Program-made: the position numbers and the translations under genes
Notes under the pieces: model-generated
Told to the model about the DNA's origin: nothing
Database searches by the model: none
What the model saw: the letters and a program-made list of their open reading frames with translations, nothing else
Assembly: GCA_943736015.1 (NCBI GenBank)
Contig: OX031066.1
Location: forward strand, 7,506,245-7,570,244
DNA length: 64,000 nucleotides
Direction of reading: 5' to 3'
DNA from: Tridacna crocea
Taxonomy: Eukaryota > Mollusca > Bivalvia > Cardiida > Cardiidae
Shown here: one piece after another, positions 1 to 64,000 of the stretch
How the letters are laid out: every line of letters starts with the position of its first letter
Numbering within the stretch: position 1 is the stretch's first letter

Positions 1-114
1 AGGCTTGCACCATCCACACATGCCAGATTTCACTGAAAAAGGGCCAAAATTCAAGAAAACGAGGTGGCAGAAGACCTTGTTTTGGTCCTTTCAAGCCCCT
101 TGCAAGAGTTACTT

Positions 115-148
115 CCCTTAAAGTAAACCCTTGATGCCCCCTTTACCC
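115..148 (-). other. Candidate G-quadruplex on the minus strand
   Basis: Plus-strand C runs at 115-117, 128-130, 137-141 and 146-148 give four minus-strand G runs of at least 3 with loops of about 4, 6 and 10 nt. A fifth C run lies at 95-98. The longest loop makes stability uncertain. It recurs in every monomer. Confidence 0.4.
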
Positions 149-248
149 TTCAATTGGATTTCCTGATTCGGGCCACATCAAATTCATATAAGCCAAAATG
201 ATCAATGTACAGTGTAAAAAAAACTGTAAAAAAAAACACACACAAACT

Positions 249-436
249 AATGTGACAAGTTGCTAAAAAAGGGACTGAAAACTCTTTATTTAGCAATTGT
301 TTCCTATTGCATAAATCAAACAAAGGGAACTGAAATGTTACTTTTTCTAATCGCTTCAAACCATGACAAGAAACCCAGTTACGTTGATTACCACCTCATA
401 CGTGCCAATTATGCACATGCGAAAAGCACAGAAAAC
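249..436 (+). repeat. Internal sub-repeat SR1 (188 bp)
   Basis: It opens with AATGTGACAAG, holds TTGCATAAATCAAACAAA, then CCCAGTTACGTTGA and CATACGTGCCA, and ends in AGAAAAC before the next copy. The same order of landmarks recurs in SR2 and SR3. It is present in every monomer. Site B rewrites the TTGCAT part in monomers 12, 13, 32 and 33. Confidence 0.8.
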
Positions 437-594
437 AATGTGACAAGTGGCTAAAAAAAAGACTGAAAACTCTTTCAGTAGGAAGGAATTGCAGCATAAT
501 TTTTCTAATATCTTAAAAGCGCAACAAGAAACCCAGTTACGTTGACTACTGTTTCATACGTGCCAGTTACGCACATGCAAGAACACCAGAAAAT
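437..594 (+). repeat. Internal sub-repeat SR2 (158 bp)
   Basis: It begins AATGTGACAAGTGGC and retains CCCAGTTACGTTGACTAC and CATACGTGCCAGTTACGC. It lacks most of the ~30 bp around the TTGCATAA...GGGAACTGAA landmark found in SR1 and SR3, so it looks like a copy with an internal deletion. Confidence 0.8.
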
Positions 595-794
595 GATGTG
601 ACAAGTGGCTAAAAAAAGACATGAAGACTCTTTTCAGTAGCAACTGCTTCCTGTTGCATAAGTCAAACAAAGAGAACTGAATTTTTTTTTTTTTTTTTTC
701 TCCAATCTCTCTATATCGTACGTGACAACAAACCCATTTACGTTGACTACCGTCTCGTAGGTGCCAGTTACGTATCCGCGAAAACATGAAAAAT
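595..794 (+). repeat. Internal sub-repeat SR3 (200 bp) with T tract
   Basis: It begins GATGTGACAAGTGGC and contains GTTGCATAAGTCAAACAAAG, a T18 tract at 682-699, then CCCATTTACGTTGACTAC and GGTGCCAGTTACGTATCCGC. The T tract is the main length-variable site of the array (16-19). Confidence 0.8.
682..699 (+). repeat. Polymorphic poly-T tract
   Basis: The tract is 18 T in monomer 1 and ranges from 16 to 19 across the array. In monomers 12, 13, 32 and 33 it is followed by an extra C. It is followed by CTCCAATCTCT. It resembles the reverse complement of a poly-A tail, but no retroposon body or target duplication is seen around it. Confidence 0.9.
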
Positions 795-963
795 CGACTT
801 ACGGGACATTTCATAGCAGACGACACCTGTTTCCCAAGTCAAATATAGGGAACTGAATTTCTATTTTTTTTCCTCCAATCTCTTTATACCGTGACAACAA
901 ACCCATTTACGCTGACTACCGTTTGTAGGTGCCAGTTACGTATCTGCTAAAACATGAAAAAAT
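795..963 (+). repeat. Internal sub-repeat SR4 (169 bp)
   Basis: It begins CGACTTACGGGACATTTC. A shorter TCAAATATAGGGAACTGAA element replaces the TCAAACAAAG form. It then continues CCCATTTACGCTGACTACCG and GGTGCCAGTTACGTATC, closely matching the second half of SR3. Confidence 0.8.
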
Positions 964-1114
964 CGACTTACGGGACATTTCATAGCAGACGACACCTGTT
1001 TCTCAAGTCAAATATAGGGATTTTTCTTTTTTCGTTTTTTCTCACTAGGACCATTGATTCGGTTGCGATGACCATCTCACCCATATGAGACGGTTACGTG
1101 CTGCGCATGAAATT
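964..1114 (+). repeat. Internal sub-repeat SR5 (~151 bp)
   Basis: The first ~60 bp nearly repeat the start of SR4 (CGACTTACGGGACATTTC to AAATATAGGG). The second half is strongly diverged (CCATTGATTCGGTTGCGATG, GGTTACGTGCTGCGCATG) but keeps the order of landmarks. Confidence 0.65.
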
Positions 1115-1253
1115 GTAAAGACACTTTCGGAGGCAACTGAAACCTGTTGCACAAATCAAAGAAAGGTAAATCAAACATTTCCCTGTTTTCATACCAGGGT
1201 CAGTTTTGGTGACCGTGCGAGTCAAAAGTCAATGTCATGTTTAACCGCTGCAC
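1115..1253 (+). repeat. Internal sub-repeat SR6 (~139 bp)
   Basis: It contains GGCAACTGAAACCTGTTGCA and CAAATCAAAGAAAGG, recognisable as the CAACTGCTTCCTGTTGCATAAGTCAAACAAAG element of SR3. The rest is too diverged to align confidently by eye. It includes a short 5-bp-stem inverted repeat, CCCTG...CAGGG (1181-1199). Confidence 0.55.
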
Positions 1254-1340
1254 AAAAAAATAAAATTCAGAAGCAACTGGTTGCTGTTGCAGAAACTTTT
1301 TCTGATGAAAAAAAAAAAAATCTTGTTTTCGTTTGAAGAA
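1254..1340 (+). repeat. Internal sub-repeat SR7, truncated (~87 bp), with A tract
   Basis: GCAACTGGTTGCTGTTGCAG resembles the CAACTGCTTCCTGTTGCA landmark of SR3. It is followed by a 13-A tract (1308-1320) that varies from 12 to 15 among monomers. AATAAA occurs at 1259-1264 within an A-rich context. Confidence 0.5.
1308..1320 (+). repeat. Polymorphic poly-A tract
   Basis: 13 A follow GATG in monomer 1. In class K the G is also A, giving GAT plus 14 or 15 A; class B has 12. Its length changes shift every reading frame that crosses it. Confidence 0.9.
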
Positions 1341-1423
1341 TTAAAAAAATAGGCCATAGAGATACAATAAGATGTAAGAATAACTAATAATCAAAATTTT
1401 CTTTGATAGGGTAGAAGACATTG

Positions 1424-1470
1424 TGAGAAAAGGAGAAAATGCTGGTAACCTGCATTGTCTCCTTTTCTCA
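1424..1470. other. Near-perfect hairpin, 19-bp arms, 9-nt loop
   Basis: Arm 1424-1442 (TGAGAAAAGGAG...AATGC) and arm 1452-1470 (GCATT...CTCCTTTTCTCA) pair at 18 of 19 positions. The loop is TGGTAACCT. It recurs in all 34 complete monomers (positions in the monomer entries). The M variant replaces bases in and beside the left arm: offset 1434 A>G turns one pair into G-T, while 1424-1433 still pair. It could form a cruciform in DNA or a stem-loop in a transcript of either strand. Confidence 0.85.
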
Positions 1471-1497
1471 GATTATTTTCCAAAGCCTTCTCTTTTA

Positions 1498-1524
1498 GGG
1501 GTGTTAAAAGGCGTCATTGTATGG
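1498..1524 (+). other. Splice-site-like cassette
   Basis: A pyrimidine stretch ending CTCTTTTAG (AG at 1497-1498) is followed 25 nt later by ATG|GTAAGAG (GT at 1524-1525), a strong donor match. A second acceptor-like TCTCCTTTTCTCAG ends at 1471, inside and just past the right arm of the hairpin. The cassette exists in every monomer. It would matter only if the array is transcribed on the plus strand. Confidence 0.3.
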
Positions 1525-1560
1525 TAAGAGGTCAATAAGGATAAACATATACCCCCCCTC

Positions 1561-1647
1561 CCAATCATCCAATCAAATCTCATCCCTCTGTGAAATTATC
1601 CAATCACAGAAGCTTTTAGGAAATCAGAATGGGTGCCAACAGCCAAT
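1561..1647 (+). promoter_or_regulatory. CCAAT-box cluster (4 copies)
   Basis: CCAAT occurs at 1561-1565, 1569-1573, 1600-1604 and 1643-1647, each followed by C (CCAATC), the NF-Y-like form. The cluster recurs in every monomer. In monomers 2, 14, 16, 19, 22 and 34, variant N turns the third box into TCAAT. Function is inferred from motif density only. Confidence 0.5.
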
Positions 1648-1722
1648 CAGAGAGGCTGTGAGAAATTCAAAATTGGGCCCGGCCTGGCAGTCAGAGAGGC
1701 TTTGAGAAATCAAAATGGGCCC
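1604..1722 (+). repeat. Three degenerate ~44-bp tandem repeats
   Basis: Copies begin at 1604, 1647 and 1691. Each has the form TCAGAGAGGCT-T/GTGAGAAAT-CAAAAT-GGGCCC, the first copy being the most diverged (TCACAGAAGCTTTTAGGAAA). The first two copies overlap or abut a CCAAT box. They form a minisatellite inside the larger monomer. Confidence 0.75.
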
Positions 1723-1734
1723 AGTCAGCCAAAC

Positions 1735-1743
1735 AAAATGGCG
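1735..1743 (+). promoter_or_regulatory. YY1-like site
   Basis: AAAATGGCG matches the core of the known YY1 binding consensus (AANATGGCG). It follows the CCAAT cluster by ~90 bp and recurs in each monomer. The match is short and its significance is unproven. Confidence 0.35.
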
Positions 1744-1783
1744 CCCTAATATATCAATTGAAAAAACAGTGAACAAAAAACGG

Positions 1784-1791
1784 CATAAAAG
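1784..1791 (+). promoter_or_regulatory. TATA-like box CATAAAAG
   Basis: CATAAAAG lies ~140 bp downstream of the last CCAAT box and 40 bp downstream of the YY1-like site. Variant O in monomers 4 and 24 makes it AATAAAAG. In an AT-rich spacer this could be chance. Confidence 0.3.
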
Positions 1792-1829
1792 TGGATTTAA
1801 AGTCTTTTTTAAAGGCTGCTGTGCAGTCC

Positions 1830-1844
1830 TTGGCAAACTGCCAG
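1830..1844. promoter_or_regulatory. NFI-like palindrome
   Basis: TTGGC, five bases, then GCCAG: one base short of the NFI full-site consensus TTGGC(N5)GCCAA. It straddles the arbitrary monomer boundary and recurs at each complete monomer junction. Confidence 0.4.
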
Positions 1845-3684
1845 GCTTGCACCATCCACACATGCCAGATTTCACTGAAAAAGGGCCAAAATTCAAGAAA
1901 ACGAGGTGGCAGAAGACCTTGTTTTGGTCCTTTCAAGCCCCTTGCAAGAGTTACTTCCCTTAAAGTAAACCCTTGATGCCCCCTTTACCCTTCAATTGGA
2001 TTTCCTGATTCGGGCCACATCAAATTCATATAAGCCAAAATGATCAATGTACAGTGTAAAAAAAACTGTAAAAAAAAACACACACAAACTAATGTGACAA
2101 GTTGCTAAAAAAGGGACTGAAAACTCTTTATTTAGCAATTGTTTCCTATTGCATAAATCAAACAAAGGGAACTGAAATGTTACTTTTTCTAATCGCTTCA
2201 AACCATGACAAGAAACCCAGTTACGTTGATTACCACCTCATACGTGCCAATTATGCACATGCGAAAAGCACAGAAAACAATGTGACAAGTGGCTAAAAAA
2301 AAGACTGAAAACTCTTTCAGTAGGAAGGAATTGCAGCATAATTTTTCTAATATCTTAAAAGCGCAACAAGAAACCCAGTTACGTTGACTACTGTTTCATA
2401 CGTGCCAGTTACGCACATGCAAGAACACCAGAAAATGATGTGACAAGTGGCTAAAAAAAGACATGAAGACTCTTTTCAGTAGCAACTGCTTCCTGTTGCA
2501 TAAGTCAAACAAAGAGAACTGAATTTTTTTTTTTTTTTTTTCTCCAATCTCTCTATATCGTACGTGACAACAAACCCATTTACGTTGACTACCGTCTCGT
2601 AGGTGCCAGTTACGTATCCGCGAAAACATGAAAAATCGACTTACGGGACATTTCATAGCAGACGACACCTGTTTCCCAAGTCAAATATAGGGAACTGAAT
2701 TTCTATTTTTTTTCCTCCAATCTCTTTATACCGTGACAACAAACCCATTTACGCTGACTACCGTTTGTAGGTGCCAGTTACGTATCCGCTAAAACATGAA
2801 AAAATCGACTTACGGGACATTTCATAGCAGAAGACACCTGTTTCTCAAGTCAAATATAGGGATTTTTCTTTTTTCGTTTTTTCTCACTAGGACCATTGAT
2901 TCGGTTGCGATGACCATCTCACCCATATGAGACGGTTACGTGCTGCGCATGAAATTGTAAAGACACTTTCGGAGGCAACTGAAACCTGTTGCACAAATCA
3001 AAGAAAGGTAAATCAAACATTTCCCTGTTTTCATACCAGGGTCAGTTTTGGTGACCGTGCGAGTCAAAAGTCAATGTCATGTTTAACCGCTGCACAAAAA
3101 AATAAAATTCAGAAGCAACTGGTTGCTGTTGCAGAAACTTTTTCTGATGAAAAAAAAAAAAATCTTGTTTTCGTTTGAAGAATTAAAAAAATAGGCCATA
3201 GAGATACAATAAGATGTAAGAATAACTAATAATCAAAATTTTCTTTGATAGGGTAGAAGACATATTGAGAAAAGGGGAAAATGCTGGTAACCTGCATTGT
3301 CTCCTTTTCTCAGATTATTTTCCAAAGCCTTCTCTTTTAGGGGTGTTAAAAGGCGTCATTGTATGGTAAGAGGTCAATAAGGATAAACATATACCCCCCC
3401 TCCCAATCATCCAATCAAATCTCATCCCTCTGTGAAATTATTCAATCACAGAAGCTTTTAGGAAATCAGAATGGGTGCCAACAGCCAATCAGAGAGGCTG
3501 TGAGAAATTCAAAATTGGGCCCGGCCTGGCAGTCAGAGAGGCTTTGAGAAATCAAAATGGGCCCAGTCAGCCAAACAAAATGGCGCCCTAATATATCAAT
3601 TGAAAAAACAGTGAACAAAAAACGGCATAAAAGTGGATTTAAAGTCTTTTTTAAAGGCTGCTGTGCAGTCCTTGGCAAACTGCC
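1843..3684 (+). repeat. Monomer 2
   Basis: Length 1,842 bp. It carries J, M and N, with T18 and A13. Hairpin at 3266-3312 is weakened by M. The third CCAAT box is lost through N. It pairs with monomer 22 and matches 14 and 34 at all compared sites. Confidence 0.96.
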
Positions 3685-5524
3685 AGGCTTGCACCATCCA
3701 CACATGCCAGATTTCACTGAAAAAGGGCCAAAATTCAAGAAAACGAGGTGGCAGAAGACCTTGTTTTGGTCCTTTCAAGCCCCTTGCAAGAGTTACTTCC
3801 CTTAAAGTAAACCCTTGATGCCCCCTTTACCCTTCAATTGGATTTCCTGATTCGGGCCACATCAAATTCATATAAGCCAAAATGATCAATGTACAGTGTA
3901 AAAAAAACTGTAAAAAAAAACACACACAAACTAATGTGACAAGTTGCTAAAAAAGGGACTGAAAACTCTTTATTTAGCAATTGTTTCCTATTGCATAAAT
4001 CAAACAAAGGGAACTGAAATGTTACTTTTTCTAATCACTTCAAACCATGACAAGAAACCCAGTTACGTTGATTACCACCTCATACGTGCCAATTATGCAC
4101 ATGCCAAAAGCACAGAAAACAATGTGACAAGTGGCTAAAAAAAAGACTGAAAACTCTTTCAGTAGGAAGGAATTGCAGCATAATTTTTCTAATATCTTAA
4201 AAGCGCAACAAGAAACCCAGTTACGTTGACTACTCTTTCATACGTGCAAGTTACGCACATGCAAGAACACCAGAAAATGATGTGACAAGTGGCTAAAAAA
4301 AGACATGAAGACTCTTTTCAGTAGCAACTGCTTCCTGTTGCATAAGTCAAACAAAGAGAACTGAATTTTTTTTTTTTTTTTCTCCAATCTCTCTATATCG
4401 TACGTGACAACAAACCCATTTACGTTGACTACCGTCTCGTAGGTGCCAGTTACGTATCCGCGAAAACATGAAAAATCGACTTACGGGACATTTCATAGCA
4501 GACGACACCTGTTTCCCAAGTCAAATATAGGGAACTGAATTTCTATTTTTTTTCCTCCAATCTCTTTATACCGTGACAACAAACCCATTTACGCTGACTA
4601 CCGTTTGTAGGTGCCAGTTACGTATCTGCTAAAACATGAAAAAATCGACTTACGGGACATTTCATAGCAGACGACACCTGTTTCTCAAGTCAAATATAGG
4701 GATTTTTCTTTTTTCGTTTTTTCTCACTAGGACCATTGATTCGGTTGCGATGACCATCTCACCCATATGAGACGGTTACGTGCTGCGCATGAAATTGTAA
4801 AGACACTTTCGGAGGCAACTGAAACCTGTTGCACAAATCAAAGAAAGGTAAATCAAACATTTCCCTGTTTTCATACCAGGGTCAGTTTTGGTGACCGTGC
4901 GAGTCAAAAGTCAATGTCATGTTTAACCGCTGCACAAAAAAATAAAATTCAGAAGCAACTGGTTGCTGTTGCAGAAACTTTTTCTGATGAAAAAAAAAAA
5001 AATCTTGTTTTCGTTTGAAGAATTAAAAAAATAGGCCATAGAGATACAATAAGATGTAAGAATAACTAATAATCAAAATTTTCTTTGATAGGGTAGAAGA
5101 CATTGTGAGAAAAGGAGAAAATGCTGGTAACCTGCATTGTCTCCTTTTCTCAGATTATTTTCCAAAGCCTTCTCTTTTAGGGGTGTTAAAAGGCGTCATT
5201 GTATGGTAAGAGGTCAATAAGGATAAACATATACCCCCCCTCCCAATCATCCAATCAAATCTCATCCCTCTGTGAAATTATCCAATCACAGAAGCTTTTA
5301 GGAAATCAGAATGGGTGCCAACAGCCAATCAGAGAGGCTGTGAGAAATTCAAAATTGGGCCCGGCCTGGCAGTCAGAGAGGCTTTGAGAAATCAAAATGG
5401 GCCCAGTCAGCCAAACAAAATGGCGCCCTAATATATCAATTGAAAAAACAGTGAACAAAAAACGGCATAAAAGTGGATTTAAAGTCTTTTTTAAAGGCTG
5501 CTGTGCAGTCCTTGGCAAACTGCC
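3685..5524 (+). repeat. Monomer 3
   Basis: Length 1,840 bp because of T16; A13. It carries A, D, E and I, the largest number of lettered changes in any copy. Hairpin at 5106-5152 is intact. It pairs with monomer 23. Confidence 0.96.
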
Positions 5525-7366
5525 AGGCTTGCACCATCCACACATGCCAGATTTCACTGAAAAAGGGCCAAAATTCAAGAAAACGAGGTGGCAGAAGACC
5601 TTGTTTTGGTCCTTTCAAGCCCCTTGCAAGAGTTACTTCCCTTAAAGTAAACCCTTGATGCCCCCTTTACCCTTCAATTGGATTTCCTGATTCGGGCCAC
5701 ATCAAATTCATATAAGCCAAAATGATCAATGTACAGTGTAAAAAAAACTGTAAAAAAAAACACACACAAACTAATGTGACAAGTTGCTAAAAAAGGGACT
5801 GAAAACTCTTTATTTAGCAATTGTTTCCTATTGCATAAATCAAACAAAGGGAACTGAAATGTTACTTTTTCTAATCGCTTCAAACCATGACAAGAAACCC
5901 AGTTACGTTGATTACCACCTCATACGTGCCAATTATGCACATGCGAAAAGCACAGAAAACAATGTGACAAGTGGCTAAAAAAAAGACTGAAAACTCTTTC
6001 AGTAGGAAGGAATTGCAGCATAATTTTTCTAATATCTTAAAAGCGCAACAAGAAACCCAGTTACGTTGACTACTCTTTCATACGTGCCAGTTACGCACAT
6101 GCAAGAACACCAGAAAATGATGTGACAAGTGGCTAAAAAAAGACATGAAGACTCTTTTCAGTAGCAACTGCTTCCTGTTGCATAAGTCAAACAAAGAGAA
6201 CTGAATTTTTTTTTTTTTTTTTTCTCCAATCTCTCTATATCGTACGTGACAACAAACCCATTTACGTTGACTACCGTCTTGTAGGTGCCAGTTACGTATC
6301 CGCGAAAACATGAAAAATCGACTTACGGGACATTTCATAGCAGACGACACCTGTTTCCCAAGTCAAATATAGGGAACTGAATTTCTATTTTTTTTCCTCC
6401 AATCTCTTTATACCGTGACAACAAACCCATTTACGCTGACTACCGTTTGTAGGTGCCAGTTACGTATCCGCTAAAACATGAAAAAATCGACTTACGGGAC
6501 ATTTCATAGCAGACGACACCTGTTTCTCAAGTCAAATATAGGGATTTTTCTTTTTTCGTTTTTTCTCACTAGGACCATTGATTCGGTTGCGATGACCATC
6601 TCACCCATATGAGACGGTTACGTGCTGCGCATGAAATTGTAAAGACACTTTCGGAGGCAACTGAAACCTGTTGCACAAATCAAAGAAAGGTAAATCAAAC
6701 ATTTCCCTGTTTTCATACCAGGGTCAGTTTTGGTGACCGTGCGAGTCAAAAGTCAATGTCATGTTTAACCGCTGCACAAAAAAATAAAATTCAGAAGCAA
6801 CTGGTTGCTGTTGCAGAAACTTTTTCTGATGAAAAAAAAAAAAATCTTGTTTTCGTTTGAAGAATTAAAAAAATAGGCCATAGAGATACAATAAGATGTA
6901 AGAATAACTAATAATCAAAATTTTCTTTGATAGGGTAGAAGACATTGTGAGAAAAGGAGAAAATGCTGGTAACCTGCATTGTCTCCTTTTCTCAGATTAT
7001 TTTCCAAAGCCTTCTCTTTTAGGGGTGTTAAAAGGCGTCATTGTATGGTAAGAGGTCAATAAGGATAAACATATACCCCCCCTCCCAATCATCCAATCAA
7101 ATCTCATCCCTCTGTGAAATTATCCAATCACAGAAGCTTTTAGGAAATCAGAATGGGTGCCAACAGCCAATCAGAGAGGCTGTGAGAAATTCAAAATTGG
7201 GCCCGGCCTGGCAGTCAGAGAGGCTTTGAGAAATCAAAATGGGCCCAGTCAGCCAAACAAAATGGCGCCCTAATATATCAATTGAAAAAACAGTGAACAA
7301 AAAACGGAATAAAAGTGGATTTAAAGTCTTTTTTAAAGGCTGCTGTGCAGTCCTTGGCAAACTGCC
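5525..7366 (+). repeat. Monomer 4
   Basis: Length 1,842 bp, T18, A13. It carries D, H and O. O changes the TATA-like CATAAAAG to AATAAAAG at 7308. Hairpin at 6948-6994. It pairs with monomer 24 and is a near copy of 9. Confidence 0.96.
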
Positions 7367-9207
7367 AGGCTTGCACCATCCACACATGCCAGATTTCACT
7401 GAAAAAGGGCCAAAATTCAAGAAAACGAGGTGGCAGAAGACCTTGTTTTGGTCCTTTCAAGCCCCTTGCAAGAGTTACTTCCCTTAAAGTAAACCCTTGA
7501 TGCCCCCTTTACCCTTCAATTGGATTTCCTGATTCGGGCCACATCAAATTCATATAAGCCAAAATGATCAATGTACAGTGTAAAAAAAACTGTAAAAAAA
7601 AACACACACAAACTAATGTGACAAGTTGCTAAAAAAGGGACTGAAAACTCTTTATTTAGCAATTGTTTCCTATTGCATAAATCAAACAAAGGGAACTGAA
7701 ATGTTACTTTTTCTAATCGCTTCAAACCATGACAAGAAACCCAGTTACGTTGATTACCACCTCATACGTGCCAATTATGCACATGCGAAAAGCACAGAAA
7801 ACAATGTGACAAGTGGCTAAAAAAAAGACTGAAAACTCTTTCAGTAGGAAGGAATTGCAGCATAATTTTTCTAATATCTTAAAAGCGCAACAAGAAACCC
7901 AGTTACGTTGACTACTGTTTCATACGTGCCAGTTACGCACATGCAAGAACACCAGAAAATGATGTGACAAGTGGCTAAAAAAAGACATGAAGACTCTTTT
8001 CAGTAGCAACTGCTTCCTGTTGCATAAGTCAAACAAAGAGAACTGAATTTTTTTTTTTTTTTTCTCCAATCTCTCTATATCGTACGTGACAACAAACCCA
8101 TTTACGTTGACTACCGTCTCGTAGGTGCCAGTTACGTATCCGCGAAAACATGAAAAATCGACTTACGGGACATTTCATAGCAGACGACACCTGTTTCCCA
8201 AGTCAAATATAGGGAACTGAATTTCTATTTTTTTTCCTCCAATCTCTTTATACCGTGACAACAAACCCATTTACGCTGACTACCGTTTGTAGGTGCCAGT
8301 TACGTATCCGCTAAAACATGAAAAAATCGACTTACGGGACATTTCATAGCAGACGACACCTGTTTCTCAAGTCAAATATAGGGATTTTTCTTTTTTCGTT
8401 TTTTCTCACTAGGACCATTGATTCGGTTGCGATGACCATCTCACCCATATGAGACGGTTACGTGCTGCGCATGAAATTGTAAAGACACTTTCGGAGGCAA
8501 CTGAAACCTGTTGCACAAATCAAAGAAAGGTAAATCAAACATTTCCCTGTTTTCATACCAGGGTCAGTTTTGGTGACCGTGCGAGTCAAAAGTCAATGTC
8601 ATGTTTAACCGCTGCACAAAAAAATAAAATTCAGAAGCAACTGGTTGCTGTTGCAGAAACTTTTTCTGATAAAAAAAAAAAAAAATCTTGTTTTCGTTTG
8701 AAGAATTAAAAAAATAGGCCATAGAGATACAATAAGATGTAAGAATAACTAATAATCAAAATTTTCTTTGATAGGGTAGAAGACATTGTGAGAAAAGGAG
8801 AAAATGCTGGTAACCTGCATTGTCTCCTTTTCTCAGATTATTTTCCAAAGCCTTCTCTTTTAGGGGTGTTAAAAGGCGTCATTGTATGGTAAGAGGTCAA
8901 TAAGGATAAACATATACCCCCCCTCCCAATCATCCAATCAAATCTCATCCCTCTGTGAAATTATCCAATCACAGAAGCTTTTAGGAAATCAGAATGGGTG
9001 CCAACAGCCAATCAGAGAGGCTGTGAGAAATTCAAAATTGGGCCCGGCCTGGCAGTCAGAGAGGCTTTGAGAAATCAAAATGGGCCCAGTCAGCCAAACA
9101 AAATGGCGCCCTAATATATCAATTGAAAAAACAGTGAACAAAAAACGGCATAAAAGTGGATTTAAAGTCTTTTTTAAAGGCTGCTGTGCAGTCCTTGGCA
9201 AACTGCC
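7367..9207 (+). repeat. Monomer 5
   Basis: Length 1,841 bp, T16. K joins the A tract so that 15 A follow GAT, the longest A tract class in the window. Hairpin at 8789-8835. It pairs with monomer 25. Confidence 0.96.
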
Positions 9208-11050
9208 AGGCTTGCACCATCCACACATGCCAGATTTCACTGAAAAAGGGCCAAAATTCAAGAAAACGAGGTGGCAGAAGACCTTGTTTTGGTCCTTTCA
9301 AGCCCCTTGCAAGAGTTACTTCCCTTAAAGTAAACCCTTGATGCCCCCTTTACCCTTCAATTGGATTTCCTGATTCGGGCCACATCAAATTCATATAAGC
9401 CAAAATGATCAATGTACAGTGTAAAAAAAACTGTAAAAAAAAACACACACAAACTAATGTGACAAGTTGCTAAAAAAGGGACTGAAAACTCTTTATTTAG
9501 CAATTGTTTCCTATTGCATAAATCAAACAAAGGGAACTGAAATGTTACTTTTTCTAATCGCTTCAAACCATGACAAGAAACCCAGTTACGTTGATTACCA
9601 CCTCATACGTGCCAATTATGCACATGCGAAAAGCACAGAAAACAATGTGACAAGTGGCTAAAAAAAAGACTGAAAACTCTTTCAGTAGGAAGGAATTGCA
9701 GCATAATTTTTCTAATATCTTAAAAGCGCAACAAGAAACCCAGTTACGTTGACTACTGTTTCATACGTGCCAGTTACGCACATGCAAGAACACCAGAAAA
9801 TGATGTGACAAGTGGCTAAAAAAAGACATGAAGACTCTTTTCAGTAGCAACTGCTTCCTGTTGCATAAGTCAAACAAAGAGAACTGAATTTTTTTTTTTT
9901 TTTTTTTCTCCAATCTCTCTATATCGTACGTGACAACAAACCCATTTACGTTGACTACCGTCTCGTAGGTGCCAGTTACGTATCCGCGAAAACATGAAAA
10001 ATCGACTTACGGGACATTTCATAGCAGACGACACCTGTTTCCCAAGTCAAATATAGGGAACTGAATTTCTATTTTTTTTCCTCCAATCTCTTTATACCGT
10101 GACAACAAACCCATTTACGCTGACTACCGTTTGTAGGTGCCAGTTACGTATCCGCTAAAACATGAAAAAATCGACTTACGGGACATTTCATAGCAGACGA
10201 CACCTGTTTCTCAAGTCAAATATAGGGATTTTTCTTTTTTCGTTTTTTCTCACTAGGACCATTGATTCGGTTGCGATGACCATCTCACCCATATGAGACG
10301 GTTACGTGCTGCGCATGAAATTGTAAAGACACTTTCGGAGGCAACTGAAACCTGTTGCACAAATCAAAGAAAGGTAAATCAAACATTTCCCTGTTTTCAT
10401 ACCAGGGTCAGTTTTGGTGACCGTGCGAGTCAAAAGTCAATGTCATGTTTAACCGCTGCACAAAAAAATAAAATTCAGAAGCAACTGGTTGCTGTTGCAG
10501 AAACTTTTTCTGATAAAAAAAAAAAAAATCTTGTTTTCGTTTGAAGAATTAAAAAAATAGGCCATAGAGATACAATAAGATGTAAGAATAACTAATAATC
10601 AAAATTTTCTTTGATAGGGTAGAAGACATTGTGAGAAAAGGAGAAAATGCTGGTAACCTGCATTGTCTCCTTTTCTCAGATTATTTTCCAAAGCCTTCTC
10701 TTTTAGGGGTGTTAAAAGGCGTCATTGTATGGTAAGAGGTCAATAAGGATAAACATATACCCCCCCTCCCAATCATCCAATCAAATCTCATCCCTCTGTG
10801 AAATTATCCAATCACAGAAGCTTTTAGGAAATCAGAATGGGTGCCAACAGCCAATCAGAGAGGCTGTGAGAAATTCAAAATTGGGCCCGGCCTGGCAGTC
10901 AGAGAGGCTTTGAGAAATCAAAATGGGCCCAGTCAGCCAAACAAAATGGCGCCCTAATATATCAATTGAAAAAACAGTGAACAAAAAACGGCATAAAAGT
11001 GGATTTAAAGTCTTTTTTAAAGGCTGCTGTGCAGTCCTTGGCAAACTGCC
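9208..11050 (+). repeat. Monomer 6
   Basis: Length 1,843 bp, T19, K with 14 A after GAT. Hairpin at 10632-10678. It pairs with monomer 26 and resembles 11. Confidence 0.96.
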
Positions 11051-12892
11051 AGGCTTGCACCATCCACACATGCCAGATTTCACTGAAAAAGGGCCAAAAT
11101 TCAAGAAAACGAGGTGGCAGAAGACCTTGTTTTGGTCCTTTCAAGCCCCTTGCAAGAGTTACTTCCCTTAAAGTAAACCCTTGATGCCCCCTTTACCCTT
11201 CAATTGGATTTCCTGATTCGGGCCACATCAAATTCATATAAGCCAAAATGATCAATGTACAGTGTAAAAAAAACTGTAAAAAAAAACACACACAAACTAA
11301 TGTGACAAGTTGCTAAAAAAGGGACTGAAAACTCTTTATTTAGCAATTGTTTCCTATTGCATAAATCAAACAAAGGGAACTGAAATGTTACTTTTTCTAA
11401 TCGCTTCAAACCATGACAAGAAACCCAGTTACGTTGATTACCACCTCATACGTGCCAATTATGCACATGCGAAAAGCACAGAAAACAATGTGACAAGTGG
11501 CTAAAAAAAAGACTGAAAACTCTTTCAGTAGGAAGGAATTGCAGCATAATTTTTCTAATATCTTAAAAGCGCAACAAGAAACCCAGTTACGTTGACTACT
11601 GTTTCATACGTGCCAGTTACGCACATGCAAGAACACCAGAAAATGATGTGACAAGTGGCTAAAAAAAGACATGAAGACTCTTTTCAGTAGCAACTGCTTC
11701 CTGTTGCATAAGTCAAACAAAGAGAACTGAATTTTTTTTTTTTTTTTTTCTCCAATCTCTCTATATCGTACGTGACAACAAACCCATTTACGTTGACTAC
11801 CGTCTCGTAGGTGCCAGTTACGTATCCGCGAAAACATGAAAAATCGACTTACGGGACATTTCATAGCAGACGACACCTGTTTCCCAAGTCAAATATAGGG
11901 AACTGAATTTCTATTTTTTTTCCTCCAATCTCTTTATACCGTGACAACAAACCCATTTACGCTGACTACCGTTTGTAGGTGCCAGTTACGTATCCGCTAA
12001 AACATGAAAAAATCGACTTACGGGACATTTCATAGCAGAAGACACCTGTTTCTCAAGTCAAATATAGGGATTTTTCTTTTTTCGTTTTTTCTCACTAGGA
12101 CCATTGATTCGGTTGCGATGACCATCTCACCCATATGAGACGGTTACGTGCTGCGCATGAAATTGTAAAGACACTTTCGGAGGCAACTGAAACCTGTTGC
12201 ACAAATCAAAGAAAGGTAAATCAAACATTTCCCTGTTTTCATACCAGGGTCAGTTTTGGTGACCGTGCGAGTCAAAAGTCAATGTCATGTTTAACCGCTG
12301 CACAAAAAAATAAAATTCAGAAGCAACTGGTTGCTGTTGCAGAAACTTTTTCTGATGAAAAAAAAAAAAATCTTGTTTTCGTTTGAAGAATTAAAAAAAT
12401 AGGCCATAGAGATACAATAAGATGTAAGAATAACTAATAATCAAAATTTTCTTTGATAGGGTAGAAGACATTGTGAGAAAAGGAGAAAATGCTGGTAACC
12501 TGCATTGTCTCCTTTTCTCAGATTATTTTCCAAAGCCTTCTCTTTTAGGGGTGTTAAAAGGCGTCATTGTATGGTAAGAGGTCAATAAGGATAAACATAT
12601 ACCCCCCCTCCCAATCATCCAATCAAATCTCATCCCTCTGTGAAATTATCCAATCACAGAAGCTTTTAGGAAATCAGAATGGGTGCCAACAGCCAATCAG
12701 AGAGGCTGTGAGAAATTCAAAATTGGGCCCGGCCTGGCAGTCAGAGAGGCTTTGAGAAATCAAAATGGGCCCAGTCAGCCAAACAAAATGGCGCCCTAAT
12801 ATATCAATTGAAAAAACAGTGAACAAAAAACGGCATAAAAGTGGATTTAAAGTCTTTTTTAAAGGCTGCTGTGCAGTCCTTGGCAAACTGCC
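11051..12892 (+). repeat. Monomer 7
   Basis: Length 1,842 bp, T18, A13. It carries J without M or N, a combination seen only in 7, 8, 27 and 28. Hairpin at 12474-12520. Confidence 0.96.
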
Positions 12893-14734
12893 AGGCTTGC
12901 ACCATCCACACATGCCAGATTTCACTGAAAAAGGGCCAAAATTCAAGAAAACGAGGTGGCAGAAGACCTTGTTTTGGTCCTTTCAAGCCCCTTGCAAGAG
13001 TTACTTCCCTTAAAGTAAACCCTTGATGCCCCCTTTACCCTTCAATTGGATTTCCTGATTCGGGCCACATCAAATTCATATAAGCCAAAATGATCAATGT
13101 ACAGTGTAAAAAAAACTGTAAAAAAAAACACACACAAACTAATGTGACAAGTTGCTAAAAAAGGGACTGAAAACTCTTTATTTAGCAATTGTTTCCTATT
13201 GCATAAATCAAACAAAGGGAACTGAAATGTTACTTTTTCTAATCGCTTCAAACCATGACAAGAAACCCAGTTACGTTGATTACCACCTCATACGTGCCAA
13301 TTATGCACATGCGAAAAGCACAGAAAACAATGTGACAAGTGGCTAAAAAAAAGACTGAAAACTCTTTCAGTAGGAAGGAATTGCAGCATAATTTTTCTAA
13401 TATCTTAAAAGCGCAACAAGAAACCCAGTTACGTTGACTACTGTTTCATACGTGCCAGTTACGCACATGCAAGAACACCAGAAAATGATGTGACAAGTGG
13501 CTAAAAAAAGACATGAAGACTCTTTTCAGTAGCAACTGCTTCCTGTTGCATAAGTCAAACAAAGAGAACTGAATTTTTTTTTTTTTTTTTTCTCCAATCT
13601 CTCTATATCGTACGTGACAACAAACCCATTTACGTTGACTACCGTCTCGTAGGTGCCAGTTACGTATCCGCGAAAACATGAAAAATCGACTTACGGGACA
13701 TTTCATAGCAGACGACACCTGTTTCCCAAGTCAAATATAGGGAACTGAATTTCTATTTTTTTTCCTCCAATCTCTTTATACCGTGACAACAAACCCATTT
13801 ACGCTGACTACCGTTTGTAGGTGCCAGTTACGTATCCGCTAAAACATGAAAAAATCGACTTACGGGACATTTCATAGCAGAAGACACCTGTTTCTCAAGT
13901 CAAATATAGGGATTTTTCTTTTTTCGTTTTTTCTCACTAGGACCATTGATTCGGTTGCGATGACCATCTCACCCATATGAGACGGTTACGTGCTGCGCAT
14001 GAAATTGTAAAGACACTTTCGGAGGCAACTGAAACCTGTTGCACAAATCAAAGAAAGGTAAATCAAACATTTCCCTGTTTTCATACCAGGGTCAGTTTTG
14101 GTGACCGTGCGAGTCAAAAGTCAATGTCATGTTTAACCGCTGCACAAAAAAATAAAATTCAGAAGCAACTGGTTGCTGTTGCAGAAACTTTTTCTGATGA
14201 AAAAAAAAAAAATCTTGTTTTCGTTTGAAGAATTAAAAAAATAGGCCATAGAGATACAATAAGATGTAAGAATAACTAATAATCAAAATTTTCTTTGATA
14301 GGGTAGAAGACATTGTGAGAAAAGGAGAAAATGCTGGTAACCTGCATTGTCTCCTTTTCTCAGATTATTTTCCAAAGCCTTCTCTTTTAGGGGTGTTAAA
14401 AGGCGTCATTGTATGGTAAGAGGTCAATAAGGATAAACATATACCCCCCCTCCCAATCATCCAATCAAATCTCATCCCTCTGTGAAATTATCCAATCACA
14501 GAAGCTTTTAGGAAATCAGAATGGGTGCCAACAGCCAATCAGAGAGGCTGTGAGAAATTCAAAATTGGGCCCGGCCTGGCAGTCAGAGAGGCTTTGAGAA
14601 ATCAAAATGGGCCCAGTCAGCCAAACAAAATGGCGCCCTAATATATCAATTGAAAAAACAGTGAACAAAAAACGGCATAAAAGTGGATTTAAAGTCTTTT
14701 TTAAAGGCTGCTGTGCAGTCCTTGGCAAACTGCC
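12893..14734 (+). repeat. Monomer 8
   Basis: Length 1,842 bp, T18, A13, J only. It is indistinguishable from its neighbour monomer 7 at the compared sites, suggesting a single-monomer duplication. Hairpin at 14316-14362. It pairs with 28. Confidence 0.96.
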
Positions 14735-16576
14735 AGGCTTGCACCATCCACACATGCCAGATTTCACTGAAAAAGGGCCAAAATTCAAGAAAACGAGGTG
14801 GCAGAAGACCTTGTTTTGGTCCTTTCAAGCCCCTTGCAAGAGTTACTTCCCTTAAAGTAAACCCTTGATGCCCCCTTTACCCTTCAATTGGATTTCCTGA
14901 TTCGGGCCACATCAAATTCATATAAGCCAAAATGATCAATGTACAGTGTAAAAAAAACTGTAAAAAAAAACACACACAAACTAATGTGACAAGTTGCTAA
15001 AAAAGGGACTGAAAACTCTTTATTTAGCAATTGTTTCCTATTGCATAAATCAAACAAAGGGAACTGAAATGTTACTTTTTCTAATCGCTTCAAACCATGA
15101 CAAGAAACCCAGTTACGTTGATTACCACCTCATACGTGCCAATTATGCACATGCGAAAAGCACAGAAAACAATGTGACAAGTGGCTAAAAAAAAGACTGA
15201 AAACTCTTTCAGTAGGAAGGAATTGCAGCATAATTTTTCTAATATCTTAAAAGCGCAACAAGAAACCCAGTTACGTTGACTACTCTTTCATACGTGCCAG
15301 TTACGCACATGCAAGAACACCAGAAAATGATGTGACAAGTGGCTAAAAAAAGACATGAAGACTCTTTTCAGTAGCAACTGCTTCCTGTTGCATAAGTCAA
15401 ACAAAGAGAACTGAATTTTTTTTTTTTTTTTTTCTCCAATCTCTCTATATCGTACGTGACAACAAACCCATTTACGTTGACTACCGTCTTGTAGGTGCCA
15501 GTTACGTATCCGCGAAAACATGAAAAATCGACTTACGGGACATTTCATAGCAGACGACACCTGTTTCCCAAGTCAAATATAGGGAACTGAATTTCTATTT
15601 TTTTTCCTCCAATCTCTTTATACCGTGACAACAAACCCATTTACGCTGACTACCGTTTGTAGGTGCCAGTTACGTATCCGCTAAAACATGAAAAAATCGA
15701 CTTACGGGACATTTCATAGCAGACGACACCTGTTTCTCAAGTCAAATATAGGGATTTTTCTTTTTTCGTTTTTTCTCACTAGGACCATTGATTCGGTTGC
15801 GATGACCATCTCACCCATATGAGACGGTTACGTGCTGCGCATGAAATTGTAAAGACACTTTCGGAGGCAACTGAAACCTGTTGCACAAATCAAAGAAAGG
15901 TAAATCAAACATTTCCCTGTTTTCATACCAGGGTCAGTTTTGGTGACCGTGCGAGTCAAAAGTCAATGTCATGTTTAACCGCTGCACAAAAAAATAAAAT
16001 TCAGAAGCAACTGGTTGCTGTTGCAGAAACTTTTTCTGATGAAAAAAAAAAAAATCTTGTTTTCGTTTGAAGAATTAAAAAAATAGGCCATAGAGATACA
16101 ATAAGATGTAAGAATAACTAATAATCAAAATTTTCTTTGATAGGGTAGAAGACATTGTGAGAAAAGGAGAAAATGCTGGTAACCTGCATTGTCTCCTTTT
16201 CTCAGATTATTTTCCAAAGCCTTCTCTTTTAGGGGTGTTAAAAGGCGTCATTGTATGGTAAGAGGTCAATAAGGATAAACATATACCCCCCCTCCCAATC
16301 ATCCAATCAAATCTCATCCCTCTGTGAAATTATCCAATCACAGAAGCTTTTAGGAAATCAGAATGGGTGCCAACAGCCAATCAGAGAGGCTGTGAGAAAT
16401 TCAAAATTGGGCCCGGCCTGGCAGTCAGAGAGGCTTTGAGAAATCAAAATGGGCCCAGTCAGCCAAACAAAATGGCGCCCTAATATATCAATTGAAAAAA
16501 CAGTGAACAAAAAACGGCATAAAAGTGGATTTAAAGTCTTTTTTAAAGGCTGCTGTGCAGTCCTTGGCAAACTGCC
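14735..16576 (+). repeat. Monomer 9
   Basis: Length 1,842 bp, T18, A13. It carries D and H but lacks O, which separates it from monomer 4. Hairpin at 16158-16204. It pairs with 29. Confidence 0.96.
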
Positions 16577-18416
16577 AGGCTTGCACCATCCACACATGCC
16601 AGATTTCACTGAAAAAGGGCCAAAATTCAAGAAAACGAGGTGGCAGAAGACCTTGTTTTGGTCCTTTCAAGCCCCTTGCAAGAGTTACTTCCCTTAAAGT
16701 AAACCCTTGATGCCCCCTTTACCCTTCAATTGGATTTCCTGATTCGGGCCACATCAAATTCATATAAGCCAAAATGATCAATGTACAGTGTAAAAAAAAC
16801 TGTAAAAAAAAACACACACAAACTAATGTGACAAGTTGCTAAAAAAGGGACTGAAAACTCTTTATTTAGCAATTGTTTCCTATTGCATAAATCAAACAAA
16901 GGGAACTGAAATGTTACTTTTTCTAATCGCTTCAAACCATGACAAGAAACCCAGTTACGTTGATTACCACCTCATACGTGCCAATTATGCACATGCGAAA
17001 AGCACAGAAAACAATGTGACAAGTGGCTAAAAAAAAGACTGAAAACTCTTTCAGTAGGAAGGAATTGCAGCATAATTTTTCTAATATCTTAAAAGCGCAA
17101 CAAGAAACCCAGTTACGTTGACTACTGTTTCATACGTGCCAGTTACGCACATGCAAGAACACCAGAAAATGATGTGACAAGTGGCTAAAAAAAGACATGA
17201 AGACTCTTTTCAGTAGCAACTGCTTCCTGTTGCATAAGTCAAACAAAGAGAACTGAATTTTTTTTTTTTTTTTCTCCAATCTCTCTATATCGTACGTGAC
17301 AACAAACCCATTTACGTTGACTACCGTCTCGTAGGTGCCAGTTACGTATCCGCGAAAACATGAAAAATCGACTTACGGGACATTTCATAGCAGACGACAC
17401 CTGTTTCCCAAGTCAAATATAGGGAACTGAATTTCTATTTTTTTTCCTCCAATCTCTTTATACCGTGACAACAAACCCATTTACGCTGACTACCGTTTGT
17501 AGGTGCCAGTTACGTATCCGCTAAAACATGAAAAAATCGACTTACGGGACATTTCATAGCAGACGACACCTGTTTCTCAAGTCAAATATAGGGATTTTTC
17601 TTTTTTCGTTTTTTCTCACTAGGACCATTGATTCGGTTGCGATGACCATCTCACCCATATGAGACGGTTACGTGCTGCGCATGAAATTGTAAAGACACTT
17701 TCGGAGGCAACTGAAACCTGTTGCACAAATCAAAGAAAGGTAAATCAAACATTTCCCTGTTTTCATACCAGGGTCAGTTTTGGTGACCGTGCGAGTCAAA
17801 AGTCAATGTCATGTTTAACCGCTGCACAAAAAAATAAAATTCAGAAGCAACTGGTTGCTGTTGCAGAAACTTTTTCTGATAAAAAAAAAAAAAATCTTGT
17901 TTTCGTTTGAAGAATTAAAAAAATAGGCCATAGAGATACAATAAGATGTAAGAATAACTAATAATCAAAATTTTCTTTGATAGGGTAGAAGACATTGTGA
18001 GAAAAGGAGAAAATGCTGGTAACCTGCATTGTCTCCTTTTCTCAGATTATTTTCCAAAGCCTTCTCTTTTAGGGGTGTTAAAAGGCGTCATTGTATGGTA
18101 AGAGGTCAATAAGGATAAACATATACCCCCCCTCCCAATCATCCAATCAAATCTCATCCCTCTGTGAAATTATCCAATCACAGAAGCTTTTAGGAAATCA
18201 GAATGGGTGCCAACAGCCAATCAGAGAGGCTGTGAGAAATTCAAAATTGGGCCCGGCCTGGCAGTCAGAGAGGCTTTGAGAAATCAAAATGGGCCCAGTC
18301 AGCCAAACAAAATGGCGCCCTAATATATCAATTGAAAAAACAGTGAACAAAAAACGGCATAAAAGTGGATTTAAAGTCTTTTTTAAAGGCTGCTGTGCAG
18401 TCCTTGGCAAACTGCC
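16577..18416 (+). repeat. Monomer 10
   Basis: Length 1,840 bp, T16, K with 14 A after GAT. It is one A shorter than monomer 5, its five-step counterpart. Hairpin at 17998-18044. It pairs with 30. Confidence 0.96.
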
Positions 18417-20259
18417 AGGCTTGCACCATCCACACATGCCAGATTTCACTGAAAAAGGGCCAAAATTCAAGAAAACGAGGTGGCAGAAGACCTTGTTTTG
18501 GTCCTTTCAAGCCCCTTGCAAGAGTTACTTCCCTTAAAGTAAACCCTTGATGCCCCCTTTACCCTTCAATTGGATTTCCTGATTCGGGCCACATCAAATT
18601 CATATAAGCCAAAATGATCAATGTACAGTGTAAAAAAAACTGTAAAAAAAAACACACACAAACTAATGTGACAAGTTGCTAAAAAAGGGACTGAAAACTC
18701 TTTATTTAGCAATTGTTTCCTATTGCATAAATCAAACAAAGGGAACTGAAATGTTACTTTTTCTAATCGCTTCAAACCATGACAAGAAACCCAGTTACGT
18801 TGATTACCACCTCATACGTGCCAATTATGCACATGCGAAAAGCACAGAAAACAATGTGACAAGTGGCTAAAAAAAAGACTGAAAACTCTTTCAGTAGGAA
18901 GGAATTGCAGCATAATTTTTCTAATATCTTAAAAGCGCAACAAGAAACCCAGTTACGTTGACTACTGTTTCATACGTGCCAGTTACGCACATACAAGAAC
19001 ACCAGAAAATGATGTGACAAGTGGCTAAAAAAAGACATGAAGACTCTTTTCAGTAGCAACTGCTTCCTGTTGCATAAGTCAAACAAAGAGAACTGAATTT
19101 TTTTTTTTTTTTTTTTCTCCAATCTCTCTATATCGTACGTGACAACAAACCCATTTACGTTGACTACCGTCTCGTAGGTGCCAGTTACGTATCCGCGAAA
19201 ACATGAAAAATCGACTTACGGGACATTTCATAGCAGACGACACCTGTTTCCCAAGTCAAATATAGGGAACTGAATTTCTATTTTTTTTCCTCCAATCTCT
19301 TTATACCGTGACAACAAACCCATTTACGCTGACTACCGTTTGTAGGTGCCAGTTACGTATCCGCTAAAACATGAAAAAATCGACTTACGGGACATTTCAT
19401 AGCAGACGACACCTGTTTCTCAAGTCAAATATAGGGATTTTTCTTTTTTCGTTTTTTCTCACTAGGACCATTGATTCGGTTGCGATGACCATCTCACCCA
19501 TATGAGACGGTTACGTGCTGCGCATGAAATTGTAAAGACACTTTCGGAGGCAACTGAAACCTGTTGCACAAATCAAAGAAAGGTAAATCAAACATTTCCC
19601 TGTTTTCATACCAGGGTCAGTTTTGGTGACCGTGCGAGTCAAAAGTCAATGTCATGTTTAACCGCTGCACAAAAAAATAAAATTCAGAAGCAACTGGTTG
19701 CTGTTGCAGAAACTTTTTCTGATAAAAAAAAAAAAAATCTTGTTTTCGTTTGAAGAATTAAAAAAATAGGCCATAGAGATACAATAAGATGTAAGAATAA
19801 CTAATAATCAAAATTTTCTTTGATAGGGTAGAAGACATTGTGAGAAAAGGAGAAAATGCTGGTAACCTGCATTGTCTCCTTTTCTCAGATTATTTTCCAA
19901 AGCCTTCTCTTTTAGGGGTGTTAAAAGGCGTCATTGTATGGTAAGAGGTCAATAAGGATAAACATATACCCCCCCTCCCAATCATCCAATCAAATCTCAT
20001 CCCTCTGTGAAATTATCCAATCACAGAAGCTTTTAGGAAATCAGAATGGGTGCCAACAGCCAATCAGAGAGGCTGTGAGAAATTCAAAATTGGGCCCGGC
20101 CTGGCAGTCAGAGAGGCTTTGAGAAATCAAAATGGGCCCAGTCAGCCAAACAAAATGGCGCCCTAATATATCAATTGAAAAAACAGTGAACAAAAAACGG
20201 CATAAAAGTGGATTTAAAGTCTTTTTTAAAGGCTGCTGTGCAGTCCTTGGCAAACTGCC
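18417..20259 (+). repeat. Monomer 11
   Basis: Length 1,843 bp, T19, K with 14 A. It carries F (cacatacaag near 18990), shared only with monomer 31. Hairpin at 19841-19887. Confidence 0.96.
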
Positions 20260-22102
20260 AGGCTTGCACCATCCACACATGCCAGATTTCACTGAAAAAG
20301 GGCCAAAATTCAAGAAAACGAGGTGGCAGAAGACCTTGTTTTGGTCCTTTCAAGCCCCTTGCAAGAGTTACTTCCCTTAAAGTAAACCCTTGATGCCCCC
20401 TTTACCCTTCAATTGGATTTCCTGATTCGGGCCACATCAAATTCATATAAGCCAAAATGATCAATGTACAGTGTAAAAAAAACTGTAAAAAAAAACACAC
20501 ACAAACTAATGTGACAAGTTGCTAAAAAAGGGACTGAAAACTCTTTATTTAGCAATTGTTTCCTTTTGACATAAATCAAACAAAGGGAACTGAAATGTTA
20601 CTTTTTCTAATCGCTTCAAACCATGACAAGAAACCCAGTCACGTTGATTACCACCTCATACGTGCCAATTATGCACATGCGAAAAGCACAGAAAACAATG
20701 TGACAAGTGGCTAAAAAAAAGACTGAAAACTCTTTCAGTAGGAAGGAATTGCAGCATAATTTTTCTAATATCTTAAAAGCGCAACAAGAAACCCAGTTAC
20801 GTTGACTACTGTTTCATACGTGCCAGTTACGCACATGCAAGAACACCAGAAAATGATGTGACAAGTGGCTAAAAAAAGACATGAAGACTCTTTTCAGTAG
20901 CAACTGCTTCCTGTTGCATAAGTCAAACAAAGAGAACTGAATTTTTTTTTTTTTTTTTTCCTCCAATCTCTCTATATCGTACGTGACAACAAACCCATTT
21001 ACGTTGACTACCGTCTCGTAGGTGCCAGTTACGTATCCGCGAAAACATGAAAAATCGACTTACGGGACATTTCATAGCAGACGACACCTGTTTCCCAAGT
21101 CAAATATAGGGAACTGAATTTCTATTTTTTTTCCTCCAATCTCTTTATACCGTGACAACAAACCCATTTACGCTGACTACCGTTTGTAGGTGCCAGTTAC
21201 GTATCCGCTAAAACATGAAAAAATCGACTTACGGGACATTTCATAGCAGACGACACCTGTTTCTCAAGTCAAATATAGGGATTTTTCTTTTTTCGTTTTT
21301 TCTCACTAGGACCATTGATTCGGTTGCGATGACCATCTCACCCATATGAGACGGTTACGTGCTGCGCATGAAATTGTAAAGACACTTTCGGAGGCAACTG
21401 AAACCTGTTGCACAAATCAAAGAAAGGTAAATCAAACATTTCCCTGTTTTCATACCAGGGTCAGTTTTGGTGACCGTGCGAGTCAAAAGTCAATGTCATG
21501 TTTAACCGCTGCACAAAAAAATAAAATTCAGAAGCAACTGGTTGCTGTTGCAGAAACTTTTTCTGATGAAAAAAAAAAAATCTTGTTTTCGTTTGAAGAA
21601 TTAAAAAAATAGGCCATAGAGATACAATAAGATGTAAGAATAACTAATAATCAAAATTTTCTTTGATAGGGTAGAAGACATTGTGAGAAAAGGAGAAAAT
21701 GCTGGTAACCTGCATTGTCTCCTTTTCTCAGATTATTTTCCAAAGCCTTCTCTTTTAGGGGTGTTAAAAGGCGTCATTGTATGGTAAGAGGTCAATAAGG
21801 ATAAACATATACCCCCCCTCCCAATCATCCAATCAAATCTCATCCCTCTGTGAAATTATCCAATCACAGAAGCTTTTAGGAAATCAGAATGGGTGCCAAC
21901 AGCCAATCAGAGAGGCTGTGAGAAATTCAAAATTGGGCCCGGCCTGGCAGTCAGAGAGGCTTTGAGAAATCAAAATGGGCCCAGTCAGCCAAACAAAATG
22001 GCGCCCTAATATATCAATTGAAAAAACAGTGAACAAAAAACGGCATAAAAGTGGATTTAAAGTCTTTTTTAAAGGCTGCTGTGCAGTCCTTGGCAAACTG
22101 CC
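20260..22102 (+). repeat. Monomer 12
   Basis: Length 1,843 bp. It carries B and C. The T18 tract is followed by an extra C, and the A tract is 12. Hairpin at 21684-21730. It pairs with 32. It differs from its neighbour 13 only by C among the compared sites. Confidence 0.96.
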
Positions 22103-23945
22103 AGGCTTGCACCATCCACACATGCCAGATTTCACTGAAAAAGGGCCAAAATTCAAGAAAACGAGGTGGCAGAAGACCTTGTTTTGGTCCTTTCAAGCCC
22201 CTTGCAAGAGTTACTTCCCTTAAAGTAAACCCTTGATGCCCCCTTTACCCTTCAATTGGATTTCCTGATTCGGGCCACATCAAATTCATATAAGCCAAAA
22301 TGATCAATGTACAGTGTAAAAAAAACTGTAAAAAAAAACACACACAAACTAATGTGACAAGTTGCTAAAAAAGGGACTGAAAACTCTTTATTTAGCAATT
22401 GTTTCCTTTTGACATAAATCAAACAAAGGGAACTGAAATGTTACTTTTTCTAATCGCTTCAAACCATGACAAGAAACCCAGTTACGTTGATTACCACCTC
22501 ATACGTGCCAATTATGCACATGCGAAAAGCACAGAAAACAATGTGACAAGTGGCTAAAAAAAAGACTGAAAACTCTTTCAGTAGGAAGGAATTGCAGCAT
22601 AATTTTTCTAATATCTTAAAAGCGCAACAAGAAACCCAGTTACGTTGACTACTGTTTCATACGTGCCAGTTACGCACATGCAAGAACACCAGAAAATGAT
22701 GTGACAAGTGGCTAAAAAAAGACATGAAGACTCTTTTCAGTAGCAACTGCTTCCTGTTGCATAAGTCAAACAAAGAGAACTGAATTTTTTTTTTTTTTTT
22801 TTCCTCCAATCTCTCTATATCGTACGTGACAACAAACCCATTTACGTTGACTACCGTCTCGTAGGTGCCAGTTACGTATCCGCGAAAACATGAAAAATCG
22901 ACTTACGGGACATTTCATAGCAGACGACACCTGTTTCCCAAGTCAAATATAGGGAACTGAATTTCTATTTTTTTTCCTCCAATCTCTTTATACCGTGACA
23001 ACAAACCCATTTACGCTGACTACCGTTTGTAGGTGCCAGTTACGTATCCGCTAAAACATGAAAAAATCGACTTACGGGACATTTCATAGCAGACGACACC
23101 TGTTTCTCAAGTCAAATATAGGGATTTTTCTTTTTTCGTTTTTTCTCACTAGGACCATTGATTCGGTTGCGATGACCATCTCACCCATATGAGACGGTTA
23201 CGTGCTGCGCATGAAATTGTAAAGACACTTTCGGAGGCAACTGAAACCTGTTGCACAAATCAAAGAAAGGTAAATCAAACATTTCCCTGTTTTCATACCA
23301 GGGTCAGTTTTGGTGACCGTGCGAGTCAAAAGTCAATGTCATGTTTAACCGCTGCACAAAAAAATAAAATTCAGAAGCAACTGGTTGCTGTTGCAGAAAC
23401 TTTTTCTGATGAAAAAAAAAAAATCTTGTTTTCGTTTGAAGAATTAAAAAAATAGGCCATAGAGATACAATAAGATGTAAGAATAACTAATAATCAAAAT
23501 TTTCTTTGATAGGGTAGAAGACATTGTGAGAAAAGGAGAAAATGCTGGTAACCTGCATTGTCTCCTTTTCTCAGATTATTTTCCAAAGCCTTCTCTTTTA
23601 GGGGTGTTAAAAGGCGTCATTGTATGGTAAGAGGTCAATAAGGATAAACATATACCCCCCCTCCCAATCATCCAATCAAATCTCATCCCTCTGTGAAATT
23701 ATCCAATCACAGAAGCTTTTAGGAAATCAGAATGGGTGCCAACAGCCAATCAGAGAGGCTGTGAGAAATTCAAAATTGGGCCCGGCCTGGCAGTCAGAGA
23801 GGCTTTGAGAAATCAAAATGGGCCCAGTCAGCCAAACAAAATGGCGCCCTAATATATCAATTGAAAAAACAGTGAACAAAAAACGGCATAAAAGTGGATT
23901 TAAAGTCTTTTTTAAAGGCTGCTGTGCAGTCCTTGGCAAACTGCC
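22103..23945 (+). repeat. Monomer 13
   Basis: Length 1,843 bp. It carries B, T18 with an extra C, and A12. Hairpin at 23527-23573. It pairs with 33. Confidence 0.96.
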
Positions 23946-25787
23946 AGGCTTGCACCATCCACACATGCCAGATTTCACTGAAAAAGGGCCAAAATTCAAG
24001 AAAACGAGGTGGCAGAAGACCTTGTTTTGGTCCTTTCAAGCCCCTTGCAAGAGTTACTTCCCTTAAAGTAAACCCTTGATGCCCCCTTTACCCTTCAATT
24101 GGATTTCCTGATTCGGGCCACATCAAATTCATATAAGCCAAAATGATCAATGTACAGTGTAAAAAAAACTGTAAAAAAAAACACACACAAACTAATGTGA
24201 CAAGTTGCTAAAAAAGGGACTGAAAACTCTTTATTTAGCAATTGTTTCCTATTGCATAAATCAAACAAAGGGAACTGAAATGTTACTTTTTCTAATCGCT
24301 TCAAACCATGACAAGAAACCCAGTTACGTTGATTACCACCTCATACGTGCCAATTATGCACATGCGAAAAGCACAGAAAACAATGTGACAAGTGGCTAAA
24401 AAAAAGACTGAAAACTCTTTCAGTAGGAAGGAATTGCAGCATAATTTTTCTAATATCTTAAAAGCGCAACAAGAAACCCAGTTACGTTGACTACTGTTTC
24501 ATACGTGCCAGTTACGCACATGCAAGAACACCAGAAAATGATGTGACAAGTGGCTAAAAAAAGACATGAAGACTCTTTTCAGTAGCAACTGCTTCCTGTT
24601 GCATAAGTCAAACAAAGAGAACTGAATTTTTTTTTTTTTTTTTTCTCCAATCTCTCTATATCGTACGTGACAACAAACCCATTTACGTTGACTACCGTCT
24701 CGTAGGTGCCAGTTACGTATCCGCGAAAACATGAAAAATCGACTTACGGGACATTTCATAGCAGACGACACCTGTTTCCCAAGTCAAATATAGGGAACTG
24801 AATTTCTATTTTTTTTCCTCCAATCTCTTTATACCGTGACAACAAACCCATTTACGCTGACTACCGTTTGTAGGTGCCAGTTACGTATCCGCTAAAACAT
24901 GAAAAAATCGACTTACGGGACATTTCATAGCAGAAGACACCTGTTTCTCAAGTCAAATATAGGGATTTTTCTTTTTTCGTTTTTTCTCACTAGGACCATT
25001 GATTCGGTTGCGATGACCATCTCACCCATATGAGACGGTTACGTGCTGCGCATGAAATTGTAAAGACACTTTCGGAGGCAACTGAAACCTGTTGCACAAA
25101 TCAAAGAAAGGTAAATCAAACATTTCCCTGTTTTCATACCAGGGTCAGTTTTGGTGACCGTGCGAGTCAAAAGTCAATGTCATGTTTAACCGCTGCACAA
25201 AAAAATAAAATTCAGAAGCAACTGGTTGCTGTTGCAGAAACTTTTTCTGATGAAAAAAAAAAAAATCTTGTTTTCGTTTGAAGAATTAAAAAAATAGGCC
25301 ATAGAGATACAATAAGATGTAAGAATAACTAATAATCAAAATTTTCTTTGATAGGGTAGAAGACATATTGAGAAAAGGGGAAAATGCTGGTAACCTGCAT
25401 TGTCTCCTTTTCTCAGATTATTTTCCAAAGCCTTCTCTTTTAGGGGTGTTAAAAGGCGTCATTGTATGGTAAGAGGTCAATAAGGATAAACATATACCCC
25501 CCCTCCCAATCATCCAATCAAATCTCATCCCTCTGTGAAATTATTCAATCACAGAAGCTTTTAGGAAATCAGAATGGGTGCCAACAGCCAATCAGAGAGG
25601 CTGTGAGAAATTCAAAATTGGGCCCGGCCTGGCAGTCAGAGAGGCTTTGAGAAATCAAAATGGGCCCAGTCAGCCAAACAAAATGGCGCCCTAATATATC
25701 AATTGAAAAAACAGTGAACAAAAAACGGCATAAAAGTGGATTTAAAGTCTTTTTTAAAGGCTGCTGTGCAGTCCTTGGCAAACTGCC
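23946..25787 (+). repeat. Monomer 14
   Basis: Length 1,842 bp, T18, A13, carrying J, M and N. Hairpin at 25369-25415. Unlike monomers 2, 16, 19 and 22, it is not followed by a monomer carrying A. It pairs with 34. Confidence 0.96.
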
Positions 25788-27630
25788 AGGCTTGCACCAT
25801 CCACACATGCCAGATTTCACTGAAAAAGGGCCAAAATTCAAGAAAACGAGGTGGCAGAAGACCTTGTTTTGGTCCTTTCAAGCCCCTTGCAAGAGTTACT
25901 TCCCTTAAAGTAAACCCTTGATGCCCCCTTTACCCTTCAATTGGATTTCCTGATTCGGGCCACATCAAATTCATATAAGCCAAAATGATCAATGTACAGT
26001 GTAAAAAAAACTGTAAAAAAAAACACACACAAACTAATGTGACAAGTTGCTAAAAAAGGGACTGAAAACTCTTTATTTAGCAATTGTTTCCTATTGCATA
26101 AATCAAACAAAGGGAACTGAAATGTTACTTTTTCTAATCGCTTCAAACCATGACAAGAAACCCAGTTACGTTGATTACCACCTCATACGTGCCAATTATG
26201 CACATGCGAAAAGCACAGAAAACAATGTGACAAGTGGCTAAAAAAAAGACTGAAAACTCTTTCAGTAGGAAGGAATTGCAGCATAATTTTTCTAATATCT
26301 TAAAAGCGCAACAAGAAACCCAGTTACGTTGACTACTGTTTCATACGTGCCAGTTACGCACATGCAAGAACACCAGAAAATGATGTGACAAGTGGCTAAA
26401 AAAAGACATGAAGACTCTTTTCAGTAGCAACTGCTTCCTGTTGCATAAGTCAAACAAAGAGAACTGAATTTTTTTTTTTTTTTTTTTCTCCAATCTCTCT
26501 ATATCGTACGTGACAACAAACCCATTTACGTTGACTACCGTCTCGTAGGTGCCAGTTACGTATCCGCGAAAACATGAAAAATCGACTTACGGGACATTTC
26601 ATAGCAGACGACACCTGTTTCCCAAGTCAAATATAGGGAACTGAATTTCTATTTTTTTTCCTCCAATCTCTTTATACCGTGACAACAAACCCATTTACGC
26701 TGACTACCGTTTGTAGGTGCCAGTTACGTATCCGCTAAAACATGAAAAAATCGACTTACGGGACATTTCATAGCAGACGACACCTGTTTCTCAAGTCAAA
26801 TATAGGGATTTTTCTTTTTTCGTTTTTTCTCACTAGGACCATTGATTCGGTTGCGATGACCATCTCACCCATATGAGACGGTTACGTGCTGCGCATGAAA
26901 TTGTAAAGACACTTTCGGAGGCAACTGAAACCTGTTGCACAAATCAAAGAAAGGTAAATCAAACATTTCCCTGTTTTCATACCAGGGTCAGTTTTGGTGA
27001 CCGTGCGAGTCAAAAGTCAATGTCATGTTTAACCGCTGCACAAAAAAATAAAATTCAGAAGCAACTGGTTGCTGTTGCAGAAACTTTTTCTGATGAAAAA
27101 AAAAAAAATCTTGTTTTCGTTTGAAGAATTAAAAAAATAGGCCATAGAGATACAATAAGATGTAAGAATAACTAATAATCAAAATTTTCTTTGATAGGGT
27201 AGAAGACATTGTGAGAAAAGGAGAAAATGCTGGTAACCTGCATTGTCTCCTTTTCTCAGATTATTTTCCAAAGCCTTCTCTTTTAGGGGTGTTAAAAGGC
27301 GTCATTGTATGGTAAGAGGTCAATAAGGATAAACATATACCCCCCCTCCCAATCATCCAATCAAATCTCATCCCTCTGTGAAATTATCCAATCACAGAAG
27401 CTTTTAGGAAATCAGAATGGGTGCCAACAGCCAATCAGAGAGGCTGTGAGAAATTCAAAATTGGGCCCGGCCTGGCAGTCAGAGAGGCTTTGAGAAATCA
27501 AAATGGGCCCAGTCAGCCAAACAAAATGGCGCCCTAATATATCAATTGAAAAAACAGTGAACAAAAAACGGCATAAAAGTGGATTTAAAGTCTTTTTTAA
27601 AGGCTGCTGTGCAGTCCTTGGCAAACTGCC
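25788..27630 (+). repeat. Monomer 15
   Basis: Length 1,843 bp, T19, A13, with no lettered variant: the plain form. Hairpin at 27212-27258. It should pair with monomer 35 but differs from it in the T tract and at J. It matches monomer 18. Confidence 0.96.
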
Positions 27631-29473
27631 AGGCTTGCACCATCCACACATGCCAGATTTCACTGAAAAAGGGCCAAAATTCAAGAAAACGAGGTGGCAG
27701 AAGACCTTGTTTTGGTCCTTTCAAGCCCCTTGCAAGAGTTACTTCCCTTAAAGTAAACCCTTGATGCCCCCTTTACCCTTCAATTGGATTTCCTGATTCG
27801 GGCCACATCAAATTCATATAAGCCAAAATGATCAATGTACAGTGTAAAAAAAACTGTAAAAAAAAACACACACAAACTAATGTGACAAGTTGCTAAAAAA
27901 GGGACTGAAAACTCTTTATTTAGCAATTGTTTCCTATTGCATAAATCAAACAAAGGGAACTGAAATGTTACTTTTTCTAATCGCTTCAAACCATGACAAG
28001 AAACCCAGTTACGTTGATTACCACCTCATACGTGCCAATTATGCACATGCGAAAAGCACAGAAAACAATGTGACAAGTGGCTAAAAAAAAGACTGAAAAC
28101 TCTTTCAGTAGGAAGGAATTGCAGCATAATTTTTCTAATATCTTAAAAGCGCAACAAGAAACCCAGTTACGTTGACTACTGTTTCATACGTGCCAGTTAC
28201 GCACATGCAAGAACACCAGAAAATGATGTGACAAGTGGCTAAAAAAAGACATGAAGACTCTTTTCAGTAGCAACTGCTTCCTGTTGCATAAGTCAAACAA
28301 AGAGAACTGAATTTTTTTTTTTTTTTTTTTCTCCAATCTCTCTATATCGTACGTGACAACAAACCCATTTACGTTGACTACCGTCTCGTAGGTGCCAGTT
28401 ACGTATCCGCGAAAACATGAAAAATCGACTTACGGGACATTTCATAGCAGACGACACCTGTTTCCCAAGTCAAATATAGGGAACTGAATTTCTATTTTTT
28501 TTCCTCCAATCTCTTTATACCGTGACAACAAACCCATTTACGCTGACTACCGTTTGTAGGTGCCAGTTACGTATCCGCTAAAACATGAAAAAATCGACTT
28601 ACGGGACATTTCATAGCAGAAGACACCTGTTTCTCAAGTCAAATATAGGGATTTTTCTTTTTTCGTTTTTTCTCACTAGGACCATTGATTCGGTTGCGAT
28701 GACCATCTCACCCATATGAGACGGTTACGTGCTGCGCATGAAATTGTAAAGACACTTTCGGAGGCAACTGAAACCTGTTGCACAAATCAAAGAAAGGTAA
28801 ATCAAACATTTCCCTGTTTTCATACCAGGGTCAGTTTTGGTGACCGTGCGAGTCAAAAGTCAATGTCATGTTTAACCGCTGCACAAAAAAATAAAATTCA
28901 GAAGCAACTGGTTGCTGTTGCAGAAACTTTTTCTGATGAAAAAAAAAAAAATCTTGTTTTCGTTTGAAGAATTAAAAAAATAGGCCATAGAGATACAATA
29001 AGATGTAAGAATAACTAATAATCAAAATTTTCTTTGATAGGGTAGAAGACATATTGAGAAAAGGGGAAAATGTTGGTAACCTGCATTGTCTCCTTTTCTC
29101 AGATTATTTTCAAAAGCCTTCTCTTTTAGGGGTGTTAAAAGGCGTCATTGTATGGTAAGAGGTCAATAAGGATAAACATATACCCCCCCTCCCAATCATC
29201 CAATCAAATCTCATCCCTCTGTGAAATTATTCAATCACAGAAGCTTTTAGGAAATCAGAATGGGTGCCAACAGCCAATCAGAGAGGCTGTGAGAAATTCA
29301 AAATTGGGCCCGGCCTGGCAGTCAGAGAGGCTTTGAGAAATCAAAATGGGCCCAGTCAGCCAAACAAAATGGCGCCCTAATATATCAATTGAAAAAACAG
29401 TGAACAAAAAACGGCATAAAAGTGGATTTAAAGTCTTTTTTAAAGGCTGCTGTGCAGTCCTTGGCAAACTGCC
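27631..29473 (+). repeat. Monomer 16
   Basis: Length 1,843 bp, T19, A13, carrying J, M and N. Two private changes are 29073 C>T, at the innermost hairpin pair, and 29112 C>A. Hairpin at 29055-29101. Confidence 0.96.
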
Positions 29474-31315
29474 AGGCTTGCACCATCCACACATGCCAGA
29501 TTTCACTGAAAAAGGGCCAAAATTCAAGAAAACGAGGTGGCAGAAGACCTTGTTTTGGTCCTTTCAAGCCCCTTGCAAGAGTTACTTCCCTTAAAGTAAA
29601 CCCTTGATGCCCCCTTTACCCTTCAATTGGATTTCCTGATTCGGGCCACATCAAATTCATATAAGCCAAAATGATCAATGTACAGTGTAAAAAAAACTGT
29701 AAAAAAAAACACACACAAACTAATGTGACAAGTTGCTAAAAAAGGGACTGAAAACTCTTTATTTAGCAATTGTTTCCTATTGCATAAATCAAACAAAGGG
29801 AACTGAAATGTTACTTTTTCTAATCACTTCAAACCATGACAAGAAACCCAGTTACGTTGATTACCACCTCATACGTGCCAATTATGCACATGCCAAAAGC
29901 ACAGAAAACAATGTGACAAGTGGCTAAAAAAAAGACTGAAAACTCTTTCAGTAGGAAGGAATTGCAGCATAATTTTTCTAATATCTTAAAAGCGCAACAA
30001 GAAACCCAGTTACGTTGACTACTGTTTCATACGTGCCAGTTACGCACATGCAAGAACACCAGAAAATGATGTGACAAGTGGCTAAAAAAAGACATGAAGA
30101 CTCTTTTCAGTAGCAACTGCTTCCTGTTGCATAAGTCAAACAAAGAGAACTGAATTTTTTTTTTTTTTTTTTCTCCAATCTCTCTATATCGTACGTGACA
30201 ACAAACCCATTTACGTTGACTACCGTCTCGTAGGTGCCAGTTACGTATCCGCGAAAACATGAAAAATCGACTTACGGGACATTTCATAGCAGACGACACC
30301 TGTTTCCCAAGTCAAATATAGGGAACTGAATTTCTATTTTTTTTCCTCCAATCTCTTTATACCGTGACAACAAACCCATTTACGCTGACTACCGTTTGTA
30401 GGTGCCAGTTACGTATCCGCTAAAACATGAAAAAATCGACTTACGGGACATTTCATAGCAGACGACACCTGTTTCTCAAGTCAAATATAGGGATTTTTCT
30501 TTTTTCGTTTTTTCTCACTAGGACCATTGATTCGGTTGCGATGACCATCTCACCCATATGAGACGGTTACGTGCTGCGCATGAAATTGTAAAGACACTTT
30601 CGGAGGCAACTGAAACCTGTTGCACAAATCAAAGAAAGGTAAATCAAACATTTCCCTGTTTTCATACCAGGGTCAGTTTTGGTGACCGTGCGAGGCAAAA
30701 GTCAATGTCATGTTTAACCGCTGCACAAAAAAATAAAATTCAGAAGCAACTGGTTGCTGTTGCAGAAACTTTTTCTGATGAAAAAAAAAAAAATCTTGTT
30801 TTCGTTTGAAGAATTAAAAAAATAGGCCATAGAGATACAATAAGATGTAAGAATAACTAATAATCAAAATTTTCTTTGATAGGGTAGAAGACATTGTGAG
30901 AAAAGGAGAAAATGCTGGTAACCTGCATTGTCTCCTTTTCTCAGATTATTTTCCAAAGCCTTCTCTTTTAGGGGTGTTAAAAGGCGTCATTGTATGGTAA
31001 GAGGTCAATAAGGATAAACATATACCCCCCCTCCCAATCATCCAATCAAATCTCATCCCTCTGTGAAATTATCCAATCACAGAAGCTTTTAGGAAATCAG
31101 AATGGGTGCCAACAGCCAATCAGAGAGGCTGTGAGAAATTCAAAATTGGGCCCGGCCTGGCAGTCAGAGAGGCTTTGAGAAATCAAAATGGGCCCAGTCA
31201 GCCAAACAAAATGGCGCCCTAATATATCAATTGAAAAAACAGTGAACAAAAAACGGCATAAAAGTGGATTTAAAGTCTTTTTTAAAGGCTGCTGTGCAGT
31301 CCTTGGCAAACTGCC
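29474..31315 (+). repeat. Monomer 17
   Basis: Length 1,842 bp, T18, A13, carrying A. A private T>G lies at 30695. Hairpin at 30897-30943. Confidence 0.96.
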
Positions 31316-33158
31316 AGGCTTGCACCATCCACACATGCCAGATTTCACTGAAAAAGGGCCAAAATTCAAGAAAACGAGGTGGCAGAAGACCTTGTTTTGG
31401 TCCTTTCAAGCCCCTTGCAAGAGTTACTTCCCTTAAAGTAAACCCTTGATGCCCCCTTTACCCTTCAATTGGATTTCCTGATTCGGGCCACATCAAATTC
31501 ATATAAGCCAAAATGATCAATGTACAGTGTAAAAAAAACTGTAAAAAAAAACACACACAAACTAATGTGACAAGTTGCTAAAAAAGGGACTGAAAACTCT
31601 TTATTTAGCAATTGTTTCCTATTGCATAAATCAAACAAAGGGAACTGAAATGTTACTTTTTCTAATCGCTTCAAACCATGACAAGAAACCCAGTTACGTT
31701 GATTACCACCTCATACGTGCCAATTATGCACATGCGAAAAGCACAGAAAACAATGTGACAAGTGGCTAAAAAAAAGACTGAAAACTCTTTCAGTAGGAAG
31801 GAATTGCAGCATAATTTTTCTAATATCTTAAAAGCGCAACAAGAAACCCAGTTACGTTGACTACTGTTTCATACGTGCCAGTTACGCACATGCAAGAACA
31901 CCAGAAAATGATGTGACAAGTGGCTAAAAAAAGACATGAAGACTCTTTTCAGTAGCAACTGCTTCCTGTTGCATAAGTCAAACAAAGAGAACTGAATTTT
32001 TTTTTTTTTTTTTTTCTCCAATCTCTCTATATCGTACGTGACAACAAACCCATTTACGTTGACTACCGTCTCGTAGGTGCCAGTTACGTATCCGCGAAAA
32101 CATGAAAAATCGACTTACGGGACATTTCATAGCAGACGACACCTGTTTCCCAAGTCAAATATAGGGAACTGAATTTCTATTTTTTTTCCTCCAATCTCTT
32201 TATACCGTGACAACAAACCCATTTACGCTGACTACCGTTTGTAGGTGCCAGTTACGTATCCGCTAAAACATGAAAAAATCGACTTACGGGACATTTCATA
32301 GCAGACGACACCTGTTTCTCAAGTCAAATATAGGGATTTTTCTTTTTTCGTTTTTTCTCACTAGGACCATTGATTCGGTTGCGATGACCATCTCACCCAT
32401 ATGAGACGGTTACGTGCTGCGCATGAAATTGTAAAGACACTTTCGGAGGCAACTGAAACCTGTTGCACAAATCAAAGAAAGGTAAATCAAACATTTCCCT
32501 GTTTTCATACCAGGGTCAGTTTTGGTGACCGTGCGAGTCAAAAGTCAATGTCATGTTTAACCGCTGCACAAAAAAATAAAATTCAGAAGCAACTGGTTGC
32601 TGTTGCAGAAACTTTTTCTGATGAAAAAAAAAAAAATCTTGTTTTCGTTTGAAGAATTAAAAAAATAGGCCATAGAGATACAATAAGATGTAAGAATAAC
32701 TAATAATCAAAATTTTCTTTGATAGGGTAGAAGACATTGTGAGAAAAGGAGAAAATGCTGGTAACCTGCATTGTCTCCTTTTCTCAGATTATTTTCCAAA
32801 GCCTTCTCTTTTAGGGGTGTTAAAAGGCGTCATTGTATGGTAAGAGGTCAATAAGGATAAACATATACCCCCCCTCCCAATCATCCAATCAAATCTCATC
32901 CCTCTGTGAAATTATCCAATCACAGAAGCTTTTAGGAAATCAGAATGGGTGCCAACAGCCAATCAGAGAGGCTGTGAGAAATTCAAAATTGGGCCCGGCC
33001 TGGCAGTCAGAGAGGCTTTGAGAAATCAAAATGGGCCCAGTCAGCCAAACAAAATGGCGCCCTAATATATCAATTGAAAAAACAGTGAACAAAAAACGGC
33101 ATAAAAGTGGATTTAAAGTCTTTTTTAAAGGCTGCTGTGCAGTCCTTGGCAAACTGCC
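31316..33158 (+). repeat. Monomer 18
   Basis: Length 1,843 bp, T19, A13, with no lettered variant, as in monomer 15. Hairpin at 32740-32786. Confidence 0.96.
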
Positions 33159-35000
33159 AGGCTTGCACCATCCACACATGCCAGATTTCACTGAAAAAGG
33201 GCCAAAATTCAAGAAAACGAGGTGGCAGAAGACCTTGTTTTGGTCCTTTCAAGCCCCTTGCAAGAGTTACTTCCCTTAAAGTAAACCCTTGATGCCCCCT
33301 TTACCCTTCAATTGGATTTCCTGATTCGGGCCACATCAAATTCATATAAGCCAAAATGATCAATGTACAGTGTAAAAAAAACTGTAAAAAAAAACACACA
33401 CAAACTAATATGACAAGTTGCTAAAAAAGGGACTGAAAACTCTTTATTTAGCAATTGTTTCCTATTGCATAAATCAAACAAAGGGAACTGAAATGTTACT
33501 TTTTCTAATCGCTTCAAACCATGACAAGAAACCCAGTTACGTTGATTACCACCTCATACGTGCCAATTATGCACATGCGAAAAGCACAGAAAACAATGTG
33601 ACAAGTGGCTAAAAAAAAGACTGAAAACTCTTTCAGTAGGAAGGAATTGCAGCATAATTTTTCTAATATCTTAAAAGCGCAACAAGAAACCCAGTTACGT
33701 TGACTACTGTTTCATACGTGCCAGTTACGCACATGCAAGAACACCAGAAAATGATGTGACAAGTGGCTAAAAAAAGACATGAAGACTCTTTTCAGTAGCA
33801 ACTGCTTCCTGTTGCATAAGTCAAACAAAGAGAACTGATTTTTTTTTTTTTTTTTTTCTCCAATCTCTCTATATCGTACGTGACAACAAACCCATTTACG
33901 TTGACTACCGTCTCGTAGGTGCCAGTTACGTATCCGCGAAAACATGAAAAATCGACTTACGGGACATTTCATAGCAGACGACACCTGTTTCCCAAGTCAA
34001 ATATAGGGAACTGAATTTCTATTTTTTTTCCTCCAATCTCTTTATACCGTGACAACAAACCCATTTACGCTGACTACCGTTTGTAGGTGCCAGTTACGTA
34101 TCCGCTAAAACATGAAAAAATCGACTTACGGGACATTTCATAGCAGAAGACACCTGTTTCTCAAGTCAAATATAGGGATTTTTCTTTTTTCGTTTTTTCT
34201 CACTAGGACCATTGATTCGGTTGCGATGACCATCTCACCCATATGAGACGGTTACGTGCTGCGCATGAAATTGTAAAGACACTTTCGGAGGCAACTGAAA
34301 CCTGTTGCACAAATCAAAGAAAGGTAAATCAAACATTTCCCTGTTTTCATACCAGGGTCAGTTTTGGTGACCGTGCGAGTCAAAAGTCAATGTCATGTTT
34401 AACCGCTGCACAAAAAAATAAAATTCAGAAGCAACTGGTTGCTGTTGCAGAAACTTTTTCTGATGAAAAAAAAAAAAATCTTGTTTTCGTTTGAAGAATT
34501 AAAAAAATAGGCCATAGAGATACAATAAGATGTAAGAATAACTAATAATCAAAATTTTCTTTGATAGGGTAGAAGACATATTGAGAAAAGGGGAAAATGC
34601 TGGTAACCTGCATTGTCTCCTTTTCTCAGATTATTTTCCAAAGCCTTCTCTTTTAGGGGTGTTAAAAGGCGTCATTGTATGGTAAGAGGTCAATAAGGAT
34701 AAACATATACCCCCCCTCCCAATCATCCAATCAAATCTCATCCCTCTGTGAAATTATTCAATCACAGAAGCTTTTAGGAAATCAGAATGGGTGCCAACAG
34801 CCAATCAGAGAGGCTGTGAGAAATTCAAAATTGGGCCCGGCCTGGCAGTCAGAGAGGCTTTGAGAAATCAAAATGGGCCCAGTCAGCCAAACAAAATGGC
34901 GCCCTAATATATCAATTGAAAAAACAGTGAACAAAAAACGGCATAAAAGTGGATTTAAAGTCTTTTTTAAAGGCTGCTGTGCAGTCCTTGGCAAACTGCC
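33159..35000 (+). repeat. Monomer 19
   Basis: Length 1,842 bp, carrying J, M and N. Private changes are G>A at 33410 and A>T at 33839. The second turns the flank of an 18-T tract into a 19-T run without changing length. Hairpin at 34582-34628. Confidence 0.96.
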
Positions 35001-36843
35001 AGGCTTGCACCATCCACACATGCCAGATTTCACTGAAAAAGGGCCAAAATTCAAGAAAACGAGGTGGCAGAAGACCTTGTTTTGGTCCTTTCAAGCCCCT
35101 TGCAAGAGTTACTTCCCTTAAAGTAAACCCTTGATGCCCCCTTTACCCTTCAATTGGATTTCCTGATTCGGGCCACATCAAATTCATATAAGCCAAAATG
35201 ATCAATGTACAGTGTAAAAAAAACTGTAAAAAAAAACACACACAAACTAATGTGACAAGTTGCTAAAAAAGGGACTGAAAACTCTTTATTTAGCAATTGT
35301 TTCCTATTGCATAAATCAAACAAAGGGAACTGAAATGTTACTTTTTCTAATCACTTCAAACCATGACAAGAAACCCAGTTACGTTGATTACCACCTCATA
35401 CGTGCCAATTATGCACATGCCAAAAGCACAGAAAACAATGTGACAAGTGGCTAAAAAAAAGACTGAAAACTCTTTCAGTAGGAAGGAATTGCAGCATAAT
35501 TTTTCTAATATCTTAAAAGCGCAACAAGAAACCCAGTTACGTTGACTACTGTTTCATACGTGCCAGTTACGCACATGCAAGAACACCAGAAAATGATGTG
35601 ACAAGTGGCTAAAAAAAGACATGAAGACTCTTTTCAGTAGCAACTGCTTCCTGTTGCATAAGTCAAACAAAGAGAACTGAATTTTTTTTTTTTTTTTTTT
35701 CTCCAATCTCTCTATATCGTACGTGACAACAAACCCATTTACGTTGACTACCGTCTCGTAGGTGCCAGTTACGTATCCGCGAAAACATGAAAAATCGACT
35801 TACGGGACATTTCATAGCAGACGACACCTGTTTCCCAAGTCAAATATAGGGAACTGAATTTCTATTTTTTTTCCTCCAATCTCTTTATACCGTGACAACA
35901 AACCCATTTACGCTGACTACCGTTTGTAGGTGCCAGTTACGTATCCGCTAAAACATGAAAAAATCGACTTACGGGACATTTCATAGCAGACGACACCTGT
36001 TTCTCAAGTCAAATATAGGGATTTTTCTTTTTTCGTTTTTTCTCACTAGGACCATTGATTCGGTTGCGATGACCATCTCACCCATATGAGACGGTTACGT
36101 GCTGCGCATGAAATTGTAAAGACACTTTCGGAGGCAACTGAAACCTGTTGCACAAATCAAAGAAAGGTAAATCAAACATTTCCCTGTTTTCATACCAGGG
36201 TCAGTTTTGGTGACCGTGCGAGTCAAAAGTCAATGTCATGTTTAACCGCTGCACAAAAAAATAAAATTCAGAAGCAACTGGTTGCTGTTGCAGAAACTTT
36301 TTCTGATGAAAAAAAAAAAAATCTTGTTTTCGTTTGAAGAATTAAAAAAATAGGCCATAGAGATACAATAAGATGTAAGAATAACTAATAATCAAAATTT
36401 TCTTTGATAGGGTAGAAGACATTGTGAGAAAAGGAGAAAATGCTGGTAACCTGCATTGTCTCCTTTTCTCAGATTATTTTCCAAAGCCTTCTCTTTTAGG
36501 GGTGTTAAAAGGCGTCATTGTATGGTAAGAGGTCAATAAGGATAAACATATACCCCCCCTCCCAATCATCCAATCAAATCTCATCCCTCTGTGAAATTAT
36601 CCAATCACAGAAGCTTTTAGGAAATCAGAATGGGTGCCAACAGCCAATCAGAGAGGCTGTGAGAAATTCAAAATTGGGCCCGGCCTGGCAGTCAGAGAGG
36701 CTTTGAGAAATCAAAATGGGCCCAGTCAGCCAAACAAAATGGCGCCCTAATATATCAATTGAAAAAACAGTGAACAAAAAACGGCATAAAAGTGGATTTA
36801 AAGTCTTTTTTAAAGGCTGCTGTGCAGTCCTTGGCAAACTGCC
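35001..36843 (+). repeat. Monomer 20
   Basis: Length 1,843 bp, T19, A13, carrying A. Hairpin at 36425-36471. It is the last monomer before the second higher-order copy. Confidence 0.96.
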
Positions 36844-38685
36844 AGGCTTGCACCATCCACACATGCCAGATTTCACTGAAAAAGGGCCAAAATTCAAGAA
36901 AACGAGGTGGCAGAAGACCTTGTTTTGGTCCTTTCAAGCCCCTTGCAAGAGTTACTTCCCTTAAAGTAAACCCTTGATGCCCCCTTTACCCTTCAATTGG
37001 ATTTCCTGATTCGGGCCACATCAAATTCATATAAGCCAAAATGATCAATGTACAGTGTAAAAAAAACTGTAAAAAAAAACACACACAAACTAATGTGACA
37101 AGTTGCTAAAAAAGGGACTGAAAACTCTTTATTTAGCAATTGTTTCCTATTGCATAAATCAAACAAAGGGAACTGAAATGTTACTTTTTCTAATCGCTTC
37201 AAACCATGACAAGAAACCCAGTTACGTTGATTACCACCTCATACGTGCCAATTATGCACATGCGAAAAGCACAGAAAACAATGTGACAAGTGGCTAAAAA
37301 AAAGACTGAAAACTCTTTCAGTAGGAAGGAATTGCAGCATAATTTTTCTAATATCTTAAAAGCGCAACAAGAAACCCAGTTACGTTGACTACTGTTTCAT
37401 ACGTGCCAGTTACGCACATGCAAGAACACCAGAAAATGATGTGACAAGTGGCTAAAAAAAGACATGAAGACTCTTTTCAGTAGCAACTGCTTCCTGTTGC
37501 ATAAGTCAAACAAAGAGAACTGAATTTTTTTTTTTTTTTTTTCTCCAATCTCTCTATATCGTACGTGACAACAAACCCATTTACGTTGACTACCGTCTCG
37601 TAGGTGCCAGTTACGTATCCGCGAAAACATGAAAAATCGACTTACGGGACATTTCATAGCAGACGACACCTGTTTCCCAAGTCAAATATAGGGAACTGAA
37701 TTTCTATTTTTTTTCCTCCAATCTCTTTATACCGTGACAACAAACCCATTTACGCTGACTACCGTTTGTAGGTGCCAGTTACGTATCTGCTAAAACATGA
37801 AAAAATCGACTTACGGGACATTTCATAGCAGACGACACCTGTTTCTCAAGTCAAATATAGGGATTTTTCTTTTTTCGTTTTTTCTCACTAGGACCATTGA
37901 TTCGGTTGCGATGACCATCTCACCCATATGAGACGGTTACGTGCTGCGCATGAAATTGTAAAGACACTTTCGGAGGCAACTGAAACCTGTTGCACAAATC
38001 AAAGAAAGGTAAATCAAACATTTCCCTGTTTTCATACCAGGGTCAGTTTTGGTGACCGTGCGAGTCAAAAGTCAATGTCATGTTTAACCGCTGCACAAAA
38101 AAATAAAATTCAGAAGCAACTGGTTGCTGTTGCAGAAACTTTTTCTGATGAAAAAAAAAAAAATCTTGTTTTCGTTTGAAGAATTAAAAAAATAGGCCAT
38201 AGAGATACAATAAGATGTAAGAATAACTAATAATCAAAATTTTCTTTGATAGGGTAGAAGACATTGTGAGAAAAGGAGAAAATGCTGGTAACCTGCATTG
38301 TCTCCTTTTCTCAGATTATTTTCCAAAGCCTTCTCTTTTAGGGGTGTTAAAAGGCGTCATTGTATGGTAAGAGGTCAATAAGGATAAACATATACCCCCC
38401 CTCCCAATCATCCAATCAAATCTCATCCCTCTGTGAAATTATCCAATCACAGAAGCTTTTAGGAAATCAGAATGGGTGCCAACAGCCAATCAGAGAGGCT
38501 GTGAGAAATTCAAAATTGGGCCCGGCCTGGCAGTCAGAGAGGCTTTGAGAAATCAAAATGGGCCCAGTCAGCCAAACAAAATGGCGCCCTAATATATCAA
38601 TTGAAAAAACAGTGAACAAAAAACGGCATAAAAGTGGATTTAAAGTCTTTTTTAAAGGCTGCTGTGCAGTCCTTGGCAAACTGCC
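36844..38685 (+). repeat. Monomer 21 (partner of 1)
   Basis: Length 1,842 bp, T18, A13, carrying I. Hairpin at 38267-38313. Site I occurs only in monomers 1, 3, 21 and 23, which helps fix the register. Confidence 0.96.
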
Positions 38686-40527
38686 AGGCTTGCACCATCC
38701 ACACATGCCAGATTTCACTGAAAAAGGGCCAAAATTCAAGAAAACGAGGTGGCAGAAGACCTTGTTTTGGTCCTTTCAAGCCCCTTGCAAGAGTTACTTC
38801 CCTTAAAGTAAACCCTTGATGCCCCCTTTACCCTTCAATTGGATTTCCTGATTCGGGCCACATCAAATTCATATAAGCCAAAATGATCAATGTACAGTGT
38901 AAAAAAAACTGTAAAAAAAAACACACACAAACTAATGTGACAAGTTGCTAAAAAAGGGACTGAAAACTCTTTATTTAGCAATTGTTTCCTATTGCATAAA
39001 TCAAACAAAGGGAACTGAAATGTTACTTTTTCTAATCGCTTCAAACCATGACAAGAAACCCAGTTACGTTGATTACCACCTCATACGTGCCAATTATGCA
39101 CATGCGAAAAGCACAGAAAACAATGTGACAAGTGGCTAAAAAAAAGACTGAAAACTCTTTCAGTAGGAAGGAATTGCAGCATAATTTTTCTAATATCTTA
39201 AAAGCGCAACAAGAAACCCAGTTACGTTGACTACTGTTTCATACGTGCCAGTTACGCACATGCAAGAACACCAGAAAATGATGTGACAAGTGGCTAAAAA
39301 AAGACATGAAGACTCTTTTCAGTAGCAACTGCTTCCTGTTGCATAAGTCAAACAAAGAGAACTGAATTTTTTTTTTTTTTTTTTCTCCAATCTCTCTATA
39401 TCGTACGTGACAACAAACCCATTTACGTTGACTACCGTCTCGTAGGTGCCAGTTACGTATCCGCGAAAACATGAAAAATCGACTTACGGGACATTTCATA
39501 GCAGACGACACCTGTTTCCCAAGTCAAATATAGGGAACTGAATTTCTATTTTTTTTCCTCCAATCTCTTTATACCGTGACAACAAACCCATTTACGCTGA
39601 CTACCGTTTGTAGGTGCCAGTTACGTATCCGCTAAAACATGAAAAAATCGACTTACGGGACATTTCATAGCAGAAGACACCTGTTTCTCAAGTCAAATAT
39701 AGGGATTTTTCTTTTTTCGTTTTTTCTCACTAGGACCATTGATTCGGTTGCGATGACCATCTCACCCATATGAGACGGTTACGTGCTGCGCATGAAATTG
39801 TAAAGACACTTTCGGAGGCAACTGAAACCTGTTGCACAAATCAAAGAAAGGTAAATCAAACATTTCCCTGTTTTCATACCAGGGTCAGTTTTGGTGACCG
39901 TGCGAGTCAAAAGTCAATGTCATGTTTAACCGCTGCACAAAAAAATAAAATTCAGAAGCAACTGGTTGCTGTTGCAGAAACTTTTTCTGATGAAAAAAAA
40001 AAAAATCTTGTTTTCGTTTGAAGAATTAAAAAAATAGGCCATAGAGATACAATAAGATGTAAGAATAACTAATAATCAAAATTTTCTTTGATAGGGTAGA
40101 AGACATATTGAGAAAAGGGGAAAATGCTGGTAACCTGCATTGTCTCCTTTTCTCAGATTATTTTCCAAAGCCTTCTCTTTTAGGGGTGTTAAAAGGCGTC
40201 ATTGTATGGTAAGAGGTCAATAAGGATAAACATATACCCCCCCTCCCAATCATCCAATCAAATCTCATCCCTCTGTGAAATTATTCAATCACAGAAGCTT
40301 TTAGGAAATCAGAATGGGTGCCAACAGCCAATCAGAGAGGCTGTGAGAAATTCAAAATTGGGCCCGGCCTGGCAGTCAGAGAGGCTTTGAGAAATCAAAA
40401 TGGGCCCAGTCAGCCAAACAAAATGGCGCCCTAATATATCAATTGAAAAAACAGTGAACAAAAAACGGCATAAAAGTGGATTTAAAGTCTTTTTTAAAGG
40501 CTGCTGTGCAGTCCTTGGCAAACTGCC
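38686..40527 (+). repeat. Monomer 22 (partner of 2)
   Basis: Length 1,842 bp, T18, A13, carrying J, M and N. Hairpin at 40109-40155. Confidence 0.96.
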
Positions 40528-42367
40528 AGGCTTGCACCATCCACACATGCCAGATTTCACTGAAAAAGGGCCAAAATTCAAGAAAACGAGGTGGCAGAAG
40601 ACCTTGTTTTGGTCCTTTCAAGCCCCTTGCAAGAGTTACTTCCCTTAAAGTAAACCCTTGATGCCCCCTTTACCCTTCAATTGGATTTCCTGATTCGGGC
40701 CACATCAAATTCATATAAGCCAAAATGATCAATGTACAGTGTAAAAAAAACTGTAAAAAAAAACACACACAAACTAATGTGACAAGTTGCTAAAAAAGGG
40801 ACTGAAAACTCTTTATTTAGCAATTGTTTCCTATTGCATAAATCAAACAAAGGGAACTGAAATGTTACTTTTTCTAATCACTTCAAACCATGACAAGAAA
40901 CCCAGTTACGTTGATTACCACCTCATACGTGCCAATTATGCACATGCCAAAAGCACAGAAAACAATGTGACAAGTGGCTAAAAAAAAGACTGAAAACTCT
41001 TTCAGTAGGAAGGAATTGCAGCATAATTTTTCTAATATCTTAAAAGCGCAACAAGAAACCCAGTTACGTTGACTACTCTTTCATACGTGCAAGTTACGCA
41101 CATGCAAGAACACCAGAAAATGATGTGACAAGTGGCTAAAAAAAGACATGAAGACTCTTTTCAGTAGCAACTGCTTCCTGTTGCATAAGTCAAACAAAGA
41201 GAACTGAATTTTTTTTTTTTTTTTCTCCAATCTCTCTATATCGTACGTGACAACAAACCCATTTACGTTGACTACCGTCTCGTAGGTGCCAGTTACGTAT
41301 CCGCGAAAACATGAAAAATCGACTTACGGGACATTTCATAGCAGACGACACCTGTTTCCCAAGTCAAATATAGGGAACTGAATTTCTATTTTTTTTCCTC
41401 CAATCTCTTTATACCGTGACAACAAACCCATTTACGCTGACTACCGTTTGTAGGTGCCAGTTACGTATCTGCTAAAACATGAAAAAATCGACTTACGGGA
41501 CATTTCATAGCAGACGACACCTGTTTCTCAAGTCAAATATAGGGATTTTTCTTTTTTCGTTTTTTCTCACTAGGACCATTGATTCGGTTGCGATGACCAT
41601 CTCACCCATATGAGACGGTTACGTGCTGCGCATGAAATTGTAAAGACACTTTCGGAGGCAACTGAAACCTGTTGCACAAATCAAAGAAAGGTAAATCAAA
41701 CATTTCCCTGTTTTCATACCAGGGTCAGTTTTGGTGACCGTGCGAGTCAAAAGTCAATGTCATGTTTAACCGCTGCACAAAAAAATAAAATTCAGAAGCA
41801 ACTGGTTGCTGTTGCAGAAACTTTTTCTGATGAAAAAAAAAAAAATCTTGTTTTCGTTTGAAGAATTAAAAAAATAGGCCATAGAGATACAATAAGATGT
41901 AAGAATAACTAATAATCAAAATTTTCTTTGATAGGGTAGAAGACATTGTGAGAAAAGGAGAAAATGCTGGTAACCTGCATTGTCTCCTTTTCTCAGATTA
42001 TTTTCCAAAGCCTTCTCTTTTAGGGGTGTTAAAAGGCGTCATTGTATGGTAAGAGGTCAATAAGGATAAACATATACCCCCCCTCCCAATCATCCAATCA
42101 AATCTCATCCCTCTGTGAAATTATCCAATCACAGAAGCTTTTAGGAAATCAGAATGGGTGCCAACAGCCAATCAGAGAGGCTGTGAGAAATTCAAAATTG
42201 GGCCCGGCCTGGCAGTCAGAGAGGCTTTGAGAAATCAAAATGGGCCCAGTCAGCCAAACAAAATGGCGCCCTAATATATCAATTGAAAAAACAGTGAACA
42301 AAAAACGGCATAAAAGTGGATTTAAAGTCTTTTTTAAAGGCTGCTGTGCAGTCCTTGGCAAACTGCC
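40528..42367 (+). repeat. Monomer 23 (partner of 3)
   Basis: Length 1,840 bp, T16, A13, carrying A, D, E and I. Hairpin at 41949-41995. The four-variant combination is shared only with monomer 3. Confidence 0.96.
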
Positions 42368-44209
42368 AGGCTTGCACCATCCACACATGCCAGATTTCAC
42401 TGAAAAAGGGCCAAAATTCAAGAAAACGAGGTGGCAGAAGACCTTGTTTTGGTCCTTTCAAGCCCCTTGCAAGAGTTACTTCCCTTAAAGTAAACCCTTG
42501 ATGCCCCCTTTACCCTTCAATTGGATTTCCTGATTCGGGCCACATCAAATTCATATAAGCCAAAATGATCAATGTACAGTGTAAAAAAAACTGTAAAAAA
42601 AAACACACACAAACTAATGTGACAAGTTGCTAAAAAAGGGACTGAAAACTCTTTATTTAGCAATTGTTTCCTATTGCATAAATCAAACAAAGGGAACTGA
42701 AATGTTACTTTTTCTAATCGCTTCAAACCATGACAAGAAACCCAGTTACGTTGATTACCACCTCATACGTGCCAATTATGCACATGCGAAAAGCACAGAA
42801 AACAATGTGACAAGTGGCTAAAAAAAAGACTGAAAACTCTTTCAGTAGGAAGGAATTGCAGCATAATTTTTCTAATATCTTAAAAGCGCAACAAGAAACC
42901 CAGTTACGTTGACTACTCTTTCATACGTGCCAGTTACGCACATGCAAGAACACCAGAAAATGATGTGACAAGTGGCTAAAAAAAGACATGAAGACTCTTT
43001 TCAGTAGCAACTGCTTCCTGTTGCATAAGTCAAACAAAGAGAACTGAATTTTTTTTTTTTTTTTTTCTCCAATCTCTCTATATCGTACGTGACAACAAAC
43101 CCATTTACGTTGACTACCGTCTTGTAGGTGCCAGTTACGTATCCGCGAAAACATGAAAAATCGACTTACGGGACATTTCATAGCAGACGACACCTGTTTC
43201 CCAAGTCAAATATAGGGAACTGAATTTCTATTTTTTTTCCTCCAATCTCTTTATACCGTGACAACAAACCCATTTACGCTGACTACCGTTTGTAGGTGCC
43301 AGTTACGTATCCGCTAAAACATGAAAAAATCGACTTACGGGACATTTCATAGCAGACGACACCTGTTTCTCAAGTCAAATATAGGGATTTTTCTTTTTTC
43401 GTTTTTTCTCACTAGGACCATTGATTCGGTTGCGATGACCATCTCACCCATATGAGACGGTTACGTGCTGCGCATGAAATTGTAAAGACACTTTCGGAGG
43501 CAACTGAAACCTGTTGCACAAATCAAAGAAAGGTAAATCAAACATTTCCCTGTTTTCATACCAGGGTCAGTTTTGGTGACCGTGCGAGTCAAAAGTCAAT
43601 GTCATGTTTAACCGCTGCACAAAAAAATAAAATTCAGAAGCAACTGGTTGCTGTTGCAGAAACTTTTTCTGATGAAAAAAAAAAAAATCTTGTTTTCGTT
43701 TGAAGAATTAAAAAAATAGGCCATAGAGATACAATAAGATGTAAGAATAACTAATAATCAAAATTTTCTTTGATAGGGTAGAAGACATTGTGAGAAAAGG
43801 AGAAAATGCTGGTAACCTGCATTGTCTCCTTTTCTCAGATTATTTTCCAAAGCCTTCTCTTTTAGGGGTGTTAAAAGGCGTCATTGTATGGTAAGAGGTC
43901 AATAAGGATAAACATATACCCCCCCTCCCAATCATCCAATCAAATCTCATCCCTCTGTGAAATTATCCAATCACAGAAGCTTTTAGGAAATCAGAATGGG
44001 TGCCAACAGCCAATCAGAGAGGCTGTGAGAAATTCAAAATTGGGCCCGGCCTGGCAGTCAGAGAGGCTTTGAGAAATCAAAATGGGCCCAGTCAGCCAAA
44101 CAAAATGGCGCCCTAATATATCAATTGAAAAAACAGTGAACAAAAAACGGAATAAAAGTGGATTTAAAGTCTTTTTTAAAGGCTGCTGTGCAGTCCTTGG
44201 CAAACTGCC
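42368..44209 (+). repeat. Monomer 24 (partner of 4)
   Basis: Length 1,842 bp, T18, A13, carrying D, H and O. Hairpin at 43791-43837. Confidence 0.96.
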
Positions 44210-46050
44210 AGGCTTGCACCATCCACACATGCCAGATTTCACTGAAAAAGGGCCAAAATTCAAGAAAACGAGGTGGCAGAAGACCTTGTTTTGGTCCTTT
44301 CAAGCCCCTTGCAAGAGTTACTTCCCTTAAAGTAAACCCTTGATGCCCCCTTTACCCTTCAATTGGATTTCCTGATTCGGGCCACATCAAATTCATATAA
44401 GCCAAAATGATCAATGTACAGTGTAAAAAAAACTGTAAAAAAAAACACACACAAACTAATGTGACAAGTTGCTAAAAAAGGGACTGAAAACTCTTTATTT
44501 AGCAATTGTTTCCTATTGCATAAATCAAACAAAGGGAACTGAAATGTTACTTTTTCTAATCGCTTCAAACCATGACAAGAAACCCAGTTACGTTGATTAC
44601 CACCTCATACGTGCCAATTATGCACATGCGAAAAGCACAGAAAACAATGTGACAAGTGGCTAAAAAAAAGACTGAAAACTCTTTCAGTAGGAAGGAATTG
44701 CAGCATAATTTTTCTAATATCTTAAAAGCGCAACAAGAAACCCAGTTACGTTGACTACTGTTTCATACGTGCCAGTTACGCACATGCAAGAACACCAGAA
44801 AATGATGTGACAAGTGGCTAAAAAAAGACATGAAGACTCTTTTCAGTAGCAACTGCTTCCTGTTGCATAAGTCAAACAAAGAGAACTGAATTTTTTTTTT
44901 TTTTTTCTCCAATCTCTCTATATCGTACGTGACAACAAACCCATTTACGTTGACTACCGTCTCGTAGGTGCCAGTTACGTATCCGCGAAAACATGAAAAA
45001 TCGACTTACGGGACATTTCATAGCAGACGACACCTGTTTCCCAAGTCAAATATAGGGAACTGAATTTCTATTTTTTTTCCTCCAATCTCTTTATACCGTG
45101 ACAACAAACCCATTTACGCTGACTACCGTTTGTAGGTGCCAGTTACGTATCCGCTAAAACATGAAAAAATCGACTTACGGGACATTTCATAGCAGACGAC
45201 ACCTGTTTCTCAAGTCAAATATAGGGATTTTTCTTTTTTCGTTTTTTCTCACTAGGACCATTGATTCGGTTGCGATGACCATCTCACCCATATGAGACGG
45301 TTACGTGCTGCGCATGAAATTGTAAAGACACTTTCGGAGGCAACTGAAACCTGTTGCACAAATCAAAGAAAGGTAAATCAAACATTTCCCTGTTTTCATA
45401 CCAGGGTCAGTTTTGGTGACCGTGCGAGTCAAAAGTCAATGTCATGTTTAACCGCTGCACAAAAAAATAAAATTCAGAAGCAACTGGTTGCTGTTGCAGA
45501 AACTTTTTCTGATAAAAAAAAAAAAAAATCTTGTTTTCGTTTGAAGAATTAAAAAAATAGGCCATAGAGATACAATAAGATGTAAGAATAACTAATAATC
45601 AAAATTTTCTTTGATAGGGTAGAAGACATTGTGAGAAAAGGAGAAAATGCTGGTAACCTGCATTGTCTCCTTTTCTCAGATTATTTTCCAAAGCCTTCTC
45701 TTTTAGGGGTGTTAAAAGGCGTCATTGTATGGTAAGAGGTCAATAAGGATAAACATATACCCCCCCTCCCAATCATCCAATCAAATCTCATCCCTCTGTG
45801 AAATTATCCAATCACAGAAGCTTTTAGGAAATCAGAATGGGTGCCAACAGCCAATCAGAGAGGCTGTGAGAAATTCAAAATTGGGCCCGGCCTGGCAGTC
45901 AGAGAGGCTTTGAGAAATCAAAATGGGCCCAGTCAGCCAAACAAAATGGCGCCCTAATATATCAATTGAAAAAACAGTGAACAAAAAACGGCATAAAAGT
46001 GGATTTAAAGTCTTTTTTAAAGGCTGCTGTGCAGTCCTTGGCAAACTGCC
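44210..46050 (+). repeat. Monomer 25 (partner of 5)
   Basis: Length 1,841 bp, T16, K with 15 A after GAT. Hairpin at 45632-45678. The 15-A run is otherwise found only in monomer 5. Confidence 0.96.
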
Positions 46051-47893
46051 AGGCTTGCACCATCCACACATGCCAGATTTCACTGAAAAAGGGCCAAAAT
46101 TCAAGAAAACGAGGTGGCAGAAGACCTTGTTTTGGTCCTTTCAAGCCCCTTGCAAGAGTTACTTCCCTTAAAGTAAACCCTTGATGCCCCCTTTACCCTT
46201 CAATTGGATTTCCTGATTCGGGCCACATCAAATTCATATAAGCCAAAATGATCAATGTACAGTGTAAAAAAAACTGTAAAAAAAAACACACACAAACTAA
46301 TGTGACAAGTTGCTAAAAAAGGGACTGAAAACTCTTTATTTAGCAATTGTTTCCTATTGCATAAATCAAACAAAGGGAACTGAAATGTTACTTTTTCTAA
46401 TCGCTTCAAACCATGACAAGAAACCCAGTTACGTTGATTACCACCTCATACGTGCCAATTATGCACATGCGAAAAGCACAGAAAACAATGTGACAAGTGG
46501 CTAAAAAAAAGACTGAAAACTCTTTCAGTAGGAAGGAATTGCAGCATAATTTTTCTAATATCTTAAAAGCGCAACAAGAAACCCAGTTACGTTGACTACT
46601 GTTTCATACGTGCCAGTTACGCACATGCAAGAACACCAGAAAATGATGTGACAAGTGGCTAAAAAAAGACATGAAGACTCTTTTCAGTAGCAACTGCTTC
46701 CTGTTGCATAAGTCAAACAAAGAGAACTGAATTTTTTTTTTTTTTTTTTTCTCCAATCTCTCTATATCGTACGTGACAACAAACCCATTTACGTTGACTA
46801 CCGTCTCGTAGGTGCCAGTTACGTATCCGCGAAAACATGAAAAATCGACTTACGGGACATTTCATAGCAGACGACACCTGTTTCCCAAGTCAAATATAGG
46901 GAACTGAATTTCTATTTTTTTTCCTCCAATCTCTTTATACCGTGACAACAAACCCATTTACGCTGACTACCGTTTGTAGGTGCCAGTTACGTATCCGCTA
47001 AAACATGAAAAAATCGACTTACGGGACATTTCATAGCAGACGACACCTGTTTCTCAAGTCAAATATAGGGATTTTTCTTTTTTCGTTTTTTCTCACTAGG
47101 ACCATTGATTCGGTTGCGATGACCATCTCACCCATATGAGACGGTTACGTGCTGCGCATGAAATTGTAAAGACACTTTCGGAGGCAACTGAAACCTGTTG
47201 CACAAATCAAAGAAAGGTAAATCAAACATTTCCCTGTTTTCATACCAGGGTCAGTTTTGGTGACCGTGCGAGTCAAAAGTCAATGTCATGTTTAACCGCT
47301 GCACAAAAAAATAAAATTCAGAAGCAACTGGTTGCTGTTGCAGAAACTTTTTCTGATAAAAAAAAAAAAAATCTTGTTTTCGTTTGAAGAATTAAAAAAA
47401 TAGGCCATAGAGATACAATAAGATGTAAGAATAACTAATAATCAAAATTTTCTTTGATAGGGTAGAAGACATTGTGAGAAAAGGAGAAAATGCTGGTAAC
47501 CTGCATTGTCTCCTTTTCTCAGATTATTTTCCAAAGCCTTCTCTTTTAGGGGTGTTAAAAGGCGTCATTGTATGGTAAGAGGTCAATAAGGATAAACATA
47601 TACCCCCCCTCCCAATCATCCAATCAAATCTCATCCCTCTGTGAAATTATCCAATCACAGAAGCTTTTAGGAAATCAGAATGGGTGCCAACAGCCAATCA
47701 GAGAGGCTGTGAGAAATTCAAAATTGGGCCCGGCCTGGCAGTCAGAGAGGCTTTGAGAAATCAAAATGGGCCCAGTCAGCCAAACAAAATGGCGCCCTAA
47801 TATATCAATTGAAAAAACAGTGAACAAAAAACGGCATAAAAGTGGATTTAAAGTCTTTTTTAAAGGCTGCTGTGCAGTCCTTGGCAAACTGCC
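46051..47893 (+). repeat. Monomer 26 (partner of 6)
   Basis: Length 1,843 bp, T19, K with 14 A after GAT. Hairpin at 47475-47521. Confidence 0.96.
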
Positions 47894-49735
47894 AGGCTTG
47901 CACCATCCACACATGCCAGATTTCACTGAAAAAGGGCCAAAATTCAAGAAAACGAGGTGGCAGAAGACCTTGTTTTGGTCCTTTCAAGCCCCTTGCAAGA
48001 GTTACTTCCCTTAAAGTAAACCCTTGATGCCCCCTTTACCCTTCAATTGGATTTCCTGATTCGGGCCACATCAAATTCATATAAGCCAAAATGATCAATG
48101 TACAGTGTAAAAAAAACTGTAAAAAAAAACACACACAAACTAATGTGACAAGTTGCTAAAAAAGGGACTGAAAACTCTTTATTTAGCAATTGTTTCCTAT
48201 TGCATAAATCAAACAAAGGGAACTGAAATGTTACTTTTTCTAATCGCTTCAAACCATGACAAGAAACCCAGTTACGTTGATTACCACCTCATACGTGCCA
48301 ATTATGCACATGCGAAAAGCACAGAAAACAATGTGACAAGTGGCTAAAAAAAAGACTGAAAACTCTTTCAGTAGGAAGGAATTGCAGCATAATTTTTCTA
48401 ATATCTTAAAAGCGCAACAAGAAACCCAGTTACGTTGACTACTGTTTCATACGTGCCAGTTACGCACATGCAAGAACACCAGAAAATGATGTGACAAGTG
48501 GCTAAAAAAAGACATGAAGACTCTTTTCAGTAGCAACTGCTTCCTGTTGCATAAGTCAAACAAAGAGAACTGAATTTTTTTTTTTTTTTTTTCTCCAATC
48601 TCTCTATATCGTACGTGACAACAAACCCATTTACGTTGACTACCGTCTCGTAGGTGCCAGTTACGTATCCGCGAAAACATGAAAAATCGACTTACGGGAC
48701 ATTTCATAGCAGACGACACCTGTTTCCCAAGTCAAATATAGGGAACTGAATTTCTATTTTTTTTCCTCCAATCTCTTTATACCGTGACAACAAACCCATT
48801 TACGCTGACTACCGTTTGTAGGTGCCAGTTACGTATCCGCTAAAACATGAAAAAATCGACTTACGGGACATTTCATAGCAGAAGACACCTGTTTCTCAAG
48901 TCAAATATAGGGATTTTTCTTTTTTCGTTTTTTCTCACTAGGACCATTGATTCGGTTGCGATGACCATCTCACCCATATGAGACGGTTACGTGCTGCGCA
49001 TGAAATTGTAAAGACACTTTCGGAGGCAACTGAAACCTGTTGCACAAATCAAAGAAAGGTAAATCAAACATTTCCCTGTTTTCATACCAGGGTCAGTTTT
49101 GGTGACCGTGCGAGTCAAAAGTCAATGTCATGTTTAACCGCTGCACAAAAAAATAAAATTCAGAAGCAACTGGTTGCTGTTGCAGAAACTTTTTCTGATG
49201 AAAAAAAAAAAAATCTTGTTTTCGTTTGAAGAATTAAAAAAATAGGCCATAGAGATACAATAAGATGTAAGAATAACTAATAATCAAAATTTTCTTTGAT
49301 AGGGTAGAAGACATTGTGAGAAAAGGAGAAAATGCTGGTAACCTGCATTGTCTCCTTTTCTCAGATTATTTTCCAAAGCCTTCTCTTTTAGGGGTGTTAA
49401 AAGGCGTCATTGTATGGTAAGAGGTCAATAAGGATAAACATATACCCCCCCTCCCAATCATCCAATCAAATCTCATCCCTCTGTGAAATTATCCAATCAC
49501 AGAAGCTTTTAGGAAATCAGAATGGGTGCCAACAGCCAATCAGAGAGGCTGTGAGAAATTCAAAATTGGGCCCGGCCTGGCAGTCAGAGAGGCTTTGAGA
49601 AATCAAAATGGGCCCAGTCAGCCAAACAAAATGGCGCCCTAATATATCAATTGAAAAAACAGTGAACAAAAAACGGCATAAAAGTGGATTTAAAGTCTTT
49701 TTTAAAGGCTGCTGTGCAGTCCTTGGCAAACTGCC
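47894..49735 (+). repeat. Monomer 27 (partner of 7)
   Basis: Length 1,842 bp, T18, A13, J only. Hairpin at 49317-49363. Confidence 0.96.
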
Positions 49736-51577
49736 AGGCTTGCACCATCCACACATGCCAGATTTCACTGAAAAAGGGCCAAAATTCAAGAAAACGAGGT
49801 GGCAGAAGACCTTGTTTTGGTCCTTTCAAGCCCCTTGCAAGAGTTACTTCCCTTAAAGTAAACCCTTGATGCCCCCTTTACCCTTCAATTGGATTTCCTG
49901 ATTCGGGCCACATCAAATTCATATAAGCCAAAATGATCAATGTACAGTGTAAAAAAAACTGTAAAAAAAAACACACACAAACTAATGTGACAAGTTGCTA
50001 AAAAAGGGACTGAAAACTCTTTATTTAGCAATTGTTTCCTATTGCATAAATCAAACAAAGGGAACTGAAATGTTACTTTTTCTAATCGCTTCAAACCATG
50101 ACAAGAAACCCAGTTACGTTGATTACCACCTCATACGTGCCAATTATGCACATGCGAAAAGCACAGAAAACAATGTGACAAGTGGCTAAAAAAAAGACTG
50201 AAAACTCTTTCAGTAGGAAGGAATTGCAGCATAATTTTTCTAATATCTTAAAAGCGCAACAAGAAACCCAGTTACGTTGACTACTGTTTCATACGTGCCA
50301 GTTACGCACATGCAAGAACACCAGAAAATGATGTGACAAGTGGCTAAAAAAAGACATGAAGACTCTTTTCAGTAGCAACTGCTTCCTGTTGCATAAGTCA
50401 AACAAAGAGAACTGAATTTTTTTTTTTTTTTTTTCTCCAATCTCTCTATATCGTACGTGACAACAAACCCATTTACGTTGACTACCGTCTCGTAGGTGCC
50501 AGTTACGTATCCGCGAAAACATGAAAAATCGACTTACGGGACATTTCATAGCAGACGACACCTGTTTCCCAAGTCAAATATAGGGAACTGAATTTCTATT
50601 TTTTTTCCTCCAATCTCTTTATACCGTGACAACAAACCCATTTACGCTGACTACCGTTTGTAGGTGCCAGTTACGTATCCGCTAAAACATGAAAAAATCG
50701 ACTTACGGGACATTTCATAGCAGAAGACACCTGTTTCTCAAGTCAAATATAGGGATTTTTCTTTTTTCGTTTTTTCTCACTAGGACCATTGATTCGGTTG
50801 CGATGACCATCTCACCCATATGAGACGGTTACGTGCTGCGCATGAAATTGTAAAGACACTTTCGGAGGCAACTGAAACCTGTTGCACAAATCAAAGAAAG
50901 GTAAATCAAACATTTCCCTGTTTTCATACCAGGGTCAGTTTTGGTGACCGTGCGAGTCAAAAGTCAATGTCATGTTTAACCGCTGCACAAAAAAATAAAA
51001 TTCAGAAGCAACTGGTTGCTGTTGCAGAAACTTTTTCTGATGAAAAAAAAAAAAATCTTGTTTTCGTTTGAAGAATTAAAAAAATAGGCCATAGAGATAC
51101 AATAAGATGTAAGAATAACTAATAATCAAAATTTTCTTTGATAGGGTAGAAGACATTGTGAGAAAAGGAGAAAATGCTGGTAACCTGCATTGTCTCCTTT
51201 TCTCAGATTATTTTCCAAAGCCTTCTCTTTTAGGGGTGTTAAAAGGCGTCATTGTATGGTAAGAGGTCAATAAGGATAAACATATACCCCCCCTCCCAAT
51301 CATCCAATCAAATCTCATCCCTCTGTGAAATTATCCAATCACAGAAGCTTTTAGGAAATCAGAATGGGTGCCAACAGCCAATCAGAGAGGCTGTGAGAAA
51401 TTCAAAATTGGGCCCGGCCTGGCAGTCAGAGAGGCTTTGAGAAATCAAAATGGGCCCAGTCAGCCAAACAAAATGGCGCCCTAATATATCAATTGAAAAA
51501 ACAGTGAACAAAAAACGGCATAAAAGTGGATTTAAAGTCTTTTTTAAAGGCTGCTGTGCAGTCCTTGGCAAACTGCC
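49736..51577 (+). repeat. Monomer 28 (partner of 8)
   Basis: Length 1,842 bp, T18, A13, J only. Hairpin at 51159-51205. Confidence 0.96.
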
Positions 51578-53419
51578 AGGCTTGCACCATCCACACATGC
51601 CAGATTTCACTGAAAAAGGGCCAAAATTCAAGAAAACGAGGTGGCAGAAGACCTTGTTTTGGTCCTTTCAAGCCCCTTGCAAGAGTTACTTCCCTTAAAG
51701 TAAACCCTTGATGCCCCCTTTACCCTTCAATTGGATTTCCTGATTCGGGCCACATCAAATTCATATAAGCCAAAATGATCAATGTACAGTGTAAAAAAAA
51801 CTGTAAAAAAAAACACACACAAACTAATGTGACAAGTTGCTAAAAAAGGGACTGAAAACTCTTTATTTAGCAATTGTTTCCTATTGCATAAATCAAACAA
51901 AGGGAACTGAAATGTTACTTTTTCTAATCGCTTCAAACCATGACAAGAAACCCAGTTACGTTGATTACCACCTCATACGTGCCAATTATGCACATGCGAA
52001 AAGCACAGAAAACAATGTGACAAGTGGCTAAAAAAAAGACTGAAAACTCTTTCAGTAGGAAGGAATTGCAGCATAATTTTTCTAATATCTTAAAAGCGCA
52101 ACAAGAAACCCAGTTACGTTGACTACTCTTTCATACGTGCCAGTTACGCACATGCAAGAACACCAGAAAATGATGTGACAAGTGGCTAAAAAAAGACATG
52201 AAGACTCTTTTCAGTAGCAACTGCTTCCTGTTGCATAAGTCAAACAAAGAGAACTGAATTTTTTTTTTTTTTTTTTCTCCAATCTCTCTATATCGTACGT
52301 GACAACAAACCCATTTACGTTGACTACCGTCTTGTAGGTGCCAGTTACGTATCCGCGAAAACATGAAAAATCGACTTACGGGACATTTCATAGCAGACGA
52401 CACCTGTTTCCCAAGTCAAATATAGGGAACTGAATTTCTATTTTTTTTCCTCCAATCTCTTTATACCGTGACAACAAACCCATTTACGCTGACTACCGTT
52501 TGTAGGTGCCAGTTACGTATCCGCTAAAACATGAAAAAATCGACTTACGGGACATTTCATAGCAGACGACACCTGTTTCTCAAGTCAAATATAGGGATTT
52601 TTCTTTTTTCGTTTTTTCTCACTAGGACCATTGATTCGGTTGCGATGACCATCTCACCCATATGAGACGGTTACGTGCTGCGCATGAAATTGTAAAGACA
52701 CTTTCGGAGGCAACTGAAACCTGTTGCACAAATCAAAGAAAGGTAAATCAAACATTTCCCTGTTTTCATACCAGGGTCAGTTTTGGTGACCGTGCGAGTC
52801 AAAAGTCAATGTCATGTTTAACCGCTGCACAAAAAAATAAAATTCAGAAGCAACTGGTTGCTGTTGCAGAAACTTTTTCTGATGAAAAAAAAAAAAATCT
52901 TGTTTTCGTTTGAAGAATTAAAAAAATAGGCCATAGAGATACAATAAGATGTAAGAATAACTAATAATCAAAATTTTCTTTGATAGGGTAGAAGACATTG
53001 TGAGAAAAGGAGAAAATGCTGGTAACCTGCATTGTCTCCTTTTCTCAGATTATTTTCCAAAGCCTTCTCTTTTAGGGGTGTTAAAAGGCGTCATTGTATG
53101 GTAAGAGGTCAATAAGGATAAACATATACCCCCCCTCCCAATCATCCAATCAAATCTCATCCCTCTGTGAAATTATCCAATCACAGAAGCTTTTAGGAAA
53201 TCAGAATGGGTGCCAACAGCCAATCAGAGAGGCTGTGAGAAATTCAAAATTGGGCCCGGCCTGGCAGTCAGAGAGGCTTTGAGAAATCAAAATGGGCCCA
53301 GTCAGCCAAACAAAATGGCGCCCTAATATATCAATTGAAAAAACAGTGAACAAAAAACGGCATAAAAGTGGATTTAAAGTCTTTTTTAAAGGCTGCTGTG
53401 CAGTCCTTGGCAAACTGCC
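51578..53419 (+). repeat. Monomer 29 (partner of 9)
   Basis: Length 1,842 bp, T18, A13, carrying D and H without O. Hairpin at 53001-53047. Confidence 0.96.
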
Positions 53420-55259
53420 AGGCTTGCACCATCCACACATGCCAGATTTCACTGAAAAAGGGCCAAAATTCAAGAAAACGAGGTGGCAGAAGACCTTGTT
53501 TTGGTCCTTTCAAGCCCCTTGCAAGAGTTACTTCCCTTAAAGTAAACCCTTGATGCCCCCTTTACCCTTCAATTGGATTTCCTGATTCGGGCCACATCAA
53601 ATTCATATAAGCCAAAATGATCAATGTACAGTGTAAAAAAAACTGTAAAAAAAAACACACACAAACTAATGTGACAAGTTGCTAAAAAAGGGACTGAAAA
53701 CTCTTTATTTAGCAATTGTTTCCTATTGCATAAATCAAACAAAGGGAACTGAAATGTTACTTTTTCTAATCGCTTCAAACCATGACAAGAAACCCAGTTA
53801 CGTTGATTACCACCTCATACGTGCCAATTATGCACATGCGAAAAGCACAGAAAACAATGTGACAAGTGGCTAAAAAAAAGACTGAAAACTCTTTCAGTAG
53901 GAAGGAATTGCAGCATAATTTTTCTAATATCTTAAAAGCGCAACAAGAAACCCAGTTACGTTGACTACTGTTTCATACGTGCCAGTTACGCACATGCAAG
54001 AACACCAGAAAATGATGTGACAAGTGGCTAAAAAAAGACATGAAGACTCTTTTCAGTAGCAACTGCTTCCTGTTGCATAAGTCAAACAAAGAGAACTGAA
54101 TTTTTTTTTTTTTTTTCTCCAATCTCTCTATATCGTACGTGACAACAAACCCATTTACGTTGACTACCGTCTCGTAGGTGCCAGTTACGTATCCGCGAAA
54201 ACATGAAAAATCGACTTACGGGACATTTCATAGCAGACGACACCTGTTTCCCAAGTCAAATATAGGGAACTGAATTTCTATTTTTTTTCCTCCAATCTCT
54301 TTATACCGTGACAACAAACCCATTTACGCTGACTACCGTTTGTAGGTGCCAGTTACGTATCCGCTAAAACATGAAAAAATCGACTTACGGGACATTTCAT
54401 AGCAGACGACACCTGTTTCTCAAGTCAAATATAGGGATTTTTCTTTTTTCGTTTTTTCTCACTAGGACCATTGATTCGGTTGCGATGACCATCTCACCCA
54501 TATGAGACGGTTACGTGCTGCGCATGAAATTGTAAAGACACTTTCGGAGGCAACTGAAACCTGTTGCACAAATCAAAGAAAGGTAAATCAAACATTTCCC
54601 TGTTTTCATACCAGGGTCAGTTTTGGTGACCGTGCGAGTCAAAAGTCAATGTCATGTTTAACCGCTGCACAAAAAAATAAAATTCAGAAGCAACTGGTTG
54701 CTGTTGCAGAAACTTTTTCTGATAAAAAAAAAAAAAATCTTGTTTTCGTTTGAAGAATTAAAAAAATAGGCCATAGAGATACAATAAGATGTAAGAATAA
54801 CTAATAATCAAAATTTTCTTTGATAGGGTAGAAGACATTGTGAGAAAAGGAGAAAATGCTGGTAACCTGCATTGTCTCCTTTTCTCAGATTATTTTCCAA
54901 AGCCTTCTCTTTTAGGGGTGTTAAAAGGCGTCATTGTATGGTAAGAGGTCAATAAGGATAAACATATACCCCCCCTCCCAATCATCCAATCAAATCTCAT
55001 CCCTCTGTGAAATTATCCAATCACAGAAGCTTTTAGGAAATCAGAATGGGTGCCAACAGCCAATCAGAGAGGCTGTGAGAAATTCAAAATTGGGCCCGGC
55101 CTGGCAGTCAGAGAGGCTTTGAGAAATCAAAATGGGCCCAGTCAGCCAAACAAAATGGCGCCCTAATATATCAATTGAAAAAACAGTGAACAAAAAACGG
55201 CATAAAAGTGGATTTAAAGTCTTTTTTAAAGGCTGCTGTGCAGTCCTTGGCAAACTGCC
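53420..55259 (+). repeat. Monomer 30 (partner of 10)
   Basis: Length 1,840 bp, T16, K with 14 A after GAT. Hairpin at 54841-54887. Confidence 0.96.
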
Positions 55260-57102
55260 AGGCTTGCACCATCCACACATGCCAGATTTCACTGAAAAAG
55301 GGCCAAAATTCAAGAAAACGAGGTGGCAGAAGACCTTGTTTTGGTCCTTTCAAGCCCCTTGCAAGAGTTACTTCCCTTAAAGTAAACCCTTGATGCCCCC
55401 TTTACCCTTCAATTGGATTTCCTGATTCGGGCCACATCAAATTCATATAAGCCAAAATGATCAATGTACAGTGTAAAAAAAACTGTAAAAAAAAACACAC
55501 ACAAACTAATGTGACAAGTTGCTAAAAAAGGGACTGAAAACTCTTTATTTAGCAATTGTTTCCTATTGCATAAATCAAACAAAGGGAACTGAAATGTTAC
55601 TTTTTCTAATCGCTTCAAACCATGACAAGAAACCCAGTTACGTTGATTACCACCTCATACGTGCCAATTATGCACATGCGAAAAGCACAGAAAACAATGT
55701 GACAAGTGGCTAAAAAAAAGACTGAAAACTCTTTCAGTAGGAAGGAATTGCAGCATAATTTTTCTAATATCTTAAAAGCGCAACAAGAAACCCAGTTACG
55801 TTGACTACTGTTTCATACGTGCCAGTTACGCACATACAAGAACACCAGAAAATGATGTGACAAGTGGCTAAAAAAAGACATGAAGACTCTTTTCAGTAGC
55901 AACTGCTTCCTGTTGCATAAGTCAAACAAAGAGAACTGAATTTTTTTTTTTTTTTTTTTCTCCAATCTCTCTATATCGTACGTGACAACAAACCCATTTA
56001 CGTTGACTACCGTCTCGTAGGTGCCAGTTACGTATCCGCGAAAACATGAAAAATCGACTTACGGGACATTTCATAGCAGACGACACCTGTTTCCCAAGTC
56101 AAATATAGGGAACTGAATTTCTATTTTTTTTCCTCCAATCTCTTTATACCGTGACAACAAACCCATTTACGCTGACTACCGTTTGTAGGTGCCAGTTACG
56201 TATCCGCTAAAACATGAAAAAATCGACTTACGGGACATTTCATAGCAGACGACACCTGTTTCTCAAGTCAAATATAGGGATTTTTCTTTTTTCGTTTTTT
56301 CTCACTAGGACCATTGATTCGGTTGCGATGACCATCTCACCCATATGAGACGGTTACGTGCTGCGCATGAAATTGTAAAGACACTTTCGGAGGCAACTGA
56401 AACCTGTTGCACAAATCAAAGAAAGGTAAATCAAACATTTCCCTGTTTTCATACCAGGGTCAGTTTTGGTGACCGTGCGAGTCAAAAGTCAATGTCATGT
56501 TTAACCGCTGCACAAAAAAATAAAATTCAGAAGCAACTGGTTGCTGTTGCAGAAACTTTTTCTGATAAAAAAAAAAAAAATCTTGTTTTCGTTTGAAGAA
56601 TTAAAAAAATAGGCCATAGAGATACAATAAGATGTAAGAATAACTAATAATCAAAATTTTCTTTGATAGGGTAGAAGACATTGTGAGAAAAGGAGAAAAT
56701 GCTGGTAACCTGCATTGTCTCCTTTTCTCAGATTATTTTCCAAAGCCTTCTCTTTTAGGGGTGTTAAAAGGCGTCATTGTATGGTAAGAGGTCAATAAGG
56801 ATAAACATATACCCCCCCTCCCAATCATCCAATCAAATCTCATCCCTCTGTGAAATTATCCAATCACAGAAGCTTTTAGGAAATCAGAATGGGTGCCAAC
56901 AGCCAATCAGAGAGGCTGTGAGAAATTCAAAATTGGGCCCGGCCTGGCAGTCAGAGAGGCTTTGAGAAATCAAAATGGGCCCAGTCAGCCAAACAAAATG
57001 GCGCCCTAATATATCAATTGAAAAAACAGTGAACAAAAAACGGCATAAAAGTGGATTTAAAGTCTTTTTTAAAGGCTGCTGTGCAGTCCTTGGCAAACTG
57101 CC
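55260..57102 (+). repeat. Monomer 31 (partner of 11)
   Basis: Length 1,843 bp, T19, K with 14 A, and F. Hairpin at 56684-56730. Confidence 0.96.
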
Positions 57103-58945
57103 AGGCTTGCACCATCCACACATGCCAGATTTCACTGAAAAAGGGCCAAAATTCAAGAAAACGAGGTGGCAGAAGACCTTGTTTTGGTCCTTTCAAGCCC
57201 CTTGCAAGAGTTACTTCCCTTAAAGTAAACCCTTGATGCCCCCTTTACCCTTCAATTGGATTTCCTGATTCGGGCCACATCAAATTCATATAAGCCAAAA
57301 TGATCAATGTACAGTGTAAAAAAAACTGTAAAAAAAAACACACACAAACTAATGTGACAAGTTGCTAAAAAAGGGACTGAAAACTCTTTATTTAGCAATT
57401 GTTTCCTTTTGACATAAATCAAACAAAGGGAACTGAAATGTTACTTTTTCTAATCGCTTCAAACCATGACAAGAAACCCAGTCACGTTGATTACCACCTC
57501 ATACGTGCCAATTATGCACATGCGAAAAGCACAGAAAACAATGTGACAAGTGGCTAAAAAAAAGACTGAAAACTCTTTCAGTAGGAAGGAATTGCAGCAT
57601 AATTTTTCTAATATCTTAAAAGCGCAACAAGAAACCCAGTTACGTTGACTACTGTTTCATACGTGCCAGTTACGCACATGCAAGAACACCAGAAAATGAT
57701 GTGACAAGTGGCTAAAAAAAGACATGAAGACTCTTTTCAGTAGCAACTGCTTCCTGTTGCATAAGTCAAACAAAGAGAACTGAATTTTTTTTTTTTTTTT
57801 TTCCTCCAATCTCTCTATATCGTACGTGACAACAAACCCATTTACGTTGACTACCGTCTCGTAGGTGCCAGTTACGTATCCGCGAAAACATGAAAAATCG
57901 ACTTACGGGACATTTCATAGCAGACGACACCTGTTTCCCAAGTCAAATATAGGGAACTGAATTTCTATTTTTTTTCCTCCAATCTCTTTATACCGTGACA
58001 ACAAACCCATTTACGCTGACTACCGTTTGTAGGTGCCAGTTACGTATCCGCTAAAACATGAAAAAATCGACTTACGGGACATTTCATAGCAGACGACACC
58101 TGTTTCTCAAGTCAAATATAGGGATTTTTCTTTTTTCGTTTTTTCTCACTAGGACCATTGATTCGGTTGCGATGACCATCTCACCCATATGAGACGGTTA
58201 CGTGCTGCGCATGAAATTGTAAAGACACTTTCGGAGGCAACTGAAACCTGTTGCACAAATCAAAGAAAGGTAAATCAAACATTTCCCTGTTTTCATACCA
58301 GGGTCAGTTTTGGTGACCGTGCGAGTCAAAAGTCAATGTCATGTTTAACCGCTGCACAAAAAAATAAAATTCAGAAGCAACTGGTTGCTGTTGCAGAAAC
58401 TTTTTCTGATGAAAAAAAAAAAATCTTGTTTTCGTTTGAAGAATTAAAAAAATAGGCCATAGAGATACAATAAGATGTAAGAATAACTAATAATCAAAAT
58501 TTTCTTTGATAGGGTAGAAGACATTGTGAGAAAAGGAGAAAATGCTGGTAACCTGCATTGTCTCCTTTTCTCAGATTATTTTCCAAAGCCTTCTCTTTTA
58601 GGGGTGTTAAAAGGCGTCATTGTATGGTAAGAGGTCAATAAGGATAAACATATACCCCCCCTCCCAATCATCCAATCAAATCTCATCCCTCTGTGAAATT
58701 ATCCAATCACAGAAGCTTTTAGGAAATCAGAATGGGTGCCAACAGCCAATCAGAGAGGCTGTGAGAAATTCAAAATTGGGCCCGGCCTGGCAGTCAGAGA
58801 GGCTTTGAGAAATCAAAATGGGCCCAGTCAGCCAAACAAAATGGCGCCCTAATATATCAATTGAAAAAACAGTGAACAAAAAACGGCATAAAAGTGGATT
58901 TAAAGTCTTTTTTAAAGGCTGCTGTGCAGTCCTTGGCAAACTGCC
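57103..58945 (+). repeat. Monomer 32 (partner of 12)
   Basis: Length 1,843 bp, carrying B and C, T18 plus an extra C, and A12. Hairpin at 58527-58573. Confidence 0.96.
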
Positions 58946-60788
58946 AGGCTTGCACCATCCACACATGCCAGATTTCACTGAAAAAGGGCCAAAATTCAAG
59001 AAAACGAGGTGGCAGAAGACCTTGTTTTGGTCCTTTCAAGCCCCTTGCAAGAGTTACTTCCCTTAAAGTAAACCCTTGATGCCCCCTTTACCCTTCAATT
59101 GGATTTCCTGATTCGGGCCACATCAAATTCATATAAGCCAAAATGATCAATGTACAGTGTAAAAAAAACTGTAAAAAAAAACACACACAAACTAATGTGA
59201 CAAGTTGCTAAAAAAGGGACTGAAAACTCTTTATTTAGCAATTGTTTCCTTTTGACATAAATCAAACAAAGGGAACTGAAATGTTACTTTTTCTAATCGC
59301 TTCAAACCATGACAAGAAACCCAGTTACGTTGATTACCACCTCATACGTGCCAATTATGCACATGCGAAAAGCACAGAAAACAATGTGACAAGTGGCTAA
59401 AAAAAAGACTGAAAACTCTTTCAGTAGGAAGGAATTGCAGCATAATTTTTCTAATATCTTAAAAGCGCAACAAGAAACCCAGTTACGTTGACTACTGTTT
59501 CATACGTGCCAGTTACGCACATGCAAGAACACCAGAAAATGATGTGACAAGTGGCTAAAAAAAGACATGAAGACTCTTTTCAGTAGCAACTGCTTCCTGT
59601 TGCATAAGTCAAACAAAGAGAACTGAATTTTTTTTTTTTTTTTTTCCTCCAATCTCTCTATATCGTACGTGACAACAAACCCATTTACGTTGACTACCGT
59701 CTCGTAGGTGCCAGTTACGTATCCGCGAAAACATGAAAAATCGACTTACGGGACATTTCATAGCAGACGACACCTGTTTCCCAAGTCAAATATAGGGAAC
59801 TGAATTTCTATTTTTTTTCCTCCAATCTCTTTATACCGTGACAACAAACCCATTTACGCTGACTACCGTTTGTAGGTGCCAGTTACGTATCCGCTAAAAC
59901 ATGAAAAAATCGACTTACGGGACATTTCATAGCAGACGACACCTGTTTCTCAAGTCAAATATAGGGATTTTTCTTTTTTCGTTTTTTCTCACTAGGACCA
60001 TTGATTCGGTTGCGATGACCATCTCACCCATATGAGACGGTTACGTGCTGCGCATGAAATTGTAAAGACACTTTCGGAGGCAACTGAAACCTGTTGCACA
60101 AATCAAAGAAAGGTAAATCAAACATTTCCCTGTTTTCATACCAGGGTCAGTTTTGGTGACCGTGCGAGTCAAAAGTCAATGTCATGTTTAACCGCTGCAC
60201 AAAAAAATAAAATTCAGAAGCAACTGGTTGCTGTTGCAGAAACTTTTTCTGATGAAAAAAAAAAAATCTTGTTTTCGTTTGAAGAATTAAAAAAATAGGC
60301 CATAGAGATACAATAAGATGTAAGAATAACTAATAATCAAAATTTTCTTTGATAGGGTAGAAGACATTGTGAGAAAAGGAGAAAATGCTGGTAACCTGCA
60401 TTGTCTCCTTTTCTCAGATTATTTTCCAAAGCCTTCTCTTTTAGGGGTGTTAAAAGGCGTCATTGTATGGTAAGAGGTCAATAAGGATAAACATATACCC
60501 CCCCTCCCAATCATCCAATCAAATCTCATCCCTCTGTGAAATTATCCAATCACAGAAGCTTTTAGGAAATCAGAATGGGTGCCAACAGCCAATCAGAGAG
60601 GCTGTGAGAAATTCAAAATTGGGCCCGGCCTGGCAGTCAGAGAGGCTTTGAGAAATCAAAATGGGCCCAGTCAGCCAAACAAAATGGCGCCCTAATATAT
60701 CAATTGAAAAAACAGTGAACAAAAAACGGCATAAAAGTGGATTTAAAGTCTTTTTTAAAGGCTGCTGTGCAGTCCTTGGCAAACTGCC
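58946..60788 (+). repeat. Monomer 33 (partner of 13)
   Basis: Length 1,843 bp, carrying B, T18 plus an extra C, and A12. Hairpin at 60370-60416. Confidence 0.96.
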
Positions 60789-62630
60789 AGGCTTGCACCA
60801 TCCACACATGCCAGATTTCACTGAAAAAGGGCCAAAATTCAAGAAAACGAGGTGGCAGAAGACCTTGTTTTGGTCCTTTCAAGCCCCTTGCAAGAGTTAC
60901 TTCCCTTAAAGTAAACCCTTGATGCCCCCTTTACCCTTCAATTGGATTTCCTGATTCGGGCCACATCAAATTCATATAAGCCAAAATGATCAATGTACAG
61001 TGTAAAAAAAACTGTAAAAAAAAACACACACAAACTAATGTGACAAGTTGCTAAAAAAGGGACTGAAAACTCTTTATTTAGCAATTGTTTCCTATTGCAT
61101 AAATCAAACAAAGGGAACTGAAATGTTACTTTTTCTAATCGCTTCAAACCATGACAAGAAACCCAGTTACGTTGATTACCACCTCATACGTGCCAATTAT
61201 GCACATGCGAAAAGCACAGAAAACAATGTGACAAGTGGCTAAAAAAAAGACTGAAAACTCTTTCAGTAGGAAGGAATTGCAGCATAATTTTTCTAATATC
61301 TTAAAAGCGCAACAAGAAACCCAGTTACGTTGACTACTGTTTCATACGTGCCAGTTACGCACATGCAAGAACACCAGAAAATGATGTGACAAGTGGCTAA
61401 AAAAAGACATGAAGACTCTTTTCAGTAGCAACTGCTTCCTGTTGCATAAGTCAAACAAAGAGAACTGAATTTTTTTTTTTTTTTTTTCTCCAATCTCTCT
61501 ATATCGTACGTGACAACAAACCCATTTACGTTGACTACCGTCTCGTAGGTGCCAGTTACGTATCCGCGAAAACATGAAAAATCGACTTACGGGACATTTC
61601 ATAGCAGACGACACCTGTTTCCCAAGTCAAATATAGGGAACTGAATTTCTATTTTTTTTCCTCCAATCTCTTTATACCGTGACAACAAACCCATTTACGC
61701 TGACTACCGTTTGTAGGTGCCAGTTACGTATCCGCTAAAACATGAAAAAATCGACTTACGGGACATTTCATAGCAGAAGACACCTGTTTCTCAAGTCAAA
61801 TATAGGGATTTTTCTTTTTTCGTTTTTTCTCACTAGGACCATTGATTCGGTTGCGATGACCATCTCACCCATATGAGACGGTTACGTGCTGCGCATGAAA
61901 TTGTAAAGACACTTTCGGAGGCAACTGAAACCTGTTGCACAAATCAAAGAAAGGTAAATCAAACATTTCCCTGTTTTCATACCAGGGTCAGTTTTGGTGA
62001 CCGTGCGAGTCAAAAGTCAATGTCATGTTTAACCGCTGCACAAAAAAATAAAATTCAGAAGCAACTGGTTGCTGTTGCAGAAACTTTTTCTGATGAAAAA
62101 AAAAAAAATCTTGTTTTCGTTTGAAGAATTAAAAAAATAGGCCATAGAGATACAATAAGATGTAAGAATAACTAATAATCAAAATTTTCTTTGATAGGGT
62201 AGAAGACATATTGAGAAAAGGGGAAAATGCTGGTAACCTGCATTGTCTCCTTTTCTCAGATTATTTTCCAAAGCCTTCTCTTTTAGGGGTGTTAAAAGGC
62301 GTCATTGTATGGTAAGAGGTCAATAAGGATAAACATATACCCCCCCTCCCAATCATCCAATCAAATCTCATCCCTCTGTGAAATTATTCAATCACAGAAG
62401 CTTTTAGGAAATCAGAATGGGTGCCAACAGCCAATCAGAGAGGCTGTGAGAAATTCAAAATTGGGCCCGGCCTGGCAGTCAGAGAGGCTTTGAGAAATCA
62501 AAATGGGCCCAGTCAGCCAAACAAAATGGCGCCCTAATATATCAATTGAAAAAACAGTGAACAAAAAACGGCATAAAAGTGGATTTAAAGTCTTTTTTAA
62601 AGGCTGCTGTGCAGTCCTTGGCAAACTGCC
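60789..62630 (+). repeat. Monomer 34 (partner of 14)
   Basis: Length 1,842 bp, T18, A13, carrying J, M and N. Hairpin at 62212-62258. This is the last monomer in register with copy 1. Confidence 0.96.
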
Positions 62631-64000
62631 AGGCTTGCACCATCCACACATGCCAGATTTCACTGAAAAAGGGCCAAAATTCAAGAAAACGAGGTGGCAG
62701 AAGACCTTGTTTTGGTCCTTTCAAGCCCCTTGCAAGAGTTACTTCCCTTAAAGTAAACCCTTGATGCCCCCTTTACCCTTCAATTGGATTTCCTGATTCG
62801 GGCCACATCAAATTCATATAAGCCAAAATGATCAATGTACAGTGTAAAAAAAACTGTAAAAAAAAACACACACAAACTAATGTGACAAGTTGCTAAAAAA
62901 GGGACTGAAAACTCTTTATTTAGCAATTGTTTCCTATTGCATAAATCAAACAAAGGGAACTGAAATGTTACTTTTTCTAATCGCTTCAAACCATGACAAG
63001 AAACCCAGTTACGTTGATTACCACCTCATACGTGCCAATTATGCACATGCGAAAAGCACAGAAAACAATGTGACAAGTGGCTAAAAAAAAGACTGAAAAC
63101 TCTTTCAGTAGGAAGGAATTGCAGCATAATTTTTCTAATATCTTAAAAGCGCAACAAGAAACCCAGTTACGTTGACTACTGTTTCATACGTGCCAGTTAC
63201 GCACATGCAAGAACACCAGAAAATGATGTGACAAGTGGCTAAAAAAAGACATGAAGACTCTTTTCAGTAGCAACTGCTTCCTGTTGCATAAGTCAAACAA
63301 AGAGAACTGAATTTTTTTTTTTTTTTTTTCTCCAATCTCTCTATATCGTACGTGACAACAAACCCATTTACGTTGACTACCGTCTCGTAGGTGCCAGTTA
63401 CGTATCCGCGAAAACATGAAAAATCGACTTACGGGACATTTCATAGCAGACGACACCTGTTTCCCAAGTCAAATATAGGGAACTGAATTTCTATTTTTTT
63501 TCCTCCAATCTCTTTATACCGTGACAACAAACCCATTTACGCTGACTACCGTTTGTAGGTGCCAGTTACGTATCCGCTAAAACATGAAAAAATCGACTTA
63601 CGGGACATTTCATAGCAGAAGACACCTGTTTCTCAAGTCAAATATAGGGATTTTTCTTTTTTCGTTTTTTCTCACTAGGACCATTGATTCAGTTGCGATG
63701 ACCATCTCACCCATATGAGACGGTTACGTGCTGCGCATGAAATTGTAAAGACACTTTCGGAGGCAACTGAAACCTGTTGCACAAATCAAAGAAAGGTAAA
63801 TCAAACATTTCCCTGTTTTCATACCAGGGTCAGTTTTGGTGACCGTGCGAGTCAAAAGTCAATGTTATGTTTAACCGCTGCACAAAAAAATAAAATTCAG
63901 AAGCAACTGGTTGCTGTTGCAGAAACTTTTTCAGATGAAAAAAAAAAAAATCTTGTTTTCGTTTGAAGAATTAAAAAAATAGGCCATAGAGATACAATAA
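62631..64000 (+). repeat. Monomer 35 (partial, cut by window end)
   Basis: The first 1,370 bp of a monomer, with T18 and J. Three private substitutions lie close together: G>A at 63691, C>T at 63866 and T>A at 63933. It does not match monomer 15, its expected partner. Its T tract and J state resemble monomers 2, 7, 8 and 14. Sites M, N and the hairpin lie beyond the window. Confidence 0.95.

Follow-up and report, generated by a model that had tools for sequence, protein, structure and literature searches.

Does the 36,843-bp register that recurs in a satellite array of the bivalve Tridacna crocea represent a higher-order repeat, a single large duplication or a fault of the assembly? The locus is a stretch of 64,000 bp (the window), corresponding to positions 7506245-7570244 of contig OX031066.1 (C11) in assembly GCA_943736015.1, to which we added flanks of 100 kb per side (264 kb in total) and later 10 kb more per side (284 kb). 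The entire window (1..64000, forward strand) is occupied by a head-to-tail array of a 1.84-kb AT-rich macrosatellite with 35 monomer starts, monomers of 1,840-1,843 bp and a GC content of 38%. Short probes place the limits of the array between 7.30 and 7.31 Mb and between 7.72 and 7.73 Mb of C11. The 264 kb contain 143 monomer spacings and not a single monomer start on the opposite strand, as is characteristic of a macrosatellite, namely, a long head-to-tail array of kilobase-sized monomers. D4Z4, DXZ4 and NBL2 are likewise tandem arrays of kilobase-scale monomers (PMC8122249), and the likeness drawn here is one of size.

The first monomer contains degenerate internal tandem repeats (234..1295, forward strand), whose best self-offsets are 158 and 169 bp. 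It also contains an imperfect palindrome (1414..1480, no strand assigned), which recurs along the array and is related to a fold-back element that is abundant and dispersed. The 33-bp core of this very abundant, dispersed palindrome family has 172,596 exact matches in the assembly. Raw counts of variable sites per 100-bp bin, taken over 123 monomers after removal of the 19 monomers of the second copy (see below), range from 0 to 18 and are lowest at monomer positions 0-299 (2 per bin) and 1500-1599 (0), with 1 in the short last bin; on these counts, part of the monomer may be under constraint. No tRNA was found in the window. Of six Rfam matches with E-values of at most 1 in bases 1-4000, none reached the gathering score (best, 28.5 versus 54.3 bits); the lowest E-value, 0.0058, belonged to mir-31 on the palindrome (27.1 bits versus a gathering score of 51). 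Similarly, none of five ORFs compared with Pfam, out of the 36 listed in bases 1-6000, exceeded the curated cut-off, the best match being BP28CT (E-value = 0.0093; 16.3 versus 27 bits). Related tandem arrays are present on C11 at 2.0 Mb (91%) and 4.3 Mb (~80%, period 1,616) and on C9 at 14.99 Mb (~82-86%, period 1,600). Contig C31, apparently mitochondrial and longer than 27 kb, contains COX1 at base 26,516 with three in-frame TGA codons; its length and the appearance of the protein would fit a bivalve. Oyster satellites of 2,077 and 2,091 bp have been annotated as Helitron, and monomers of 160-180 bp predominate, according to PMC8268682. By analogy alone, the Tridacna monomer resembles these satellites in its internal offsets, and appears to fit the known style of bivalve satellites (Helitron-related, ~2 kb, with repeats of 160-180 bp).

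The initial annotation had reported that positions 1-26,468 recur at 36,844-63,311 with no visible difference. Compared base by base, the two intervals indeed show 0 differences, and within the window the exact match continues to 26,486/63,329. The offset of 36,843 bp therefore holds, but the repeated extent, given as 14 of 20 monomers, was understated. Upon scanning the 264 kb for exact runs at all offsets from 500 bp up to the full length minus 2 kb, we found at this offset a single exact run, of 37,189 bp, which starts 10.7 kb upstream of the window. It matches window positions -10,702 to 26,486 with 26,141 to 63,329 on the forward strand (C11:7495542-7532730 and 7532385-7569573, respectively; negative coordinates are counted back from base 1 via base 0, which is C11:7506244). 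Since copy 2 starts 346 bp before the end of the first run, the duplication amounts to a whole unit of 20 monomers and 346 bp more, or 2.009 copies. The first copy begins upstream of the window, at -10,702 (C11:7495542), and occupies 1..26140 inside it. Copy 2, the 36,843-bp unit of 20 monomers, occupies 26141..62983 (C11:7532385-7569227) and is followed by 346 bp (62984..63329) that still match its own start, the identity being broken at 63,330 by a difference in poly-T length. The rest of the window (63330..64000) is array past the duplication, out of register and at the background level of difference; all these segments are read on the forward strand.

The identity of the two copies stands out against the variation of the array. 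All 19 complete pairs of partner monomers are identical, even in their long poly-T and poly-A runs, while the twentieth pair, which is the boundary pair, differs in its poly-T. By contrast, the 190 non-partner pairs inside one unit differ on average by 5.7 changes per ~1,843 bp (range 0-13, the maximum corresponding to 0.7%), although three of them are also identical. Thus, as had been noticed from the outset, partners are closer to each other than are monomers within one copy. Over the 142 full-length monomers of the 264 kb (one of the 143 spacings, of 824 bp, was dropped by the length filter) the pairwise mean is 7.1 changes per ~1,843 bp, and the background difference between array monomers is ~0.35-0.4%. 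If partners were unrelated, ~114 differences would be expected over 20 monomers, compared to 0 between the copies in 37,189 bp. Outside the run, alignment at offset 36,843 over 12 kb per side gives 42 differing columns upstream and 52 downstream, counts that include a few end gaps or parts of one indel and that correspond to background. The upstream edge of identity is set by one substitution, beyond which ~1.77 kb more are identical, and the downstream edge by one T of a single poly-T run (19 versus 18 T, at 26,486/63,329), beyond which ~290 bp more are identical.

Words specific to the unit were used to determine how many copies the assembly holds. 41-mers occurring exactly twice in the 284 kb are present in five short stretches of the unit, and two of these five words were searched in the whole assembly (1.049 Gb, 31 contigs). 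The first has two matches, at C11 positions 7513532 and 7550375, 36,843 bp apart. The second matches C11 at 7498473 and 7535316, again 36,843 bp apart, with one additional match each on C9 and C10, the one on C9 lying inside a related tandem array. A third copy of the unit was found neither in the 284 kb of array nor with the two words genome-wide; accordingly, the further copies at multiples of 36,843 bp for which the initial annotation had suggested looking did not turn up in these searches. The assembly has two unit copies only and, given the background level of difference at both ends, this points to a single tandem duplication rather than to a multi-copy higher-order repeat.

The two copies meet in a hybrid monomer (25788..27630, forward strand), as determined by comparing variants among three monomers. 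Its first part is as in the right boundary monomer (62,631 on), whereas the rest is as in the left one (window -11,055 on). The left and right boundary monomers are distinguished by 10 listed events, two of them describing one two-base change, located at monomer position 353 and across positions 700-1601. At event 353 the junction monomer agrees with the right boundary monomer, and at all nine others, from 700 on, with the left one; hence, one switch suffices, between 353 and ~700. The exchange interval is 26141..26486 (forward strand), 346 bp that the three boundary monomers share without a difference, provided that both edge differences already existed before the duplication; if both are younger, it widens to ~2.4 kb. 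The spacing comprises whole monomers, and since 36,843 bp is exactly 20 of them, the exchange would have been in phase.

The assembly thus contains an identical copy pair at a 20-monomer spacing, a hybrid junction and a loss of register on both sides. This configuration is probably the result of one very recent tandem duplication of 20 monomers in the 1.84-kb macrosatellite through unequal homologous exchange in register. In such an event, two monomers 20 units apart would pair in register and be joined by unequal homologous exchange, either of sister chromatids or of homologues, or else by break repair to the same effect; an exchange point inside one monomer would then yield the hybrid junction monomer together with the second 20-monomer copy. 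Unequal crossing-over is an in-register exchange of near-identical repeats, which produces a hybrid junction monomer and changes the copy number, and block duplications in satellite arrays were reportedly attributed to it by Smith in 1976. The duplication described here would be of the same kind as these classic blocks, with in-register exchange, a hybrid junction monomer and a changed copy number, except that the block is long in base pairs, owing to the 1.84-kb monomer, and its copies are without visible mutation. Unequal crossover is one of the standard processes in satellite turnover (PMC9859433). We infer that the copies are real in the animal as assembled, that the exchange was meiotic or mitotic and that the event is young.

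Smaller block copies are present in the same array. In the 264 kb, exact runs of 9,240 bp, the second-longest exact self-match, and 5,531 bp occur at an offset of three monomers and one of 7,392 bp at an offset of four, and there is a near-identical monomer stretch ~99-57 kb upstream of the window. Furthermore, a 45-mer taken from the monomer matches the assembly exactly at 210 places in forward and 359 in reverse orientation; among the matches listed, all are reverse and lie on C11 at 4.36-4.78 Mb, densely from 4.57 Mb. Probes for this reverse array match C11 at 4.85, 5.00, 5.05, 5.10, 5.15 and 5.20 Mb, and have no match at 4.50 and 5.25 Mb. In 50 kb of the inverted array (C11:4.568-4.618 Mb) a stretch of 21,023 bp recurs exactly at a distance of 17,775 bp, corresponding to 2.18 copies. 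We count the smaller block copies and the repeat of the inverted array towards the exchange explanation, as products of one process at several sizes. The occurrence of an exact block duplication in each of the two arrays speaks for an active process or, alternatively, for an assembly fault common to both.

An assembly artefact would mean that a 36.8-kb path was passed twice, or that two haplotypes were joined end to end, and that only one copy is real. Such a fault would account for zero differences between the copies, every long homopolymer of the 19 complete pairs included, and, if shared, would also yield two unmutated large duplications in two arrays, the second exact case being that of the inverted array on C11. 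In addition, a run of at least 426 N, which is not necessarily a scaffold gap, ends at C11:7340126 in the same array, so that the array may be incompletely resolved. The copies exceed the length of most HiFi reads, and the true copy number may therefore not be two. Nevertheless, we consider an artefact rather unlikely. The exact overlap at the junction is just 346 bp and the boundary sequences differ beyond it, which makes a false overlap of accurate kilobase-long reads improbable. Moreover, an assembler would have had to overlook 42 and 52 differing columns per 12 kb on the respective sides, no N is present in the 264 kb around the duplication, and an end-to-end join would require haplotypes identical across 37 kb.

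Highly improbable, in our view, is the involvement of an extrachromosomal circle of 20 monomers, either as a loop in the assembly graph or reintegrated beside its source: a circle formed by excision between two monomers in phase would contain just such a hybrid monomer and is here indistinguishable from linear exchange, but a simple exchange takes fewer steps.

A higher-order repeat, in which a 20-mer had been amplified many times and the window happened to show two, would be in keeping with ordered partners at a fixed spacing that are much closer to each other than neighbours are (0 versus a mean of 5.7 changes). It is refuted for the present assembly, however, and has hardly any likelihood left, because register is lost on both sides, the unit-specific words occur just twice in 284 kb (one of them twice assembly-wide) and the monomers of the unit all represent one type (at most 0.7% apart). 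According to PMC11276891, the unit of a Willard-type higher-order repeat is composed of distinct monomer types and its copies are tandemly arrayed, and in alphoid higher-order repeats monomers are 20-40% apart and unit copies, in arrays, less than 5% apart. Compared to these, the Tridacna unit is similar in being an ordered multi-monomer unit whose copies are much closer than its monomers, but differs in the small distances among its monomers and in having two copies only, 2.009 rather than an amplified array. With at most 13 changes in any of the 190 pairs, and types being more than 5% apart, its monomers form one type by the alphoid definition. Therefore, of the two initial readings, that of a very recent large duplication is supported and that of a higher-order repeat is not; the accompanying comment on the unusual length of a higher-order unit made of 20 monomers of 1.84 kb accordingly does not apply.

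Returning to a single duplication by unequal exchange, its age can be bounded from the 0 differences in 37,189 bp. At mutation rates of 1e-8 and 1e-9 per site and generation, the bounds are ~4,000 generations (95% confidence) and ~40,000 generations, respectively. The unchanged homopolymers suggest an age below these rate-based bounds, although polishing can equalise homopolymers. A broader scenario, which we regard as distinctly unlikely, is that both of the mutually inverted arrays are currently undergoing a burst of large block duplications. The exact 36.8-kb and 17.8-kb blocks would then be independent events of the last few hundred to few thousand generations (on an assumed mutation rate), possibly via extrachromosomal circles, and array length would be very different between living individuals.

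Pending read support, the locus is best described as an ordinary but well-marked recent tandem duplication in a macrosatellite, produced by a known process and not representing a new kind of repeat. Although the kind of event is textbook, this is an unusually clean case of what satellite theory assumes, with the copies, the outer boundaries and the hybrid monomer all readable and unblurred. The duplication supplies both the size of the event (20 monomers) and the exchange interval (346 bp), and could be typed in other individuals.

The palindrome of the monomer is part of a fold-back element with a dispersed distribution, copies or relatives of which are present in the satellite (positions 1414-1480 of the window and further monomers), on contig C2 at 10.0 Mb (L063:327-393), and in three further stretches of the assembly (L035, L061 and L066). 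Across the whole 1.05-Gb assembly, a 33-bp core of the element, in its L063 version, is matched exactly 86,470 times in forward and 86,126 times in reverse orientation, a density of about one per 6 kb, and a backwards control of this core produced 0 matches in the same assembly. Because the reverse complement of the core differs from it at the centre base, the forward and reverse counts represent separate places. The L063 copy is predicted to fold into a 32-bp stem (z-score −12.9). Outside the arrays, short relatives were detected in 4 of 26 probes (40 probes in total). When two 15-mers of the element were used in a literature search, a single paper came up, on zebrafish fucosyltransferase.

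On contig C31 (L068), a COX1 of mitochondrial type occupies positions 26,516-27,850, so that this contig must be longer than 27 kb; this is large for an animal mitochondrial genome, provided that C31 is one.

The main array contains a short spacing of 824 bp (C11:7666517-7667340; L020:6273-7096), in which 365 bp of normally oriented monomer give way to about 460 bp in the reverse orientation, as well as a run of at least 426 consecutive N ending at C11:7340126 (L051, L072). In the inverted sister array, the region C11:4571712-4610509 (L043-L047) harbors an exact repeat of 21,023 bp at an offset of 17,775 bp, and a short monomer spacing of 1,092 bp occurs there three times.

One satellite forms two large arrays on C11, at 4.57-5.2 Mb and at 7.30-7.73 Mb, which have opposed orientations and are separated by about 2.1 Mb. 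Five of the six probes placed between them (C11:5.25-7.2 Mb) gave no match, and the remaining one (L035) matched the palindrome only. The opposed arrays could mark an inversion or favour one.
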